Positions 1-64,000 of a stretch of DNA of 64,000 nt are shown here, in pieces; within the stretch, counting starts at the first letter, position 1, and each line of letters begins with the position of its first letter. The DNA is taken from NCBI GenBank assembly GCA_018261905.1, contig JAGTRU010000015.1, forward strand, positions 35,915-99,914. The letters run 5' to 3'. Below the pieces are notes generated by a model that did not search any database, was not told where the DNA came from, and worked only from the letters and a program-made list of their open reading frames with translations. The DNA is from Pseudomonadota bacterium. Lineage in GTDB: Bacteria > Pseudomonadota > Gammaproteobacteria > Burkholderiales > Rhodocyclaceae. A program made the position numbers and the translations under genes.

Positions 1-219
1 CGTAATGCTTTCATGGAATACCAGTTGCCGCGCGCCGTGATCAACGTCAAGCAGGGCGCCGGCCGGCTGATCCGCGACGAGTCCGATACCGGCGTGCTGA
101 TGATTTGCGATCCACGACTTATATCAAAGCCGTATGGCCGACGGGTGTGGCAAAGTCTGCCCCCCATGAAACGCACCCGTGAATTGTCCGTCGTCCTCGA
201 GTTTTTCGCCCAGCGATGA
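1..219 (+). CDS. DinG/YoaA-type ATP-dependent helicase, C-terminal fragment
   Basis: The frame is open from base 1, so this is the 3' end of a gene cut by the window edge. The visible residues contain PRAVINVKQGAGRLIRD followed by a DPRL..K.YG..V..SLP block. This is the C-terminal helicase motif VI region (Q.xGR.IR) of the DinG/YoaA/XPD-like superfamily 2 DNA helicases, with the usual DPR tail after it. These enzymes unwind DNA 5'-3' during repair. The stop codon overlaps the next start as ATGA, which suggests translational coupling. DinG and YoaA cannot be told apart from this piece. Confidence 0.85.
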   Translation, partial: RNAFMEYQLPRAVINVKQGAGRLIRDESDTGVLMICDPRLISKPYGRRVWQSLPPMKRTRELSVVLEFFAQR

Positions 220-1349
220 AAAATACCTTCGAACGCCTGCAGGCCCAGCAGCCGCAACTGTTTTCCGCCGCCGATATCGTCCTTCCCCTGGCCAGCCTCG
301 AGGCCATGGCCGAACTGGTGGCGGCCATCGAATCGGTCATCGCCTGTCCGGCCTTTCGCCACCGGGCGCTCGCCCGGGCGCCGGAAATCGCCCGCCACCC
401 GGTGGCGGCGCGCGGCGTCTTCATGGGCTACGATTTTCACCTGACGGCCGACGGCCCGAAACTCATCGAAATCAACACCAATGCCGGCGGCGGCCTGCTC
501 AATGCCTATCTGCTGGCAGCCCACGGCCGGGCCGAACTGGGTGCGCAAGTCAAGGAACGCTATGTCGCGATGTTCCGCGAAGAGTGGCGACTGGCGCGCG
601 GCGAGGCGCCGCTCAAACGCATCGCCATCGTCGATGAAAACCCGGCCGAGCAATTCCTGGCCCCCGAATTCGAGTTGTTCAAGGACCTCTTCGCGGCGCA
701 TGGCATCGCCGCCGAAATCGCCGATCCGCGCGATCTGCAGCGGCGGGGCAACTGCCTCTACCAGCATGGCGAAGCGGTCGACCTGGTGTATAACCGGCTC
801 ACCGACTTTGCCCTCGATTCGACGATCAGCGCCGATCTGCGGGCGGTCTACGAAGCCGACGGCGTGGTCCTGACGCCGCATCCGCAGGCGCATGCCCTGC
901 ATGCCGACAAGCGCAACCTGATGGTCCTGTCCGATCCAGAGGCGCTCGTCGAATGCGGCATCGATGCGGCGACCCGCCGTGTCCTGCTGGCCGGCATTCC
1001 GCGCACGCTGGCGGTGCATGCCGAACAGGCCGAACAGTTCTGGGGCGAGCGCAAGCAGTGGTTTTTCAAGCCGCCGGGCGGCTTCGGCAGCCGCGCCGCC
1101 TATCGCGGCGACAAGCTGACCAAACGCGTTTTCGAGGAGATCCTGCAGGGCGGCTACATCGCCCAGGAAATCGCCCCGCCGTCCGAGCACGAGGTCATGG
1201 TCGGCGAGGTGCCGACGCGCATGAAGGCCGATTTCCGCTGCTACGTCTACAACCGTGACATCCAGTTGGTCGCGGCCCGGCTCTACCAGGGGCAAACCAC
1301 CAATTTCCGGACGCCGGGCGGCGGTTTTGCCCCGGTCTTCGTCGCTTGA
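216..1349 (+). CDS. ATP-grasp-like protein of unknown substrate (motifs in permuted order)
   Basis: This 377-residue cytoplasmic protein starts at an ATGA overlap with the helicase stop. Near residue 85 it has LIEINTNAGGG, which resembles the metal-binding E.N element at the end of ATP-grasp folds. Near residue 285 it has FFKPPGGFGSRAAYRG, which resembles the lysine and glycine-rich loop normally found earlier in that fold. The order is therefore reversed, as in circularly permuted ATP-grasp families (glutathionylspermidine-synthase-like). The C-terminus (FRCYVYNRDIQLVAARLYQG) also looks ATP-grasp-like. No substrate can be assigned. It lies between a helicase and mobB with no clear functional link. 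Confidence 0.6.
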   Translation: MKNTFERLQAQQPQLFSAADIVLPLASLEAMAELVAAIESVIACPAFRHRALARAPEIARHPVAARGVFMGYDFHLTADGPKLIEINTNAGGGLLNAYLLAAHGRAELGAQVKERYVAMFREEWRLARGEAPLKRIAIVDENPAEQFLAPEFELFKDLFAAHGIAAEIADPRDLQRRGNCLYQHGEAVDLVYNRLTDFALDSTISADLRAVYEADGVVLTPHPQAHALHADKRNLMVLSDPEALVECGIDAATRRVLLAGIPRTLAVHAEQAEQFWGERKQWFFKPPGGFGSRAAYRGDKLTKRVFEEILQGGYIAQEIAPPSEHEVMVGEVPTRMKADFRCYVYNRDIQLVAARLYQGQTTNFRTPGGGFAPVFVA

Positions 1350-1366
1350 GCGGGTAGAATCCGGCC

Positions 1367-1873
1367 ATGAAAGTTTTTGGAATCGCCGGCTATTCCGGCT
1401 CCGGCAAGACGACCCTGCTGGAAAAGCTGATCCCCCAACTGACGGCGCGTGGCCTCAAGGTGTCGGTGGTCAAGCATGCCCATCACGGCTTCGATATCGA
1501 CCGCCCGGGCAAGGATTCGTTTCGCCATCGCCAGGCCGGTGCCAGCGAGGTGCTGCTTTCCTGCAACGATCGCTGGGCCTTGATGCATGAGCGGCGCGAT
1601 GAGCGGGAGCCGAGCCTGGATGAATTGCTCGGCCACCTCTCGCCCTGCGACTTGGTGCTGATCGAGGGCTTTCGCCAGGAACCGGTCCCCAAGCTCGAGG
1701 TCTATCGCCTGGCCAACGGCACGCCGCCGCTCTTTCCCGAACGCGGCGATATCGTCGCGGTTGCCACCGATGGCGATGTCCGTTGCGGCCGGCCGGTGTT
1801 TCCCTTGAACGACATCGCGGCCATCGCCGAATTTGTGATGAATACCCTGAATTTGCCGGAGCGCCCATGCTGA
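1367..1873 (+). CDS. mobB: Molybdopterin-guanine dinucleotide biosynthesis adapter MobB
   Basis: This 168-residue P-loop GTPase-like protein is the size of the family. The Walker A motif is GYSGSGKTTL at residues 7-16, followed by VVKHAHHGFDIDRPGKDS and later LIEGF, all typical of MobB. MobB assists MobA in attaching GMP to molybdopterin to make the MGD cofactor. It overlaps moeA by 7 bases and heads a mobB-moeA-moaD run. A clear MobA is not in the window. The start is the first ATG after the previous gene. Confidence 0.93.
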   Translation: MKVFGIAGYSGSGKTTLLEKLIPQLTARGLKVSVVKHAHHGFDIDRPGKDSFRHRQAGASEVLLSCNDRWALMHERRDEREPSLDELLGHLSPCDLVLIEGFRQEPVPKLEVYRLANGTPPLFPERGDIVAVATDGDVRCGRPVFPLNDIAAIAEFVMNTLNLPERPC

Positions 1874-3072
1874 GCTTTGAACAAGCCCTGGAAAAAATGC
1901 TGGCCGCGGCCCAGCCCGTCGAGCAGGTCCTGTCGCTGCCGCTGACCGCCGTTGCCGGCCGCGTTTTGGCGCAGGCCGGACAATCGACGGTGGCCGTGCC
2001 GCCGCACGACAATTCGTCGATGGACGGTTACGCCGTGCGGGTTGCCGATGTTACGGCGCTCGGAGTTTGCCTGCCAGTCAGCCAACGCATTCCGGCCGGA
2101 ACGGTCGGTTTACCCCTGCAGCCGGGGACCGCGGCGCGCATTTTCACCGGGGCGCCGGTGCCGGCCGGTGCCGACGCCGTGGTCATGCAGGAACTCTGTG
2201 TGCGTGGCGAAAGTGGCGTTGTCATCAATCACCGGCCGCATGTCGGCGAATACATCCGGCGACTTGGCGAAGACATCGCCCACGGTGGCGAAATTCTCCA
2301 GGCCGGTATCCGCTTGCGGCCGCAGGACATTTCCCTGGCCGCCTCGGCCGGTCTGCCCGAACTGCCGGTTTATCGGCGGCTGCGCGTCGGTGTCTTCTTT
2401 ACCGGTGACGAACTGGTGCCCCCCGGTGAGCCGTTGCCGCCGGGTGGTATCTACAACTCCAACCGTTATGCCATTCGCGCCCTGCTCGAAGGCCTGAACT
2501 GCGAGGTGCGCGATCTCGGCTCGGTGCCCGACAATCTCGAGGCGACTCGTCAGGCCCTGCGCAAGGCGGCCGCCGATAACGATCTGGTCATCACCAGCGG
2601 CGGCGTTTCGGTCGGCGAGGAAGATCACGTCAAACCGGCGGTCGAGGCCGAAGGCCGGCTCGAGATGTGGAAAATTGCCTTCAAACCGGGCCGGCCTCTG
2701 GCTTTCGGCGAGGTCCGGCGGCCCGGCGGCAAAGCCTGGTTCATCGGTCTGCCGGGCAATCCGGTGTCGTCTATCGTCACGTTCCTGATGATGGTGCGGC
2801 CTTTCGTGCTGCGCCTGCAGGGCGTCGCCGAGGTGACGCCGCGGGTCCTCACCTTGCGCGCCGATTTTGACTGGCTGCTGCCGGACGCGCGCACCGAGTT
2901 CCTGCGCGCCCGGATGAACGATACCGGGGGCGTCGAGATCCATCCTAATCAGGGGGCCGGGGTCGTCACCTCGCTGAGCTGGGCCAATGGCCTGGTCGTC
3001 AATCCGCCGGCGGCCGTCGTCAAGCGCGGTGATAGTGTGCGTTTCATTCCATTTTGGGAGTTGCTGTCGTGA
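1867..3072 (+). CDS. moeA: Molybdopterin molybdenumtransferase MoeA
   Basis: This 401-residue enzyme inserts molybdate into adenylylated molybdopterin in the last step of Mo-cofactor synthesis. Diagnostic motifs are DNSSMDGYAVR near residue 50, GAPVPAGADAVVMQE near residue 100, GDEL.PPGEPLPPGGIYNSN in the MoaB-like domain, TSGGVSVGEEDHVK, and KPGRPLAFG with GLPGNPVSS. I chose the ATG at 1867, which overlaps the mobB stop by 7 bases, because the family begins just there. An upstream in-frame extension to 1783 reads as mobB shadow. Confidence 0.96.
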   Translation: MLSFEQALEKMLAAAQPVEQVLSLPLTAVAGRVLAQAGQSTVAVPPHDNSSMDGYAVRVADVTALGVCLPVSQRIPAGTVGLPLQPGTAARIFTGAPVPAGADAVVMQELCVRGESGVVINHRPHVGEYIRRLGEDIAHGGEILQAGIRLRPQDISLAASAGLPELPVYRRLRVGVFFTGDELVPPGEPLPPGGIYNSNRYAIRALLEGLNCEVRDLGSVPDNLEATRQALRKAAADNDLVITSGGVSVGEEDHVKPAVEAEGRLEMWKIAFKPGRPLAFGEVRRPGGKAWFIGLPGNPVSSIVTFLMMVRPFVLRLQGVAEVTPRVLTLRADFDWLLPDARTEFLRARMNDTGGVEIHPNQGAGVVTSLSWANGLVVNPPAAVVKRGDSVRFIPFWELLS

Positions 3073-3317
3073 GTGTCAGAGTTCTTTATTTCGCCAGTCT
3101 CAAGGAGGGCCTCGGCCTGGCCGCGGAGTCCATCGAATTGCCGGCCGGGGTCGCTACCGTCGGCGCCTTGCGCGACTGGCTGGTGGGACAGGGGCGCGAC
3201 AAGCTGGCCAGCGCGAAAAATCTGCGCTGCGCCGTCAATCAGGATATGGCCGGGCTGGATGCGGCGGTGAATGAGGGCGATGAAATCGCCTTCTTCCCGC
3301 CGGTAACCGGCGGCTAA
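3069..3317 (+). CDS. moaD: Molybdopterin synthase small subunit MoaD
   Basis: This 82-residue ubiquitin-fold sulfur carrier ends in the required Gly-Gly (PVTGG). That tail is thiocarboxylated and donates sulfur to precursor Z within the MoaD2-MoaE2 synthase. I chose the GTG start at 3069 because it overlaps the moeA stop as GTGA and has a GGGAG ribosome site at about 3056-3060. The usual partner gene moaE does not follow; rbgA does, so the large subunit must lie elsewhere. Confidence 0.93.
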   Translation: MSVRVLYFASLKEGLGLAAESIELPAGVATVGALRDWLVGQGRDKLASAKNLRCAVNQDMAGLDAAVNEGDEIAFFPPVTGG

Positions 3318-3327
3318 AGGAAAAGCA

Positions 3328-4242
3328 ATGTCGATTCAATGGTTCCCGGGGCACATGACCTCGGCCCGCAAGAAGGCCGGCGAGACGCTGGCCATGGCCG
3401 ATGTCGTGGTCGAGGTGCTGGATGCCCGACTGCCGCAGGCGTCAAGCAATCCGATGATTCACGAGCTGCGCGCCTTTCGCCAGCGGCCCTGCCTGAAACT
3501 GCTGAACAAGGCCGACATGGCCGATCCGGCGGTGACCAAGGCCTGGCTGGATTATTTCGAGCAGCAGCCGGGGGTCAAGGCGGTCGCCATTTCCTGCAAG
3601 AAGGCCAGTGACGTGGCGCGTATCCCCGGCTTGGCGCAGAAGCTGGCGCCGCACCGCTGCGATGCGGTGAAGCCGCTGCGTCTGATGATCATGGGCATCC
3701 CCAATGTCGGCAAATCGACCTTGATGAATGCCCTGGTCAAAAAGAAGGTGGCGGCGGTCGGCGACCAGCCGGCGGTGACCAAGAGCCAGCAGCGCATCGA
3801 TATCAGCTCGCGGCTGACCATTTACGATACGCCGGGTATGCTCTGGCCGAAGATCGCCCACCCCATCGACGGCCTGATGCTGGCGGCCAGCCACGCCGTC
3901 GGCGTCAATGCTTACATCGACGAAGAAGTGGCGACCTTTCTTTCCGGCTTTCTGCTCGAGCACTATCCGGCACTGCTCACCGCCCGTTACGGATTTGCCA
4001 GCCCGGGCCTGGATGCGGTGGCGGTCATCGAAGCGGTCGCCAAAAAGCGCGGTTGCCTGCTCAAGGGACGGGGCGGCCAACTCGACCTGGAAAAGGCGGC
4101 GGCCATCCTGCTGACCGACTACCGCAGCGGGGCGCTCGGCCGGATCAGCCTGGAAACCCCGCAGTTGCGGGGCGAACGGGCCAAACAACTGGCCGCCAAA
4201 GGGGTGCCTGATGTTGAAGCGGAGTCGGCGCCGGATCGCTAA
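3328..4242 (+). CDS. rbgA: Ribosome biogenesis GTPase RbgA/YlqF
   Basis: This 304-residue circularly permuted GTPase matures the 50S subunit. The N-terminal IQWFPGHM motif is diagnostic. The G4 motif NKADM (about residue 55) comes before G1 GIPNVGKST (about residue 127) and G3 DTPG (about residue 170), which is the permuted order expected for YlqF. It begins 10 bases after moaD with AAAGGA upstream, so it may be cotranscribed with the Mo-cofactor genes, although the functions are unrelated. Confidence 0.95.
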   Translation: MSIQWFPGHMTSARKKAGETLAMADVVVEVLDARLPQASSNPMIHELRAFRQRPCLKLLNKADMADPAVTKAWLDYFEQQPGVKAVAISCKKASDVARIPGLAQKLAPHRCDAVKPLRLMIMGIPNVGKSTLMNALVKKKVAAVGDQPAVTKSQQRIDISSRLTIYDTPGMLWPKIAHPIDGLMLAASHAVGVNAYIDEEVATFLSGFLLEHYPALLTARYGFASPGLDAVAVIEAVAKKRGCLLKGRGGQLDLEKAAAILLTDYRSGALGRISLETPQLRGERAKQLAAKGVPDVEAESAPDR

Positions 4243-4263
4243 TTAAACTCGAAACGAAGAGTA

Positions 4264-4293
4264 TTAGGTCGTTTCCAAAGTTTTGTATATAAT
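4264..4293 (+). promoter_or_regulatory. Promoter of the tRNA-Asn/tRNA-Thr unit
   Basis: A perfect TATAAT at 4288-4293 lies 40 bases before tRNA-Asn. A weak -35-like TTAGGT sits at 4264-4269, 18 bases upstream. The stretch after the -10 is GC-rich (CGCGCCC), like discriminators of stringently controlled stable-RNA promoters. The -35 assignment is tentative. Confidence 0.6.
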
Positions 4294-4332
4294 TCGCGCC
4301 CTGTCAGCGGTCATCGCTGACAACCCAGTAGT

Positions 4333-4408
4333 TCCTCGATAGCTCAGTTGGTAGAGCGCCGGACTGTTAATCCGTAGGTCCCTGGTTCGAGCCCAGGTCG
4401 GGGAGCCA
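4333..4408 (+). tRNA. tRNA-Asn (GTT)
   Basis: A 76-nt cloverleaf with encoded CCA at 4406-4408. The acceptor TCCTCGA pairs with TCGGGGA (one G-U). The anticodon loop CTGTTAA gives GTT. The T arm is CCTGG-TTCGAGC-CCAGG. It lies 45 bases upstream of tRNA-Thr, probably in one transcript. Confidence 0.97.
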
Positions 4409-4453
4409 AAATTCTGCTTCATGCCATTACCACTTCGGCAAGCAGTCTGTGTT

Positions 4454-4528
<75 letters not shown>

Positions 4529-4636
4529 CCCATCTTCCCTAGTGTTGCCCGGCGGCCGAGCCGTTCTTCGATCGGTCGCGGCGAAGCCATTCCGCGATGC
4601 TGCGGCGGGGCGCGCCCGGCGCCCCTTGCTTGCTGG

Positions 4637-5014
4637 TTAGTTGTAGTCCTGGGCGGCGTGCTTGCCGTTTACCAGTTGGCCGGCCGAAAGCGACATCATC
4701 AAGAGCGCGATGCTCTCGTGCATGATCAGGGTGTGGTCGTTGCCGGTTTCGACCATGTGCTTGCGCAGCGCTTCGCGGACTTTGCCGACACCGGTAACGT
4801 CGATGATGATATCGACGTCCTTGCCGAGGCGGGCCAGTTCCATGAAGTCGTTGGTGACCTTGACGCCGTGTTCCTTGGCCAGGGCAATGCCGGGCATCGC
4901 GAGATCGAGATCGGCGACGCCCAGGACGTTAACGAAGGAGGCATCGAGCAATTGCTTGAGCAAGGGGGTGCCGGTTTCACCGGCACCGATCACGGCAATA
5001 CGGAAGGCATTCAT
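4637..5014 (-). CDS. Small NAD(P)-binding Rossmann-fold protein
   Basis: This 125-residue protein starts with a clear dinucleotide-binding fingerprint (IAVIGAGETG at residues 6-15) and an acidic end of the second strand (VADLD). It continues with DIIIDVTG near residue 75. It looks like an isolated N-terminal Rossmann domain of the dehydrogenase type, with no substrate domain behind it. A role as a redox or NAD(P)H sensor subunit is possible but unproven. It is a monocistronic gene running toward the tRNAs. Confidence 0.75.
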   Translation of the reverse strand: MNAFRIAVIGAGETGTPLLKQLLDASFVNVLGVADLDLAMPGIALAKEHGVKVTNDFMELARLGKDVDIIIDVTGVGKVREALRKHMVETGNDHTLIMHESIALLMMSLSAGQLVNGKHAAQDYN

Positions 5015-5114
5015 GATGGCAGACTCGCAGTTGTTTTTCGACCTTGTAGTCTAGCGAAGGTCGACGGCCAAGTGTGGACCGGATGTGCCGTGCGGACATC
5101 CGGTCGGACGCTGC

Positions 5115-6134
5115 CTACACCCGCAGCAGCGCGATCTTCAAGGGTGGCTGGCCGTCGTGGCTGGGGAAATCCTCTTCCGGCGTGATCCACTCCAGAGCGC
5201 GGATGGTTCGCCCGGCCTTGGTTGCGCAGCGTTGCAACTGGTCGGCCCAGACTTCGCGGGTGATCTGCGCCGCGTTGTTGCAGCAGATCAGCGTGCCGCC
5301 TTCGGCGGTGCACAGCAGGGCCGGTTTCATCAGCGCGGCGTAGTCATTGACGATGTCGACGACGCCGAACGGGCTCTTGGCGTAGCGCGGCGGGTCGAGG
5401 AAGACGACGTCGAAGCTGTGCTTTTCCAGGGTAGGGAAGGGGGGCATCGGTTTGCCGCGCACTTTTTTCGCCTGGCCGATGCCGGACAACTGGCGCATCG
5501 CCGCGAAGGCATCGCTATGCACGAAGCGCAGGCGGATCGGCAGGTCGTTGAGGCGGGCGTTGTCCTTGCCGACTTTCAGGCTGGATTCGGCGAAGTCGAC
5601 ATTGACGACGTGCGCCGCGCCGGCCTTGGCCGCCGCCACGCCGACGCCGCAGGTATAGGCGAAGAGGTTGAGCAGCGTCTTGCCGGCGACTTCCTGCATG
5701 ACGCGCCGGCGCCCGGCCCGCATGTCGAGGAACAGCCACGGGTCCTGGCCGGCGTGGCGGCCCTGCACCAGGTAGCGCACGCCCATTTCGTGGAATTCGC
5801 GGCTCAGTTGCGCCTCGGCCAGGATTTCCGCGGGCAGCGGATTGACGATGCGCGAATTGCCACTGCTGCGATCGTTGTAGATCGCCGTCAGGCCGGGGAT
5901 GGCTTCGGCGTAGAAGCGTTCGATGGCGACGCGGTCGTGACCATCCAGGGCTTCGTGGAAAGTCTGCAGCAGCAACAGGTCGCCGTAGCGGTCCACGGTC
6001 AGGCCGGGGCGGCCTTCGGTGCTGCCGTTGAACAGCCGGTAAGCGTTGGTGTCTTCGGCATGCAGGCGCTCGATCAGGCCCTGACGGGCGGTCAGGGCGG
6101 CTTGCAGGAGGGCGGTGAGTTGCGTCGTGGGCAT
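5115..6134 (-). CDS. Class I SAM-dependent RNA methyltransferase (RlmI-like)
   Basis: At 339 residues this is shorter than E. coli RlmI (about 396). The N-terminal half has the RlmI-type FNGSTEGRPGLTVDRYGD block. Motif I is NLFAYTCGVGVAAAKAGA near residue 175. The catalytic-region motif is FLDPPRYAKSPFG near residue 245, a DPP(R/F) signature of rRNA cytosine or guanine methyltransferases. A full N-terminal PUA domain is not apparent. The target is most likely 23S rRNA, but the position cannot be assigned. Confidence 0.85.
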   Translation of the reverse strand: MPTTQLTALLQAALTARQGLIERLHAEDTNAYRLFNGSTEGRPGLTVDRYGDLLLLQTFHEALDGHDRVAIERFYAEAIPGLTAIYNDRSSGNSRIVNPLPAEILAEAQLSREFHEMGVRYLVQGRHAGQDPWLFLDMRAGRRRVMQEVAGKTLLNLFAYTCGVGVAAAKAGAAHVVNVDFAESSLKVGKDNARLNDLPIRLRFVHSDAFAAMRQLSGIGQAKKVRGKPMPPFPTLEKHSFDVVFLDPPRYAKSPFGVVDIVNDYAALMKPALLCTAEGGTLICCNNAAQITREVWADQLQRCATKAGRTIRALEWITPEEDFPSHDGQPPLKIALLRV

Positions 6135-6200
6135 GGATGTTCCGGTGGAATTGCAGCGATCTCTGCGGAACCTGCCGCCGGAAAGCCGAGGCGAGGTATT

Positions 6201-6428
6201 TTACCGGATGGGGTCATCGGCCGTCGGATTAAGTGCCGGCCACAATTTCCAATGGCCGCAGGCCGAACGGGCGCGGCGCTCCGAGCCGGCCCAGCCGCCG
6301 TCGGCGCAGAGGCCGGTGATTGTCTCGGCTTCGATCTGCACGCAATCCGGCGTTTCCCCGGGCTGTCGTTCTCCGCGCCAATGCTGGCAACTGGCGCAGC
6401 GTTGGCGGGCGATGGCCTGGTTCAGCAA
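6201..6428 (-). CDS. Small Cys-rich protein, possible zinc-binding, overlapping the rhodanese gene
   Basis: The frame after the rhodanese stop codes for about 75 residues with composition unlike a shadow: CASCQHW near residue 14, then single Cys in PDCVQ, GLCADG and SACGHWKLW. The spaced Cys, Trp and His residues suggest a small zinc or metal ribbon. I could not find an ATG; a TTG at 6428 within the rhodanese end is the most plausible start, giving a 7-base overlap (stop of rhodanese at 6422). The start is uncertain and a GTG/CTG start cannot be excluded. Function unknown. Confidence 0.5.
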   Translation of the reverse strand: MLNQAIARQRCASCQHWRGERQPGETPDCVQIEAETITGLCADGGWAGSERRARSACGHWKLWPALNPTADDPIR

Positions 6429-6865
6429 GTCTTCGCGCTGCGACAGGCGGCGATGCTCTGGTTTGCCGGCATGACCGCGCCGCCATTGCCGAGCCAGCCC
6501 TTGATGCCGCTTTTCACGTTGTAGACGCGGCTGTAGGCGGCTTGCTGGCTGAGGAATTGGCCGGCCGCCTTGCTGCGGTTGCCGCTGCGGCAAATGATGA
6601 TGACCGGCTGGTTCGGCTTGGCGATGGGTTTCAACTTTTCCAGCCAGGCGGCGGCGTCGACCTGGCCTTGTTCGTCGAAGAAGGTGAGCAGGCGGCTGTT
6701 GGCGATGATGCCGGTTTCCTGCCATTCCGGCGTGGTGCGGATGTCGATGAGCGGGACGCCATTTTTCATCAGACGCTCCAGTTCGGCGTTGTCGATATCG
6801 ATCAGTTCGGCCTGGGCCAGTAGCGGCGCGAGGGCGAGACAAAGGCTGAGAAGCAGGCGGCGCAT
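6422..6865 (-). CDS. Periplasmic rhodanese-domain protein
   Basis: This 147-residue protein has an N-terminal signal peptide (MRRLLLSLCLALAPLLAQA, cleavage about residue 19). One rhodanese domain follows: DIRTTPEWQETG near residue 43 and the active-site loop CRSGNRS near residue 92, with GIKGWLGNGG at the end. The Cys is in place, so sulfurtransferase or redox activity in the periplasm is possible. Its C-terminal dozen residues overlap the start of the small Cys-rich gene. Confidence 0.88.
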   Translation of the reverse strand: MRRLLLSLCLALAPLLAQAELIDIDNAELERLMKNGVPLIDIRTTPEWQETGIIANSRLLTFFDEQGQVDAAAWLEKLKPIAKPNQPVIIICRSGNRSKAAGQFLSQQAAYSRVYNVKSGIKGWLGNGGAVMPANQSIAACRSAKTC

Positions 6866-7191
6866 GGGGCTGTCCTTGTAAATCAGGAAGGGCTGATTAT
6901 AGATCCGAGAATCCGCAATTGAACCGCAGAGACGCAGAGATGCTGAGGAAAAACAAAGGCTTGCCTGGATTGTTCAGCACGCCTTCTGAGTGAGCCTAAA
7001 AAGCGTTGCAAGCCACTGTTTTAACGTCTTTCTCTGCTTCTCTGCGCCTCTGCGGTAAAGCTTTTAGGTGGATTGGCTTACCGGGGCGTGTTGGAAGGCA
7101 ATTCAACCGCGGCCAGTAAAGATTGTCCTGCTGCGGGGCGCTCGTCGCTGGTTGTCGCGTGGGATAATCCGCGTTTTTTCCGGGGGCCGGT
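6866..7191. other. Intergenic region between rhodanese and yaeQ
   Basis: This 326-base gap separates divergent genes. It holds the large inverted-repeat element described separately (6923-7055) and must also contain both promoters, which I could not resolve. I see no convincing coding sequence. Confidence 0.6.
6923..7055. repeat. 133-bp inverted-repeat element (ACCGCAGAG type)
   Basis: The left arm begins ACCGCAGAGACGCAGAGATG at 6923. The right arm ends at 7055, and its reverse complement begins ACCGCAGAGGCGCAGAGAAG. The arms stay similar inward for about 50 bases, including GGCTTGC on both sides. This layout is that of a non-coding miniature inverted-repeat or REP-like element. No transposase gene is present, and I see no other copy in the window. 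Confidence 0.7.
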
Positions 7192-7743
7192 ATGGCGCTG
7201 AAATCAACTATCTTCAAGGCGGAACTGCAACTGGCCGACCTCGATCGCTCGCACTTCGGCGAGTATTCGCTGACCCTGGCCCGCCATCCATCCGAGACCG
7301 ATCAGCGGATGATGATCCGCCTGCTTGCCTTCGCCTTGTTTGCCTCGGAGAGCCTGGCTTTCGGACGCGGTCTGTCGGCCGAGGACGAGGCCGATCTGGC
7401 CGACACCGACCTGACCGGCTGCATCGAGCGCTGGATCGACGTCGGCCTGCCCGACGAGCGTAACATCCGCCGCGCCTGCGGTCGCGCCCGGCACGTCGTG
7501 GTGCTCGCTTACGGTGGGCGGCAGGCGGAAATCTGGTGGCAGCAGGCAGCCGACAAGCTGGCCGGTCAGAAGAACCTGACCGTGCTTGCCCTGCCGCCCG
7601 AGGAATCGTTGGCCCTGGCCGGTCTGGCCGAACGCAACATGCGCCTGCAGTGCACCATCCAGGATGGCACGATCTGGCTGGGCAGCGACCGCCAGCAGGT
7701 CGAACTGGCGCCGCAGATACTGCAGGCGCCGGCCGCCAAGTAG
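7192..7743 (+). CDS. yaeQ: YaeQ family protein
   Basis: This 183-residue protein has the family start MALKSTIFKAELQLAD, the DLTGCIERWIDVGLPDE block and IWWQQ near residue 110, and matches the family length. YaeQ has a PD-(D/E)XK nuclease-like fold; its cellular role is not settled. Some relatives have been linked to transcription or haemolysin expression. It is monocistronic and convergent with the exporter operon. Confidence 0.92.
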   Translation: MALKSTIFKAELQLADLDRSHFGEYSLTLARHPSETDQRMMIRLLAFALFASESLAFGRGLSAEDEADLADTDLTGCIERWIDVGLPDERNIRRACGRARHVVVLAYGGRQAEIWWQQAADKLAGQKNLTVLALPPEESLALAGLAERNMRLQCTIQDGTIWLGSDRQQVELAPQILQAPAAK

Positions 7744-7761
7744 CCCGCTGGCGGGCCGGGC

Positions 7762-9261
7762 TTATTCCGGCGGCAGGCTGCTGCCGGCTGACGTCATCGC
7801 TCGGCTTAACTGCGGGCGGGTGCTGGCCGAGAAGCGCAGGTTGCACTCGGCGATGGCGCTGGCGATTTGCGCTAGTTTGAGCCCGCTTTCGCCTTCCTGG
7901 CGGGCTAGGGCGGCTTCCTCGAGAGCCATGGCCGAAGCCAGTCCGCTGGCGTGCTGCGCCTGGGCAACCTTGAGGCCGGCTTCGTTGAGCTGCCAGCGGA
8001 GCTGGGCTAGTTCGAGCTGGGTTTCGGCATCGCGCAGGGCGGCCTGGTTGCGTCGCCGGTTCTCGTCGATGTCGCGCCGTAACTGTTCCTGACGCAGGCG
8101 GGCGGTTTCCTGTTGGGCCAGTTTTTCGGCAATCCGCGAATCGCGCAGGGCGCCATCGTAAAGGTTGAGATTGAGCTGCAGCCCGAGGTAGGTCTCGCGC
8201 CGGTGGAGATCGCGTCCGGCCTGTTCCAGCGTCTCGTTGTCGCGCCCGATCGCGGTGTATTGTCCGAGCAGGCTGAGGCTCGGCAGACGGCTGGCCTGCT
8301 CGGCCCGGACGGCTTCGGCGGCGGCCAGCAGATTGGCCGTCTCGCGTTGGTATTCGAGGCCGTCGTCGGCCCATTGTGTGGCTGCCGCGAGGTCTTCTGC
8401 CGGATCCGCCGGGAAGTTCGGTAGCAGCGTCGCGGCGTTCGCCTCGTCGAGATCGGCACCGAGCGCCGCGGCGTATTCGAGCAGGCGGGTGTTGCGTTCA
8501 TTGGCGCGCATCCTGGCCTCGCCGCGTTGTTCGGCGAGGCGAAGCCGCTCGGTCTGCAGGGCAAGTTGCGACAGACGCTTTTCGGCGAATTGGCTGGCGG
8601 CGATCTGCGCCCGCTTCTCCGCGACGCCTGCCCGCTGTTCGGCCAGTTCGTCGAGTAAGGTGGCTTGGCGGAGACGGAGATAGGCCAGCGTCACCCGATA
8701 GGCGGTGTCACGTTGTTTGACGGTTTGCTCGATCGTGCTGGCGGCTAGCTGGTGGGCGGATTGTTGCAGCCGCGCCGTGTCGCGCCCACCGTTATAGAGA
8801 TCGTAGCTGAGGCGCACCGCCGGGGCGATCTGGTAACGCGGCACGGTTTTCTTGATATTGGCGTCGAGGGTTACCGGCGGTTGCCCGGGGATCGTTGATG
8901 GAACCGTGACCGTGCTGTTGATACCGAGGTAGCTGTCGTAGTTTTCCGTGTAATCGATATTGGTCAGGACGTCTATGCTCGGCCGGAAACGGGCTTGCGC
9001 CTGGCTCTGGCGGGCATCGGCCTGGACCGTGGCGAGGCGGGCGCTGCGGTTGGCCAGATGATTGTTCAGGGCGTAGAGGATCGCTTCGTCCAGGCTGCGC
9101 GGGTAGCCGGCAGCGCTGGGCGGGGCGGCCGGCGGCGCCAGCGACAGGCTGGTGGCGACCCGCAGTCGGCTCTCGGCGGCCGCAGGCGGCGCTTCGGCGT
9201 GGCCGGGGTTGGCCTGGGCGGCGGCAAGGAGGCAGAGGCCGGCGAACAAGGGTTTATTCAT
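7762..9261 (-). CDS. TolC-family outer membrane efflux protein
   Basis: This 499-residue protein has a signal peptide (to about residue 23) and an outer membrane efflux domain with a repeated architecture. It includes SLDEAILYALNNHLANRSARL near residue 55 and a matching second half, long helical heptad stretches (LAEQRAGVAEKRAQIAASQ) and strand segments rich in aromatic residues. It would form the outer membrane channel and periplasmic tunnel. Its start overlaps the permease stop by 8 bases, making it the last gene of the leftward export operon. Confidence 0.92.
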   Translation of the reverse strand: MNKPLFAGLCLLAAAQANPGHAEAPPAAAESRLRVATSLSLAPPAAPPSAAGYPRSLDEAILYALNNHLANRSARLATVQADARQSQAQARFRPSIDVLTNIDYTENYDSYLGINSTVTVPSTIPGQPPVTLDANIKKTVPRYQIAPAVRLSYDLYNGGRDTARLQQSAHQLAASTIEQTVKQRDTAYRVTLAYLRLRQATLLDELAEQRAGVAEKRAQIAASQFAEKRLSQLALQTERLRLAEQRGEARMRANERNTRLLEYAAALGADLDEANAATLLPNFPADPAEDLAAATQWADDGLEYQRETANLLAAAEAVRAEQASRLPSLSLLGQYTAIGRDNETLEQAGRDLHRRETYLGLQLNLNLYDGALRDSRIAEKLAQQETARLRQEQLRRDIDENRRRNQAALRDAETQLELAQLRWQLNEAGLKVAQAQHASGLASAMALEEAALARQEGESGLKLAQIASAIAECNLRFSASTRPQLSRAMTSAGSSLPPE

Positions 9262-10525
9262 AGCGCAGGGCTTCCACTGGACGCAATTTGGCGGCCCGAT
9301 AGGCCGGGTAGACTCCCGAAATCAGGCCGACGACGAGCGAAACACAAAATCCGATGACGATGAAGGAAAACTCCGGGACCAGCGGGTAATGGGTCCAGGC
9401 GGTAATGGCGACGCTGCTGACGGCGCCCAGCAGCAGCCCGAAAACGCCGCCGAGCAGGCTGATCAGTGTCGCCTCGATGAGGAACTGGCTCATGATTTCG
9501 CCTTCGCCGCCGCCGATTGCCTTGCGCAGCCCGATTTCGCGGGTCCGTTCGATGACCGAGGTGCTCATGATGTTGAGGATGCCGAGGCCGGCAACCAGTA
9601 GCGAAACGGTGGCGGCGACGAGGCCGATGGTGGAGACGATGCCGAGAATGACATCGGCGTTGGCGACGTATTGCTGCATGGTCTCGATGCGGTATTTGAA
9701 AGCGTCCTGGTGGCGCCGCTTGAGGAAGGCGACGATCTGTTCGGCCGCCGCCCTGGCCATTCCCGGGCTGACTGCTTCGCCCTGGATCATGGTGATATCT
9801 TCGGTCCCGAGCATGGTCTGCAGGCGGTTGTAGGGGATCAGGATGCGGCCGTTGGGATCCTGCTGGCCACCGGTCGAATTGATGCTGGCGAGGAAGGAAC
9901 GGTCCTTGTAGGCGAGGACGCCGATAATCTCGAACTTGTCGTCGGCGATGCGGAGTTCCTTGCCAACCGGGTTTTCATCGGCGGCGAAGAGGTCGTTGCG
10001 GACCTGTTCGCCGATCACGGCGACGGCGCGGCGCCGTTCGATGTCCTGGGGATTGAAGCCGCGGCCGACGACCAGCGCATCGTTGTTGATCTCGAGATAG
10101 GCACTGCCGACCCCTTCGACCCCGGCCGAACTGTAGCGGTTGCCGCGGGTCGCGAAGAGCGGGGCGTAGCGGCCGGGCCACAGGATGGGCGTGAATTTGG
10201 CCAGGGCCGGGCAACTGGCCGAGGCTTTCAGGGCGTTGATGTCGTCGTTGCTGATGCCGGTGCCGCCGCGGATGACGCGGCGCGGGTCGTCGACCTTGTA
10301 ATTGCGGTGCACCCAGACCGACTTCAGGCCGAAAGTCTGCAATTCGCTGAAAATGACTTCCTTGCCGCTGCGGTTGACCGTCGCGATCAGGATGACGGCG
10401 GCGATGCCGATGGCGATGCCGGTGGCGCTCAGGGCGGTGCGCAGCTTGTGGTCGGCGAGGCCGAGCAGGGCCTGGCCGAGCAGGTCGAGCCAGAACTGCC
10501 AGAGGGTGTTGCTGGCCGGCTTCAT
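9254..10525 (-). CDS. MacB/FtsX-type ABC transporter permease
   Basis: This 423-residue inner membrane protein has the MacB-like plan: one N-terminal membrane helix (about residues 28-47, ATGIAIGIAAVILIA), a large periplasmic core, then three C-terminal helices with the FtsX motif (ERTREIGLRKAIGGGEGEI before them, then VYPAYRAAKLRPVEALRYE at the end). Unlike MacB itself, the ATPase is a separate gene. It overlaps the ATPase gene as ATGA. It probably works by mechanotransmission with TolC and the fusion protein to export the cluster product. Confidence 0.93.
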   Translation of the reverse strand: MKPASNTLWQFWLDLLGQALLGLADHKLRTALSATGIAIGIAAVILIATVNRSGKEVIFSELQTFGLKSVWVHRNYKVDDPRRVIRGGTGISNDDINALKASASCPALAKFTPILWPGRYAPLFATRGNRYSSAGVEGVGSAYLEINNDALVVGRGFNPQDIERRRAVAVIGEQVRNDLFAADENPVGKELRIADDKFEIIGVLAYKDRSFLASINSTGGQQDPNGRILIPYNRLQTMLGTEDITMIQGEAVSPGMARAAAEQIVAFLKRRHQDAFKYRIETMQQYVANADVILGIVSTIGLVAATVSLLVAGLGILNIMSTSVIERTREIGLRKAIGGGEGEIMSQFLIEATLISLLGGVFGLLLGAVSSVAITAWTHYPLVPEFSFIVIGFCVSLVVGLISGVYPAYRAAKLRPVEALRYE

Positions 10526-11196
10526 TTCCGCAGATCCTCGGCGATCACGCCGTCGCGCAGGCGGATGATGCGTTGGGCGTAGGCGGCGATGTCGTGTTCA
10601 TGGGTGACCATGATGATCAGCTTGCCCTGGGCGTGGAGTTCGGAAAAGATATTCATGATTTCCTCTCCGGCATGCGAATCGAGGCTGCCGGTGGGTTCGT
10701 CGGCAATGATCACGTCGGGGTCGTTGACCAGGGCCCGGGCAATCGCCACCCGTTGCTGCTGGCCGCCCGACAGGCGGGCCGGGGTGTGGCTGCAGCGGTC
10801 GCCGAGGCCGACCCGGTGCAGCGCCTGGCGAGCCCGTTGTTGGCGTTCGGCCAGTGGCAGCCGCCCGTAAATCATCGGCAACTCGACGTTGCGCAAGGCG
10901 CTGAGGCGGGGAATCAGATTGAACTGCTGAAAGACAAAGCCGAATTTGCGATTGCGGATCTTGGCTTGTTCGCTGTTGTTTACGGTATCGACGCGCCGCC
11001 GATCGAGTTCGTAGGTGCCTTTGTCCAGGGTGTCGAGGCAGCCGAGGATATTCATCAGCGTCGATTTTCCCGAGCCCGATGGTCCCATGATGGAAACGAA
11101 TTCGCCGCTCGCAATATGCAGCGAAATGCCGCGCAGCACATGGATCGGCTCGGCGCCGGTGGTGTAGTACTTCTCGGCGCCCTCGAGGCGGATCAT
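10522..11196 (-). CDS. MacB/LolD-type ABC transporter ATP-binding protein
   Basis: This 224-residue ATPase has Walker [10 protein letters not shown] near residue 40, signature [15 protein letters not shown] near residue 142, and Walker [13 protein letters not shown] near residue 160. It is closest to the LolD/MacB/FtsE class. I chose the ATG at 11196, which overlaps the stop of the fusion protein gene as ATGA; a longer upstream frame is shadow of that gene. Confidence 0.94.
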
Positions 11197-12281
11197 GGAC
11201 GGGCCCCGTTGTCGGCTAGGTCGACGGCATCGCCCTCGCGCAGCGCTTTGCCTTCGAGCCGGGCGACGGGCTGCCCGGCCCCGAGGCCGCTGCGGATTTC
11301 GACGAAATGGTCGCCGAACAGGCCGCAATTGATCGGCTGGCTACGCAGGCGTCCGTTGTCGACCAGCCAGACATAGTCCTTGCCGTCCCGGTTGTGCACC
11401 GCTTCGATCGGCAGGCGCAGGGTCGACGCCCGGGAACTGGTCTGGATATTCACATCGACCTGCTGGTTGGGCAGGACTTTCAGTCCGGCCGAACGGGCGC
11501 TGATCCAGACCGCCAGATAATTGGTGTTGCCTTCCTTCTGAATGGCCGGATCGATGCGCAGGATCTGCTCGGCGACCGCCGGCGAACCGTTCACCGACAC
11601 CGCGACCGGCAGGTCGGCGTGGATCAGCCCGGCATCGGCCTGGTCGACCTTGGCGAGGATTTCCAGTGGGCCGGCGGCGCGCAGGCTCATCAGCACTTTG
11701 CCGGCGGCGACGAACTGTCCCTGGCGGACATCGACGGCCGAGATGGTGGCGGCGATCGGGGTGCGCACGGTGTAGTGTTCGAGCTGACTCCGGGCGGCGC
11801 TCAACTCGGCGTTGGCCCGCTCGAGCCGGGCCTGATCGACCCGGAGCTGCGTTTCGGCATTGCGCACCGTGATCTCGGCTTCGCCGCCGGCCTGCCAGAC
11901 GGCGCGCAAGCCGTGCAGGGTGGTTTCGTGCAGCGTCAGTTCCTCGCTGACCATGCGCCGGCTGGCCGCGGCACTGTTCACCCGGGCCACGCTATCGTCG
12001 CTGGCGATGCCAACCAGCAGGGCATTCTTGGCGACCGGGTCGCCGACGGCGACGGCGACCCGGTCGGCGATGCCGGAAACCTGGGCGATCACCGGCACGT
12101 CGTTGGGGCCTTTGGCGGTGCCGGTGATGCGGATGTACGAATCGACCGGGCCGGTATCGACGGCGACCACGCTGACGACCGGGAGTTTGGCGCCATCCCT
12201 GACGACAACGATGAGGCCGGCAGCGACCAGGAGGAGGCCGGTGGCGAACAGCCAGAAACGGTTTTTTTTCATCGATACCAT
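11193..12281 (-). CDS. MacA/HlyD-type periplasmic membrane fusion protein
   Basis: This 362-residue protein has a single N-terminal membrane anchor (FWLFATGLLLVAAGLIVVV, residues 8-26). Then come a barrel-sandwich lipoyl half (VIAQVSGIADRVAVAVGDPV), a coiled-coil hairpin of about 60 residues, the second lipoyl half (TPIAATISAVDVRQGQFVAAG) and beta-barrel domains. It bridges the permease to TolC. An alternative start is the Met at residue 4. It lies 70 bases downstream of the GNAT gene, in the same direction. Confidence 0.92.
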   Translation of the reverse strand: MVSMKKNRFWLFATGLLLVAAGLIVVVRDGAKLPVVSVVAVDTGPVDSYIRITGTAKGPNDVPVIAQVSGIADRVAVAVGDPVAKNALLVGIASDDSVARVNSAAASRRMVSEELTLHETTLHGLRAVWQAGGEAEITVRNAETQLRVDQARLERANAELSAARSQLEHYTVRTPIAATISAVDVRQGQFVAAGKVLMSLRAAGPLEILAKVDQADAGLIHADLPVAVSVNGSPAVAEQILRIDPAIQKEGNTNYLAVWISARSAGLKVLPNQQVDVNIQTSSRASTLRLPIEAVHNRDGKDYVWLVDNGRLRSQPINCGLFGDHFVEIRSGLGAGQPVARLEGKALREGDAVDLADNGARP

Positions 12282-12351
12282 CCGTGGATAACAGGCTTAG
12301 TGACAATTGAAGTGTTGGTCTGCCGCGGCATGAACCCGGTCTGGGGTTTGG

Positions 12352-12960
12352 TCATTTGTCGAGATCCTTGACCAGGCGGGCGAATTCGAAGTTTTCGCCG
12401 GCCAGATCGGTGATCTGCAAGCTTCGCTCAATCCGGAAACCAAGTTTGCGGCGCAGGCCGATCGCCGTCGCGTTGTCGCTTTCGGCTTCGCAGACGAGGC
12501 GCCGACAGCCTTCCCGGCGGGCATTTTGTTCGGCCACGGCGAACAGACGCCGGCCCAGGCCGCGGCCGCGAAACTCGGGATAGAGGGCGCTGTTGCTGGC
12601 GTAGTATTCGCCGCTCTCGATCGCGCCGAGCAGGGGTTCGATTTTCGTCAACTGGCGGTAATGGCGGAGCAGACCGAGCCCCATGTAGCGCGCCAGGAGC
12701 AGCCCGAAGACGGTCCGGCCGGCCGTTTTGGCGGCATGGTTGTAAGTCAGCGTCATGCCGGCCAGGCGACCGTCAAGTTCGATGAATTGCGTGTGCTCGT
12801 AGCTGAAGAAATGTTGGCGGTGGGGAAACAGTCGTTCCATCAGCCGGCCGACCTCCGTTCCGTATACCGCCGGCAGGAAGCGTGGGACGCTGATCAGCAG
12901 CAGGCGGGAAAAATCGGCGGCATCTTCCGGCCGCCCGGGGCGGATGACGATAGTCTCCAT
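12352..12960 (-). CDS. GNAT family N-acyltransferase of the biosynthetic cluster
   Basis: This 202-residue protein has the GNAT acetyl/acyl-CoA motif A as YPEFRGRGLGRRLFAVAEQ near residues 140-158, followed by CEAESDNATAIGLRRKLGF. The ATG at 12960 overlaps the megaenzyme stop as TAATG, so the two are likely translationally coupled. That coupling suggests it modifies or releases the megaenzyme product, for example by acyl transfer to an amine. This is inference from position; the acyl donor is unknown. Confidence 0.85.
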   Translation of the reverse strand: METIVIRPGRPEDAADFSRLLLISVPRFLPAVYGTEVGRLMERLFPHRQHFFSYEHTQFIELDGRLAGMTLTYNHAAKTAGRTVFGLLLARYMGLGLLRHYRQLTKIEPLLGAIESGEYYASNSALYPEFRGRGLGRRLFAVAEQNARREGCRRLVCEAESDNATAIGLRRKLGFRIERSLQITDLAGENFEFARLVKDLDK

Positions 12961-15900
12961 TAGCTCCTCCTGCCCGCCGTGGCGGTCGCCAGCAATTGTT
13001 CGATGCTGGCCGTCGGCATCGCCAGCAAGGCCCGCAACAGCCCTTCGATATCGGCCAGCAGGGCGGCGATGGTGGCTTCCGTGAACCCCTGGCGAGCGTA
13101 GGTCACCCTGATTTCGAGGCTGTCGCCGATATCGACCGAGAAAAGCAACGGATAGTGGCTCAGCTCGTCGAAGTCGGTACTCCAGACCGGCAGGGTTTCG
13201 GAAACCAGTAGCAGGGACGGGTCGATCGGAAAATTCTGGATGGCGACGACGCTCTCGAACAGCGGCTGCCCCGCCGCCAGGCCGCTGCATTCCTGGATCA
13301 GGCGCTGCGGCGTGTGTTCGAAGGCCAGCAGTTCGGTGCACTGGGCCTGCAGGGCCTGGAGCCAGTCGGTGCAGCGGCCGGCGCTATCGATCCGGACGCG
13401 GATCGGCAGGTCGTTGGTAAACATCCCGACCATGTTTTCGATACCCGAGAGCTCCGGCGGTCGCGACGAGAAGGTGGCGCCGAACACGACCTCACGCTGG
13501 CCGCTGTAATGGCCGAGCAAAAGCGCCCAGACGCCCTGCATCAGCGTGCTCGGCGTAAAGCCGTGCTGCCTGGCCAGGTGCCCCAGGCCGCCGCTCGTCT
13601 CGTTGTCCAGTTCCCATGTCGCGCGGCCCGAGCCCTGGCGGTCGGGCAGGGGTTGCCGACTGGCCAGCCGGGTCGGACCGCTGAGTCCGGCCAGACAGCG
13701 TTGCCAGTAGGCCCGGGCCGGGGCGGTGGGCTGTTTGGCTAGCCAGCCCAGATAGTCGCAAAAGGGGCGGGTCGGGGGATATTCGGCGGGGCGTTGGGTG
13801 GTCAGTGCGCCATAGAGAGCGAGAAATTCCTGCAGTAGCAGGGCCAGGGACCAGCCATCGAAAAAGGCATGGTGATAGGTCCACACAAATTGGTAGAGGT
13901 CTGCGCTGTAGCGGATCAGCAGCAGGCGCGACAGCGGCGGCCGGGTCAGCTCGAAAGGGTGCTGACGTTCGGCCAGGCGATAGTGTTCGAGGCGCCCGGC
14001 CCGCTCTTCCTCGGGAATCTCCCGCCAGTCTTCATGCCGCAAGGGGAGCGGCAGTCCGCCATAGACGGCTTGCTGGGTCAGGGCGCCGGATATCTCGACG
14101 GCGGCGCTGCGCAGCACCGGATGGTGCTCGAAGAGCAGGCCGAGGGCCCGTTCCAGGGCCGGGCAGTCGAGTCCGCCAGCCAAGGTGCAGGAGAATTGTT
14201 CGGCGTAGATGCCGGCGCCGGGAGCGGCAACACTTTGCTCCAGCATGTCACGCTGGGCATCGGTCAGCGGGTAGATGTCTTGTAATTCCCAGCCGGCACT
14301 GGCTGCGGCCGCGGTCAATCGGTCGACCTGCCCGGCGTCGAGCGCGGCCAGCGGGAAATCGCCGCGGGTGGCGCCGGCCGGCGCCCGCCTGCAATGCGCC
14401 AGCAGGCGATGGACCTGATCCAGACAGTGGTCGGCCAGTTGGACGACGGTCGTCGTCGGCAGACGGTCCGGGTCGTATTGCCAGATGAGTTCCAGGCCAT
14501 CGTCGCGCCAGTCGGCCGTGATATCGATGGCCGATGTTGTGGGCCCCGTCAGCTCGAGGGAGCGCAGCAGTGTGGCTGGCGTAGCCGGCGGTTCGGTGTA
14601 ATGGAAAGCGATCGGCAACTCCGGGGGCCGAGCCCTCGCCGCGTTGTTGGGCAGGGCATAGCCGAGGCCGCCGGCGGGCACGGCGCGACATTGTTCCTTG
14701 ACCGCTTTGAGCGCCGCACCGTCGTCTTCCGCCGGGCGCTCCAGACAGAGCGGGTAGGGGCTGTGCAGCCAGCCGACCGTGCGCGAGATGTCGAGTTCCG
14801 GGAAAGGATTGTGGCGTCCGTCATGGTCGATGAGCAGGCTCAGGCGATCGACTTCCAGCCAGCCGCAGAGAGTGCGTAGCAGCGCGGTCAGCAGCAGTTC
14901 CTCGGGACGCAGCCGGTAGGCTTTGCGGGTCGCCTTGAGCAGGTTCTCGGTGGCCGCGGCATCGAGGTGGCGCGTCAGGCGCTGGCGCTTCGTGGCGCCG
15001 GCCGGAGCGAGCCGCGGCAGGCGCGGTGCGGCGCTTTCCTGGGTTGGCCAAAAGCCGGCCGCGTCGGCCGTGGCGCCAGGTTCGGGCAGCTCGGCGAGGC
15101 GCTCGGCCCACTGCCGGTAGGCGCTGGTTTTAGCCGGCAGTGTAATGGCCTGGCCGGCCAGCAACTGACGGCAGGCGGTATCCAGATCTTCACCCAGGAG
15201 GCGCCAGGAGGCGGCGTCCAGGACCAGGCGATGGCCGGCCAGCAGCAGTTGTTCGCGGCCCTCGCCGAGTATGAAATGGAGCGCCTTGAGGCGCGGGCCG
15301 TGCGCCGGGTCGAGGCTGGCGCACAAGCGGTGGCGCTCTCTTTCGAGGCTGGCGGCCTGGGCCGCGGCATCAAGTTGGCTGAGGTCGATGGTCGGCAACT
15401 CGAGCGTCGCCGTTTCGACGGGGGCGTGGCTGGCCGGTTGGTTGTCGGCGAAGCGCAGGCGCAAGGCGTCGTGGTGCTCAAGCAGGGCGCGGCAGGCGCT
15501 GGCCAACAAGGCACTGGGCAGCGCCTGGGTGAGTTCGAATCGCAGGGCTGGATGGGACGGGACGTCGCCCCCGGCGGTTGCGGCCAGATAGCTGCGCTGG
15601 GCCGGTGTCAATGGGCAGGGGCCGGTGAGTGGGCCTTGCTCGGCGACAATCGCCGAGGTGAGGCGGGCGACCGCCGCCAGTTCGGCAATGGTGGTGCACT
15701 GGAAAATGTCCTTGGCCGCCAGGTGGATGCCGGACTGGGCGGCGCGGGAAATGATCTGGATGGCGAGAATCGAGTCGCCGCCGAGACTTAAAAAATTGTC
15801 GGAGACGCCGATTTGGTCGACGCCGAGCGCTTCCTTGAATATTTCCACCAGGCGCCGTTCGGTGGCGTTGGCCGCTTCGCTGCGTTCGGGGGCGGCCCGG

Positions 15901-17675
15901 CCGCTGGCCGGAGCGGCGTCACGCCGCCATTCCCAGAGCGCTGAAAACTGCCCGTGCTGAAACATTTCGCGACACAGCAGGCGTTGGATCTTGCCGCTGG
16001 TCGTGCGTGGCAGGGCGCCGGCCTTGACCAGTAACAAGGCGGCGACATCGAAGATCGTGTGCTGCTTGTCGATTTCGCCGCGGATCCGGGCGGCCAGGCC
16101 CTCAACGATCGGCTGGCGAGCGAATTCCACTTCCTGCACGACGACCAGGTCGCAGCCGGCTTCACGCTCGATGGCGAAGGCGGCGCAACTCATCGGCCGG
16201 AAACTGCGGTCGAGGGTCTCGACGGTGGCTTCGATATCCTGCGGATAAACATTGCGCCCGGAAAAAATCATCACTTCCTTGATCCGGCCGGTGATGTACA
16301 ACTCTTCATCGGCCAGGAAGCCGAGATCGCCGGTCCGTAACCAGGGTTCGCCTTCGCCCTCGATACGGGCGCCGAAGGCGGCCGCGGTTTCCGCCGGGCG
16401 GTTGCGGTAGCCCCGAGCCACCGATGGGCCACGGACCCAGATTTCGCCGATTTCCCAGGGGGCGAGGCGGGCCTGGGTGACGGGATCGACGATGGCGACG
16501 TGGTGGTCGGGGAGCTTGCTGCCGACCGAGACCAGTTCGACGAGATCCTCGGGATTGCCCGGGGCGGCCCGGGCAATCCGGTTTTCGCCGAGCGCCGTGC
16601 GTGAGACGAGCAGCGAGCCGGGCATGCCGTCGGCGGCGTAGTTCTTGATATTGGCCGTGACCAGCAGGGTGGATTCGGCCAGGCCGTAACCGGGAGCGAT
16701 GGCCCGGGGATTGAAGCCGCATTCGGCAAAGGCCTTGGCAAAGCGGCGCAGGGTCTGCATGCGGATCGGCTCGGCGCCATTGACCACGATTTCCAGGGCG
16801 CTCAGGTCGATCAACTTTTTCTGCGCGGCATTGATCTTTCGGGTGCACAGCTCGAAGGCAAAATTCGGGGCGCCGGTGACGCGGGCCTTGTATTTGCTCA
16901 AGGCCTTGAGCCAGAGGTAGGGCTGCATCAGGAAAACGAAGGGCGGCATGTGGATGGAATGCGCCCCGGCACACACCGGTCCGATGATGCCGGCGATCAG
17001 TCCAAAGTCGTGATAGGGCGGCAGCCAGCCGACCCCGATGTCGGGCGTTCCCGCCGGGCTCGGCCGATGATGGGCGCGTTTGCCGTAGAAGATGTTGGCC
17101 AGCAGATTTTCGTGCGCCAGCATGACGCCCTTGGGGGCGCCGGTCGAACCCGAGGTGTACTGCAGAAAGGCGATATCCGAGAGGGCGATGGCGGGCGGCT
17201 GCCAATGACCGGTGGCGGCCGGTAGTGTGTCGGTCACCAGCCAGACGAGATCGTCGAAATTAACCTCCGAACCCTGCTCGTAATAACGCACCCGATCCAG
17301 GGTGGTGGCCGAACAGAGCGCGACGTGCGCTTCGGCATCCTCGAGAATCATGCGCAGACGCGATAGGTGGCGGGCGCTGCCGGGCGGAAAGGCCGGTACC
17401 GCAACCCGCCCGGCACAGATGCAGGCAAAGAAGGCGGCGATGTAATCGATTGACGGCGGGTAGAGGAGCAGGACCCGGTCCCCGGGCCGGGATACCGTCT
17501 GCAGGTGGCGGGCGACCTGCTGCGCCCGGTCGGCCAGTTCGCGGTAGGTCACCTGGTCGCTGACGTTTTCACCATCCTGCAGGAAAGTGAAGGCCATTCG
17601 CTCTGCTGTTCCAGACTCTTCCGTGGCACGGTATTCCAGAATCTCGGCCAGATTCAGGTGTTGCAGTTCAAGCAT
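12960..17675 (-). CDS. FAAL-carrier-epimerase-like-condensation megaenzyme
   Basis: This 1571-residue protein has four modules. (1) A fatty-acyl-AMP ligase, residues 1-590: core motif QYTSGSTGAPKGVML, then YGLAESTLLVT, and GKIQRLLCREMF at the end. (2) A carrier protein with phosphopantetheine serine LGGDSILAIQ near residue 635. (3) A condensation-superfamily domain of epimerization type (SWRLLGEDLDT near 820, ISRTVGWLHSPYP, LKAVKEQC..VPAGGLGYAL) whose HHxxxDG is degraded to GHRLVLDA. (4) A full condensation domain with intact HHAFFDG near 1275. There is no amino-acid adenylation domain and no thioesterase. ATG 17675 has GGAG upstream; a TTG at 17690 is in frame. Confidence 0.9.
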   Translation of the reverse strand: MLELQHLNLAEILEYRATEESGTAERMAFTFLQDGENVSDQVTYRELADRAQQVARHLQTVSRPGDRVLLLYPPSIDYIAAFFACICAGRVAVPAFPPGSARHLSRLRMILEDAEAHVALCSATTLDRVRYYEQGSEVNFDDLVWLVTDTLPAATGHWQPPAIALSDIAFLQYTSGSTGAPKGVMLAHENLLANIFYGKRAHHRPSPAGTPDIGVGWLPPYHDFGLIAGIIGPVCAGAHSIHMPPFVFLMQPYLWLKALSKYKARVTGAPNFAFELCTRKINAAQKKLIDLSALEIVVNGAEPIRMQTLRRFAKAFAECGFNPRAIAPGYGLAESTLLVTANIKNYAADGMPGSLLVSRTALGENRIARAAPGNPEDLVELVSVGSKLPDHHVAIVDPVTQARLAPWEIGEIWVRGPSVARGYRNRPAETAAAFGARIEGEGEPWLRTGDLGFLADEELYITGRIKEVMIFSGRNVYPQDIEATVETLDRSFRPMSCAAFAIEREAGCDLVVVQEVEFARQPIVEGLAARIRGEIDKQHTIFDVAALLLVKAGALPRTTSGKIQRLLCREMFQHGQFSALWEWRRDAAPASGRAAPERSEAANATERRLVEIFKEALGVDQIGVSDNFLSLGGDSILAIQIISRAAQSGIHLAAKDIFQCTTIAELAAVARLTSAIVAEQGPLTGPCPLTPAQRSYLAATAGGDVPSHPALRFELTQALPSALLASACRALLEHHDALRLRFADNQPASHAPVETATLELPTIDLSQLDAAAQAASLERERHRLCASLDPAHGPRLKALHFILGEGREQLLLAGHRLVLDAASWRLLGEDLDTACRQLLAGQAITLPAKTSAYRQWAERLAELPEPGATADAAGFWPTQESAAPRLPRLAPAGATKRQRLTRHLDAAATENLLKATRKAYRLRPEELLLTALLRTLCGWLEVDRLSLLIDHDGRHNPFPELDISRTVGWLHSPYPLCLERPAEDDGAALKAVKEQCRAVPAGGLGYALPNNAARARPPELPIAFHYTEPPATPATLLRSLELTGPTTSAIDITADWRDDGLELIWQYDPDRLPTTTVVQLADHCLDQVHRLLAHCRRAPAGATRGDFPLAALDAGQVDRLTAAAASAGWELQDIYPLTDAQRDMLEQSVAAPGAGIYAEQFSCTLAGGLDCPALERALGLLFEHHPVLRSAAVEISGALTQQAVYGGLPLPLRHEDWREIPEEERAGRLEHYRLAERQHPFELTRPPLSRLLLIRYSADLYQFVWTYHHAFFDGWSLALLLQEFLALYGALTTQRPAEYPPTRPFCDYLGWLAKQPTAPARAYWQRCLAGLSGPTRLASRQPLPDRQGSGRATWELDNETSGGLGHLARQHGFTPSTLMQGVWALLLGHYSGQREVVFGATFSSRPPELSGIENMVGMFTNDLPIRVRIDSAGRCTDWLQALQAQCTELLAFEHTPQRLIQECSGLAAGQPLFESVVAIQNFPIDPSLLLVSETLPVWSTDFDELSHYPLLFSVDIGDSLEIRVTYARQGFTEATIAALLADIEGLLRALLAMPTASIEQLLATATAGRRS

Positions 17676-18110
17676 GCAATAGCTCTCCAACGCGATCGGT
17701 TCCTCGCTCCGCTCGGTTGGCGGGGAGGGTTGAAACTCTGCGTTGGGGCTTGGGTCTGGCTACTTGCCGGCTCGTGCGGAGAAGACTGGGTAAAACCTAG
17801 AACCCCCATCAAATTTCCGCTTTAAGCTCTTGTAATGCATATGGTCTTGTGTGATTATAACACCGGTATATCCAATAAGAATAATTGCGGCAGGTGGTTG
17901 AAAGGTTTTTTCTGCAGTCGTGACCGTGCAGGGGCGGATGCAGATGTTCGAAATTCGCGGTTTTTCGGCAAATCGCAGCCCGTCGGCTGTTTTGTCATGC
18001 GGATTCGGCCTTTCGGCGCTACCGGCCGCTCGCTGGCTCCCCCAATATTTTTTGCGTTCGCTGCGTGCAGCTTTGGTGCTCATCGTTTTTTCTAGGGGGA
18101 AGTAACTGTC
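17676..18110. other. Divergent intergenic region of the biosynthetic cluster
   Basis: This 435-base gap separates the megaenzyme (left) from the ACP gene (right) and should hold both promoters and any shared operator. The stretch 17815-17900 is AT-rich, in contrast to its surroundings, and is the likeliest promoter zone. I could not assign specific -35/-10 boxes. A GGGGGAAG ribosome site precedes the ACP start. Confidence 0.5.
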
Positions 18111-18446
18111 ATGTCTACATATAGCAAAGAAGAAGTCATTAGCCGTATCGAGAAGGTCCTGCGCTCAACGCTCGGGCTCGGTGCCGATGTCGAATTGCGT
18201 CCGGATGCCAACCTCCTCACCGAAATCGGCCTCGATTCGATTGAGGCTTTCGAGGCGGTAACGACCCTGCACGAGATTCTTGGGGTGCGCATTCCTGACG
18301 ACCTAGACCCGAAAATGGTGGCCAACATCAACGGCATGGCCGATTACATTTTCGACAAGTACGGCCCGGACGTCGTCGAAAAATTCATGACCACCGATAT
18401 CGAGCGCGCGATCGCCGAAATGCGGGCCGACGAGTCGCTGGACTAA
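18111..18446 (+). CDS. Acyl carrier protein
   Basis: This 111-residue ACP has the phosphopantetheine site IGLDSIEAFEAV near residue 43. It is longer than the usual 78-residue FAS ACP; an acidic C-terminal tail (TDIERAIAEMRADESLD) extends it. As first gene of the rightward operon, it is the likely carrier for the ketosynthase pair and a possible recipient from the FAAL. A stem-loop follows it (18469-18490), which could raise its expression relative to downstream genes. Confidence 0.93.
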   Translation: MSTYSKEEVISRIEKVLRSTLGLGADVELRPDANLLTEIGLDSIEAFEAVTTLHEILGVRIPDDLDPKMVANINGMADYIFDKYGPDVVEKFMTTDIERAIAEMRADESLD

Positions 18447-18468
18447 ACAAGCGCTGCTGAATTTTCAG

Positions 18469-18490
18469 GAAGCCGTCAGCCGACGGCTTC
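18469..18490 (+). terminator. Intercistronic stem-loop between ACP and dehydratase genes
   Basis: A perfect 9-bp stem GAAGCCGTC/GACGGCTTC with loop AGCC lies 23 bases after the ACP stop. There is no T-run, so it is more likely an attenuator or RNA-processing/stability element than a full terminator. Confidence 0.5.
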
Positions 18491-18519
18491 GGCCACAATT
18501 TCTGCTTGCGACTCGAAAA

Positions 18520-19014
18520 ATGCTATTGGCATACGAAGATATTCTTCAACTCATTCCACATCGGCCGCCCTTTCTGTTCGTCAAATCAGCCGAACTGATC
18601 GGTCCGCGCGAAATTCACGGCATCTGCGTCTGGGCTGCCGACAATCCCATTTTTGCCGGGCACTTTCCGCAACTGGCGATCGTTCCCGGGGTCTTGCTGG
18701 TCGAGGCGGCGGCGCAACTGGCCGGCGTTCATATTGTGCAAGCCGTTCGCAGCCCGGGCCGCGCCCAGGTGCTGGCCAAGGGCTACGAGATGGAGGATCC
18801 GGTCGGCGTGCTGACCCTGATCCGCAAGGCAAGCATCCACAAGCCGGTATTTCCGGGCGATGAGGTGTTCTATCGGGTCAGCCTTGATGCCCCGGTCGGA
18901 CCGATGATCAATGTCCGTTGCGAGGCGCTGGATGCGAGGCGCCAGCAGAAAGTTTTCAAATGCGAACTGGGTGTCGCGGTGGCCGAGCGCGCCCGCCTGC
19001 AGTCCACTATCTGA
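18520..19014 (+). CDS. FabZ/FabA-like 3-hydroxyacyl-ACP dehydratase
   Basis: This 164-residue hot-dog-fold protein has the FabZ N-terminus (LIPHRPPFLFV). Its active-site helix contains the catalytic His in FAGHFPQLAIVPG and the acid in LLVEAAAQLAG, both intact. It would dehydrate 3-hydroxyacyl-ACP to the trans-2-enoyl form in the chain-building cycle of this cluster. It is distinct from a housekeeping fabZ because it is embedded between the cluster ACP and ketosynthase genes. Confidence 0.9.
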   Translation: MLLAYEDILQLIPHRPPFLFVKSAELIGPREIHGICVWAADNPIFAGHFPQLAIVPGVLLVEAAAQLAGVHIVQAVRSPGRAQVLAKGYEMEDPVGVLTLIRKASIHKPVFPGDEVFYRVSLDAPVGPMINVRCEALDARRQQKVFKCELGVAVAERARLQSTI

Positions 19015-19023
19015 GGGGAAATC

Positions 19024-20256
19024 ATGTCCGAAAAACGAGTCGTCGTAACCGGGATGGGGGCGGTTTCATGTTTTGGTGCCGGTGTCGAGCGCCTCTGGCA
19101 AGGCCTGCTCGACAAGAAAAGCGGCATCCGCCCGGTGTCCTTCCTGGCGCCCGGCAGTTATCGTTCGACGCTGGGGGCGGAGGTGCCCTGGACAGCGCTG
19201 GCGGAACATGAAGATTGCGGTGGCGAACTGCAGACCCCGGAAGAAGCGACCCGCCTGGCCCTGATCGCCGCCAACGAGGCGATCGCCCAGGCCGGACTGG
19301 CCGGCCCCGCCATCGAGGCGGCCGGGTGTGTGCTCGGCACGCTGTGTTCAAGCTCGCGCGTCACTGCGGAATACATGCGGCAGTTCGCTCTCTCGGAGAT
19401 TGCCAGGGCGGATACGACGGATGCCGATGTGGCCATCGTTTCGCACCAGCTCAATCATGTCGTCGGGCGTTACCGGCTGCACGGTCCGGTCTCCATGGTG
19501 TCGACGGCCTGCTCGTCGTCGACCGACGCCATCGGCTACGCCGCCGATTTTATCCGGAGCGGTGACGCCGAGATCATGCTGTGCGGCGGGGCCGACATCA
19601 TTTCCGAGTTTGCCCATGCCGGGTTCTGTTCCGTCTTTTCGATCACGCGCGATGTCGCCCGGCCGTTCGACAAGTCGCGCACCGGCTTCTTCATCGGCGA
19701 AGGGGCTGGCATGCTCGTCCTCGAAAGCCTCGAACACGCCAGGGCGCGGCGGGCCAACATCTATGCCGAAGTGCTCGGCTATGGTCTGAGCAATGCCGCC
19801 TTTCACCTCACGGCAACCTCGGAAGACGGTAGCGGCGAGGCCCTGGCCGTCCGCCGGGCGCTGACCGAGGGCGGCATCGCTCCCGAGCAGGTTTCCTATC
19901 TGAATGCCCATGGCACGGCGACGCATCATAACGATTTGACCGAGGTCCAGGTTATTCGCTCGGTATTCGGCGCCGCGCCGAAGATTGCCATTTCATCGAT
20001 CAAGGCGAATATCGGTCATTGCATGGGGGCGGCCGGGGCGCTCGAGGCTATTGCCACCATCAAATGCATCGAGCATGGCTTCATCCCGCCGACCTTGAAC
20101 AGCAGCGGCGACGTCGATGAGGCACTGAATATCGTCATTGGCGACGGCCTGCACCTGCCGGTTAACTACGCGCTCTCCGAGTCTTTCGGCTTTGCCGGCG
20201 CCTGTTCGGCACTGCTCCTCGGGGCGCCCCACCTGATCGATCAGGCCTCGGTCTGA
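19024..20256 (+). CDS. Beta-ketoacyl-ACP synthase (KAS II-like, catalytic KS-alpha)
   Basis: This 410-residue condensing enzyme keeps the full catalytic triad: Cys in VSTACSSSTDA near residue 163, His in NAHGTATHHND near 300, and His in IKANIGHCMGAAGALE near 333. The C-terminal loop reads SFGFAG rather than the common SFGFGG. It extends the acyl chain with malonyl-ACP. The next gene encodes an inactive-looking homologue, so the two probably form a KS-alpha/KS-beta heterodimer. RBS GAGGGGAAA precedes the ATG. Confidence 0.93.
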   Translation: MSEKRVVVTGMGAVSCFGAGVERLWQGLLDKKSGIRPVSFLAPGSYRSTLGAEVPWTALAEHEDCGGELQTPEEATRLALIAANEAIAQAGLAGPAIEAAGCVLGTLCSSSRVTAEYMRQFALSEIARADTTDADVAIVSHQLNHVVGRYRLHGPVSMVSTACSSSTDAIGYAADFIRSGDAEIMLCGGADIISEFAHAGFCSVFSITRDVARPFDKSRTGFFIGEGAGMLVLESLEHARARRANIYAEVLGYGLSNAAFHLTATSEDGSGEALAVRRALTEGGIAPEQVSYLNAHGTATHHNDLTEVQVIRSVFGAAPKIAISSIKANIGHCMGAAGALEAIATIKCIEHGFIPPTLNSSGDVDEALNIVIGDGLHLPVNYALSESFGFAGACSALLLGAPHLIDQASV

Positions 20257-20283
20257 ATCACCAACCCAGCGAGTTAACCCACC

Positions 20284-21465
20284 ATGACCATTTCGCAAAG
20301 CCGGCCTGCCTTCCTCACCGGGATTGGCGCCATCACCCCTTTTGCCAACGGCTGGAGCCCTACCTTTCAGGCGGCCAGCGCCGGCCCGATCCGCTATGCG
20401 CCGTGGCCTGCCGATCTCGAACCACCGACGGCGAATGCGGCGCTTGGGCTGGTCAAGGACTATCCCAAGGAGAAGTATTTCACCGATCGCCAATTGCGCG
20501 TCATGGATAAGGCGATGACCCTGGCGTCGGTCGCCACCGGCTTTGCCTTTGAAGACGCCAAGATCGACGAAGCCTATCGCACCGAGGCGGGGGACGAAAT
20601 CGGCACCATCTTTACCTCGATGCGGGGCGAAGTCCCGTCGATCTATCGCTATTGTTCGCCGCTGATCGTCAGCAATGGCAAGTCCTTGCCCAATCCGGCG
20701 CATTTCCCGATGATCGCCCGCAATGTCGCCTGCGGTCAGGTCGCCTTGCGTTTTGGCCTGCGCGGCTGGAGCACGATGATCGCCTCGGGCGAATTGAGCA
20801 CCATGCATGCCCTGGGGCGCGCCGTCAGCCTGGTCGAAAGCGGCAAGGCGCCGATGATCGTGGTCGCCGCCTACGAAACGTTGTCGAAAATTTCCCTGCA
20901 TCACGCCCGGGTGTTCTGGCGCAAACACGGCATTTACGACCAATTGTTCCAGGATCCGCAATCGAATGCCGATGCGCTGATCGAAGGCGCCTGTGTTTTT
21001 GTCATCGAAAGCGAGGACAGCGCGCTGCGCCGTGGCGTGACGCCCTACGCGCGCTTCGGACGGGTCACCCAGGGGCAATTGCAGCAGCCGACGGCGCCGG
21101 CCTTCCGGGACATCGCCCGGCGCCATGCGGCGAAAAACGAGACGGATCGGATCGCCGCCAGTTTTCTCGTTTCCAGTCGCCAGAACTCTCCGGCCGAGAA
21201 CGAGCAGGCGATGCTCGCGGCACTCACCGAAAATGCCTCGCCGCTTAGCGAAATCCGCACCCGGCCGATCTTTGGCGATGGCGGTTCGCAGACGCCGATG
21301 TTCCAGGTCGCCTGTGCTGCGCAGATGCTCAAGGACGGCAAGCTGGCCGCCGGCTTGCTGGCTCCCGGCACGGCGCCGGCAGATGGCGTGCCGCCGTCCG
21401 GCGCTACCGTGACCCAGGTTGGCCTGCTCGGCGGCTACGGCTTGCTCTCGCTGGGGCGCGCCTGA
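20284..21465 (+). CDS. Ketosynthase-like protein lacking the catalytic triad (chain-length-factor-like)
   Basis: This 393-residue protein aligns with ketosynthases by its start (FLTGIGAITPFANGW), WSTMIASGELSTMHALGRA where the nucleophile loop lies, and a GLLGGYGLLSL tail. The nucleophile Cys position is Ile (STMIASG against STACSSS in the neighbour). The first His motif (NAHGT) is replaced by a SSRQNSPAEN region. The second (IGH) is replaced by GGSQTPMF. It therefore cannot condense alone and is best read as a KS-beta/chain-length-factor partner of the upstream ketosynthase. The assignment rests on motif loss plus adjacency. Confidence 0.8.
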   Translation: MTISQSRPAFLTGIGAITPFANGWSPTFQAASAGPIRYAPWPADLEPPTANAALGLVKDYPKEKYFTDRQLRVMDKAMTLASVATGFAFEDAKIDEAYRTEAGDEIGTIFTSMRGEVPSIYRYCSPLIVSNGKSLPNPAHFPMIARNVACGQVALRFGLRGWSTMIASGELSTMHALGRAVSLVESGKAPMIVVAAYETLSKISLHHARVFWRKHGIYDQLFQDPQSNADALIEGACVFVIESEDSALRRGVTPYARFGRVTQGQLQQPTAPAFRDIARRHAAKNETDRIAASFLVSSRQNSPAENEQAMLAALTENASPLSEIRTRPIFGDGGSQTPMFQVACAAQMLKDGKLAAGLLAPGTAPADGVPPSGATVTQVGLLGGYGLLSLGRA

Positions 21466-21568
21466 GCAATTCTTGTCCGGAAGTTTGTCCGCCGCCGGCC
21501 GAGCGGCTCCTGGCCATTCGCTGGCGGGGCGGCCGAATGACCGAGATTGCATATCCGAGGAAATTTCA

Positions 21569-22318
21569 ATGAAAAAAGCAGCCCTGATTACCGGCGCCAG
21601 CCGGGGTATCGGCCGAGCCATTGCCGGCGTGCTGGCAGAGAGCCTGCCGGTGGTGATCAATTATCGCAACGACGAATCGGCGGCGCTCGCCGTGCAGGCC
21701 GAGATTCGGGAAAAGGGGGGCGAAGCCCTCGTCATCCGGGCCGATGTCGCAGATTACGAACAGGTCCGCCGGATGTTCGACGAAATTCGGGCCGCCGATT
21801 ACTGGGTACATACCCTGGTCAATAACGCCGGCATCATCCGGGATCAGTTCGCCATCATGATGGGACTCGATGCCTGGCACGCCGTGATCAACTGCAACCT
21901 GAACGGCGCCTTCTACTGTGTCAGGGAGTCCGTGCAGACCATGATGGCCCGGCGGGCCGGCAATATCATCAATATCTCCTCGATCAGCGGTCTGCACGGC
22001 CAGGTCGGGCAGAGCAACTATGCCGCATCGAAGGCCGCATTGACCGGTTTGACCAAATCGCTGGCCAAGGAGCTGGGGCGTTTCAACGTGCGGGTCAATT
22101 GCGTCGCGCCGGGTTTCATCGAAACCGACATGGGGGCCGAACTGCTGAGCAACGAAAAAATGGCCAAATTGCTCGAACTGGCCCGCCAGGAACTCCTTCC
22201 CCTGCGCCGTTGGGGCAAGCCGGCCGATATTGCTGGCGTCGTCCAGTTCCTGGTGTCCAGCCAGGCGGCCTACATGACCGGGCAGGTGCTGGAAGTTGAT
22301 GGCGGGCTCTCCCTTTGA
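21569..22318 (+). CDS. FabG-like 3-oxoacyl-ACP reductase (SDR)
   Basis: This 249-residue short-chain dehydrogenase has the NADP fingerprint TGASRGIGRAI at residues 8-18, NNAG near residue 87, the Ser of the triad in NISSISG and YAASK near 152. It would reduce 3-ketoacyl-ACP made by the ketosynthase pair. I chose ATG 21569 with GAGGAAA upstream. About 100 bases precede it after the chain-length-factor-like gene. Its stop overlaps the next ATG as TGATG. Confidence 0.93.
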   Translation: MKKAALITGASRGIGRAIAGVLAESLPVVINYRNDESAALAVQAEIREKGGEALVIRADVADYEQVRRMFDEIRAADYWVHTLVNNAGIIRDQFAIMMGLDAWHAVINCNLNGAFYCVRESVQTMMARRAGNIINISSISGLHGQVGQSNYAASKAALTGLTKSLAKELGRFNVRVNCVAPGFIETDMGAELLSNEKMAKLLELARQELLPLRRWGKPADIAGVVQFLVSSQAAYMTGQVLEVDGGLSL

Positions 22319-24417
22319 TGGCCCATCTCGATCCCGCGCCACGCCTGCCCGAGGCCGATGGGCCGGGCGTCAACATCCTGCGCCGCTGTTTTTCCCCGAT
22401 CTCGATCAATGGTCTCGAACTCCGCAACCGGCTGCTCATGAGTTCGATGCACATGAATTTTGAAGGGGCCGATCAATATGAGCGCTTTGCCCGCTTTTAC
22501 CGCCTGCGCGCGGCCCATGGCCCGGCCTTGATGGTCACCGCCGGGTGCAGCCCGGATTATTTCGGCCAGGTCACTAGGGATGCTTTTCGTCTCGATAGCG
22601 ACGATCTGCTCGCCGAGCACCGGAAAATCGTTGCTGCCGTGCATGCCGCGGGCGACTCTAAACTCGTCCTGCAACTACTGCATTTCGGCCGGGAAGCATT
22701 TCACGGCAAACTGGTGGCGCCTTCCCCCTTGCGTCTCGAAGGCAACATCTTCACCCCCTACGAACTGAGCCATGAACAGATTCTCGCCACCATCGACGCC
22801 TACGGGGCGGCGGCGGCGCGGGCCGTGGCGGCCGGCTACGATGCCATCGAGCTGCTTTTCTCTCAGGGTTTCCTGATCCACCAGTTCCTGTCGGCCCATA
22901 CCAACCGGCGGACCGACCAATGGGGCGGCCCGTTCGCGCAGCGCCTGCGCTTCGCGACGGCGGTCGCGGCGGCCGTGCGCGGCGCGGTCGGGCCGGCTTT
23001 TCCGGTGATTTTCCGGATTCCCTGCCTCGACCTGGTTGCCGGCGGACTGAGTTTTGCCGAATCGCTGCAACTGGTCGATGCCCTGCAGGCCTATCAGATC
23101 GACCTCCTCAATATCAGTATCGGTTGGCACGAGTCGAACGTCCCGACCATCGCCAACGTCGTCCCGCCGGCCGGCTTCGCCGCCGTCGCCGCCCGGGTCA
23201 AGGCGGCCTTCCCGCATCTGCTGACCTGCGTCAGCAACCGGATCAACGATTTGCGCCATGCCGAAGAGCTGCTGATCGAAGGCGTCGCCGATATGGTGGC
23301 GATGGGCCGTCCTTTCCTGGCTGACCGGGCGATCGTCGCCAAATCGGCGGCCGGGCGTTTCGACGAAATCAATTACTGCATCGCTTGCAACCAGGATTGC
23401 CTGGATCAGGTTTTTGTCGGCAAAGTCGTCGGTTGCGCCGTCAATCCGGAATGCAGCAGCGCAACGGAAGGCGATCCGCTGCCGGCATTGGCCGGCGAAC
23501 CGGCCGTTGCCGTTGTCGGCGGCGGCCTTTCCGGCATGGCCTGCGCCCTGGTCTTGGCCCGGCGCGGGGCAAAAGTGACCCTCTTCGAAAGCGCTTGCCA
23601 GCTCGGCGGCCAACTCTTGCTGGCCGCCGCCATCCCCGGTAAGGCGGAGTTCATGCGGACTGTCCGTTATTACGCCGGACAGTTGCGCGCCAACGGCGTC
23701 GCGGTCCATCTCGATCACGAATTCGGCGAATCGGATCTGGGCCATGGAAATTGGCGGCATGTCATCCTCGCCAGCGGTACGCAACCGACGCCCTGGTCGC
23801 CGCCGAGCGGCGCGACGCAACGCATCGTCGGCTACCGCGAATTGCTCCACGACAATCTGCCGGTCGAATATCCGGTGCTCATTGTCGGGGGCGGCGGCGT
23901 TGCCTGCGATGCCGCCAAACTGCTGCTTTCCCGGCCCGACCGGGTGCGCGCCAGCGAGGACTACCTGGCCTATCACCAGGCCGAAAACCTGGTCGGAGCG
24001 CTGGGGGCGATGCCGGCGCCGACTGGCGATCGGTCGATCACCCTGCTGCAGCGGTCGACCAAGAAATTCGCCTACAAGATCGGCAACACGACGCGCTGGA
24101 TCGTCGTCGATGAATTGCAGCGGCATGGCGTCAAGTTCAAGCGCGGTGCGACGATCAAGGCCTGTCACGGAGATGCGGTGGTGATTAGCCTGGCCGATGG
24201 CAGCGAACAGAGCCTGCCGGCCAGGACCATCATCGTCGCCGTCGGCCAGCAGCCGGCGAGCGAGCCGCTGCAGGCGGCGCTGGCCAAGGCCAAAATCGAC
24301 TATTCGACCATCGGCGCGGCGCGCCCCGAACTTGGCAAGACAGGGGGGCGGGTAGTCGCCAGTATCTCGGCGTCGATTCGCAGCGGTTACGAGACCGGGC
24401 TCGCCTTGCGCCTCTGA
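22318..24417 (+). CDS. 2,4-dienoyl-CoA reductase-like flavoenzyme (OYE + 4Fe-4S + FAD/NAD domains)
   Basis: This 699-residue protein has the FadH plan. An FMN-binding old-yellow-enzyme barrel covers residues 20-340 (FSPISINGLELRNRLLMSS, SAHTNRRTDQWGG). A 4Fe-4S cysteine cluster follows near residue 350 (CIACNQDC then a spaced Cys in VGCAVNPEC). Then come FAD- and NAD(P)-binding halves (VAVVGGGLSGMACAL near 395, VLIVGGGGVACDAAKLL near 520). In beta-oxidation such enzymes reduce dienoyl-CoA; here, at the end of a synthesis operon, it may reduce a dienoyl or enoyl carrier intermediate. ATG 22318 overlaps the SDR stop. Confidence 0.88.
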   Translation: MAHLDPAPRLPEADGPGVNILRRCFSPISINGLELRNRLLMSSMHMNFEGADQYERFARFYRLRAAHGPALMVTAGCSPDYFGQVTRDAFRLDSDDLLAEHRKIVAAVHAAGDSKLVLQLLHFGREAFHGKLVAPSPLRLEGNIFTPYELSHEQILATIDAYGAAAARAVAAGYDAIELLFSQGFLIHQFLSAHTNRRTDQWGGPFAQRLRFATAVAAAVRGAVGPAFPVIFRIPCLDLVAGGLSFAESLQLVDALQAYQIDLLNISIGWHESNVPTIANVVPPAGFAAVAARVKAAFPHLLTCVSNRINDLRHAEELLIEGVADMVAMGRPFLADRAIVAKSAAGRFDEINYCIACNQDCLDQVFVGKVVGCAVNPECSSATEGDPLPALAGEPAVAVVGGGLSGMACALVLARRGAKVTLFESACQLGGQLLLAAAIPGKAEFMRTVRYYAGQLRANGVAVHLDHEFGESDLGHGNWRHVILASGTQPTPWSPPSGATQRIVGYRELLHDNLPVEYPVLIVGGGGVACDAAKLLLSRPDRVRASEDYLAYHQAENLVGALGAMPAPTGDRSITLLQRSTKKFAYKIGNTTRWIVVDELQRHGVKFKRGATIKACHGDAVVISLADGSEQSLPARTIIVAVGQQPASEPLQAALAKAKIDYSTIGAARPELGKTGGRVVASISASIRSGYETGLALRL

Positions 24418-24418
24418 C

Positions 24419-24451
24419 TCCCGCCGGGTTGCGCCAAGTCGTTCGGCGGGA
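24419..24451. terminator. Stem-loop between convergent operons
   Basis: An 8-bp perfect stem TCCCGCCG/CGGCGGGA with a 17-base loop sits right after the flavoenzyme stop and before the end of the convergent buf operon. There is no T-run; it may act as a weak bidirectional terminator. Confidence 0.4.
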
Positions 24452-24472
24452 AAGTCCGGGCGACAGTCCGGA

Positions 24473-24943
24473 CTAGCGCTGCTTGCCTCTTTGGGTCAGC
24501 CACCGGCCCAGCCCGGCGGCCAGCGAGTAGCGTCCCGTACCGTGAAAGACCAGCACCAGTAGCAGGCAGCCCCAGAGCACATGGTCCTGCCGGCCGAGGT
24601 CGGAAATGTCGGGGAAGGAAATGGCGGCCATCAGGTTGACCACGAACAGCCCGGCCGCCGCGAAACGTCCGCCCAGGCCGAGGACGAGCAGGATCGGCAG
24701 CGTAAATTCACCGGCAGCCCCCATGACGGCGGCCAAATGCGGCGGCAGCAGTGGCACCTGGTACACGTAGTCGAACAGATCAAGTGTCGCCGACCAGTCG
24801 GTAAGTTTCAGCCAGCCGGCGCGGAAGAAAATCTCGCCGAGATAGAGGCGCAGACCGAGATCGAAGAGCGGTGTTAACCAGTGGTCGAACAGCTCGCTGA
24901 GTGCCTTAGTCCAGCGACACAATGTCTGCAGATGTGCATTCAT
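24473..24943 (-). CDS. DoxX-family membrane protein of the bufferin operon (BufD)
   Basis: This 156-residue four-helix membrane protein has the DoxX motif LRLYLGEIFFRAGWLKLTD near residue 30, AAGEFTLPILLVLGL near 75 and a C-terminal helix pair. In bufferin (DUF2282-DUF692-DUF2063) operons a DoxX protein is the usual fourth member; its role is not well defined and may be redox or membrane related. ATG 24943 is 10 bases after the bufC stop. Confidence 0.88.
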   Translation of the reverse strand: MNAHLQTLCRWTKALSELFDHWLTPLFDLGLRLYLGEIFFRAGWLKLTDWSATLDLFDYVYQVPLLPPHLAAVMGAAGEFTLPILLVLGLGGRFAAAGLFVVNLMAAISFPDISDLGRQDHVLWGCLLLVLVFHGTGRYSLAAGLGRWLTQRGKQR

Positions 24944-24953
24944 GGTTTTCCCC

Positions 24954-25718
24954 TCAGTAGGCAAGGCGCAGCAGGCCGTTGCCGATGAAACGCTGCAAGG
25001 CGCCTTGCAGATCGAAATCCTCATCGTCGCTGATGGCCTGTTCGACAGCCTCGCCCAGGGTATTTGCCGCCTGCAGGGCGGCGAGTAGGGCCTGTTCGCC
25101 GGCGCCGAGGCGTTCGACCGCAATGCCGGCTGGACGGCGCTGGATCAAGGCGTTCTCGGGTTGCCTGAAATCGACTGCGAAGTCCCCGCCGTTGTCCGGC
25201 TGATTGACTTCCCAGATGCGCACGACCGGCCAGCGCGAAGCCAGGAGGGCGTGCGCCGGATCGAGCCGGAAGCGCAATTCGCCCCAGCTTTCCGGCGGCG
25301 CGGTGGCGAGCCGGGAAAGGTCCTGTGCCGGTGCATCCTCTGCGCCGTGGACTTGCAGGATGAGCCATTCCAGGCGGGCGACATCGGGCAGGTAGGGCAG
25401 GCTGGCGGCCGCTGCGTAGTCAGCGAGAAGAGCGGCGAACTGATCGCCATAGGCATTGAGGTCGCCGCTCCGGCTCGGATGGGACTCGGCGTAGCGCCGG
25501 CAGGCGGCGGCGAGAAATTCGCCGCCGACGATGTTTTCGCTGACCGGGTAGGTGGCTTGCACGGCGGCGGCCAGGTTGGCCAGCACGCTGCGCCGGTAGG
25601 CGGCGATGCCCTGCCTGGCGCGTTCCGGATCGCCGGCGCAATGGGCGAGCAGCTTGGCAGCATCGCCGGCGAACATGGCGGCGGCAAAGTCGGTCTGCAA
25701 TTCACGCAGCGCGGACAT
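24954..25718 (-). CDS. bufC: DUF2063 bufferin maturation partner (BufC)
   Basis: This 254-residue protein begins with the DUF2063/HvfC N-terminal domain (LRELQTDFAAAMFAGD, GIAAYRRSVLANLAAAVQATYPV) and a C-terminal DUF2063-like half with PYLPDVARLEWL. Family members pair with DUF692 MNIO enzymes and are thought to recruit or position the precursor peptide. It overlaps bufB by 17 bases, supporting coupled expression. Confidence 0.9.
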   Translation of the reverse strand: MSALRELQTDFAAAMFAGDAAKLLAHCAGDPERARQGIAAYRRSVLANLAAAVQATYPVSENIVGGEFLAAACRRYAESHPSRSGDLNAYGDQFAALLADYAAAASLPYLPDVARLEWLILQVHGAEDAPAQDLSRLATAPPESWGELRFRLDPAHALLASRWPVVRIWEVNQPDNGGDFAVDFRQPENALIQRRPAGIAVERLGAGEQALLAALQAANTLGEAVEQAISDDEDFDLQGALQRFIGNGLLRLAY

Positions 25719-26562
25719 GGCGGGCCTCCGTGACGGTATCGAGGTAGTTCTGGGCGGTGGCGGCTTCGCCTTGCAGGATGTCGAGAGACGGAATGTCCTG
25801 GTCCCATTCGATCAAGGTCGGCAGCGGGCCGAAGCGTTCGAGTGCCGCCCGGTAGAGTTCCCAGACCGCCGGGTAAACCGGGCGCGAATGGGTATCGACC
25901 AGCAATCCATCGACCTCTTCGTAGCCGGCCAGATGGATTTCGCCGACGCTGCCGACGGCGATGCCGGCCAGGAAATCGGCAGCGCTGAAACCGTGGTTGC
26001 AGGCGCTGACGTGGATGTTGTTCACGTCGAGCAGCACGCCGCAGCCGGTGCGTTTGGCCACTTCTGCGACGAAGGTCCATTCGGGCATCTCTTCGGGCAG
26101 GAAGCGCAGATAGCTGGAAACGTTTTCGACCAGGATGGCCCGGCCCAGCGTCTCCTGCACCTGCTCGACATGGCGGCAGACCTGGTCGAGGGCTTCCCGG
26201 GTGTAGGGCAGGGGCAGCAGGTCGTTCAGCCAGCGGCCGCCGATCGCCGACCAACACAGGTGTTCGGAAATCGCCGCCGGCTGGATGCGCGCGGCCAGCG
26301 CCTTGAGTTGGCGCAGATGATCCCGGTCGAGATCATCCGCACCACCCAGTGACATGCCCACTCCGTGCAGGCTGAGCGGATAGTTTTGACGTATTTCCTC
26401 AAGAACGGCCAAGGCCGGGCCGCCGCTGACGAAATAGTTTTCGCTATGCACTTCGAACCAGGCGATCGCCGGCATCTCTTGCCGCACCTGGCGCAGGTGC
26501 GGGGCACGCAGGCCGAGGCCGGCGCTGATCGGCAGGGAAACCGCGGGATGGGGAGTCGGCAT
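25702..26562 (-). CDS. bufB: DUF692 multinuclear iron oxidase (MNIO), bufferin-modifying enzyme BufB
   Basis: This 286-residue TIM-barrel protein has the DUF692 signature throughout: GLGLRAPHLRQV, FEVHSENYFV, LHGVGMSLGG, ISEHLCWS, LVENVSSYL, LLDVNNIHVSACNHG, EIHLAGY and LIEWDQDIP. These His, Glu, Asp and Asn residues bind two or three irons. Family members oxidatively convert Cys in their substrates, for example to thiooxazoles in bufferins. The ATG at 26562 follows bufA by 17 bases; a much longer upstream frame is shadow. Confidence 0.95.
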   Translation of the reverse strand: MPTPHPAVSLPISAGLGLRAPHLRQVRQEMPAIAWFEVHSENYFVSGGPALAVLEEIRQNYPLSLHGVGMSLGGADDLDRDHLRQLKALAARIQPAAISEHLCWSAIGGRWLNDLLPLPYTREALDQVCRHVEQVQETLGRAILVENVSSYLRFLPEEMPEWTFVAEVAKRTGCGVLLDVNNIHVSACNHGFSAADFLAGIAVGSVGEIHLAGYEEVDGLLVDTHSRPVYPAVWELYRAALERFGPLPTLIEWDQDIPSLDILQGEAATAQNYLDTVTEARHVRAA

Positions 26563-26579
26563 GTCGGCGACTTTGCCGC

Positions 26580-26858
26580 TTACTTGGCCATGCCGGCCGG
26601 GGCCAGCGTGCCACCCATCTTTTCGCAAGTGCCCTTGGCGACCAGCTTGAAGTCGTTCGGATCGTTGTCCACCTTCGACTGGCCGGCGCAGGAGTGCTTG
26701 CTGGTCTTGCTGCCGCAGTCGTTCTGGCCGGCCTTGGCGACGCCGAAACATTTTTCCTTGCCGTCGTCGGCGGCCACGGCGGATACGGAAGCCGTCAGGA
26801 TGCCGGCGGCCAGCAGGCCGCCGATGGCGGATTGGATCAGGGTACGGGAATTGTTCAT
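26580..26858 (-). CDS. bufA: DUF2282 bufferin-like precursor peptide BufA
   Basis: This 92-residue precursor has a signal peptide ([20 protein letters not shown], cleavage about residue 30) and the DUF2282 core. The four conserved Cys occur as [24 protein letters not shown] and KGTCEKMGG. These are the known targets for modification by the DUF692 enzyme. Bufferins are exported and bind copper, helping to buffer metal stress. The ATG at 26858 is preceded by ACCGGAGATAC, which contains a GGAG ribosome site. Confidence 0.93.
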
Positions 26859-26885
26859 TTTGTATCTCCGGTAAGGGTTGGCGAT

Positions 26886-26928
26886 GCCGGATCGATCCGG
26901 CGATCGGGAAACCATGTTGAATCATGGT
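26886..26928. promoter_or_regulatory. Two palindromes in the bufA leader
   Basis: GCCGGATCGATCCGGC at 26886-26901 is a perfect 16-base palindrome. ACCATG-TTGAAT-CATGGT at 26911-26928 is a second one. Both lie between the probable promoter and the bufA start, so they could be regulator sites or leader-RNA hairpins. Confidence 0.45.
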
Positions 26929-26937
26929 CTCCTGCTG

Positions 26938-26968
26938 CGTTAGTCAGACGGCGCAGCCGTTCCTTACA
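26938..26968 (-). promoter_or_regulatory. Possible ECF-type promoter of the buf operon
   Basis: Reading leftward, TGTAAGGAAC (26968-26959) is followed by CGTCTGACTAACG (26950-26938). The two elements resemble ECF -35 (GTAAG/GGAAC) and -10 (CGTC) boxes, but the spacing is shorter than usual, so box boundaries are uncertain. An ECF sigma gene of the same direction lies just upstream, which makes it the candidate user. Confidence 0.35.
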
Positions 26969-27006
26969 GAAAATCCAAAAAAAATTTTTGCCGGACGTTT
27001 TTCCGC

Positions 27007-27186
27007 TCAGAGTTTCCACGGGTGCTGGCGCATGGCTTCGCGCAGGAAACGGAACTGCGCCTGGGTCCGCCGGCAGCCGAGGCAGAGCAGCAGGTGCAGG
27101 CGCAGGCGCAGACGTTCGCTGCGCGACAGCGGGCGGTCGAGGCCTTGCGAGATCAATTCGGTAGCGTGCTTGCAACTCATCATCAT
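27007..27186 (-). CDS. Zinc-finger anti-sigma factor (short)
   Basis: This 59-residue protein contains an H-x3-C-x2-C motif (HLLLCLGC) near residue 35 plus an upstream Cys (SCKHATELISQ), the zinc-binding anti-sigma (ZAS/zf-HC2) pattern. It lacks a membrane helix, so it would be a cytoplasmic sensor of oxidants or metal. Its ATG at 27186 overlaps the sigma gene stop as ATGA; two more in-frame ATGs follow at once, so the exact start is open. It probably holds the neighbouring sigma factor. Confidence 0.8.
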   Translation of the reverse strand: MMMSCKHATELISQGLDRPLSRSERLRLRLHLLLCLGCRRTQAQFRFLREAMRQHPWKL

Positions 27187-27755
27187 GCGGTCGATTCTCC
27201 AAACCAGCGCCGGCCCAGGCATTCGCGCAGGCCGATGCGGGCCCGGTGCAGGAGTACCCAGCAGTTGGACGGGCTGATGGCCAGTTCCTTACAGATTTCT
27301 TCGGTTTCCAGGTCGAGAAACTCGCGCATCGTGAACACCCGGGCCGGCGCTGCCGGCAGGTTGTCGAGGCAGGCTTCCATGACTTCCCAGAAGCGTTTCT
27401 GTTCCAGGCTGCCCTGCGGGTTGCCCCAGGCCGCCGGCATCTCGGCCCAGTGATCGCGTTCGTTGAAGAGCTCGGCGACGGTCTCGTCGAGCGCCGCTTC
27501 GGCATCGACGTCGCATTCCATGCGGCTGTTGCGGCGCAGTTCGTCGATGATCTTGTTCTTGAGGATGGAAAATACCCAGGTCTGGAAAGCCGCCGCGCCG
27601 GCAAACTTGGACAGGTTGGCCAGCGCCGCCTCCAGCGCATCCTGGACGACATCTTCGGCCGCTGCCGCCGAGCGCAACTGCAGGCGGGCAAAACCGAGCA
27701 GCCGCGGACGGATGCTGTTGAGGCTGCTTTGGATGTCTTCGGGGAAGGCGCTCAT
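27183..27755 (-). CDS. ECF-family RNA polymerase sigma factor, likely regulator of the buf operon
   Basis: This 190-residue sigma factor has region 2 (LLGFARLQLRSAAAAEDVVQDALEAAL, WVFSILKNKIIDELRR) and region 4 (LPAAPARVFTMREFLDLETEEICKELAISPSNCWVLLHRARIGLRECLG). The NCWV helix in region 4 is typical of the subfamily found with DUF692/DUF2282 operons. It is followed by a zinc-finger anti-sigma gene and then bufABCD in the same direction. I chose ATG 27755 rather than an extension to 27797. Confidence 0.92.
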   Translation of the reverse strand: MSAFPEDIQSSLNSIRPRLLGFARLQLRSAAAAEDVVQDALEAALANLSKFAGAAAFQTWVFSILKNKIIDELRRNSRMECDVDAEAALDETVAELFNERDHWAEMPAAWGNPQGSLEQKRFWEVMEACLDNLPAAPARVFTMREFLDLETEEICKELAISPSNCWVLLHRARIGLRECLGRRWFGESTA

Positions 27756-27825
27756 GCCGGGCAGTTTACGACAGCCGGGTGTTCGCTGTCTGCCCAATCT
27801 GGCCGGTGCGGCGGGAGGCGCGGCC

Positions 27826-28356
27826 TTAGCTGGGCGCAGCGCTGTTTCGGAGCAAGGGGGCTGGCTTCCCGCCTTGAGCGCGGCGTTGCAATTCGTCGAG
27901 GACTGCCGCCGGTACCGGCCGGCCGTCGGCCAGGGCCATCAGGACAGCCTGGCGATGCGCTTTGCGGTGGGCTTCGATGCCAATTGCGGTGTAGCCCTGA
28001 TGGACGACACCGGGCGGCAGGATGCAGCCGCCGCGCTGCTCGGCGGCGGCCAGAATGAGCGGGGTGGAGAGGCCCGAGTGGCGATGGCCGGGGGCTATCC
28101 AGAGATAGGAGGCGCAATAGAAACCGACGATCTCCTCGGCATGGAAGATGGCGGTGCACCAGGCATTCGTCGCATTGCAGATACGGTAGCCGAGATGGCG
28201 TCCGGTCCCGGCGAAAACCGGAGCCAGCCAGTCGAAGGTGGCGAGGTCGGCGAGCAGAAGGCGTGCTTCGCCATCGCTGACCCGCATCATGGCCGAGGGC
28301 TGATCGATGCCCGGGCCGGCGAAGGCAGCGAAACTTCTTTGCCAGATGGCTTTCAT
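27826..28356 (-). CDS. Conserved protein of unknown function, weakly GNAT-like
   Basis: This 176-residue protein has no motif I can name with certainty. A segment near residue 75 (EEIVGFYCASYLWIAPGHRHSGLSTPLILAAAEQRGG) resembles the strand-loop-helix of acetyltransferases, but the canonical QxxGxG/A loop is not clear. It lies upstream of the buf sigma gene in the same direction, 70 bases away, but any link is unproven. The start is ATG 28356 with AAGGATC upstream. Confidence 0.6.
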   Translation of the reverse strand: MKAIWQRSFAAFAGPGIDQPSAMMRVSDGEARLLLADLATFDWLAPVFAGTGRHLGYRICNATNAWCTAIFHAEEIVGFYCASYLWIAPGHRHSGLSTPLILAAAEQRGGCILPPGVVHQGYTAIGIEAHRKAHRQAVLMALADGRPVPAAVLDELQRRAQGGKPAPLLRNSAAPS

Positions 28357-28464
28357 GATCCTTCCTTGTCCTGGCTGCGGGCAGTGCCGAACTGAGTCGT
28401 CTGGCCCCGGGCGAAGACGGCACAAATCCTGGCCACCATTTGCGTGCAACGGCGGGCCAACGGT

Positions 28465-28938
28465 TCAGGCGGCCAGTTTCAGCTTGGTAAATTGCCGGAC
28501 ATAGGCATATACGGCCTGGGTCGCCGCATGCGCGATGTGCATGGCGCGGTCCAGGTTGTCGTGATCGATTTCCCGTATGCCGGCTTGTTCCAGGCGGTAG
28601 ATGACATTGAGCGTGGCATGCTGGTCACGCACCCAGCCAAAGCGCTGGCAGGCAACTTTGTAGAATTCGGCCAGGCGCTGGCGGTGCGGCACGGCGAGGA
28701 ATTCGGCCAGGGTATAGTCGGCCACCTCGAAGTCGGGCGCCGTGCCGTTTTCGTCAAGCAGCTCAATGGCCGGCAGATGGGAGTGTCGGGCCCACAGGCT
28801 GAAGGCCGGTCGCGTCTTGCCATCGGTGCTAGCGACATGCGTCACCGTGCCGAGTAGCGGCGGTTCGTCGCCCAGACTGGCGAAGGCGACGGTGCCCTCG
28901 CAGGCGTCGCGGAGATCTGTATTTTGGTTCTTGCTCAT
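28465..28938 (-). CDS. Conserved hypothetical protein
   Basis: This 157-residue soluble protein starts MSKNQNTDLRDACEGTVAFA and has no signal peptide or membrane helix. A central acidic loop (LLDENGTAPDFEVADYTLAEF) is followed by a helical C-terminal half with several Tyr, His and Arg residues. I do not recognise a family. It is monocistronic, or the first gene of a run with the preceding leftward gene (108 bases apart). Confidence 0.6.
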   Translation of the reverse strand: MSKNQNTDLRDACEGTVAFASLGDEPPLLGTVTHVASTDGKTRPAFSLWARHSHLPAIELLDENGTAPDFEVADYTLAEFLAVPHRQRLAEFYKVACQRFGWVRDQHATLNVIYRLEQAGIREIDHDNLDRAMHIAHAATQAVYAYVRQFTKLKLAA

Positions 28939-29403
28939 TGGGGTGAGTATCTACGGTCAGTCGTTATGGCGCGGTCCTGCTTCTCATAGAGATCGGTGCC
29001 GCGCTTATTAGTTCCGTTGATTATCTCAGTATTGTGTTTCCGGCATGTTGCCGTTCTGTAACGCGCCGGGCGGCCCAGTAGGGCCATGCCGGCCGGGAGT
29101 TCGGGGCCCGACGGGGCGTATTTGTCGCCTTGCGGTCGAGAAAAGTCCGAATTTATTGCCCGCAGTGTGGGCCGAGCCTGGCGAGGCTCTTGTCAATAGT
29201 CCTTCGTCAGGCCTCCACCGGACTGAACTGCAATGCGCTCGCTGATCGCCCCCTGGCCGGCAACGATTTTTCGGATCAGGCCCCGTGGGAGCGGCTTCAG
29301 CCGCGAAAGAGCGGCCAATAGATCACCATTCGCGGCTAAAGTCGCTCCGCCTGTTTCCGGTCGCTTTGGCATTCTCCGACCGGCCAATTTGGTCAGCGCT
29401 TCC
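28939..29403. other. 465-base intergenic region
   Basis: I see no convincing gene. The right part (29285-29351) carries a copy of the GGAGCGGCTT hairpin repeat. The left part should contain the promoter of the hypothetical gene starting at 28938. Confidence 0.5.
29285..29351. repeat. GGAGCGGCTTnAGCCGCGA hairpin repeat, copy 1
   Basis: Two inverted arms, GGAGCGGCTTCAGCCGCGA and TCGCGGCTAAAGTCGCTCC, face each other across about 25 bases. Each arm is itself a short hairpin. The same sequence recurs at 49869-49929 (full) and 36345-36364 (single arm), so this is a dispersed REP-like family. Confidence 0.75.
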
Positions 29404-30126
29404 TTAGTGGTGGAGTAGGCCGCGGATCAGGTCGATGCCGGAAATCAGCAGGTCGCCGACATCGGCCAGCTCCGCCCCGAGGTCGCCGTTTTGCTGCTGT
29501 CGTTGCCGGTTGAGCAGGGATTTTTCCTTCTCCCGCATGACGATCGCGTCGCCCAGCAGGTCGACGTCGCGCGTCGTCCGTTTGTCTTCGGCCTGCTGGA
29601 AGTGGGCCAGCGCCTGTTCGACCGCTTTCGGATCGAGAATGGCAATGGGTGCGGCGCAATGGCGGCAGGCATGGTCCTGGCGGATATCGATCGGCGCACC
29701 ACAGCCGGAACAGCGGACGACGCCGACCTTGGCAGCGAGGTCCTCGATTTCGGCGCCGCTCAGTTGGCGGACGAATCCCTTCTCGATCATGAACTGGGCG
29801 AAGGTGGTGAACCGGCCGTGCTTCTGCAGGCAACGGTGGTAATTGAAACGGCCGCCCTTGGCGATGTCCAGTCCATGCAACAGCTTTTCCCGGCAGCGCG
29901 GGCAGGTCAGGACTTCCCGCAGGGGCTGGCGCAGGTCGCCGCCATGCTGGTGGATCAGCTTGAACAGTTCGATGATGCCGCCGGGCGTCAGTTGCACGCT
30001 TTCGAAATCGTCGAACCAGATCGCCTGGCAGGAAAAGCACAGGTCGATTTCAACTTCGCCCTGCAGTTTGCGTTCGAAACGCTGTTGCAGCATCGGTTGC
30101 TGGCAGGAAGGGCAAAGTGTGGTCAT
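29404..30126 (-). CDS. Zinc-ribbon (zf-TFIIB type) protein
   Basis: This 240-residue protein contains several zinc knuckles. The N-terminal pair is CPSCQQ near residue 5 and CFSCQAIWFDDFE near 30, the TFIIB-type ribbon. A second set is CPRC near 75, and a rubredoxin-like third set near 135-155 is CSGCGAP..CRHCAAP. The remaining sequence is helical and ends hydrophobic. It follows the U32 gene with two bases between stop and start, so it is in the same operon. Nucleic-acid or protein binding is plausible; the function is unknown. Confidence 0.8.
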   Translation of the reverse strand: MTTLCPSCQQPMLQQRFERKLQGEVEIDLCFSCQAIWFDDFESVQLTPGGIIELFKLIHQHGGDLRQPLREVLTCPRCREKLLHGLDIAKGGRFNYHRCLQKHGRFTTFAQFMIEKGFVRQLSGAEIEDLAAKVGVVRCSGCGAPIDIRQDHACRHCAAPIAILDPKAVEQALAHFQQAEDKRTTRDVDLLGDAIVMREKEKSLLNRQRQQQNGDLGAELADVGDLLISGIDLIRGLLHH

Positions 30127-30128
30127 GT

Positions 30129-32006
30129 TCAGGCCGGTCGAATGGTGCCAAGGTTGAGGGTGACGCCCTTTTTCATCTTGCCGATGACGTGCATCTCGCA
30201 GGCTTTGCAGTCGAATTTGAGGATCAGCTTTTCGCTGCCGTTGACCAGGGTCATCGGGTCCGGCTTCAGGTGCTTCACTTCCTTGGGGCACAGATTGAAG
30301 CTGTAGCGCAGGCAGTGGCGGGTGATCATCAGTGAGACCAAGCCCTTTTCCTGGTTGGCCTCATAGGCATCGGCGATCAGTTTGACGCCGTGCTTCTCGT
30401 AGAAATGACGGGCTTGGGCGTTGAAGACGTTGCCGAGGTAGGTCAATTCGTCCTGCGGGTAGGGCACGGGGTTTTCGGCCGGCCTCGCGCGCGACGGGCG
30501 TGGATGGGTGGCGAGGCGTTTTGCCTCCAGCTTCTCGGTCGCTTCGCGGCGCAGTGCATTGAGTGCGCCGACGGGCAGGAACCACGGCCGGCTGAGTTGC
30601 AGTTCGACCGGCTGCGCCGCAAACATCGTGTTGCCGAACTTGCCGAGGCTGTCTTTCAGCGTAGTGGTGGCGCGTTCGGCGTTCTGGGCGATTTCCTTGG
30701 CGTGGGCGAGGTCGACTGTGACGGAGACGGCATCCTCATCGGTCAAGCTCAGGGCAAAGCCGTTTGCCGTTTCGGCGAACAGCGGCTGTACGGCGATGCG
30801 CCGCTCGGCCGAATCCTTCTCCAGCGCGCGCTCGAATTCCTGGTCGCGGTTGCGGAACAGCGTCGTGCCCTCGGTCAGTTCGGCGGGAATCTCGACCGGG
30901 AACAAGGTCTTGCCTTCGGCCCGGTTGATGCGCACGCCGACCACGTCGCCATGTGCGTCGTAGAAGCAGATGCCGTCGCCGTTATTGAAGGGTTTTTCGG
31001 CGTTGACCGTAAACCAGCCGTCGCCGATCTCGACGACTTCGCCGATCAGCTCGCCGACGAAAGCCGGCGAGTCGAAGGCGCCGATGTCATCCTGGCGCTC
31101 GTTGGCGAAATAATCGGTGTAGCCGCGGTTGAAAGTCTTCTCCGGCTGCGGCTCGAAAGTGAAAGTGCTGGTGCCGCTTGAGGCGCGCGTGAATTCGGGG
31201 TATTCGGCGATGATTTCGTCGAGCAGCTGGCGGTAATGCGCCGTGACGTTCTTGACGTAGGACAGGTCCTTCAACCGGCCTTCGATCTTGAAGGACGAGA
31301 CGCCGGCGCGCGCCAGTTCCAGCATGTTGTCCGTCTGATTGTTGTCCTTCATCGACAAGAGATGCTGGTTCTCGGTGATCGTCTTGCCCTTGTCGTCGAT
31401 CAGCGTGTAGGGCAGGCGGCAGGCCTGCGAGCATTCGCCGCGGTTGGCGCTGCGCCCGGTGTGGGCGTGGCTGATGAAGCACTGGCCGGAGTACGCGACA
31501 CAGAGTGCGCCATGGACGAAGTATTCGAGGGTCAGTGTCGTTGCCGCGGCGACCTTCTCGACTTCCTTGATGCTCATTTCGCGGGCCAGCACGACCTGCG
31601 AGAAACCGGCGTCTTCGAGGAATCTGACCTTGGCCGGGTTGCGGTTGTCGGTCTGCGTGCTGGCGTGCAACTGGATGGGCGGCAGGTCGAGCTCCAACAG
31701 GCCCATGTCCTGGATGATCAGCGCATCGGCCCCGGCTTCGTAGATTTGCCAGGCAAGCTGGCGGGCTTCCTCCAATTCGTCGTCGCGCAGGATGGTGTTC
31801 AGAGCGACAAAGACTTTCGCCCGGTAGCGATGGGCAAAGTCGGCCAGGCGTCGTATTTCGCCGACAGCATTGCCGGCGCCATAACGCGCCCCAAAAGCCG
31901 GGCCACCGATATAGACGGCATCGGCACCGTGCTTGATGGCGGCGATGCCGAAATCGGCATTCTTGGCCGGGGCGAGGAGTTCGAGCGGATGTTGGGGACG
32001 GGTCAT
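30129..32006 (-). CDS. U32 family peptidase/hydroxylation-type protein
   Basis: This 625-residue protein has the U32 start MTRPQHPLELLAPAKNAD with DAVYIGGPAFGAR, and the family signature with EYFVHGALCVAYSGQCFIS near 170 and cysteines in GECSQACRLPY. Members include YegQ/TrhP (tRNA 5-hydroxyuridine synthesis) and RlhA (23S rRNA C2501 hydroxylation); this length fits RlhA-like proteins. A C-terminal Cys set (CLRYSFNLCPKE, CKACEMH) may bind a cluster. ATG 32006 follows the methyltransferase stop by 7 bases. Confidence 0.87.
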   Translation of the reverse strand: MTRPQHPLELLAPAKNADFGIAAIKHGADAVYIGGPAFGARYGAGNAVGEIRRLADFAHRYRAKVFVALNTILRDDELEEARQLAWQIYEAGADALIIQDMGLLELDLPPIQLHASTQTDNRNPAKVRFLEDAGFSQVVLAREMSIKEVEKVAAATTLTLEYFVHGALCVAYSGQCFISHAHTGRSANRGECSQACRLPYTLIDDKGKTITENQHLLSMKDNNQTDNMLELARAGVSSFKIEGRLKDLSYVKNVTAHYRQLLDEIIAEYPEFTRASSGTSTFTFEPQPEKTFNRGYTDYFANERQDDIGAFDSPAFVGELIGEVVEIGDGWFTVNAEKPFNNGDGICFYDAHGDVVGVRINRAEGKTLFPVEIPAELTEGTTLFRNRDQEFERALEKDSAERRIAVQPLFAETANGFALSLTDEDAVSVTVDLAHAKEIAQNAERATTTLKDSLGKFGNTMFAAQPVELQLSRPWFLPVGALNALRREATEKLEAKRLATHPRPSRARPAENPVPYPQDELTYLGNVFNAQARHFYEKHGVKLIADAYEANQEKGLVSLMITRHCLRYSFNLCPKEVKHLKPDPMTLVNGSEKLILKFDCKACEMHVIGKMKKGVTLNLGTIRPA

Positions 32007-32013
32007 GGGGAGC

Positions 32014-32835
32014 TTAGTAGGTGAAGCGCGGTGCAAGTTCCTCGATATTGAACTCGCGCAGGATGGCTTCGGCCCGTTCGCGGGCATTCTTCCTGGGGGC
32101 GCCGCGCTTTGTCGCGACGATCAGCTCGTTCTTCATCGAATGTTCCCAGCCGACCAGTTCGGTGACGGTGACATCGTAGCCGTGCGACTCGAGCAACAGA
32201 CAGCGCATGACGTTGGTCAGGTGGCTGCCCAGCTCGCGGGTGTGGATCGGGTGTCGCCAAAGTTCGGAGAGCGGCGTTTTGCCCAGGGATTCGTTCTTTT
32301 TGGCGCGCATGGCAGTGGCGACTTCGGCCTGGCAGCAAGGAACGAGGACGATATGCCGGGCGTCCTTGGTCAGGGCAAAACGGATCGCATCGTCGGTCGC
32401 CGTGTTGCAGGCGTGTAGTGCTGTCACGACATCGACGCGGGGCGGTAGCTGGTTCGAGTCCACTGACTCCTCGACCGTGCAGGCGAGGAAGCGCATGCGC
32501 TCAAAGCCAAGCCGGGCGGCCAGTTGGCGCGATTTGTCGACGAGCTCCGGGCGACTTTCAATGCCGATTATTTCACCGCTGGCCCGGTTCTTGATACAGA
32601 GATCGTAGAGGATGAAGCCGAGATAGGACTTGCCGGCCCCATGGTCGACCAGCGTCTCGGCGTCGGCCAGGAGCGGTTCGATGAACTGGTACAGGTGATA
32701 GACCTGCTTCAGTTTGCGCCGGGTGTCCTGGTTGAGTTTGCCATCGCGAGTCAGGATGTGCAGTTCCTTGAGCAGTTCGATGGACTGTCCGGGGCGGATT
32801 TCCGCTATTTCGGCGGGAGTGTTGGACTTTTTCAT
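32014..32835 (-). CDS. SAM-dependent methyltransferase-like protein
   Basis: This 273-residue protein has motif I as VDHGAGKSYLGFILYDLC near residue 63, IGIESRPELVDKS for the second strand, and VTALHACNTATDDAI near 140, followed by VLVPCCQAEV. This matches a DUF-type methyltransferase domain related to METTL25-like proteins, where the PCC segment is conserved. The substrate is unknown. It is the first gene of a three-gene operon with U32 and zinc-ribbon genes, which hints at RNA modification. Confidence 0.78.
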   Translation of the reverse strand: MKKSNTPAEIAEIRPGQSIELLKELHILTRDGKLNQDTRRKLKQVYHLYQFIEPLLADAETLVDHGAGKSYLGFILYDLCIKNRASGEIIGIESRPELVDKSRQLAARLGFERMRFLACTVEESVDSNQLPPRVDVVTALHACNTATDDAIRFALTKDARHIVLVPCCQAEVATAMRAKKNESLGKTPLSELWRHPIHTRELGSHLTNVMRCLLLESHGYDVTVTELVGWEHSMKNELIVATKRGAPRKNARERAEAILREFNIEELAPRFTY

Positions 32836-32990
32836 AAGGGACGAATTATCGCATTAAGGTGGCTGATTGCTGTTCCGCCACGGGCTGTAAACCGGGTGCG
32901 AATTTCTATGACTTTCGTGTCAACCGAATTTCCAGAGGGCCGTTATTCGGCTCATGGTGATCCAACACCGCACTTCATACGGAGAAACAA

Positions 32991-33269
32991 ATGGGCAGTT
33001 TGAGTAACGAATCCTACGAACAATTCCTGGATTCCCTGAAAAAAGCCGGCATTACGATTTCCAACGAAGTCGAACTGCGTGAGCGTCTGGCCGAAGCCCA
33101 GCGCTGGCGTTTTGCCTTCCAGACCTTGGCTGCCAACGGCAAACTCATCGGCATCAGTTTTGCAGATCGCTCCGAAGGCCGCAACGAAGCTGAAATCAGT
33201 CGTGCTTTCAATGAATTCAAATTTTCCGAAAATACCAAGGCAGTGTTTTCTGCCAATCTGAAGCACTAA
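32991..33269 (+). CDS. Small conserved protein of unknown function
   Basis: This 92-residue soluble protein (MGSLSNESYEQFLDSLKKAG) is charged and helical, with no recognised motif. It has a GGAG ribosome site 7 bases before the ATG and a strong stem-loop terminator 49 bases after its stop. It is an independently transcribed small gene. Confidence 0.7.
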   Translation: MGSLSNESYEQFLDSLKKAGITISNEVELRERLAEAQRWRFAFQTLAANGKLIGISFADRSEGRNEAEISRAFNEFKFSENTKAVFSANLKH

Positions 33270-33317
33270 TTCATTACTCGTTTGTCGCCCTGCGCGCTGG
33301 CGCGGGGCAAAAGAAGG

Positions 33318-33340
33318 AACGGGCGCCAGGGGCGCCCGTT
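33318..33340. terminator. Bidirectional terminator between 32991 gene and ettA
   Basis: A perfect 10-bp stem AACGGGCGCC/GGCGCCCGTT with loop AGG lies between convergent genes. T-runs are weak on both sides. Confidence 0.7.
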
Positions 33341-33359
33341 CTGGCGTTTACGCTGGGGC

Positions 33360-35024
33360 TTAGCGGGTGATCGGCTTGTAGCGGATACGCTTCGGCTTGG
33401 CACCTTCCTCGCCCAGGCGCTTTTTCTTGTCTTCCTCGTATTCTTGGAAGTTGCCGGTGAAGAAATTCCACTGCGAATCGCCTTCGGCGGCCAGGATGTG
33501 CGTGCAGATACGGTCGAGGAACCAGCGATCATGCGAGATGACCATGGCGCAGCCGGGGAATTCAAGCAGGGCATCTTCCAGGGCGCGCAGGGTTTCGACG
33601 TCGAGGTCGTTGGACGGTTCATCGAGCAGCAGCACGTTGCCGCCGGTCATCAGCGTCTTGGCCAGATGCAAACGGCCGCGTTCGCCGCCGGACAGGTTGC
33701 CGACCTGCTTGCCCTGATCGGCGCCCTTGAAGTTGAAGCGGCCGATGTAGGCGCGCGACGGCATTTCAAACTTGCCGATCTGCAGGATGTCGCTGCCCTG
33801 GGCCAGTTCCTCGAACACCGTCTTGCTGCCGTCGAGGCAGTCGCGTGACTGGTCGACGTAGGCCATCTTGACCGTTGGGCCGATGTCGACCGTGCCGGAA
33901 TCGGGTTGCTGTTGGCCGGTAATCATCTTGAACAGGGTCGATTTACCAGCGCCGTTCGGGCCGATGATGCCGACGATGCCGCCGGCCGGGATGGTGAAGC
34001 TGACGTTGTCCATCAGCAGCTTGTCGCCGAAAGACTTGCTGACGCCGGTGAACTCAATGACCTTGCCACCCAGACGCTCGCCGACCGGGATGAAGATTTC
34101 CTGCGTCTCGTTGCGCTTCTGGTATTCCTGGCTGGACAGTTCCTCGAAACGGGCGATGCGGGATTTCGACTTGGCCTGGCGCGCCTTCGGGTTGCTGCGC
34201 ACCCATTCGAGTTCCTGCTTCATCGCCTTCATGTGGGCGTCGATCTGCTTGTTCTCGGTTTCCAGGCGGGCTTCCTTCTGCTCCAGCCAGGACGAGTAAT
34301 TGCCCTTGTAGGGAATGCCGTGGCCACGGTCGAGTTCGAGAATCCACTCGGCGGCGTTGTCGAGGAAGTAACGGTCGTGGGTGACGGCGACGACGGTGCC
34401 CGGGAAGCGCACCAGGAACTGTTCGAGCCATTCGACGGATTCGGCGTCGAGGTGGTTGGTTGGCTCATCCAGAAGCAGCATGTCGGGCTTGGCGAGCAGC
34501 AGCTTGCACAGTGCGACGCGGCGCTTTTCACCGCCGGACAGGTTGCCGATCATGGCCTCCCAGGGTGGCAGGCGCAGCGCGTCGGCGGCCAGTTCCATCT
34601 GGGCTTCGGTATCGGCGCCCGAGGTGGAAATGATTGCTTCGAGGCGGGCCTGTTCTTCGGCCAGCTTATCGAAGTCGGCTTCCGGGTCAGCGTAGGCGGC
34701 ATAGACTTCGTCGAGCTTGGCCTGGGCCTGCATGACTTCGCCGAGCGCCGACTCGACTTCTTCCTTGACGGTTTTCGTCGGGTCGAGCTGCGGTTCCTGC
34801 GGCAGGTAGCCGATTGAGACGCCGGCCAGGTGCTGCACTTCGCCGTCGTATTCCTTGTCCACGCCGGCCATGATCTTGAGTACGGTCGACTTGCCGGAAC
34901 CGTTCAGGCCCAAGAGGCCGATCTTGGCGCCGGGGAAGAAGGACAGGGAAATATCCTTGATGATTTGCCGCTTGGGCGGAACAATTTTGCTGACGCGCAG
35001 CATCGACATTACATATTGGGCCAT
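33360..35024 (-). CDS. ettA: Energy-dependent translational throttle protein EttA
   Basis: This 554-residue ABC-F protein has two ATPase modules. The first has GLNGSGKST and LSGGEKRRVALCKLLL; the second has GPNGAGKST and LSGGERGRLHLAKTLM. Walker B sites are MLLLDEPTNHLD and VLLLDEPSNDLD. The start MAQYVMSMLRVSKIVPP is diagnostic of EttA, as is the length. It gates the first elongation step of the ribosome according to the ADP/ATP ratio. Confidence 0.96.
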   Translation of the reverse strand: MAQYVMSMLRVSKIVPPKRQIIKDISLSFFPGAKIGLLGLNGSGKSTVLKIMAGVDKEYDGEVQHLAGVSIGYLPQEPQLDPTKTVKEEVESALGEVMQAQAKLDEVYAAYADPEADFDKLAEEQARLEAIISTSGADTEAQMELAADALRLPPWEAMIGNLSGGEKRRVALCKLLLAKPDMLLLDEPTNHLDAESVEWLEQFLVRFPGTVVAVTHDRYFLDNAAEWILELDRGHGIPYKGNYSSWLEQKEARLETENKQIDAHMKAMKQELEWVRSNPKARQAKSKSRIARFEELSSQEYQKRNETQEIFIPVGERLGGKVIEFTGVSKSFGDKLLMDNVSFTIPAGGIVGIIGPNGAGKSTLFKMITGQQQPDSGTVDIGPTVKMAYVDQSRDCLDGSKTVFEELAQGSDILQIGKFEMPSRAYIGRFNFKGADQGKQVGNLSGGERGRLHLAKTLMTGGNVLLLDEPSNDLDVETLRALEDALLEFPGCAMVISHDRWFLDRICTHILAAEGDSQWNFFTGNFQEYEEDKKKRLGEEGAKPKRIRYKPITR

Positions 35025-35268
35025 TAGGCAGGGCTTTCAGAGAGGGTTGATAAAAACACAGCGGGGCCGGCCAACAAAGGCGCCGTGGTTGTCGTCATGT
35101 GTTCTCGCGGGGCGTTGAATCATAGCCGGCGATTTTACCGCGTTTAAGGCCCGCCCCATGTTCCGACAATGTCAGTCTGAAGCAAGGCAAACCGCTCGGC
35201 GGCCATTTGGTTTAAGCTAAGCGACATAACAGCCAGGTAATCCGGCATTGGTTTTTCAGGGAGAGCAC

Positions 35269-36306
35269 ATGATGTCTATGACAACCAGCAGGCTTTGGCC
35301 GCGCTTCGCTTGGCGCCTTTTTCTAGCCTATTTTGTTTGCCTCTATGCCGGTCTTGCCCGGGCCGAGTATCCGACTTCGCAGCTCCTGATGGAGGCGGAG
35401 AAAAGCATTGCCGGCGAGGTTCTACACTATCCCGAGAAGGCGCCGGCGAAAGTCACTTCGGTGATCGTAAATATTGCGCCGGGCGCCTCGACCGGCTGGC
35501 ATCAGCACGGTACGCCGATGTTCGCCTACCTGCTGGCCGGCGAGCTGGAAGTCGAGTATATCGATGGCAAGCGCTCGCAGGTCAAGACCGGTGACGCCTT
35601 CATGGAGGCGATGGCGGTGGCGCATATCGGGGCCAATCTCGGCAACGAGCCGGCCCGCGTGCTGGCCGTCTTCATGGGCGGCGCAGGGACGGTGAAGACT
35701 CTTGTCGTGCCGCCCCCCAGCGTGCCTCCTGCCGCCCCGGGGGCGTGGCGGGCAGCGGATCTGGTCGACCTGGCCAAGTTCGATCCGCGCTTGAAATTCG
35801 ACATCCGTTACGCCACGGCCAATAATTTCATGGCGACGCCGCTCTACCCGGTTGCCCGCGCCCTGCTGCAGCGTCCGGCGGCCGAAGCCTTGCGTCGGGC
35901 CCACGCGCGCCTGTTGGCCCGGGGTTACGGCCTGCTTGTGCTCGACGCTTATCGCCCCTGGCAGGTGACGCGTACGATGTGGGACCGCTTTCCCAAGGAT
36001 CGTGCCTATCTTGCCGATCCGCTGCAGGGCTCGCGGCATAACCGGGGCGCGGCGGTCGATCTCACCCTGTTCGATGTGCACAGCGGAGCCGAGGTCTCGA
36101 TGCCGAGTAGCTACGACGATTTCAGCCCGCGCGCCCATCCCGACTACGGCGGCGGCAGTGCAGCCCAGCGGGCGGCCCGCGACCTGTTGCGGGAAGCGAT
36201 GCTGGCGGAGGGTTTCAGCGTTTATCCGAACGAATGGTGGCACTTCGACTACGACGATTGGCAAGCCTATCCGATCATGAATCAGGCTTTGACCGAGACC
36301 CCATAG
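35269..36306 (+). CDS. Cupin fused to VanX-type D-Ala-D-Ala dipeptidase
   Basis: This 345-residue exported protein has a signal peptide (FAWRLFLAYFVCLYAGLARA). A cupin domain follows (GASTGWHQHGTPMFAYLLAG near 70, later AHIG), which keeps the three metal-ligand His. A peptidase M15D half follows, with DAYRPW near 225, the metal motif SRHNRGAAVD near 252 and catalytic EWWHFDY near 323. VanX hydrolyses D-Ala-D-Ala; a fused cupin is unusual. RBS AGGGAGA precedes the ATG at 35269; ATG 35272 is equally possible. Confidence 0.85.
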   Translation: MMSMTTSRLWPRFAWRLFLAYFVCLYAGLARAEYPTSQLLMEAEKSIAGEVLHYPEKAPAKVTSVIVNIAPGASTGWHQHGTPMFAYLLAGELEVEYIDGKRSQVKTGDAFMEAMAVAHIGANLGNEPARVLAVFMGGAGTVKTLVVPPPSVPPAAPGAWRAADLVDLAKFDPRLKFDIRYATANNFMATPLYPVARALLQRPAAEALRRAHARLLARGYGLLVLDAYRPWQVTRTMWDRFPKDRAYLADPLQGSRHNRGAAVDLTLFDVHSGAEVSMPSSYDDFSPRAHPDYGGGSAAQRAARDLLREAMLAEGFSVYPNEWWHFDYDDWQAYPIMNQALTETP

Positions 36307-36344
36307 CCCGGCCGGAGAAGGCCAAAGCGACAGGACGCCGGCGT

Positions 36345-36364
36345 AGAGCGGCTTCAGCCGCGAA
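36345..36364. repeat. GGAGCGGCTTnAGCCGCGA repeat, single-arm copy
   Basis: AGAGCGGCTTCAGCCGCGAA matches one arm of the family at 29285 and 49869. It lies between the convergent cupin/VanX and GNAT genes; no second arm is present. Confidence 0.6.
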
Positions 36365-36370
36365 GGGGGC

Positions 36371-37243
36371 TTAGCCCAGTTCGAAGCTGGTAATGCCGTA
36401 GGTCCGGTCGAGGGAGATTTCCGGTAACGCTCCCGTATACATGCGGGCGGTTTCGAATACCGGTTGCAACCCGTGTTCTTCGGCCAGGGCGATGGCCTGC
36501 CCGTTGCACTCCGGAACATCGAGGAAGATCGGCGCCCCCGGCACCGCTCGGGCGGCCAGGGCGGCAAACAGGCTGGCCGCGGTGGCCGGGGTGTCGGCGA
36601 ACAGGGGGCCGATTTTGTAACCGCTGCGGCAGGGACGCAGGTTTCCGTAGCCGATCAGGCGGCCATCGTCGACGACGCCGAGCGCCTGACTCAGCGGTTG
36701 GCTGATCCAGCTTTGCAGAAAGTCCGAGCGATCGGCCGGGAAAAAGGCGCGGTCGTAGTCGGCGACGGTCTGGAAGGGCAAGCTGGCCAGCGGCACGATA
36801 GTGTGTTCGGCCGCCGCCTGGCTCGGCGCTCCCCCCTGGCCCTGGTAGCGGATATTGCGCCAGCCCAGCTTGAAGCCGCTGTGGCGGTAGTTGGCTTGCT
36901 CGGCGAGGACGCCGTCCAGTCCGATATTGCGGCCGGCCAGTCGGGTCAGGGCGGCCTGCCACAGCGTCCAGCCGTAACCCTGGCCGCGCCATGCCGGATG
37001 CACGATGTAGAAGCCGATAAAGCCGCACTCCGCGCCATAGCGCACGGCCGAGATGAGCGCCACCGGCTGCTGGTCCACCTCGCCAAGCAGGAAGCCTTGC
37101 GGGTCGGCGGCGTAGAAAGGTTCGGCGTCGTAATGACCGGGATTCCAGCCTTCGGCGGCGGCCCAGTCGAGCGCCAGATCCATTTCCGAAATTTGTAGCG
37201 AGCGTATGCGCAAGGCGGTTTGCGTGATGTCTGGTCTGGCCAT
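36371..37243 (-). CDS. Tandem GNAT acetyltransferase
   Basis: This 290-residue protein has an N-terminal GNAT domain with the acetyl-CoA loop VHPAWRGQGYGWTLWQAAL near residue 95. A second, more divergent acyltransferase half follows (GRLIGYGNLRPCRSGYKIGPLFADT near residue 200, Acetyltransf_18-like). I chose ATG 37243 because AGGAG sits 7 bases upstream; an ATG at 37249 has the same motif at 1-base spacing. The substrate is unknown. Confidence 0.82.
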   Translation of the reverse strand: MARPDITQTALRIRSLQISEMDLALDWAAAEGWNPGHYDAEPFYAADPQGFLLGEVDQQPVALISAVRYGAECGFIGFYIVHPAWRGQGYGWTLWQAALTRLAGRNIGLDGVLAEQANYRHSGFKLGWRNIRYQGQGGAPSQAAAEHTIVPLASLPFQTVADYDRAFFPADRSDFLQSWISQPLSQALGVVDDGRLIGYGNLRPCRSGYKIGPLFADTPATAASLFAALAARAVPGAPIFLDVPECNGQAIALAEEHGLQPVFETARMYTGALPEISLDRTYGITSFELG

Positions 37244-37336
37244 GGCCATACTCCTGTGCCGGGCTGGCCCGGCGGATAGCTTGCCGGTGGCCAACGATCG
37301 AATGACAGGGAGTTTAATGCACATTCGGCGCAGCCG

Positions 37337-37379
37337 GGCCGCCCACCCCGAAACCGTTGCGGCTTCGGGGTGGGCGGCC
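37337..37379 (-). terminator. Terminator stem-loop downstream of the bactofilin gene
   Basis: A perfect 16-bp stem GGCCGCCCACCCCGAA/TTCGGGGTGGGCGGCC with a 11-base loop follows the bactofilin stop by 40 bases. No T-run follows on the minus strand, but the stem is very stable. Confidence 0.7.
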
Positions 37380-37418
37380 GTTTAGGCCGGCGGCCGGGGG
37401 GAGGGGTGTGAAGACGAA

Positions 37419-38003
37419 TTAACTGGCGATGACATTGAGCGTCGGCACCGGGTCGGGGCGCGGCCAGCTCTGGATCGGCTTATCCGCCTTTTCCGAGGAA
37501 AGGGCATTGATGTCGCCGCACAGTTCGCCGCCTTCGTCGATGACCAGCTTGCCGTAGCGAATCTTGCCGCTGACACGGCCGGTGGCATGGATGATCAGTT
37601 GCGAGCGGGCGGTCAGTTCGCCTTCGAAGCAGCCGTGGATCTCGGCGATGTCGATACTGACTTTACCGGCGAACGAGCCCTGGTCGGCAATCCGGATTAC
37701 CCGGCTGTCCATGGTCGCTTCGACGCGGCCTTCGACGACCAGTGTGTCGCAGTCGAGAATCTCGGCGCCTTTCAGCTTGACGTCGGGGCCGACGATCAGC
37801 CGGGCGCCCAGCACATTTTCCGAGAGCGGGGCGCTATCCTTCTCCGGTGCCGGGCTCGGGGCGGTCGCCGTTTCGGCCATGGCCTGCGCGCCGCGGGTCG
37901 TCAGGTCGGCGACGGCCGGGGTGCTACTGGTAGCGGGGATGGTTCTGACATCCTTGCGGGTAATGGGGTCGTTGCGATTGGTGATGACCGGTTTGCTGAA
38001 CAT
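37419..38003 (-). CDS. Bactofilin (polymer-forming cytoskeletal protein)
   Basis: This 194-residue protein has a disordered N-terminal tail rich in Ala, Thr and Pro, then the bactofilin right-handed beta-helix (about 65-165): GARLIVGPDVKLKGAEILDCDTLVVEGRVEATM, GSFAGKVSIDIAEIHGCFEGELTARSQLIIHATGRVSGKIRYG. The periodic Gly and hydrophobic residues make up the helix rungs. Bactofilins polymerise without nucleotides to scaffold cell-shape or surface functions. It is a single gene. Confidence 0.9.
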   Translation of the reverse strand: MFSKPVITNRNDPITRKDVRTIPATSSTPAVADLTTRGAQAMAETATAPSPAPEKDSAPLSENVLGARLIVGPDVKLKGAEILDCDTLVVEGRVEATMDSRVIRIADQGSFAGKVSIDIAEIHGCFEGELTARSQLIIHATGRVSGKIRYGKLVIDEGGELCGDINALSSEKADKPIQSWPRPDPVPTLNVIAS

Positions 38004-38358
38004 GAAGACTCCTCATTGGTTGTTGCGGAAGGGTGCATCTCCGGAAGCAAACGCGATAAGCGTGCCACTTCTGTTTAATCGATATGAAACATTGCGTTAT
38101 GGATTCGTTCTAAGCTGGGAGTTCATTTTTCGGGCTGGTCTTGTCGCTTGATGGCGACAGATTTTTTTCGTCTTGGGCAAAAACCGGGGCGGGCTATGCC
38201 TTAAGCTCGTCGTGTTTTGGCGACGCATTCTTCAAGTACTTGATTGTTTGATATTTTATGGTTTTTGTCGCGGTCGGGCCAAGGGCGTCGGCAGGGGGCT
38301 TTGATGGCTTCTGAATGCCCTTTGCGTTCTAAACTGGAACTTTTTCGAAAAGCTAAGG
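38004..38358. other. Divergent intergenic region, bactofilin / glrK
   Basis: This 355-base gap lies between divergent genes and contains AT-rich, T-rich stretches around 38160-38260. It should hold both promoters. I see no coding signal and could not assign sigma-54 or sigma-70 boxes reliably. Confidence 0.4.
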
Positions 38359-39765
38359 ATGATCCGTATTTCCTTCCGCCAGGGCATGCTGCTCGGCTTC
38401 GCAGTGATTGTCGTGCTGCTCGGCGGTGCCGCCCTGCAAAGCTGGCTGGTTGTCGAACGTCTGGTCGAGCAAAGTCGGCAAACCAGCGAGCAGGCGATCG
38501 AATTGACCGCCGAGATCCAGGAATTGGGCGAGCGCACGGTCGATCTCGAGCGCAGTGCCCGGCAATACCTGGTGCTCAAGGACCCGCAGTTCCGTCAGCG
38601 CTTCGACGAGCATCTGACGCAATCCCTGGCCCTGGTCGATCGTCTCGATGCCCGGGCAGGCGAGCCGCTGTCCTCGCTCTTGGGCGGCTGGCGAATGGTG
38701 GCCGGGGCGCTGCGTAGCGGACTCGAACAAAAAATCGGCAAAGCCGAACTGGCCCCCTTGCTGGCCCGTCTGGTCGAACTCAATGGCTTGATCAAGCAAG
38801 CCGGCCAACGCTGGATCGAGGCCCAGAACAACCGGGTGCTCAAGGAACTGGATGTCAATCGGCAGCAGCTCGGCATGCAGATCGCGCTGGCCCTGGGCGG
38901 CGCGGTGCTGGCCGCGATAGCCATGGGCTGGTGGCTGGTGCGGCCGGTTCGGCAACTGGAACAGGCGATCAGCCGGCTCGGCGCCAGTCGTTTCGACGAA
39001 GCGGTTCAGGTCGGCGGGCCGGTCGACCTGCGCCGCCTGGGAAAGCGCCTGGACTGGCTGCGCCAGCGCCTGGCCGAACTGGAAACCGATCGCGAGCGGG
39101 CCCTGCGCCACGTCTCGCACGAACTGAAGACGCCATTGACCGCGCTCAAGGAAGGGGTTGCCCTGCTTCGCGAAGAGGTGCCGGGGCCGCTGGCGGGCAA
39201 TCAACGGGAGGTGGTCGACATCCTGCAACACAATGTCGCCGGCCTGCAGCAACAAATCGAGAGTCTGCTCAGTCTTAATGCGGCCGCCTTCGAGGCGCGC
39301 CGCTTACAAATCGAACGGGTAAATTTGAACAAATTGATCGCCGGAGTCGTCCAGCGTCGTGATCTGCATATCCAGTCCCGGCATCTGAAAGTGCTGGTCG
39401 AGACGCCGGATGAAAGTCATGCCATGCTGGATGCGGAAAAAATGGCCGTTGTGCTCGATAATCTACTCTCCAATGCCATCGACTTCAGTCCGGAGTGTGG
39501 TGAAATCAGGTTGTTGGCGACGCATGCCGACAGTTGCTGGCGTTTCGAATGTATTGATCAGGGCCCGGGGGTGGCGGTCGAAGACCGGCAACGGATTTTC
39601 GATCCCTTTGTCCAGGGCCAGCGTCAGGCGCCGGCTCAGCGGCGGGGGAGCGGTGTCGGACTGTCCATCGTGCGCGAGTTGGTGCGCGCCATGGGCGGTA
39701 CGGTAGTGCTGCAGGCGGAGGGGGAGGGGGCTCATTTTTGTGTGGAATTACCGGATGATCAGTAA
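38359..39765 (+). CDS. glrK: Sensor histidine kinase GlrK/QseE
   Basis: This 468-residue kinase has two membrane helices (about 10-30 and 178-198) flanking a periplasmic helical sensor region, a short HAMP (VRPVRQLEQAI), then HisKA with the phosphoryl His in RHVSHELKTPLTALKEG near 253. The HATPase domain has DNLLSNAIDFSPE, DQGPG and GSGVGLSIV. It is followed by a lipoprotein and a sigma-54 response regulator, which is the glrK-qseG-glrR order known from enterobacteria, where it senses envelope stress. Confidence 0.9.
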   Translation: MIRISFRQGMLLGFAVIVVLLGGAALQSWLVVERLVEQSRQTSEQAIELTAEIQELGERTVDLERSARQYLVLKDPQFRQRFDEHLTQSLALVDRLDARAGEPLSSLLGGWRMVAGALRSGLEQKIGKAELAPLLARLVELNGLIKQAGQRWIEAQNNRVLKELDVNRQQLGMQIALALGGAVLAAIAMGWWLVRPVRQLEQAISRLGASRFDEAVQVGGPVDLRRLGKRLDWLRQRLAELETDRERALRHVSHELKTPLTALKEGVALLREEVPGPLAGNQREVVDILQHNVAGLQQQIESLLSLNAAAFEARRLQIERVNLNKLIAGVVQRRDLHIQSRHLKVLVETPDESHAMLDAEKMAVVLDNLLSNAIDFSPECGEIRLLATHADSCWRFECIDQGPGVAVEDRQRIFDPFVQGQRQAPAQRRGSGVGLSIVRELVRAMGGTVVLQAEGEGAHFCVELPDDQ

Positions 39766-40312
39766 TACTCGAGGCTCGAACATTTTGCTCGCCAGGCTGG
39801 GGCAAGCCCTGCTGCTGGCCTGCTGTCTGCTGGCCGGGTGCGCCAATCTCAATGCGCCGCGCCCGCCGCGTTATGACGGACCGGGCGCCTTGCCGCCGCT
39901 GGCCTACTATCAGATGCTTTCCAAGATGACGCCGGGCGAGCTCAGCCGCGAGCGCTCGGTGTTGGCCGCCCTGCCGAAAACGCCCAATACCCAGTTGCGG
40001 ACGGCCATGTTGCTCGGTCATCCGCGCGGTCCGCAGGATCTCGGCAAGGCCATCGGCCTGCTCGACGCCGTTCTCAAGTCCAACGAGCCGCCGGCGCTCG
40101 GCTTGCATCCGCTGGCCCGGCTGCTGGCCGACAACTATCTCGAGCGCCAGCAGGCAGAAGGTCAAATCGACCGCCTGGCTGTCCAGCTCAAGGAAAGCCA
40201 GCGCAAGAGCGGCGAGTTGCAGGAAAAAATCGACGGCCTGGCCGATATCGAGCGGACCTTGCCGCAACGCTCGCGTCCGGTGCGTCCGGCTGCCGTGAGG
40301 GCGCCGCGATGA
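39755..40312 (+). CDS. qseG: QseG-like lipoprotein of the GlrKR system
   Basis: This 185-residue protein has a lipoprotein signal with lipobox LLAGC at about residue 28. A conserved stretch LGHPRGPQDLGKAIGLLDAVLKS and a helical C-terminus (QQAEGQIDRLAVQLKESQRKSGELQEK) follow. QseG in E. coli is an outer-membrane lipoprotein that modulates GlrK. ATG 39755 overlaps the kinase end by 11 bases; a GTG at 39740 is an alternative start. Confidence 0.85.
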   Translation: MISNTRGSNILLARLGQALLLACCLLAGCANLNAPRPPRYDGPGALPPLAYYQMLSKMTPGELSRERSVLAALPKTPNTQLRTAMLLGHPRGPQDLGKAIGLLDAVLKSNEPPALGLHPLARLLADNYLERQQAEGQIDRLAVQLKESQRKSGELQEKIDGLADIERTLPQRSRPVRPAAVRAPR

Positions 40313-41718
40313 TCGCCAAGGCAGAAATGGCCGGAGCCGCCGTCCTGGTCGTCGATGACGACGAAGATATCCTGTGTCTGTTGACCATGCGCCTGAAGGC
40401 GCGGGGTTTTCGGGTGACGGCGGCGAGTTCGGCCGAAGAGGCGCTGGCCCGCATCGCCGTTGATCCGCCGCGCGTCGTGGTCAGCGATGTCTGTCTGCCG
40501 GGGCGCGACGGACTGGCCCTGTTCGAGGAAATCCGGGCGACCCGGCCGACCCTGCCGGTAATCCTGCTCACCGCGCACGGCAATATTCCCGATGCCGTCG
40601 ACGCCACTTCGCGCGGCGTCTTCGGCTACCTGACCAAGCCCTTCGACAGCCAGACCCTGCTCGAAAAAATCGATCAAGCGCTGCAATTGTCGGCCCCCGA
40701 ACTGCCGGCCGACGCGGCATCGAGCGCCGCCGGCAATGCCCGGGCCGAAGAATGGTTGGCCGGCATCGTCTTTCGCAGCAGCCAGATGGCCGAATTGCTC
40801 GCCGAGGCGCGCATGGTGGCCGCTTCGGAGGCCAGCGTGCTGATCCGCGGCGAAAGCGGCACCGGCAAGGAAGTCCTGGCCCAGGCCATCCACCGGGCCA
40901 GTCCGCGCGCCAAGGGGCCGTTCATCGCCATCAACTGCGGCGCCATTCCCGAGCAGTTGCTGGAATCCGAATTATTCGGCCACCTCAAGGGCTCCTTTAC
41001 CGGGGCCGGGGCCAGTCGGGTCGGGCTGATCCAGGCCGCCAACGGCGGTACGTTGTTTCTCGACGAAATCGGCGACATGCCGCTCAGTCTCCAGGTCAAA
41101 CTGCTGCGCGTCCTGCAGGAGCGCGTTGTCCGCCCGGTCGGGGCGACCCATGCCGAACCCGTCGATGTTCGCCTGATTTCCGCCACCCATCGCGATCTCG
41201 AAGCGGCCATGGCGCAGGGACAATTCCGCGAAGATCTCTATTACCGCCTGGATGTCGTTTCGCTCAACCTGCCGCGCCTCGACGAGCGGCGCGAGGATAT
41301 TCCACTACTGGCGGCGCATTTCGTCCACCTGGTGGCCGGCAAATACGGCAAGCCGATCAGCGGCTTCGCCCCCGATGCGCTGGAAGCCCTGGCCACCTCC
41401 ACCTGGCCCGGCAACGTGCGGCAACTTTACAACGTCGTCGAGCAAAGCTGTGCCCTGACCTCGACCCCGTTGATCCCGCTTTCGCTGGTCCAGCGGGCCT
41501 TGCGCGTGCCAGCCATGGAAGCATTGAGCTATGCCGAAGCCAAGCAGCGCTTCGAGCGCAATTACCTGGTGCAACTGCTCAAGCTGACCGATGGCAACGT
41601 CGCCGACGCGGCGCGCATCGCCGATCGAAATCGCACCGAGTTCTATCGCCTGCTGCAAAAATACGACCTGACGCCGGCGATGTTCCGCAGCGAAGGCGAA
41701 TCCGTCGCCGAACGCTAA
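40309..41718 (+). CDS. glrR: Sigma-54-dependent response regulator GlrR
   Basis: This 469-residue regulator has an N-terminal receiver domain (phosphoryl Asp in VVSDVCLPGRDG near 60). The AAA+ domain has Walker A GESGTGKE near 180 and the sigma-54 loop written GSFTGA instead of GAFTGA. A C-terminal helix-turn-helix (GNVADAARIADRNRTEFYRLL) binds DNA. The ATG overlaps the qseG stop as ATGA. It activates sigma-54 promoters in response to GlrK; in enterobacteria it drives GlmY small RNA. Confidence 0.93.
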   Translation: MIAKAEMAGAAVLVVDDDEDILCLLTMRLKARGFRVTAASSAEEALARIAVDPPRVVVSDVCLPGRDGLALFEEIRATRPTLPVILLTAHGNIPDAVDATSRGVFGYLTKPFDSQTLLEKIDQALQLSAPELPADAASSAAGNARAEEWLAGIVFRSSQMAELLAEARMVAASEASVLIRGESGTGKEVLAQAIHRASPRAKGPFIAINCGAIPEQLLESELFGHLKGSFTGAGASRVGLIQAANGGTLFLDEIGDMPLSLQVKLLRVLQERVVRPVGATHAEPVDVRLISATHRDLEAAMAQGQFREDLYYRLDVVSLNLPRLDERREDIPLLAAHFVHLVAGKYGKPISGFAPDALEALATSTWPGNVRQLYNVVEQSCALTSTPLIPLSLVQRALRVPAMEALSYAEAKQRFERNYLVQLLKLTDGNVADAARIADRNRTEFYRLLQKYDLTPAMFRSEGESVAER

Positions 41719-41781
41719 GCGCAGGCGGCGGTGCTCAGTCTGACTCGGTGAAAATAGTTGTCGTTTTCCAACGACGGAATC

Positions 41782-41808
41782 CCCGCGGTTGCTCCGGCGG
41801 GTGTTTTG
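41782..41808 (+). terminator. Terminator after glrR
   Basis: CCCGCGG-TTGCT-CCGGCGGG forms a stem with one bulge, followed by TGTTTTGT. It lies 64 bases beyond the glrR stop. Confidence 0.6.
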
Positions 41809-41892
41809 TATCCATATGATTTTATGGATAAATATATTCTGGCATGAAGTTCGCAATGGGCCTCGGGTATTGAACTACTTGAGGAGAAAAAC

Positions 41893-42234
41893 ATGAGCAA
41901 ACCTAAACTGGTCATCGCTGCCGGGTTGGCCGCAGTATTGCTCGGCAGCCTGGGGGTCACCGCTTTTGCCACCGACAGCCCGCAGGTTATCGCGGCCGTC
42001 GGCATCGCCGGCGAAACACTCGATTCAGGCTTGAGCGATAGGGTGGAGACCCTGTTGCGCACCGATATCGGCCTGGTCGGCTCACGATTCCGCGTGCACA
42101 GCAAATCCGGCATCGTCACCCTCGGCGGTTCGGTGCCGGATGAACATTCCCTGCGCCGGGCGCTCGATCTGGCGAGCAGCGTGCACGGCGTTCGGGAGGT
42201 GCTCAATGCGCTGGAAATTGATTCGGCAAAATAA
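41893..42234 (+). CDS. Secreted BON-domain protein
   Basis: This 113-residue protein has a signal peptide (LVIAAGLAAVLLGSLGVTAFA) and a BON domain (DRVETLLRTDIGLVGSRFRVHSKSGIVTLGGSVPDEHSLRRALDLASSVHGVREVLNALEI). BON domains bind phospholipid in the periplasm or outer membrane. The ATG has GAGGAG 7 bases upstream. It is transcribed alone. Confidence 0.88.
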   Translation: MSKPKLVIAAGLAAVLLGSLGVTAFATDSPQVIAAVGIAGETLDSGLSDRVETLLRTDIGLVGSRFRVHSKSGIVTLGGSVPDEHSLRRALDLASSVHGVREVLNALEIDSAK

Positions 42235-42258
42235 CTCGGGCGGCCTCGGCGGAACCGG

Positions 42259-42525
42259 TCAGCCGGCATCCAGGGTGAGCAGCAGGGCGCCCTCGTCGAC
42301 CGAGTCGCCCGCCGTAACGTGAATCGCCACGACCCGGCCGGCGTAGGGGGTGGCAATGTCCAGCGCCACCTTGCCGGTTTCCAGGGTCAGGATATTGTCG
42401 TCACAGGCCAGCATGTCGCCTTCCTGCACCAGCAATTCGAGGATGAAGACCTTGCCGCTCGCGCAGGAACCGCAACTTTCCCAGCATTCGGGGTATTTGG
42501 GCATACGGACAAATTTGGCACGCAT
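42259..42525 (-). CDS. Biotinyl/lipoyl carrier domain protein
   Basis: This 88-residue protein is a single lipoyl-like beta-sandwich. The modification lysine lies in LETGKVALDI near residue 56, and VTAGDSVDEGALLLTLD forms the final hairpin. The N-terminus has CWESCGSCASG, three Cys in eight residues, which is unusual for a carrier. Possible uses are biotin- or lipoate-dependent enzymes; no partner genes are adjacent. I chose ATG 42525; a longer upstream frame only reads through the neighbouring tRNA. Confidence 0.75.
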   Translation of the reverse strand: MRAKFVRMPKYPECWESCGSCASGKVFILELLVQEGDMLACDDNILTLETGKVALDIATPYAGRVVAIHVTAGDSVDEGALLLTLDAG

Positions 42526-42546
42526 TGTTATTTTTCCGGGGAACCC

Positions 42547-42574
42547 TTGCATTCTACGCCGCCGTCCGTATAAT
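42547..42574 (+). promoter_or_regulatory. tRNA-Arg promoter
   Basis: TTGCAT at 42547-42552 and TATAAT at 42569-42574 with a 16-base spacer, followed by a GC-rich discriminator (GCGCGG), lie 16 bases before the tRNA start. Confidence 0.75.
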
Positions 42575-42590
42575 GCGCGGCTCTGACAGT

Positions 42591-42668
42591 GCGCCCGTAG
42601 CTCAGCTGGATAGAGTACTTGGCTACGAACCAAGGGGTCGGGCGTTCGAATCGCTCCGGGCGAGGCCA
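42591..42668 (+). tRNA. tRNA-Arg (ACG) with altered 3' end
   Basis: The cloverleaf is standard from 42591 through the T arm (GGGCG-TTCGAAT-CGCTC): anticodon stem CTTGG/CCAAG with loop CTACGAA gives ACG (read as ICG). The 3' acceptor strand is CGGGCGA, so positions 2-7 pair but position 1 (G) faces A. The bases after the discriminator are GCC, not CCA; a CCA occurs one base later at 42666-42668. Bases 42664-42682 also form a terminator hairpin. The tRNA may still function after CCA addition. Confidence 0.85.
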
Positions 42669-42687
42669 ATCTCCGATTGGCCTTTTT
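42664..42687 (+). terminator. Terminator overlapping the tRNA-Arg 3' end
   Basis: Perfect 8-bp stem GGCCAATC/GATTGGCC with loop TCC and a following TTTTT. A near-identical hairpin occurs at 47286-47311. Confidence 0.85.
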
Positions 42688-43027
42688 GCTTTTCGCGGGG
42701 AGAAAATGGGGACACGGCATCCCCGCGCCCTCCCGGCGGATCATCTCCAGACCTCGATTCGCCCGGCTACGTTCAGGGCTTCCACCACTTCCTCAATCCG
42801 AGCGACTGACATGGAGATGGGGAGAGGAGGCGCCGGCCTCGCCGCCGCTACGTTATGGGTTTGATTTTTTAGCCCCACAAGGCAATTTAACTTATTGCAT
42901 GGCTAACGTTATTGCATCGAACATCCATAACATAGCTTTTAGATAAAATTACCTAGACTTGAATTAACTTAGTCTATAGACTAAATTTTTAGTTTAAACC
43001 AACGTAATTTTAACTACAGGCTAAGTT
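42669..43027. other. Left flank of the island, upstream of the HipBA-like operon
   Basis: This 359-base region has no gene. It begins with the end of the terminator. The part after about 42865 is strongly AT-rich compared with the window. It holds a direct repeat TTATTGCAT (42892-42900 and 42909-42917) and a palindrome (42969-42984) just before the HTH gene. Confidence 0.5.
42969..42984. promoter_or_regulatory. Perfect palindrome, possible operator
   Basis: TTAGTCTATAGACTAA is a perfect 16-base palindrome centred about 51 bases before the HTH gene start. Such sites are the usual autoregulatory operators of HipB-type repressors; the assignment is inferred from position. Confidence 0.55.
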
Positions 43028-43345
43028 ATGAACCTTTCCGAGCTTGGCAGGACTTTTCGCGAGGCGCGCTTGCTGTGTCGCCAGACGCAGCAAGAGGTGG
43101 CCACTGCCACGGGCGTAAGCACGCCAACTATCTCGCAGTTTGAACGCGGTCTCCTGCCCGATCTCGGCAGCCTCCGCCTCCTGGCGCTTTTCCGCCAGGT
43201 CGGGCTGGAACTTGGCCCGCGTCCCGCCGGCCAGGGGCGGACACTCGATGACGTGGCCGACGAACTCAATGCGGCGCAGCGCGGGGCAGCAGGGGGCCTG
43301 CCAACAGCGCATCGGGTTCGCCACAAGCGGGCGCAAGCGACATGA
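43028..43345 (+). CDS. XRE-family transcriptional regulator (HipB-like)
   Basis: This 105-residue protein has an N-terminal helix-turn-helix (LSELGRTFREARLLCRQTQQEVATATGVSTPTISQFERG), then a short Pro/Gly-rich tail. It overlaps the kinase-like gene by four bases (ATGA), the layout of HipBA toxin-antitoxin pairs. HipB represses its operon and holds HipA; the palindrome at 42969 is the likely site. Confidence 0.85.
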   Translation: MNLSELGRTFREARLLCRQTQQEVATATGVSTPTISQFERGLLPDLGSLRLLALFRQVGLELGPRPAGQGRTLDDVADELNAAQRGAAGGLPTAHRVRHKRAQAT

Positions 43346-44673
43346 GTCTGCTCGACGTCTACGTGTGCGACACACTGGTCGGCACGGTGGTCCCGGAAGC
43401 CGATGGCGCCTATGTCTTCAGCTACCTGCCGGACACCCCGGAAGACTTGTTCGTCTCGCTGACCATGCCGGTTCGGGCGCAGAGCTACGTATGGAAGCGT
43501 GGCCTCCACCCATTTTTCCTGATGAATTTGCCGGAGGGCTACAAAAAGGACTTGCTCCGCGAGAAGCTCGGCCCCCAGACGGAAGTGACCGACAGCAACC
43601 TGCTCGCCCTGACCGGCCAGCGCACCATCGGCCGGGTTCGGGTGACCCCGCATGGCACCTCGCTGGTTGCCGCTGCCGATCACATTCAATTGGCCGAAAT
43701 CCTCGCCAGCCCGTCGTCGCGCGACTTGCTGCTGCGTTCGATGGCGGCCGGTGTCGCCGAGGGCATTTCGGGCGTCATGCCCAAGCTGCTGCACGATGCA
43801 TCGCCGCTGGCAACTAACAAGAAGGTGACCTCGGTCACCGAGCACTACATCCTGAAAACCGGGCCGAACGATCTGCCCGGCTTGTCCATCAACGAGTACC
43901 TGTGCCTGGCGGTGGCCCGCGAAGCCAAGCTTGCCGTGCCGATGGCCCGGCTGTCCGAGGACGGCGCCGTTCTGGCGATCGAGCGTTTTGACCGCCAGGC
44001 GGATGGCGCCTTCATCGCCCTAGAGGATTGCTGCTCGCTCAAGGGGCTGGACCCGGCCAGCAAGTACAGCGGTTCGCTGGAAAACATTGCCGATTACCTG
44101 CAACGCTATGTCCCGCTGCCGGCGCAACGCGAAGCCGCCCGCAAGCTGTGGACGCTGCTGCTGGTCAATTACGCGCTCGGCAATGCCGATGCCCACTTAA
44201 AGAACTTCGCCTTTACCTACACCGGCCGCAACGATGTCATGCTCGCCCCGGCTTACGACATCGTGACGGTCCTTGCCTACGCCAAGTGGAAAGACGACCT
44301 GCCCGGGCTCACGCTTTATGGCAAGAAACAATGGGCGCCCGGCAAGTTTCTGCAGCAGTTGGGCAGTTCCCGCCTCAACTTGACCAGCAGTGACCTCACT
44401 GAGCTGCGGGGAAACGTGGTGACAGCCATTCGTCGAGTCGCCCCGAGCATTCGCACCTATGCCGAACGTTTTCCGGAATTCCGGGAGATTGGCAAGCGCA
44501 TGCTTGACGTCTGGGATCAAGGCTTGGCCTGCATCGAGCCAAGCGCCAACGGCAAGACGCGTCCCCAGGCCAGCCCGCGGGAACAATCCGGTTTTTCCGC
44601 AGACCTGCCAGCCGCAAAGGCAGCGAACCCCTATATCGACCCGGATGGCGCCTTCTCGCACAAGGCGCGGTAG
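43342..44673 (+). CDS. HipA-like serine/threonine kinase toxin
   Basis: This 443-residue protein has the HipA N-terminal subdomain (PVRAQSYVWKRGLHPFFLMNLPEGYKKDLLREKLG), the ATP-loop SGVMPK near residue 142, the catalytic-site NADAHLKNF near 284 and the magnesium-binding APAYDIV near 304. HipA phosphorylates GltX and causes growth arrest. About 80 residues follow the kinase core and are low in motifs. It is within the putative island, coupled to the HTH gene. Confidence 0.87.
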   Translation: MSLLDVYVCDTLVGTVVPEADGAYVFSYLPDTPEDLFVSLTMPVRAQSYVWKRGLHPFFLMNLPEGYKKDLLREKLGPQTEVTDSNLLALTGQRTIGRVRVTPHGTSLVAAADHIQLAEILASPSSRDLLLRSMAAGVAEGISGVMPKLLHDASPLATNKKVTSVTEHYILKTGPNDLPGLSINEYLCLAVAREAKLAVPMARLSEDGAVLAIERFDRQADGAFIALEDCCSLKGLDPASKYSGSLENIADYLQRYVPLPAQREAARKLWTLLLVNYALGNADAHLKNFAFTYTGRNDVMLAPAYDIVTVLAYAKWKDDLPGLTLYGKKQWAPGKFLQQLGSSRLNLTSSDLTELRGNVVTAIRRVAPSIRTYAERFPEFREIGKRMLDVWDQGLACIEPSANGKTRPQASPREQSGFSADLPAAKAANPYIDPDGAFSHKAR

Positions 44674-44870
44674 CGGCCCATCGGCGCCATCAACAACGGC
44701 ATACCGGGGAGGGGATTGACGTTGGCGGGTTGCCGCGAGCGAAGCAAAAGTCGGCGCTCGCCTCCCTGCCTTGATGTCGGCTGCTGAAATGCTTGAGTAG
44801 GGCATGCTATGGGCGTAATCTTCAGGCCCATGACATTTCCAGCCTGACGAAAAGGCCGACAGGAGAACGA

Positions 44871-45593
44871 ATGCGCGGGGTGGTGATTATTCTGGCGTTG
44901 CTCGCCATCGTTGTTTTTGTCATTTTGAAGCGCCGCAACGGGACCGCCCCAGGCAAGCCTGAAGGATTGCCCTATGTGCCGGGCGAAGGCTTGTTCTCGG
45001 CTGCCGAACGTTCCTTTCTCGGCGTACTGGATCAAGCCGTCGATGGCCATTTCCGGGTATTTGCCAAGGTTCGCGTTGCTGATGTATTGAGCATTGCCAT
45101 AGGCACACCGAAATCATTGCGGCAGAAGGCATTCAACCAGATCAGCGGCAAGCATTTCGACTTTGTGCTGTGCCGTCTGGGCGACCTCAAACCGGTTTGC
45201 GCCATCGAACTGAACGACAAGTCTCATGAACAGGCCGAGCGTAAAGGCCGGGATAAATTTCTGGAGGATGCCTGTGCTGCTGCCGGTTTTCCACTGATTT
45301 TCCTTCCTGCCCAGAGCGGCTATGCGCTGACCGATGTGCGTTCTGCGATCTCGGCCGTGTTGGGGAGTGCCGCGATGCCCGATGAAAGCCTTTCCAAGAC
45401 ACCGGAAGGCGCGGCAATTGCTCCGTCGCCAGTTAGCGTTCAGCCGGAAAGTGTTGGCGTTTCAGCCCAACCCGTTTGTCCTCGTTGTTCCAGCCCCATG
45501 GCAAGGCGTGTTGCCAAAAGTGGGGAGAATGCAGGAAAAGAATTCTGGGGGTGTACTAAGTTTCCGGCATGCCGGGGAGTAGTGCTTTCCTAA
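44871..45593 (+). CDS. DUF2726 protein with topoisomerase-type zinc ribbon
   Basis: This 240-residue protein has one N-terminal membrane helix (VVIILALLAIVVFVIL), then a DUF2726 domain (AERSFLGVLDQAV, IAIGTPKSLRQKAFNQISGKHFDFVLCRL, AIELNDKSHEQAERKGRDKFLEDACAAAGFPLIFLPA), which is restriction-endonuclease-like. A linker follows, then a C4 topoisomerase-type zinc ribbon (CPRCSSPM, GCTKFPACRG). This resembles membrane-tethered nucleases of mobile islands. The function is unproven. ATG 44871 has AGGAGAACGA upstream. Confidence 0.82.
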   Translation: MRGVVIILALLAIVVFVILKRRNGTAPGKPEGLPYVPGEGLFSAAERSFLGVLDQAVDGHFRVFAKVRVADVLSIAIGTPKSLRQKAFNQISGKHFDFVLCRLGDLKPVCAIELNDKSHEQAERKGRDKFLEDACAAAGFPLIFLPAQSGYALTDVRSAISAVLGSAAMPDESLSKTPEGAAIAPSPVSVQPESVGVSAQPVCPRCSSPMARRVAKSGENAGKEFWGCTKFPACRGVVLS

Positions 45594-45658
45594 CTTTTTA
45601 ATTTTTCATGTATCCATAGACTTCCGTGTTACATACGCGGGAAGTGTTAGGAGCCGTT

Positions 45659-46921
45659 ATGCCATCATCTGAACCGATAACTAACAATAAGCTATTTAAC
45701 TGGAGCGTTATTTCGCTTGTTGTTTTGCTCACAGCAATTCTGATAGTTCTCAGTTATGCTGATTTGTCAGGAAGAGAATCAGCGCTTTTCGGAACGGTTC
45801 TAACGTTTGCTTCAATATTGGCGGGCGGTTTAATTACTCATGCTTATGCGCAGCGCTCAAATGCGGAAGCGATTGCTGATGTCGCAGATTTTCACCAGCG
45901 AAACCTACGAACTTACGCACTTAAGGCTGCTGAAAAGGTTAATAATTTGTCCAAAGAGTTGGCCCGCCTATCTACTTATCTTACGGATGAGTTAGATGAA
46001 ACTGACTATCGTTCTGTCGACGAGGAGCTTCTTGCAAAAGAAGAACGAATTCAAAGCACTATTCATATGCTAGATACGCTTCGATCAGTTAACGACACAA
46101 GCTTAAGCGATTGGCGTGGCGTAATCGGTGAAGAACTAAATGAACAACAAGTCGAGCAGGCCGAACGTACAGAGGAAATCAATGAGTTATTGGATCGTTT
46201 TTCTACCCTTGAGGCGGCCCATTTAGATGTGCAAAAGAAATTTGACTCGATCGCTCTTCAGCAAGAGTTGGAAGAGTTGAAGAAGGGGCTTCGCACGTTA
46301 GTAAAGGACGTAACTGGCGTCCCACTAAAGCGTTCAAACGACAAAGGTTATGTGTTGCTGTCAGAAAGCTGTCCATCCTGTGGCAGCATAGTCAGTTACC
46401 GTCAGAAGCCTAGACCTCAAAGCCCTAAAGCTATCACCTGCAAGAACTGCGGCCTGGGATTGATATCAGAATATTCTGAAATACATGGGTTTTCTCTTCG
46501 TGTTAGAAAGTTGGTTCCTGAGTCGGTTACTTGCATTAGCTGCGAAAATGTCATGAGCGTGGAACTTGATGAGTGGCCAACAGCTTCCGCTACGCTTAGA
46601 TGTGAAAATTGCGAGGAAAATATCAGGGTGTCTCGCGCTTCAGGGGTGCTTAAAATAAGTGTCATTCCCCAGTTGAAGAGTAAATATCCACTTACAGATG
46701 AGATTATCCATTCTGTTAGAGACACAATGCCTTCACAACCCTGGCCCAAACATATCCATAAAACTGTTGCAGAAAAACTAGGGCTTCCGCCGCAGCAAAT
46801 CCAGCGTGCAATTAAGCACCTTATAAATATAGGCGTATTCATGGATCAGATAGATGGGCAAATCTGTACACCGGCAGAAAAGCTGGCAATTCTTCGCTCT
46901 GCAGGTCAGGAAATTAGCTAG
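45659..46921 (+). CDS. Membrane-anchored coiled-coil protein with two zinc ribbons and a winged-helix-like tail
   Basis: This 420-residue protein is clearly AT-rich for the window. Two membrane helices lie at about residues 13-33 and 40-58. A long charged coiled coil follows (about 70-225). Two zinc ribbons come next (CPSCGSIV/CKNCGLG near 242-275 and CISCENVM/CENCEEN near 300-330). The C-terminal 80 residues resemble a winged helix (HIHKTVAEKLGLPPQQIQRAIKHLINIGVF). I do not recognise the family. ATG 45659 has AGGAGCC upstream. Confidence 0.7.
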   Translation: MPSSEPITNNKLFNWSVISLVVLLTAILIVLSYADLSGRESALFGTVLTFASILAGGLITHAYAQRSNAEAIADVADFHQRNLRTYALKAAEKVNNLSKELARLSTYLTDELDETDYRSVDEELLAKEERIQSTIHMLDTLRSVNDTSLSDWRGVIGEELNEQQVEQAERTEEINELLDRFSTLEAAHLDVQKKFDSIALQQELEELKKGLRTLVKDVTGVPLKRSNDKGYVLLSESCPSCGSIVSYRQKPRPQSPKAITCKNCGLGLISEYSEIHGFSLRVRKLVPESVTCISCENVMSVELDEWPTASATLRCENCEENIRVSRASGVLKISVIPQLKSKYPLTDEIIHSVRDTMPSQPWPKHIHKTVAEKLGLPPQQIQRAIKHLINIGVFMDQIDGQICTPAEKLAILRSAGQEIS

Positions 46922-47001
46922 CCATATAGCAATTTAAGGTTGAATGCGAAAGAAACCATACTTTTCAAATATATCGTTTTTAACTGTTTGAAATAATCAA
47001 A

Positions 47002-47220
47002 ATGAAAAAACCTATCTTTCTTTGTTTTTCTATGGCTTTCCTTATAGTTGGTTGTGCATCAGCACAAAAAACATGGCAAAAGGAAGGAACGTCAAGAGAC
47101 GGTGCGACTACAGCTTACTCTGAGTGTAAATATCAGATTGGACTCAATAAAGTCGCAGTTGCGGACAGGGATCAATTAATTAAAGATTGCATGCAAGGAA
47201 AGGGTTTCAGGCTTCGATAG
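47002..47220 (+). CDS. Small lipoprotein of unknown function
   Basis: This 72-residue protein has an N-terminal signal with lipobox FLIVGC (Cys about residue 18), leaving a mature chain of 55 residues with two further Cys (YSECKYQIG, KDCMQGKG) that may form a disulfide. It is AT-rich like the preceding gene. A tRNA 3' fragment and terminator follow. Confidence 0.75.
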   Translation: MKKPIFLCFSMAFLIVGCASAQKTWQKEGTSRDGATTAYSECKYQIGLNKVAVADRDQLIKDCMQGKGFRLR

Positions 47221-47250
47221 CATATCAACAGGTGCAGTACCCAGTGTCCA

Positions 47251-47273
47251 GATTCGTCTCTCCGGGCGCACCA
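47251..47273 (+). pseudogene. Displaced tRNA 3' end (tRNA-Arg-like remnant)
   Basis: GATTCGTCTCTCCGGGCGCA then CCA reads as a tRNA T-arm/acceptor end with encoded CCA. The core CTCCGGGCG is shared with the tRNA-Arg at 42591. This remnant restores a C opposite G1 and a proper CCA. No upstream tRNA body is present. Confidence 0.6.
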
Positions 47274-47285
47274 GCAGAACCAATC

Positions 47286-47311
47286 AAGCCAATCTCCGGA
47301 TTGGCTTTTTT
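47286..47311 (+). terminator. Second copy of the tRNA-Arg terminator
   Basis: AAGCCAATC-TCCG-GATTGGCTT stem-loop followed by T6 from 47306. It differs only slightly from the hairpin at 42664-42687, consistent with a duplicated attachment region. Confidence 0.8.
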
Positions 47312-47373
47312 GTTGTCCGCTAATCGGCTGAGGTGCCTATTTTTGTCTGCATTCCAAAACTGTCTTCCACGGC

Positions 47374-47931
47374 TCAATCCTCCACCAGATTCCCCCGCAA
47401 CATATTGCAGAACAATCGTCCCTGTTCAATCGCGTCGTCGAGCGCGACGTGGGTGTGCGGGGCGGGGTCGAACCATTCGGCGGGCATCGACTGTTTGCCG
47501 CTGGCCCGGTAGGGGCGGCGGAGGAGGGCCATGGCGTAGGTCTTGATGTCGATGACGGAATAGCCGAAGGGGTTTTCGCCGGTGAATTCGCTCAGATACC
47601 AATGCACGAAGGGGAAGTCGAAGGCGGCGGGGTAGGCGACGAAGACGGGGTTGCCGGGGAGCGCTTTGAGCCAGGCGAGGTAGCGGCGCATGGCGCTCTC
47701 TGGGGCTTCGGTGTTTTCGCGGCAGGCCGCCCAGGCTTCTGGCTGGGTTTGCCACCAGGCGGTGGTTTTCGGGTCGGGGATTGCGCTGGGCAGGGTTTCA
47801 AGGTTGGCGGAAAAGGTCCCGAGCAATTCCTTGTCGGCGGTGTAGGCGGCCGAGCCGATGCTGAGCATGGAATGCCGGCCGAACAGCGGGCCGTCGGTTT
47901 CGACATCGGTGCTGACGTAGATTTCGCGCAA
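47374..47931 (-). CDS. DnaQ-like 3'-5' exonuclease
   Basis: This 185-residue protein has exonuclease motif I DVETDGP near the N-terminus, motif II around [14 protein letters not shown] and motif [17 protein letters not shown] at the end, so the DEDDh residues appear to be present. No ATG lies near the start; a TTG at 47931 after GGGGGGAAG is the best candidate, giving [14 protein letters not shown]. It would trim DNA or RNA 3' ends. Confidence 0.8.
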
Positions 47932-47960
47932 GACTTCCCCCCGGGTATTGCGCCGGCGAT

Positions 47961-49487
47961 CTAGACGATACCGGCCGCCTTTTCGAATTCGACTTCGGCG
48001 CGCAGGCTTTCGCCGTCGCGGCCGATGGTCACCACGGCGAGCTTGCGGTCGCCGCGCCAGTAGGTCAAGCGGCAATCCCGGGCGGCGATTTCGCCGTCGA
48101 TTTCGATGCGCTCCCAGTTTTCGGCATGGCCGACGTAAGACAGCGCGACGCAGTGCTGTTCGGTCCAGAAAAAGGGCACGGCGACGAACGGTTGCTGCGC
48201 CCCGAGCATGTTTCTCGCCGCCGTCTGACCCTGGCGTTCGGCCACCACCCAATGCTCGACGCGGATCGCCTCGCCGCTGAAGGCGGCCGGCCAGCGCGCC
48301 ACGTCGCCGGCGGCAAAGACGCCCGGCGCAGAAGTCTGCAGGTAGCGGTCCACGGCAATGCCGCGGTCGATCGCCAGTCCCGCCTGTTCGGCCAGGGCGA
48401 GTGCCGGTTTGACGCCGATGCCGACGACCACGCAATCGGCGGCAAGGCGGGCGCCGCTTGCGAGCGTGACGCCGCTCTCGTCGATGGTGGTGACGCTGTC
48501 GCCGAGATGGAAGACGACGCCGTTCTGCTCGTGCAACTGGCGCAGGAAATTGCCGAGTTCAGGGCCGAGTATCCTGGCCATCGGGATCGCGTCGGGCGCC
48601 ACGACGTGCACGTCGATGCCGCGCTGACGCAGGGCGGCGGCCACTTCCAGGCCGATGAAGCCGGCGCCGACGACGACCGCCTGGCGGGCATCGGCCAGAC
48701 CGGCGATCAGCCGGCGGCAGTCGGCAAAACTGCGCAGGTAATGGACGTGCGGCAATTCGGCGCCCGGCACCTTGAGGCGCACGGGTTCGGAACCGGTGGC
48801 GATGAGCAGCGCGTCGTAAGGCAGGTGGCTGCCATCCGCCAGGGCGACCCGGCGGCGCTGCGTGTCGATGGCGGCGACCGGGCTCTGGAGTTGCAGGTCG
48901 ATGTTCTGCTCGCGGTAGAAATCGGCCGAGCGCAGCGGAATCCACTCTTCCGGCGCGGTGCCGGCGAGGTAGTTTTTCGACAGGTTGGGACGGTCGCAGG
49001 GCAGGGCTTCGTCGGCGCTGAGCATGGTCAGGCGGCCGGCATAGCCTTGTTGGCGCAGGGTTTCGGCCGCTGCGTTGCCGGCGGCGCCACCGCCGATGAT
49101 GACGATGGATTGCGGCGTCGTGGCCGGCTGAATGGTAGCCGATGGTGAGGCCAGCCGTTCGCCGACCAGCCATTTGCCGTCGCGCGCTTCGACGCGCCAG
49201 CAGGGCAGCGGGTTGAGCGCCGGGGCGCACTCGGCGGCGCCGGTACGCAAGCTGAAACAGGCGTGGTGCCAGGGGCAGCGCACGCTGTCGCCGACCAGCA
49301 GGCCGTCGGCCAGTGGTCCGCCGTAGTGCGTGCAGGTGGCACCGACGGCGAATACCTCGTCGCCGCGGCGGGCCAGCAGCACGGCTTCGTCGCCGACATG
49401 GCCTTGCACCATCGCGCCATCGGCCAGGCTATCCCTCGGGATGCCCTGGCTGAGGTCCGGTCCGCTGACTTCTGTATCGTGGCTCAT
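47961..49487 (-). CDS. Rieske-type 2Fe-2S / FAD-dependent NAD(P)H oxidoreductase
   Basis: This 508-residue protein fuses an N-terminal Rieske domain (CTHYGG near 53 and CPWHHACF near 72) to an AIF/ferredoxin-reductase FAD module. FAD and NAD fingerprints are [14 protein letters not shown] near 128 and [16 protein letters not shown] near 270. The ATGDVARW-like element appears as AAGDVARWP near 395. It is like AIFM3 proteins. It follows the truncated sigma gene with an ATGA overlap. Confidence 0.92.
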
Positions 49488-49834
49488 GGTATTTCCTCCT
49501 GGCGCGAAAAAACATTGTTGACGATGCGGTCGCAGTGCTTGCCGCCAAAGTCGTAGACATCGCGCTGCGCCATATCGATCTCCTGCGCCATATCGATCTC
49601 CTGCGCCACCGTATCCTGCAGCAGGCTGCGGGCGCGGAACAGCCGGCTGCGCACCGTGGCTTCGGGAATGTCGAGATAGGCGGCGGTTTCCTCGACGCTC
49701 ATTTCCTCGACGCAGCGCAGGACGAAGACCAGCCGGAAGCTTTCCGGCAGTACGTCGAGTTTTCGTTCGAGCAGGGCGCGCAGTTCGGCGCGCAACAGCA
49801 GCTTTTCCGGGGAATCCTTGTCTGGCGTGGTCAT
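49484..49834 (-). pseudogene. Truncated ECF sigma factor (region 4 only)
   Basis: The 116 residues from ATG 49834 start directly in the linker before region 4 (LRALLERKLDVLPESFRLVFVLRCVEEMSVEETAAYLDIPEATVRSRLFRARSLLQ). Sigma region 2, which binds core polymerase and the -10 element, is absent. The 5' side runs into a hairpin repeat at 49869. A direct 18-base repeat near the 3' end adds EIDMAQ twice. It cannot work as a normal sigma factor; it may be a pseudogene or act as a DNA-binding regulator. Confidence 0.7.
49566..49608. repeat. 18-bp tandem repeat inside the truncated sigma gene
   Basis: The unit TGCGCCATATCGATCTCC occurs at 49566-49583 and 49584-49601, followed by a partial third copy TGCGCCA. 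It is in frame and encodes the duplicated EIDMAQ. Confidence 0.85.
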
Positions 49835-49868
49835 GGTGTCGACTCTCGTCAATGCTTCGAAAGCACGC

Positions 49869-49929
49869 GAGCGGCTTTAGCCGCGAATGGCGATCTGCTC
49901 AATGCGTTTTCGCGGCTAAAGCCGCTCGG
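49869..49929. repeat. GGAGCGGCTTnAGCCGCGA hairpin repeat, copy 3
   Basis: Arms GAGCGGCTTTAGCCGCGAA and TTTCGCGGCTAAAGCCGCTC face each other across about 20 bases. It abuts the 5' end of the truncated sigma gene. Confidence 0.75.
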
Positions 49930-50093
49930 GACACAGGATTCATGATCCGGATTTATTCAGTGCATCCTTAATTCCCCTGCCAACGGCCCCGACCCCGGTG
50001 CTGCTTTTGCCAAGATGGATCAAGGAAACGGCTAGCCCGGATGGGCACAATCGCTTTTCCCGATTGATCAAAACCCGTTGCCAAGGAGCTATC

Positions 50094-50360
50094 ATGCAAG
50101 CCACTCATGCCTGTAACCATTCGACCCCGGAAGCCCTCTATTCCTTTGATGCGCGAGGCGTTGCCAAACGTTTCCGGCATGCCGCCATTTTTGGTGCGCT
50201 GGATGCCTTGCAGGCCGGCGAAACCATGCGTTTCTGCAACGACCACGATCCGTTGCCGCTGCTCGCCCAGTTGCAGCAGCGTTACGGTAGCCGCGTCAAT
50301 ATTGCCTATCAGCAGCGCGCGCCGGGAGCCATTGTGATCGACTTTTCCGTGGTTGCCTGA
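50094..50360 (+). CDS. DUF2249 (TusA-like) protein
   Basis: This 88-residue protein has the DUF2249 pattern (LGALDALQAGETMRFCNDHDPLPLLAQLQQRYG, then GAIVIDFSV). DUF2249 proteins resemble TusA and often lie with nitrogen-oxide or anaerobic respiration genes. The ATG has AAGGAG 6 bases upstream. Its stop directly precedes the TTG start of the membrane-protein gene, so the two form an operon. Confidence 0.85.
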   Translation: MQATHACNHSTPEALYSFDARGVAKRFRHAAIFGALDALQAGETMRFCNDHDPLPLLAQLQQRYGSRVNIAYQQRAPGAIVIDFSVVA

Positions 50361-51485
50361 TTGCTCTACACCGCCGGCCTGACCCTTCTCGCCCTGCTCG
50401 CCAGCGTCGTCCTGCTGATCAGTGGCGTGGGAGCGGTGCAGGCGGTGGCGCACCTGGCTTTCGCGGTCGGCATCGTGCCGCTGATTTTTGCCGCCATGAT
50501 GCATTTCGTGCCGGTGCTGACGCGAACCGGCGAGCCGCATCGCTGGCTGGCCCGCCTGCCGGTGTTCGCCCAGTTGTGCGGAGGGCTGGCGGTGCTGGCC
50601 ATGCAGGGGCTGGTGCCGCGCGCTTGGTTGCACTTGGCGGTCTTGCTCGATCTGCTGCTGACCGCCGTGCTGTTCAATTGGATGGCCGGGCGGGCACGGG
50701 CCACTATCGGTTCGCCGCACCCGGGCTGGCGCTGGTACGGGGCGGCTCTCGGCTGCCTGATGCTGGCCTTGCTGGCGGTTCTGTTGATCGCCGTGTGGCC
50801 GACGCACTGGTGGGCGTTACGTCTTTTCCATCTGCATCTCAATAGTATCGGCCTGCTTGGTCTGGCGGCCCTGGGCACTTTGCCCATCCTGTTGCCGACG
50901 GTGCTCGGCAAGCCCGACCCGGAGGCGGCCGGTTGGCTGCATCGGCGCCTCTGGTTGGTGGCCGGCGGGGCGCTGGTGGTGGCAACCGGGGCGGCGGTGG
51001 TCTGGCCTTTCGGGGTGCCCGGCGCCGCCTTGGTGCTGGTCGCGGCGCTGGGCCTGATCGGGCAGTGGACGCGCCGTTTCGGTCTGCGGACCTTGTTGCG
51101 GGATGGCGTTTCCGCGTCGTTGCTGGCGGCGGTTTGTGGCTTGATGCTCAGTCTGGGGGCCGGCGTCGCGCACGGCGCCAAGTTGATGGAGGGGCGCCCG
51201 ACTCTGCTGGCCTGGGGGATCGGTTTTCTGCTGCCGCTGGTCAGCGGGGCGCTTAGCCAGTTGTTGCCGGTCTGGCGTTGGCCGGGGCCGGTGACGCCGG
51301 CGCGTCTGCTCATGCGCCAGAAACTGGCGGCCAGCGGGGCCTGGCGGGCGGCCCTGTTTCTCGCTTCGGCAAGCGCCTTGTTGGCCGGCTTCAGGCTGGC
51401 CGCGGCGGCTTTTTTGCTGCTTGCGCTGGGCCTCTTTCTGGCCAACCTGTTGCAAGCCGTGCGCGTCTCGCGGTCGACGCGGTAA
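50361..51485 (+). CDS. Multipass membrane protein, NnrS-like in layout
   Basis: This 374-residue protein is almost wholly hydrophobic, with about 11 membrane helices. Histidines sit in helices (AHLAFAVGIVPLIFAAMMHFVPV near 35, RLFHLHLNSIGLLG near 158), which resemble haem or copper-ligating His of NnrS-type proteins, but I cannot confirm the family. It starts with TTG directly after the DUF2249 stop; no ATG lies nearby. DUF2249 plus this gene suggests a role in anaerobic nitrogen-oxide metabolism. Confidence 0.7.
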   Translation: MLYTAGLTLLALLASVVLLISGVGAVQAVAHLAFAVGIVPLIFAAMMHFVPVLTRTGEPHRWLARLPVFAQLCGGLAVLAMQGLVPRAWLHLAVLLDLLLTAVLFNWMAGRARATIGSPHPGWRWYGAALGCLMLALLAVLLIAVWPTHWWALRLFHLHLNSIGLLGLAALGTLPILLPTVLGKPDPEAAGWLHRRLWLVAGGALVVATGAAVVWPFGVPGAALVLVAALGLIGQWTRRFGLRTLLRDGVSASLLAAVCGLMLSLGAGVAHGAKLMEGRPTLLAWGIGFLLPLVSGALSQLLPVWRWPGPVTPARLLMRQKLAASGAWRAALFLASASALLAGFRLAAAAFLLLALGLFLANLLQAVRVSRSTR

Positions 51486-51517
51486 AATCGCCGTTTTTCG
51501 CTTTTCAGGGCTTCGCC

Positions 51518-52945
51518 ATGCGCTACATTTCGACCCGCGGCCACGCCGCGCCCCAGGCTTTCTGCGACATTCTCCTCGGCGGTCTGGCGCCGGACGGCGG
51601 CCTCTACCTGCCGGAGAGCTATCCGCAGATCAGCCGCGCCGAACTCGATGCCTGGCGCCAATTGTCCTATGCCGACCTGGCTTATGAAATCCTGGCGAAG
51701 TTCATTACCGACATTCCGCCGGCCGATCTCAAGGCGCTGGTCGCCAAGACCTATACGGCGGCAGTCTATTGCCATGCCCGCAACGGTGGCGACGCCCGCC
51801 AGATCACGCCGCTGACCCGTCTCGAAGACGGTCTGTACACGCAGGAACTGTCGAACGGTCCGACCCTGGCCTTCAAGGACATGGCCATGCAGTTGCTCGG
51901 CAACCTCTTCGAGTACGTGCTGGAGAAGCGCGGCGAGTCGATCAACATTCTCGGTGCCACCTCCGGCGACACCGGCTCGGCGGCCGAATACGCCATGCGC
52001 GGCAAGCATAACGTCAAGGTCTTCATGCTCTCGCCGGATGGCAAGATGAGCGCCTTCCAGCGCGCCCAGATGTATTCGCTGCAGGACGACAACATCTTCA
52101 ATATCGCCGTCACCGGCCTCTTCGACGATGCGCAGGACATCGTCAAGGCGGTTTCCAACGATGCCGAGTTCAAGAAGAAATACAAGATCGGCGCCGTCAA
52201 TTCGATCAACTGGGCGCGCGTCGCGGCGCAGATCGTCTATTACTTCCAGGGCTATTTCCTGGCCACCCAATCGAACGACGAGCAGGTGTCCTTCGCCGTG
52301 CCCTCGGGCAATTTCGGCAATATCTGCGCCGGCCACATCGCCCGCCAGATGGGCTTGCCGATCAAGCAACTGGTCCTCGCTACCAACGAGAACGACGTGC
52401 TCGACGAGTTCTTCCGTACCGGTATCTACCGGCCGCGCAGTGCGGCCGAAACCAGCATCACGTCCAGCCCGTCGATGGATATTTCCAAGGCCTCCAATTT
52501 CGAGCGCTTCGTCTTCGACCTGGTCGGCCGCGACCCGGCGGCGGTCAGCGAACTGTGGGCCAAGGTCGACAAGGGGCTGGCTTTCGATCTTTCCGAATCC
52601 GTGCACTGGGCCAAAATTGCCCGCTTCGGCTTTGTCTCGGGCAAGAGCACTCACCTTGACCGCATCAACACCATCCGCTTCGCCCAGGGGCGCTACCAGG
52701 TGATGCTCGATACGCACACCGCCGACGGTCTGAAAGTGGCGCTCGAACATCGTTTGCCCAATGTCCCGATGATCGTGCTGGAAACCGCCCAGCCGGCCAA
52801 GTTCGAGGAAACCATCCGCGAAGCCCTGGGCACCGAGCCGGTCCGCCCGGCCGACCTGGCCGGCATCGAAAATCTGCCGCAACGCGTCGAGGTCATGGCG
52901 CCGGATGTCGAGGCCATCAAACGCTACCTGGTCGCGCGCCTCTGA
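51518..52945 (+). CDS. thrC: Threonine synthase
   Basis: This 475-residue PLP enzyme turns O-phosphohomoserine into threonine. The N-terminal MRYISTRGHAAPQAF, the PLP-lysine block NGPTLAFKDMAMQLL (Lys near 115), the phosphate-binding GATSGDTGSAAEYAMRG and NFGNICAGHIARQMG are the long-form ThrC signature. It lies 32 bases after the membrane-protein gene. The usual hom partner is not in the window. Confidence 0.96.
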   Translation: MRYISTRGHAAPQAFCDILLGGLAPDGGLYLPESYPQISRAELDAWRQLSYADLAYEILAKFITDIPPADLKALVAKTYTAAVYCHARNGGDARQITPLTRLEDGLYTQELSNGPTLAFKDMAMQLLGNLFEYVLEKRGESINILGATSGDTGSAAEYAMRGKHNVKVFMLSPDGKMSAFQRAQMYSLQDDNIFNIAVTGLFDDAQDIVKAVSNDAEFKKKYKIGAVNSINWARVAAQIVYYFQGYFLATQSNDEQVSFAVPSGNFGNICAGHIARQMGLPIKQLVLATNENDVLDEFFRTGIYRPRSAAETSITSSPSMDISKASNFERFVFDLVGRDPAAVSELWAKVDKGLAFDLSESVHWAKIARFGFVSGKSTHLDRINTIRFAQGRYQVMLDTHTADGLKVALEHRLPNVPMIVLETAQPAKFEETIREALGTEPVRPADLAGIENLPQRVEVMAPDVEAIKRYLVARL

Positions 52946-52951
52946 CCCATC

Positions 52952-52978
52952 AAGGGCGGCCCGGCGGCCGCCCTTTTT
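52952..52978 (+). terminator. Rho-independent terminator after thrC
   Basis: Perfect 10-bp stem AAGGGCGGCC/GGCCGCCCTT with loop CGGC and then TTT. Confidence 0.9.
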
Positions 52979-53223
52979 CGATCGGCGGCGCAGCGGGGCG
53001 GCATGAAACCGGCACCATAACCAGGCGTCGGGCCAGGTGGTCTTTATTTATCCCTTTTGACTCAATGCCGGCCACTCGTTAAGACTTGCTTAAGAGAGGC
53101 GGCGCAGCATGGCCCGATATGATTGTTCGGGAGTGGCAAAGCGATGGGGCAAGCGAGGCGTGGCGCACGAGAAGGAAAGCGGCTCATCATGGAGCGCGGG
53201 ACGCCGCCCGGAGTGGTCGGAAA

Positions 53224-54498
53224 ATGACCGCGCTTTCCCTGTTTCTCTGGATTGCCGGCGGGATTGTTGTGCAGGTGGTGGCCTATCTCGGCCTTGGTTT
53301 CTGGCGTCACTGGCTGGCCTATCAAGGCTTGTGCCGTAGTCTCGAAACCGTCGATCCGGCGACCGGTGCTGCCGCCAGCGGAGAAACGCCAGCCCGGCCG
53401 GCGGCCTGGGCCGGCTACCGGGCTTTCCGGGTGAAGGCCCGGGCGTTCGAGGATGCGGCGCAGTCGGTGTGTTCCTTTTTTCTGGTGCCGGAAGATCAGC
53501 AAGCGCTGCCGCCTTTCTGCCCCGGGCAGTTCCTGACTTTTCGCCTGGAGGTGCCGAACGCCGCCGGCGGCGTGGATCAAGTCATCCGTTGCTACTCCTT
53601 GTCGGATGCGCCGCAGGCCAGCGCTTACCGGGTTTCGATCAAACGTGCGGCGCCGCCGCCCGGTCTTGCGGTGCAGCCGGGGCGGTCGTCTACCTACTTT
53701 CACGACCAGTTGGGGATTGGCGATCTGCTGCAGGTGCGGGCTCCGGCCGGGCATTTCTATCTCGATCACGGCACCGCTCCGGTCGTCCTGCTCGCCGGCG
53801 GGATCGGCATCACGCCATTGCTCAGTATGCTGAACTGGTCCCTGGCCGAACAATCCGGGCGGGAAATCTGGTTGTTTTACGGCGTTCGCGACGGCGATGA
53901 AGTGGTGATGAGGGCGCATCTTGAACAGTTGGCGGCAAGCCATCCGCACTTCCATCTGCGCCTCTGCGTCAGCAAACCGCGAGCGGGCGACGAGGCGGGC
54001 CGCGACTATCACCATCCGGAGCGGATCAGTGTCGATCTGTTGCGCCGCGAATTGCCGCTCAAGCCGTATCACTTCTATCTCTGCGGACCGACCCCCTTGC
54101 TCGAAAGCATGGTGCCGGGGCTGGCCGCGTGGGGCGTGCCGGAGGCGCGCATCCATTTCGAAGCATTCGGCCCGGCTTCGCTGAAACGCCCGTCGGCGGC
54201 GCTTGTTCAGGGCGCAGAAGCGGCAAGTGTGGCGCCGGGTAGCGAACTCGTCGTCAGCTTTGCCCGCTCCGGCCAACAGTTTTCCTGGTCCACGACGGCC
54301 GGCAATTTGCTCGATTTCGCCGAAGCCCACGGTGTCTCGGTGAATTCCGGCTGTCGGGCCGGCGGCTGCGGAAGTTGCCAGACCCGTATCGAGAGCGGCG
54401 AGGTGAGTTACTCGCAGGCGCCGGATTTCGATCCCGAGCCGGGTTCCTGCCTGCTCTGCATGTGTATCCCCAAAACCAGCGTGACGCTGGAGGCATAA
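53224..54498 (+). CDS. Membrane-anchored FNR-type flavin reductase with 2Fe-2S domain
   Basis: This 424-residue protein has an N-terminal membrane helix (LFLWIAGGIVVQVVAYLGLG). An FNR barrel follows with FAD-binding RCYSLSD near 122 and an NAD(P) half with LLAGGIGITPLLSML near 190 and FYLCGP near 285. A C-terminal plant-type ferredoxin has the cluster Cys in NSGCRAGGCGSCQT near 378 and CLLCMC near 410. It moves electrons from NAD(P)H to the cytochrome-b-like and octahaem cytochromes encoded next. ATG 53224 was chosen over an upstream frame to 53086. Confidence 0.9.
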   Translation: MTALSLFLWIAGGIVVQVVAYLGLGFWRHWLAYQGLCRSLETVDPATGAAASGETPARPAAWAGYRAFRVKARAFEDAAQSVCSFFLVPEDQQALPPFCPGQFLTFRLEVPNAAGGVDQVIRCYSLSDAPQASAYRVSIKRAAPPPGLAVQPGRSSTYFHDQLGIGDLLQVRAPAGHFYLDHGTAPVVLLAGGIGITPLLSMLNWSLAEQSGREIWLFYGVRDGDEVVMRAHLEQLAASHPHFHLRLCVSKPRAGDEAGRDYHHPERISVDLLRRELPLKPYHFYLCGPTPLLESMVPGLAAWGVPEARIHFEAFGPASLKRPSAALVQGAEAASVAPGSELVVSFARSGQQFSWSTTAGNLLDFAEAHGVSVNSGCRAGGCGSCQTRIESGEVSYSQAPDFDPEPGSCLLCMCIPKTSVTLEA

Positions 54499-55077
54499 AT
54501 GACAACTTCGCTCTGGCGCCAGCATATTCTGCCCTTTACCCTGTTGCTCGGGCTGCTCGCCTTGGCCGCCGTGGCCGGCGATGCCGTGCTGCACCGCCTG
54601 GATCTGGTCTGGGTCGGGCGCTACCTGGGAATTCCGGGAACGCTGCTGATCATCGTTTCACTGGTCTATTCGCTGCGCAAGCGAAAATACATCAGCACGG
54701 GGAGTCCGAAATCCCTGCTCACCTTTCATGAATTCACCGCCTGGCTCGGTTCGCTGATGGTGCTGATCCATGGCGGCATTCATTTCAACGCCATTTTGCC
54801 CTGGCTGGCGACCATTGCCATGGGCGTCAATGTGATCAGCGGCCTGGTCGGCAAGTTGCTGCTCGATCGCTCGCGTCGCCATGTCCTGGCGCAGCGCGAG
54901 CATTACCAGTTGCGCGGCATGGCATTACCCGAGGTCGAGCAGGCCGTGTTCTGGGATGCGGTGAGCCTGGGCGCGATGACACGCTGGCGCAAGGTGCATA
55001 TCCCGATTTTCATCGTCTTCAGCATTTTGGCCTGCGGCCACATCATCAGCGTCTTCCTGTTCTGGGGCTGGGTATGA
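54499..55077 (+). CDS. Cytochrome-b-like integral membrane protein
   Basis: This 192-residue protein has about four membrane helices. Histidines lie at helix ends or inside them (LTFHEFTAWLG near 75, VLIHGGIHFNA near 91, VHIPIFIV near 165, CGHIISVF near 178). This is the layout of the ferric-reductase-like/cytochrome b561-like four-helix domain with bis-His haem sites. It starts at the base after the preceding stop and overlaps the next gene by 4 bases (ATGA), so it is the membrane link of the electron chain. Confidence 0.78.
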   Translation: MTTSLWRQHILPFTLLLGLLALAAVAGDAVLHRLDLVWVGRYLGIPGTLLIIVSLVYSLRKRKYISTGSPKSLLTFHEFTAWLGSLMVLIHGGIHFNAILPWLATIAMGVNVISGLVGKLLLDRSRRHVLAQREHYQLRGMALPEVEQAVFWDAVSLGAMTRWRKVHIPIFIVFSILACGHIISVFLFWGWV

Positions 55078-55808
55078 GCCGACTTCTCAAACTTGTTCTG
55101 GCCGCCAACCTGCTGGTCCTCACCGGGCTGGTCTTCGTCTATCCGCAACTGATGGTTGGCCCCGGCAAGTTGATTCCCGGTCATCAGCGGTTGGCGAGCG
55201 ACTGCTTTGCTTGTCATGCGCCGCTGACCGGCGTCGACTCCGGGCGTTGCGTGGTCTGCCACAAGCCCGACGATATCGGTCGCCTGGCGACAACCGGCCT
55301 GCCGATCGCCAAGCCGCTGACCGCGGTGGCCTTCCACCAGAAGCTGAGCAGCCAGGATTGCGTCGCCTGTCACAGTGACCATGCTGGCGTTCGCCGCTTC
55401 CGCCAGCAAGGCCATTTCAACCATCAGCTTCTCCAGGCGGCAATGCGTGAACAGTGCCAGACCTGTCACAAATCGCCGAACGATACGCTGCACCAGCAAA
55501 TCACCGGCAATTGCAGCCAGTGCCATAGCCAGGAGAAATGGACGCCGGCGACTTTCGATCACGACAAGTTCTTCGCGCTCGATCGTGACCACGACACGCG
55601 GTGCATCACTTGCCACCTCGCTAACGATTACCGCCGTTACACCTGCTATGGCTGTCACGAGCACACGCTGGCCAATATTCGCCGCGAGCATATCGAGGAG
55701 GGGATCCGTAAATTCGACGATTGCGTCGAATGCCACCGCAGCGCCGACGAGCACGACATCCGCGGCGGGCGTGGCGCCGGCGGTCGGCGCCAACACGACG
55801 ATGATTGA
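55074..55808 (+). CDS. Octahaem c-type cytochrome, periplasmic
   Basis: This 244-residue protein has a signal or anchor (LLKLVLAANLLVLTGLVFVY) and eight CxxCH sites: CFACH, CVVCH, CVACH, CQTCH, CSQCH, CITCH, CYGCH and CVECH. Many other His are available as distal ligands. It would accept electrons from the cytochrome-b-like protein and pass them to periplasmic or outer-surface acceptors. The terminal acceptor is unknown. The charged C-terminal tail ends HDDD. Confidence 0.92.
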   Translation: MSRLLKLVLAANLLVLTGLVFVYPQLMVGPGKLIPGHQRLASDCFACHAPLTGVDSGRCVVCHKPDDIGRLATTGLPIAKPLTAVAFHQKLSSQDCVACHSDHAGVRRFRQQGHFNHQLLQAAMREQCQTCHKSPNDTLHQQITGNCSQCHSQEKWTPATFDHDKFFALDRDHDTRCITCHLANDYRRYTCYGCHEHTLANIRREHIEEGIRKFDDCVECHRSADEHDIRGGRGAGGRRQHDDD

Positions 55809-55816
55809 GGCGGTCG

Positions 55817-55848
55817 GCAGATTCTCTCGGGGGTGACGGAGAATCTGC
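55817..55848. terminator. Stem-loop between convergent cytochrome and nadC genes
   Basis: Perfect 10-bp stem GCAGATTCTC/GAGAATCTGC with a 12-base loop and no T-run; probably a bidirectional terminator. Confidence 0.5.
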
Positions 55849-55881
55849 GCCCGCCGGCGAACCCGTCGCCGGAAAGCCGGT

Positions 55882-56745
55882 TTAGTCGATAAAGCGCAGC
55901 GACAGGTCGAGCGCCTTGACGTCCTTGGTCAGGGCGCCGACCGAAATGCGGTCGACGCCGGTTTCGGCGATGCCGCGGATGGTTTCCAGGGTGACGTTGC
56001 CCGAGGATTCGAGGACGGCACGACCGGCGTTGATGGGCACGGCGGCGCGCAGCATGTCGAGGCTGAAATTGTCGAGCAGGATCATCGTCGCACCGGCCGC
56101 CAGCGCGGCTTCCAGCTCGGCCAGCGATTCGACCTCGATCTGGATGAACTTGCAGCGGTCGGCCGCTTGGGCGGCGGCTTTTTTCGCTTCGGCCATCGCT
56201 TCGGCAATGCCGCCGGCGGCATGGATATGATTTTCCTTGATCAGGATGGCATCCCACAGGGCCAGTCGGTGATTGCCGCCACCGCCGGCGCGGACCGCGT
56301 ATTTCTGGGCGATGCGCAGGCCGGGCAGGGTTTTGCGGGTGTCGACGACCTCCGCCCCGGTGCCGGCGATGGCATCGGCGTAGATCCGGGCCTTGCTGGC
56401 GACGGCGGAAAGCAGTTGCAGGAAATTCAGGGCACTGCGTTCGGCGGTGAGCAGGGCGCGGGCATTGGCGCGGATTTCGCACAATTGTTGCTGGGCGACG
56501 ATGCGCTCGCCATCGGCGGCCTGCCAGGAGATTTCCGCCGTCGGGTCAAGTTTCGTCACGCACAATTCAAACCAGTCCCGGCCGCACAGCACGCCGGCTT
56601 CGCGCGAGATGACCGTGGCGCGCACGCGGCGCTCGGCCGGGACGAGGCCAGCGGTCAGGTCGCCGGCGCCGACATCCTCGGCCAGGGCGGCGGCGACGTT
56701 GCGGGCGATCTCGGGGGCAAGGGGGAAATCAAATTCGATGGACAT
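55882..56745 (-). CDS. nadC: Nicotinate-nucleotide pyrophosphorylase (carboxylating)
   Basis: This 287-residue enzyme converts quinolinate and PRPP to NaMN in de novo NAD synthesis. It shows ALAEDVGAGDLTA near residue 20, TAERSALNFLQLLS near 100, VVDTRKTLPGLRIAQKYAVRAGGGGNHRLAL near 133, ILIKENHI near 167 and LESSGNV near 245, all NadC motifs. It follows nnr by 88 bases in the same direction. Confidence 0.96.
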   Translation of the reverse strand: MSIEFDFPLAPEIARNVAAALAEDVGAGDLTAGLVPAERRVRATVISREAGVLCGRDWFELCVTKLDPTAEISWQAADGERIVAQQQLCEIRANARALLTAERSALNFLQLLSAVASKARIYADAIAGTGAEVVDTRKTLPGLRIAQKYAVRAGGGGNHRLALWDAILIKENHIHAAGGIAEAMAEAKKAAAQAADRCKFIQIEVESLAELEAALAAGATMILLDNFSLDMLRAAVPINAGRAVLESSGNVTLETIRGIAETGVDRISVGALTKDVKALDLSLRFID

Positions 56746-56833
56746 AGCAGTGTCGAGGCGGATTGCGGAGTGGCGAATTGTACCGTCAGGCGAGCCGATC
56801 GTTGCGCCCGGGTTGGCGGCGCCGGCCGCCGGC

Positions 56834-58330
56834 TTAGCCGAGTTTGCCGGGCTGCCGGATCCAGTCGTTGAACAAGCGGCGGGCGGCGTCGATGACTTCG
56901 CCGGCCGTCAGGCCAATCGGGCCGATGCCGCTGGCGACCAGTTGGTCGGCCGCGGCGCCGTGCAGATGGACGCCGGCCAGCAAGGCCTCGGGCGCCGGCC
57001 AGTGCTGGGCGAGGAGGGCGCTGACCAGGCCGGTCAGGACGTCACCCATGCCGGCCGTGGCCATGCCGGGGTTGCCGGTGGTGTTGATCCACCAGTTGCC
57101 ATCGGCCAGGCAAACGATGCTGCCGCAACCTTTCAGGGCGACATGGCAGTGATAGCGTTGGCTGATTTCGCGGGCGGCGGCCAGGCGATCGGCCTGCACT
57201 TCCGGCGTGCTGCATTCGAGCAGACGGGCGGCTTCGGTGGGGTGGGGGGTGAGGATGGCCGGGTTGTTTCGGCTGGCCAGGGCGACTTGCAAGTTGCCTT
57301 CGCTGGCCACCAGGTTCAGCGCATCGGCGTCGAGAACCAGCGGCTGGTCGAAGGCGATGGCGGTTTCGAGCAGTTCCGAGGCTTCCAGCGAAATGCCCAG
57401 GCCGGGGCCGCAGGCCAGGGTGCTGAGCCCGGCTTGCAGCAAGGCCTGCGGACGACGCAGCATGAGTTCCGGCTGATAGGGGTCAAAGCTTGGCGGCTGG
57501 TGGTCGAGCAGGCCGATATAGACCCGTCCGGCCCCCAGCTTGATGGCGGCGCGCCCGGCCAGAAAGACGGCGCCCACCATCGAGGGGGCGCCACCCAGGA
57601 AGCCGAGGCTGCCGTAGCTGCCTTTGTGGCTGTTCTGGTGACGGGGTTTGAGCCAGGGCGCGAAATCGGCGAGCGAGATTTTATGGCCATCGGCCGGCAA
57701 TTCGGCGGTGGGCTGCAGCGCCAGCGGCGCGACGCGGATTTCGCCGCAATGGTCCGGGCCGTCGGCCGTCAATAGCCCCGGCTTGGCGGCGATAAAGGTG
57801 ATCGTTTGGCTGGCCTGGATTGCGCTGCCGAGAATCTGGCCGGTGTCGGCATTGAGGCCGGACGGGCAATCGAGCGCCAGCAGCGGGCAGCCGTCGCGTT
57901 GCGCCAGGCGATTGGCGGTGGCGATCCACTCGGCATGGTGACCTGCCGGCGGGCGGCGCAGGCCGATGCCGAACAGGCCGTCGACAATCAACGAGTAGTG
58001 AATGTCGGCCGGAATGGAGTCCGTCGTCGTGCCGCCGTCGGCCATATAGCGTTGGTGGGCGGCTCGCGCATCGTCCGGAAGGGCGGCCGGAGAGCCGGAA
58101 AAAATCAGGCGGACGTCGAAAAAACGCTGCCGTAACAGATGGGCCAGCTCGAATGCATCGCCACCGTTGTTGCCGGGGCCGGCCAAGACGAGCACGGGCC
58201 GAGCCGGCTGGCCGGCCAGTTCGACCGCCCAGTCGGCGGCGGCGCGGCCGGCGCGCTGCATCAGTGCCGCCTGGCGATGGCGGGTTTCGAGCAGGCGAAG
58301 GCTGGGGCTAAGGTATAACGAGGTCGGCAT
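56834..58330 (-). CDS. nnr: Bifunctional NAD(P)H-hydrate epimerase / dehydratase
   Basis: This 498-residue fusion repairs damaged NAD(P)H hydrates. The N-terminal YjeF_N epimerase has LAGPGNNGGDAFELA near 50 and LDCPSGLNADTG near 155. The C-terminal ADP-dependent dehydratase has SHKGSYGSLGFLGG near 232, LDADALN and MATAGMGDVLTGLVSALLAQ near 440. The start overlaps the sensor kinase gene end by 23 bases. Confidence 0.95.
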   Translation of the reverse strand: MPTSLYLSPSLRLLETRHRQAALMQRAGRAAADWAVELAGQPARPVLVLAGPGNNGGDAFELAHLLRQRFFDVRLIFSGSPAALPDDARAAHQRYMADGGTTTDSIPADIHYSLIVDGLFGIGLRRPPAGHHAEWIATANRLAQRDGCPLLALDCPSGLNADTGQILGSAIQASQTITFIAAKPGLLTADGPDHCGEIRVAPLALQPTAELPADGHKISLADFAPWLKPRHQNSHKGSYGSLGFLGGAPSMVGAVFLAGRAAIKLGAGRVYIGLLDHQPPSFDPYQPELMLRRPQALLQAGLSTLACGPGLGISLEASELLETAIAFDQPLVLDADALNLVASEGNLQVALASRNNPAILTPHPTEAARLLECSTPEVQADRLAAAREISQRYHCHVALKGCGSIVCLADGNWWINTTGNPGMATAGMGDVLTGLVSALLAQHWPAPEALLAGVHLHGAAADQLVASGIGPIGLTAGEVIDAARRLFNDWIRQPGKLG

Positions 58331-61094
58331 AGAGTGAACTGGCTTTGCCTGCTGTATGCAACAAGATCAGGGCGTTGAGTTTAACCGGATCAATCGGCTT
58401 GGCAATGTAATCGACCATCCCGGCGGCCAGGCAGTCATCACGGTCCTTGGTCAGGGCGTGCGCGGTCTGGCCGATGATCGGCAGGCCGGGGGCGATCTGG
58501 GCGATCTGCCGGGCGGCGTCATGGCCGCTGAGCACCGGCATCTGGATATCCATCAGAATGATGTCGAAACTGCCCAGTGGTTTGTCGCGCACGCAGTCCA
58601 CCGCCAATTGGCCGTTCTCAACGATGACGACCGTGGCGCCATCCTCCGTCAGATTGTCGCGCATGATTTCCTGGTTGATGTCGTTGTCTTCGGCGACCAG
58701 GATTGTTAGCCCGGCCAGGGGCTTTTGCGCCTTGCCCGGCCGGCTTGGCGGCGCCGGGTTCGGCGTGGCCGGGAGGCTTTCCCGGAAGGGCAGGCGAACT
58801 TCGAACAGACTGCCGTGCCCCGGCCGGCTATCGACCCGGATACTGCCCCCCATCTGTTTGACGATGCGTTCGGTAATCGCCAGTCCGAGGCCGGTCCCCC
58901 CGAATTTCCGTGTCGTCGAGTTGTCGCCCTGTTCGAACGGATTGAATATTTTGTCGATCTGGCTCTCGGTAATGCCGATGCCGGTATCGGCGACCCGAAT
59001 GAGCAACTGGTTTTCTTCGCGCCCGACTTCCAGCGAGACTTTGCCCGTTTCGGTAAATTTCACGGCATTCGACAGCAGGTTGAGCAATATCTGGCGCAGA
59101 CGCAGGGGATCGCTCTGGCAGGCCACCGGGAAAGCGCTGGTCGTCGCCAATTCCAGGGTGATTTTTTTGCTGGCCGCTCGGCCGCGCATCAGTTCCAGGG
59201 TTTCATCCACGATGGGCTGGAGTTCGACCCGGGTCGATTCGATTTTCAACATCCCGGCTTCCATTTTCGAGAGGTCGAGGATGTCGTTAATGATGCCCAG
59301 GAGCAGGGTTCCCGAGCTGATGATTTTTTCGAAGGCGGCGTGCGCCCGGCTATCGTCGTCGGTCGTTCGGGCGCCGATATGCGCCATGCCGAGAACGCCA
59401 TGCAGTGGCGTGCGAATTTCATGGCTCATGTTGGCCAGGAATTCACTCTTGGTCTTCGCCAGGCGCTCCGCCTCGGCCCGGGCCAGTTCGAGATCGGCCG
59501 TGCGGGCACTGACCAACTGTTCGAGGTGGTCGCGATAGCGCTCGATTTCCAGGTCCTTGCGTTTCTGCTCGTCGAGCGTGTGCCGCAAGATGGCTTCCAT
59601 GGCCTTGGTTTCCGTGATGTCGGCAATAAAGCCGTACCAGAGGACGGCGTCGCCGTCGGACTTTTCCGGAATGGCATTGACCAGCAACCATTTGAGGGAA
59701 CCGCTCGGGTGCATGATGCGATATTCGATGCGCCAGGGTGAAAATTCGCGGGCCGAACGATGCAGTGAGGCGAAGAAGCGTTCTGCATCGTCGGGGTGCA
59801 GCATTTTCCGGATGGCATCGCTGCCCTGTTCCATTTCCTCGGGGGTGACGCCGTAAATGTCGAAGATGCCGTCGCTGGCAAAGGGGAAATTGCCGCTCCC
59901 GTCGGGGTGCAGTCGATATTGAAAGACCACGCCGGGCACCGAGGAAACGATGCGCCGCAGACGTTGGTTGGCGATGTTTTCGGCCGCCTTCGCTTCCTCG
60001 GCGACAATGACCTCCTGCAGGCCGTTGAAGGCCGCGGTCAACTGGCCGAGTTCGTCCATTTGCCGGATCGGCAGGGCTTGCCGGGGAATCTTGCCGTCGC
60101 GCATCTGACCCAAGAGGGTGGAGGTCTCGGCCAGCGGGGAAAGCTGTCGACGTAGCCACCACCAGCTAAGTAGCGGCACAATCAGCGAGAGGATCAGCGA
60201 AATCAGCAACAAATGCTGTTGCATGGCGCGAATCGAGGCAAAGGCTTCGTCAACGGGGAGTACCGACTGCATCAGCCAGCCCGTGCTGGGGATGCGCTTG
60301 CTGGACGAAAGTTCGACGACGCCGCGCGAACTCTTGGCCACGCCGGAACCTTCGTAGCCGTCAATGTAACGGTCGTATACCGGATTGACCCCGGGCGGTG
60401 GGCCGACTTTCATTACCCGGCGTTTGTCGGAAGAGGCGACGTAAGAGCGGCTGCGGGGTGCCGTTACGAAGAAATCCCCGGTGAGGCCGTATTTCGCCGT
60501 ACTGATTTCATCGAGAAAATTGGGCAGTGATAGATTGATTACGCCGATTACGCTACCGACGGCTTTTCCTTGCGGCCCGAGGATGGGTACCTGCATGGCG
60601 ACTACCGGCTGCTGGCTGTGCTGACTAAAGAGCGGATCGCCGATCACGGTCTTGCCATCTTGCAAGACTTCCTGGACCCCTTGGTAGTTGCTGAAGTCTA
60701 CGCCGCGCCGGTTAAGACGCGGCAGCGTACTGGCGATCGCGATTCCGCGGTGGTCAAGGACCAGGATGCCCCAATTGAATGTGCTTTCCGGAACATCGCG
60801 TTGTTCGAGATAGGCCTGTACGGCATCGGGATTGCCCAGCATTTCCTCGGAAAGTTTGCCGGAAATCGATTCGACGATGTTCAGGCGTTCCCGGATTGAG
60901 CGGTCAAGTTCGCGGGCGAGCAGGGAAATGGTCGAGAACTGCTGTGCCGAGATGGTCGCTTCCATATCCTGGCGCAGGAAATGGCTCAAACTCAGGGCGG
61001 AGGCCCAGACGACGGTCAGGCCGGCAAGTAGCACGCCAACGGTGAGACGTGTTCGCAGAGAATGCCAGTTGAAGATGCGCAGCGAGGTCTTCAT
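58308..61094 (-). CDS. Hybrid sensor histidine kinase/response regulator
   Basis: This 928-residue membrane kinase has two helices around a large periplasmic dCache-type sensor (about residues 35-290; VPILGPQGKAVGSVIGVINLSLP), a HAMP, a PAS domain (about 390-510; YRIMHPSGSLKWLLVNAIP) and a coiled coil. HisKA (NMSHEIRTPLHGVLGM near 562), HATPase (NLLSNAVKFTETG, TGLGLAI) and a receiver (phospho-Asp in DIILMDIQMPVLSG near 855) follow. A ligand-sensing two-component role is clear; signal and output are unknown. No response-regulator gene is adjacent. Confidence 0.92.
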   Translation of the reverse strand: MKTSLRIFNWHSLRTRLTVGVLLAGLTVVWASALSLSHFLRQDMEATISAQQFSTISLLARELDRSIRERLNIVESISGKLSEEMLGNPDAVQAYLEQRDVPESTFNWGILVLDHRGIAIASTLPRLNRRGVDFSNYQGVQEVLQDGKTVIGDPLFSQHSQQPVVAMQVPILGPQGKAVGSVIGVINLSLPNFLDEISTAKYGLTGDFFVTAPRSRSYVASSDKRRVMKVGPPPGVNPVYDRYIDGYEGSGVAKSSRGVVELSSSKRIPSTGWLMQSVLPVDEAFASIRAMQQHLLLISLILSLIVPLLSWWWLRRQLSPLAETSTLLGQMRDGKIPRQALPIRQMDELGQLTAAFNGLQEVIVAEEAKAAENIANQRLRRIVSSVPGVVFQYRLHPDGSGNFPFASDGIFDIYGVTPEEMEQGSDAIRKMLHPDDAERFFASLHRSAREFSPWRIEYRIMHPSGSLKWLLVNAIPEKSDGDAVLWYGFIADITETKAMEAILRHTLDEQKRKDLEIERYRDHLEQLVSARTADLELARAEAERLAKTKSEFLANMSHEIRTPLHGVLGMAHIGARTTDDDSRAHAAFEKIISSGTLLLGIINDILDLSKMEAGMLKIESTRVELQPIVDETLELMRGRAASKKITLELATTSAFPVACQSDPLRLRQILLNLLSNAVKFTETGKVSLEVGREENQLLIRVADTGIGITESQIDKIFNPFEQGDNSTTRKFGGTGLGLAITERIVKQMGGSIRVDSRPGHGSLFEVRLPFRESLPATPNPAPPSRPGKAQKPLAGLTILVAEDNDINQEIMRDNLTEDGATVVIVENGQLAVDCVRDKPLGSFDIILMDIQMPVLSGHDAARQIAQIAPGLPIIGQTAHALTKDRDDCLAAGMVDYIAKPIDPVKLNALILLHTAGKASSLYADLVIP

Positions 61095-61617
61095 GTGTCT
61101 CCCTGGGCTGATTCCTCCCCCAGACAAAGGTCTTTCATGACACGCGCCATGATCGTGCATTGTCTCCTGAGCGCCCGTTGGGAGCAACAACAGACAAATT
61201 TTTACAAACGAAATAATCGGCTAATCCACGGGGTCGCTTGCCATCCGTAGCAATTTCCCGGGGCGCTTTTCTTGCTCAGGAACGAGGCGGCGTTTCGGCG
61301 CTCGACGGCGAACTTTCGGGACGGGGGATGTTCGCTCTTCTCCCCGCTAAGCCCGATAGGACGCCGATTAACCCGACTTAATTGAATTGGCATGGTGCGT
61401 CGCGGGCGATTCCATCTCCCGATAGAGAAGGCGTTAAGCGCAATGCCAGTGGGCCATGTCGGCATGCTTGTAGGCCGGCCGTGGGAAAAAATCGCCAATT
61501 TATTTGTCGCTTGGCGATCTCTCAAGGAGCTAGCCGGGTCCTGTACTTTGAAGAATTTGTTTGGCATAGTCGACAGTCATATGACGAAAACATTAACTCA
61601 GTATATGGAGTCTGACC
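61095..61617. other. Divergent intergenic region, sensor kinase / adhesin
   Basis: This 523-base gap lies between divergent genes. I see no convincing gene. A GGAG ribosome site (at about 61607) lies 7 bases before the adhesin ATG. The last 150 bases are AT-richer and probably hold its promoter, which I could not resolve. Confidence 0.45.
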
Positions 61618-63771
61618 ATGGTCCAATCTCTAATCATCGCCAAAGTAACTTCTCTTAGCGGCGAAGCATTTGCCCGCGATAACGCCGGCAAGACGCGGCG
61701 CCTCAAGCAGGGGGATGTGATTCGCGAAGGTGAAACCGTGGTTGCCGCCGATGGCTCGCAGGTTTTACTGAAACTGGCTGACGGTCGTGAAATGACCGTG
61801 CGACCGGGAGAAGTCGCCCGCCTGGATGCCGAAGTGGCTGCCACGATCAAACCGGATGCTTTCGATAGTGGCGTTGCCAATTCCGGGCGCGGCTTCCAGA
61901 AGATCGCCCGGGCCTTGAGTCGCGGCGGCAAACTGGACGAGTTGATTGAAGAAGAGGAGCCGGGGGCCGGCAATGTGGCGCGCGGCAACGAAGGCCATAC
62001 CTTTGTCGAATTCCTGCGCGTCGTTGAAACGGTCGATCAGTCCTTCCATTTCGGCATTAATGGGGCCGCCAGTCGCGCTACCGGGGGGGCTGACATCAGC
62101 GCTCCCGTTCTGCCCTCCGAAATGGCGATGAGCGTCGTGGCACCCGATAATACCAACGACAGCACCCCGACCATTACCGGCCTGACCTTGCTCCCCGGGG
62201 GGAGCACGATCACATTGACGATTACCGATAGTGCCGGCCTGAGCCAAATCGTGACCACTTCGGTGAAGGTGGATGGCAGCTTCAGCGCCGCTGTGCCGAA
62301 TCAGCTGGCTGACGGTAACTACAGCGTAACGGCGAGCGGTCGGGATCTGGCTGGCAATACCGGAAATGCCTTTGATACGGGATCCATCGATACGATTGCG
62401 CCGCTGTTGACGGCAATGCTTGATCCCCTGTCGGACAGCGGTACGCTGGGAGATAACATTACCGATAACAATAAACCCACCATTGTCGGTACCGGCGAAC
62501 CCGGCGCCAAGGTCGAAATCAACGTCCCCGGCACCGGCGAGTTGCTTAGTACGGTCGTCGGTGCGGATGGCAAGTGGTCGTTGACCCCGACCCTTCCGGT
62601 TCCCGAAGGAAGCTTCACCATTCAAGTCAGTGAGACTGATAGCGCGGGCAATACGACTACGGCCAGCGTGTTGCTGATCATCGATACGGTGGTTCCGGTC
62701 GGGCCGGCGATTAGTAATGCGGTGGACGATGTCGGCAGTATCCAGGGTCTCCTGCTCAATGGTGCGCATACCGACGACCCAATGCCGACCCTGAATGGTA
62801 CGGGCGAAGCCGGGACGATAATCCAAGTCTATGACGGAAGTAATCTGCTGGGCAGTTCCCAGGTCGCTACCAGCGGCAGTTGGAGCTTTACCCCGGGCGC
62901 GAACTTGGCCGAAGGCCCGCACAGCTTTACGGTGATCTCGATTGATGCAGCCGGCAATAGCACTGCGCCGAGTGCAATTTTCACCCTCGAACTCGATTTC
63001 ACGGTGCCGATCGATACCGTCATTACCAGCGTCATCGATAATGTCGGTGCCGTTCAGGGGGCGTTGCTCAATGGAGCAACGACGGACGATGCGAATCCGG
63101 AAGTTAAAGGCGCCGCCGAACCAGGTGCGACAGTGCAGGTCTATGACGCCGGAGTTCTCCTGGGGAGTGCCGGCGTCGCGGCAAACGGCATCTGGAGCTT
63201 CACGCCGCTTACTGCCCTGGCCAATGGGGGGCACAGCTTGACCGCCGTAGCGGTCGATGCCGCGGGAAATCAGAGCACGCCGAGCGCCGCCTTCGCCTTC
63301 AACCTGATTGGCGGCGGAGGACAAACAACCCCGTCGATCAGCAGTGTGATCGACGACGTCGGTGCCTTCCAGGGCGCCTTGCTAAATGGGGCGACGACGG
63401 ATGACGCATTGCCGGAAGTGAAAGGCACGGCGGATGCCGGCAAGTTGGTTCGCCTATACGACGGCAATAACCTGTTGGGCAGTACGCTGGCAGACGCTAA
63501 CGGCATCTGGACCTTTACGCCGGGCACTGCCTTGGTCCATGGGACGCACAGCTTGACGGCGGTCGCCTTCGATGCGGCGGGAAATCCGAGCGCCCCGAGC
63601 TCGGCTTTCAACTTCAACCTGATTGCCGGAGGTGGTCCGCAAGCGCCGACCATCACCAGCGTGCTCGACGACGTTGGTGCCGTGCAAGGCCCGCTGGCGG
63701 CGGGCGCGACGACGGACGATGCGAAACCGGAAGTCGTATCTGGAGCTTCACCCCGACGACACCGCTGGTGA
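61618..63771 (+). CDS. LapA-like giant adhesin, N-terminal part (frame broken at about 63737)
   Basis: The first 75 residues form the LapA-type retention module (SLIIAKVTSLSGEAFARD, VRPGEVARLD). The segment before HTFVEFLRVVETV, where LapG cleaves in related adhesins, reads EEEEPGAGN. From residue 175 come Ig-like repeats; the later units of about 103 residues (ITSVIDNVGAVQGALLNGATTDDA, GIWSFTP) lie at about 62701, 63016, 63336 and 63645. In the last repeat, about 82 bases are missing and the frame shifts, giving a short shadow ending in SGASPRRHRW. The protein should be much longer. Confidence 0.85.
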   Translation: MVQSLIIAKVTSLSGEAFARDNAGKTRRLKQGDVIREGETVVAADGSQVLLKLADGREMTVRPGEVARLDAEVAATIKPDAFDSGVANSGRGFQKIARALSRGGKLDELIEEEEPGAGNVARGNEGHTFVEFLRVVETVDQSFHFGINGAASRATGGADISAPVLPSEMAMSVVAPDNTNDSTPTITGLTLLPGGSTITLTITDSAGLSQIVTTSVKVDGSFSAAVPNQLADGNYSVTASGRDLAGNTGNAFDTGSIDTIAPLLTAMLDPLSDSGTLGDNITDNNKPTIVGTGEPGAKVEINVPGTGELLSTVVGADGKWSLTPTLPVPEGSFTIQVSETDSAGNTTTASVLLIIDTVVPVGPAISNAVDDVGSIQGLLLNGAHTDDPMPTLNGTGEAGTIIQVYDGSNLLGSSQVATSGSWSFTPGANLAEGPHSFTVISIDAAGNSTAPSAIFTLELDFTVPIDTVITSVIDNVGAVQGALLNGATTDDANPEVKGAAEPGATVQVYDAGVLLGSAGVAANGIWSFTPLTALANGGHSLTAVAVDAAGNQSTPSAAFAFNLIGGGGQTTPSISSVIDDVGAFQGALLNGATTDDALPEVKGTADAGKLVRLYDGNNLLGSTLADANGIWTFTPGTALVHGTHSLTAVAFDAAGNPSAPSSAFNFNLIAGGGPQAPTITSVLDDVGAVQGPLAAGATTDDAKPEVVSGASPRRHRW

Positions 63772-64000
63772 CCGGCGGGCACAACCTGACGGCAGTCGCC
63801 GTCGACGCCGCCGGGAATCCCAGCCTGCCGAGCGCGGCCTTTGCCTTCAACCTGATCGGCAGCGGTGCGCCGGCCGCCCCGGTGATCGTGAACATGCTCG
63901 ACGACATCGGCGTGATCACCGGCAATGTCGCCAAGAGCACCGGCGTCACCGACGACGCCCTGCCGGAAATGAAGGGAACGGCGGAAGCCGGGGCGACCGT
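63738..64000 (+). CDS. Continuation of the adhesin in a different frame, truncated at window end
   Basis: Reading from 63738 gives IWSFTPTTPLVTGGHNLTAV, then VDAAGNPSLPSAAFAFNLIG and the next repeat start (APVIVNMLDDIGVITGN), open to the last base. This is the same repeat family as 61618-63771 but shifted by two frames, so the two belong to one gene interrupted by a partial repeat deletion, or by an assembly collapse of near-identical repeats. Confidence 0.75.
   Translation, partial: MWSFTPTTPLVTGGHNLTAVAVDAAGNPSLPSAAFAFNLIGSGAPAAPVIVNMLDDIGVITGNVAKSTGVTDDALPEMKGTAEAGAT

What the first reader, a model, noticed from the sequence alone, without database searches (positions are those of the whole stretch)
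7762..24417. Unrecognised divergent biosynthetic cluster joining a type II FAS/PKS-like set, a FAAL megaenzyme and its own exporter
The sequence shows two tightly packed divergent operons with all parts of a pathway: ACP, dehydratase, KS, inactive KS partner, ketoreductase and dienoyl reductase on one side; FAAL-carrier-C-type domains, GNAT and tripartite exporter on the other. Known aryl polyene and highly reducing type II PKS clusters share the KS/CLF/KR/DH kit, but I do not know one with a FAAL-PCP-E*-C enzyme, GNAT and MacAB-TolC-type exporter. Inference: a secreted N- or O-acyl metabolite, perhaps partly unsaturated.
Basis: partly seen in the sequence, partly recalled or inferred. Interest (0 to 1): 0.85.

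Follow-up and report, generated by a model that had tools for sequence, protein, structure and literature searches.

The report
Rare type II acyl-amide gene cluster
A Dechloromonas-type bacterium carries a 21.7-kilobase block of genes, absent from the same spot in six relatives, in which two back-to-back gene sets are predicted to build a partly unsaturated fatty chain, likely couple it to an amine and pump it out; its reductase lacks a residue that the known relative uses for catalysis, and close relatives of its key genes are very rare in the databases searched.

Summary
Window 7762-24417 has two tight divergent operons. Plus strand: ACP, FabZ-like dehydratase, ketosynthase, KS-like partner with Glu for Cys, ketoreductase, FadH-like flavoenzyme. 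Minus strand: FAAL-PCP-E*-C, GNAT, split MacAB-TolC-type exporter. They lie in a 21.7-kb insertion that six same-genus genomes lack at this site; the genus holds a Dechloromonas MAG. The KS partner has 24 other family members among 5.77 billion proteins searched. A 63% relative of the FAAL enzyme and a 66% relative of the KS partner share a longest-contig length (102,723 bases), so both operons very probably occur together in a second lineage.

New here: in the flavoenzyme, E. coli FadH Glu164 and Tyr166 are Gln and Phe, as in 67 of 110 classifiable listed hits; six such relatives share contig lengths with KS-partner relatives. The E domain is dead by motif, as if a lipopeptide synthetase had lost its amino-acid module. 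Best reading: a highly reducing type II PKS makes an acyl chain that FAAL loads and the C domain passes to a soluble amine. Product, amine and chain hand-over are inferred; no thioesterase is in the cluster. New variant of a known kind.

The parts
18111..18446 (+). acyl carrier protein with C-terminal extension (GLDSIE)
   Evidence: PF00550, 31.7 bits; sequence
18520..19014 (+). FabZ/FabA-like hot-dog dehydratase, His and Glu of GHFP..PGVLLVEA present
   Evidence: PF07977, 42.3 bits; FabZ model 78.6 bits, below its cut-off of 113; sequence, motif meaning recalled
19024..20256 (+). ketosynthase with Cys-His-His (TACSSS, HGTATHHND, NIGHCMGAAG)
   Evidence: PF00109/PF02801; FabF-like, models below cut-off; sequence, motif meaning recalled
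20284..21465 (+). KS-like partner (chain-length-factor position), nucleophile Cys replaced by Glu
   Evidence: model pLDDT 86.7 with KS fold
21569..22318 (+). SDR ketoreductase (TGASRGIG, NAG, S-Y-K); start at 21569 preferred to 21419
   Evidence: PF13561; one FabG subfamily model passed, 246.1 bits over 222; TIGR01830 277.4 bits, below its 297.75; start
22315..24417 (+). FadH/OYE-like FMN-4Fe4S-FAD flavoenzyme; FadH Glu164 to Gln and Tyr166 to Phe, His252 and four cluster Cys kept
12960..17675 (-). FAAL - PCP (GGDSI) - degenerate E domain (HRLVLDA) - C domain (HHAFFDGWS); no A domain after the C domain, no thioesterase
12352..12960 (-). GNAT acyltransferase, start codon overlaps the FAAL stop codon by 1 bp
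   Evidence: PF00583 (scanned in the longer frame 12352-13341)
11193..12281 (-). periplasmic adaptor (HlyD/RND_mfp)
   Evidence: PF13437; TIGR01730 138.7 bits over its cut-off of 94.9
10522..11196 (-). ABC ATPase; ATG at 11196 preferred to the longer frame
   Evidence: PF00005; start
9254..10525 (-). MacB-type permease (MacB_PCD plus FtsX)
   Evidence: MacB equivalog model 170.5 bits, below its 966
7762..9261 (-). TolC-like outer membrane factor
   Evidence: PF02321, 2 stretches
7744..29480 (.). insertion relative to six same-genus genomes; homology ends about 7735 (yaeQ) and resumes about 29482
17676..18110 (.). 435-bp divergent intergenic region between the two operons

Best explanation
A 21.7-kb stretch that is absent from this site in six relatives carries two divergent operons that likely form one export pathway: a highly reducing type II polyketide synthase is predicted to build a partly unsaturated acyl chain, a FAAL-PCP-E*-C enzyme would activate and load that chain, its C domain would pass it to a soluble amine, and a MacAB-TolC-like pump would export the product. 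Predicted steps: KS with its acidic CLF-like partner extends malonyl units on the cluster's ACP (malonyl loading by the host's enzyme is assumed); KR and DH turn each new keto group into a double bond; the FadH-like flavoenzyme acts on conjugated diene thioesters, so the chain does not become a full polyene. The chain would reach the FAAL as a free acid, which the FAAL adenylates and loads on the PCP; since no thioesterase lies in the cluster, release from the ACP is the weakest link. The E domain is read as a fossil: the enzyme looks like a PvdL-type FAAL-T-(C-A-T)-E-C synthetase from which the amino-acid module was lost, leaving the C domain at the end of the protein with no A-PCP partner, hence an untethered acceptor. 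The GNAT would modify the acceptor or the product. Shown: gene content, residues, insertion, rarity and contig-length figures. Inferred: every reaction, the product, and evolution from a PvdL-like enzyme.
For: Intact motifs in ACP, DH, KS, KR, PCP and terminal C. KS partner without Cys directly after the KS gene, KS fold. Closest solved relative of the PCP-E-C part is PvdL, 572.8 bits (E* alone 202.8 bits; for the C domain alone McyB is first at 255.7 and PvdL next at 232.3). Flavoenzyme: 465.7 bits to E. coli FadH 1ps9. Both operons are in one insertion and very probably on one contig of a second lineage at 63-66% identity. Overlapping or closely spaced genes within each operon.
Against: No thioesterase, no amine-supplying gene and no amino-acid A domain in the cluster. 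FAAL could use ordinary cellular fatty acids. No FAAL hit shares a contig length with the other KS-partner relatives in the part of the list shown (120 of 1230). No flavoenzyme hit of the 102,723-base contig was in the 120 listed of 1875. Co-occurrence rests on equal contig lengths; that contig could not be opened. NCBIfam FAAL, FabF and FabZ models score below their own cut-offs. The short promoter scan gave no support.
Confidence: 0.55

Rival explanations
1. Two independent cassettes travel in one island: the FAAL-C-GNAT-exporter operon would acylate an amine with ordinary cellular fatty acids, and the type II operon would make another compound released by host enzymes.
For: No thioesterase links the two. 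In six cases a KS-partner relative shares a longest-contig length with a flavoenzyme relative, and none of those lengths is in the listed FAAL hits.
Against: Shared divergent intergenic region, absence of both operons from the site in six relatives and 63-66% relatives with one contig length. The FAAL list shows only 120 of 1230 hits, so absence there is weak.
Confidence: 0.25
2. The FAAL-PCP-E*-C protein would feed its acyl chain to the PKS/NRPS megasynthase elsewhere in the genome (contig C46), as a lipid starter.
For: The only other Condensation match at E <= 0.001 in the genome lies in the C46 megasynthase, which has an A domain, PCPs and a thioesterase.
Against: C46 has its own acyltransferase, beta-branching genes and thioesterase; no docking evidence; the export genes sit with the FAAL.
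Confidence: 0.07
3. It is an ordinary member of a characterised type II family (aryl polyene, or cispentacin/coronafacic acid type).
For: Shared KS, partner, DH, KR and ACP kit; weak AmcB, AmcE and AmcF matches.
Against: These Amc matches are far under cut-off (20.5 of 80, 35.3 of 140, 228.7 of 325). [quoted passage not shown]
Confidence: 0.05

Closest known systems
Highly reducing type II PKS, ishigamide type (Iga11-Iga12 with Iga13 KR and Iga16 DH; PMC8358021, passages)
   Same: KS plus a KS-like partner with dedicated ACP, KR and DH
   Different: KS partner is only weakly similar to the ishigamide CLF chain (6kxd_B, 38.6 bits), has Glu/Asp for Cys in its 24 aligned rows, and comes with a FadH-like flavoenzyme and a FAAL-C release enzyme
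E. [quoted passage not shown]
   Same: OYE-FMN domain, 4Fe-4S cysteines, FAD domain, His252
   Different: Glu164 to Gln and Tyr166 to Phe; Tyr166 is one of the catalytic dyad (PMC12691678, introduction). The bilirubin reductase BilR clade is likewise marked by residues at this site (PMC10769871, passages)
PvdL, pyoverdine synthetase (9lcq, 9lcp, 9lco)
   Same: best solved match of the PCP-E-C part; the FAAL start of PvdL and MacAB-type export in pyoverdine systems are recalled
   Different: no C-A-T module between FAAL-T and E (PvdL order recalled), E domain dead by motif, no downstream modules
MacAB-TolC type efflux
   Same: adaptor, MacB_PCD/FtsX permease, ATPase, OEP
   Different: ATPase and permease are separate genes (fusion in MacB recalled)
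Cispentacin KS-CYF type II PKS (PMC10698177, passages)
   Same: KS, partner without active-site motifs, ACP, hot-dog enzyme
   Different: Amc models for ACP, hot-dog enzyme and KS are under cut-off, and no Amc model is in the rows shown for the other proteins scanned except a weak AmcF match of the KS partner

Membership tests
highly reducing type II PKS | active KS beside a Cys-less KS-like partner | tested here: met
   KS Cys-His-His by sequence; partner Glu at the Cys position, Asp/Glu in 24 of 24 aligned rows
highly reducing type II PKS | dedicated ACP, KR and DH in the operon | tested here: met
highly reducing type II PKS | iterative formation of an unsaturated chain | not testable with these tools
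   needs in vitro reconstitution
highly reducing type II PKS | KS and partner nest with reference HR sequences in a tree | not tested
   reference set not available; PDB similarity alone is equivocal
aryl polyene cluster | half-size CLF and a second KS in the cluster (PMC8358021) | tested here: not met
   partner 393 aa against KS 410 aa; one KS in the two operons
cispentacin/coronafacic acid cluster | Amc ACP, hot-dog enzyme and KS over model cut-offs | tested here: not met
   20.5 of 80, 35.3 of 140, 228.7 of 325 bits
FadH 2,4-dienoyl-CoA reductase | OYE-FMN, 4Fe-4S and FAD domains | tested here: met
FadH 2,4-dienoyl-CoA reductase | Tyr166-His252 catalytic dyad | tested here: not met
   His kept, Tyr is Phe; of 120 listed hits 67 are Q-F, 42 E-Y, 1 Q-Y, 10 unclassified
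fatty acyl-AMP ligase (FAAL) | FAAL sequence family | tested here: inconclusive
   best NCBIfam FAAL model 414.3 of 775 bits; best solved AMP-ligase matches are 7r7f, 463.4 bits, and 3kxw, 371.2 bits (that these are FAALs is recalled)
fatty acyl-AMP ligase (FAAL) | FAAL-specific insertion and acyl-AMP to PCP transfer | not tested
   insertion not modelled; transfer needs an assay
active epimerisation domain | HHxxxDG motif | tested here: not met
   HRLVLDA; HRLVLDT in P0028, HRLACDA in P0029
MacAB-TolC type exporter | adaptor, MacB_PCD/FtsX permease, ATPase and outer membrane factor | tested here: met
   Pfam matches; adaptor model over cut-off, MacB equivalog model under; ATPase on its own gene

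The most novel reading that the evidence does not exclude
The Gln-Gly-Phe flavoenzymes are a new enzyme type built into type II polyketide synthases: having lost both the acid and the tyrosine next to the flavin (FadH Glu164 and Tyr166), they reduce a conjugated dienoyl-ACP with protonation at another carbon and leave a 3-enoyl chain, so that repeated cycles place isolated or skipped double bonds in the chain without any desaturase; the acidic KS partner and the FAAL-E*-C enzyme are the chain-length and release parts of this machine.
Probability: 0.15. Interest if true: 0.8.

Novelty: new variant of a known kind. Interest (0 to 1): 0.55.

Why it matters
If the pathway reading is right, it joins a rare branch of highly reducing type II PKS to a FAAL-started condensation enzyme without an amino-acid module, a release route that I did not meet in the listings and passages seen. 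The Gln-Phe flavoenzyme group is a directly testable case of how a beta-oxidation reductase is rebuilt for synthesis, and could be a source of chains with controlled double-bond positions. The dead E domain may be a readable fossil of how NRPS assembly lines lose modules.

Tried and rejected
Genome scan with the KS-partner alignment: 8 stretches matched a pattern, none a relative; viral contigs likewise, 13 stretches, none. The order sample found the flavoenzyme at E <= 1e-150 only in the window's genome, 1 of 399. Plasmid records: 4 matches at 25-27% identity.

GNAT model without alignment: pLDDT 33.7, useless. Anti-phage library: one marginal match, 18.7 bits, for the flavoenzyme, not meaningful. 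Promoter scan: 1 site where shuffles give a mean of 2.8, so no support. Direct repeats at the insertion ends: longest 12 bp in the 300-400 bp compared, not convincing.

Considered and dropped: Accumulibacter as the host genus (82% at best to an Accumulibacter locus among the rows listed); a Dechloromonas MAG is in the genus (100% over 5501 bp for G023). Also dropped: that the E domain is active; that the cluster is aryl polyene or cispentacin type.

Recalled, not from a call: motif meanings for KS, KR, DH, ACP and HHxxxDG; that Tu et al. 2008 linked different proton donors of FadH to different products beyond its title (title seen only), and hence the 3-enoyl idea; PvdL domain order and pyoverdine exporter type; the bufferin name. 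Other FAAL clusters thought of as comparisons were not tested.

Full report
WHAT IS THERE. Gene finding and Pfam confirm two divergent operons between 7762 and 24417. Plus strand: ACP 18111-18446, FabA/FabZ-like dehydratase 18520-19014, ketosynthase 19024-20256, KS-like partner 20284-21465, SDR ketoreductase 21569-22318, FadH/OYE-like flavoenzyme 22315-24417. Minus strand: FAAL-PCP-E*-C 12960-17675, GNAT 12352-12960, adaptor 11193-12281, ATPase 10522-11196, MacB-type permease 9254-10525, OEP 7762-9261. All twelve frames are open; with these starts, neighbours within an operon lie -8 to +103 bp apart.

WHERE IT SITS. The window's genome has 4,918,088 bases in 68 contigs. A 5,501-bp segment of 'Dechloromonas sp. 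isolate new MAG-194' (L067) is 100% identical to G023, which is in the same genus; an Accumulibacter locus reaches 82% at best in the rows listed. Of 29 short yaeQ loci from relatives, 13 reach a homologue of window gene 29404-30291 beside yaeQ, and none has a cluster gene (recount). I fetched longer stretches for six (L057-L062): the four best yaeQ matches and two more, three of the six having already shown the neighbour gene. In all six, yaeQ and that homologue lie 98, 611, 1248, 1276, 1467 and 2024 bp apart, against 21.7 kb here, and none of the twelve cluster genes has a tblastn hit at 1e-15 in these stretches (12.5-19.9 kb each). Nucleotide similarity ends at about 7735 and resumes at about 29482.

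HOW RARE. The KS partner gave 26 hits at E <= 0.001 among 5.77 billion proteins (7,996 candidates scored): one is very close to the window's own (98%), 24 are family members (40-66%), one is a distant KS. At family level it is in 1 of 100 genomes searched, own included; 94 others have only ordinary KS matches at 20-31% identity and 5 have none at E <= 0.001. It is in 1 of 398 genomes of the phylum at E <= 1e-60, own included, and a two-pattern scan of the GTDB collection found none (near-own records may be left out there). The FAAL enzyme has two close full-length relatives, 97% and 63%; the other 118 listed hits are at 27-45% identity (120 of 1230 listed). It is in 1 of 60 genus genomes at E <= 1e-120, own included.

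DO THE OPERONS BELONG TOGETHER. P0003 (KS partner, 66%) and P0029 (FAAL enzyme, 63%) both have a longest contig of 102,723 bases and the same two sources. I read this as one contig but could not open it, and no flavoenzyme hit of that length is among the 120 of 1875 listed. For the flavoenzyme, six of 24 family KS-partner proteins have the same longest-contig length as a flavoenzyme hit (32619, 23380, 67379, 16717, 6561, 24850; 15 of the 24 are on contigs of 6.5 kb or more); random log-uniform lengths gave a mean of 0.09 matches and at most 2 in 2,000 draws. None of those six lengths is in the listed FAAL hits, 120 of 1230. So the KS-partner/flavoenzyme core is wider than the FAAL combination, as far as the lists show.

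FAAL-PCP-E*-C. The PCP keeps GGDSI, the terminal C keeps HHAFFDGWS, and the E domain reads HRLVLDAAS; the 97% relative reads HRLVLDTAS and the 63% relative HRLACDAAS. The PCP-E-C part fits PvdL best (572.8 bits); the C domain alone fits McyB slightly better. From this I infer recombination between the two T domains of a FAAL-T-C-A-T-E-C enzyme; nothing dates or proves it.

HOW IT LIKELY WORKS. KS and partner extend a malonyl-derived chain on the ACP; KR and DH make a 2-enoyl and, in the next cycle, a 2,4-dienoyl chain; the flavoenzyme reduces it; FAAL activates the finished acid and loads the PCP; the C domain passes it to an amine that no gene here tethers; GNAT modifies; the pump exports. 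All of these steps are inferred. The gap is release from the ACP. One flavoenzyme relative, P0163 (967 aa), has a thioesterase domain by precomputed Pfam, so related systems may solve release differently.

LITERATURE. Searches listed no paper that I recognised as describing this gene set. Only listings were seen, apart from passages of PMC8358021, PMC10132072, PMC10698177 and PMC10769871, and passages plus one section of PMC12691678. No MIBiG or antiSMASH comparison was possible, so 'not described' is limited to those searches.

VERDICT. A real and rare cluster; new variant of a known kind (highly reducing type II PKS plus FAAL/NRPS-type release). Interest lies mostly in the flavoenzyme group and the fossil E domain.

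Noticed in passing
window 24473-27797 (-): DoxX, DUF2063 and MbnB/TglH/ChrH genes with a sigma-70 family gene next to them (27183-27797): looks like a bufferin-type operon (name recalled), inside the same insertion.
   Followed up: partly
window genome contig C46, about 14.7-67.4 kb (L153, L154, L066, L063, L064): A large PKS/NRPS cluster with two giant proteins of about 6,900 and 6,500 aa, a separate acyltransferase, HMG-CoA synthase-like and enoyl-CoA hydratase genes, an FkbM methyltransferase, an A domain and a thioesterase: probably a trans-AT PKS in a Dechloromonas-type genome.
   Followed up: partly
protein P0163: A flavoenzyme of the Gln-Phe type, 967 aa, with a thioesterase domain by precomputed Pfam.
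   Followed up: no
protein P0193: A Gln-Phe flavoenzyme at 50% identity named from Chromobacterium violaceum, 75 member sequences; its neighbourhood was not opened.
   Followed up: no
window 44700-47960: A stretch of lower G+C (0.50-0.55) in which my ORF filter kept no gene.
   Followed up: no
L057-L062: The site between yaeQ and the gene 29404 homologue varies from about 0.1 to 2 kb among six relatives, so it may be a variable spot of the genus.
   Followed up: partly
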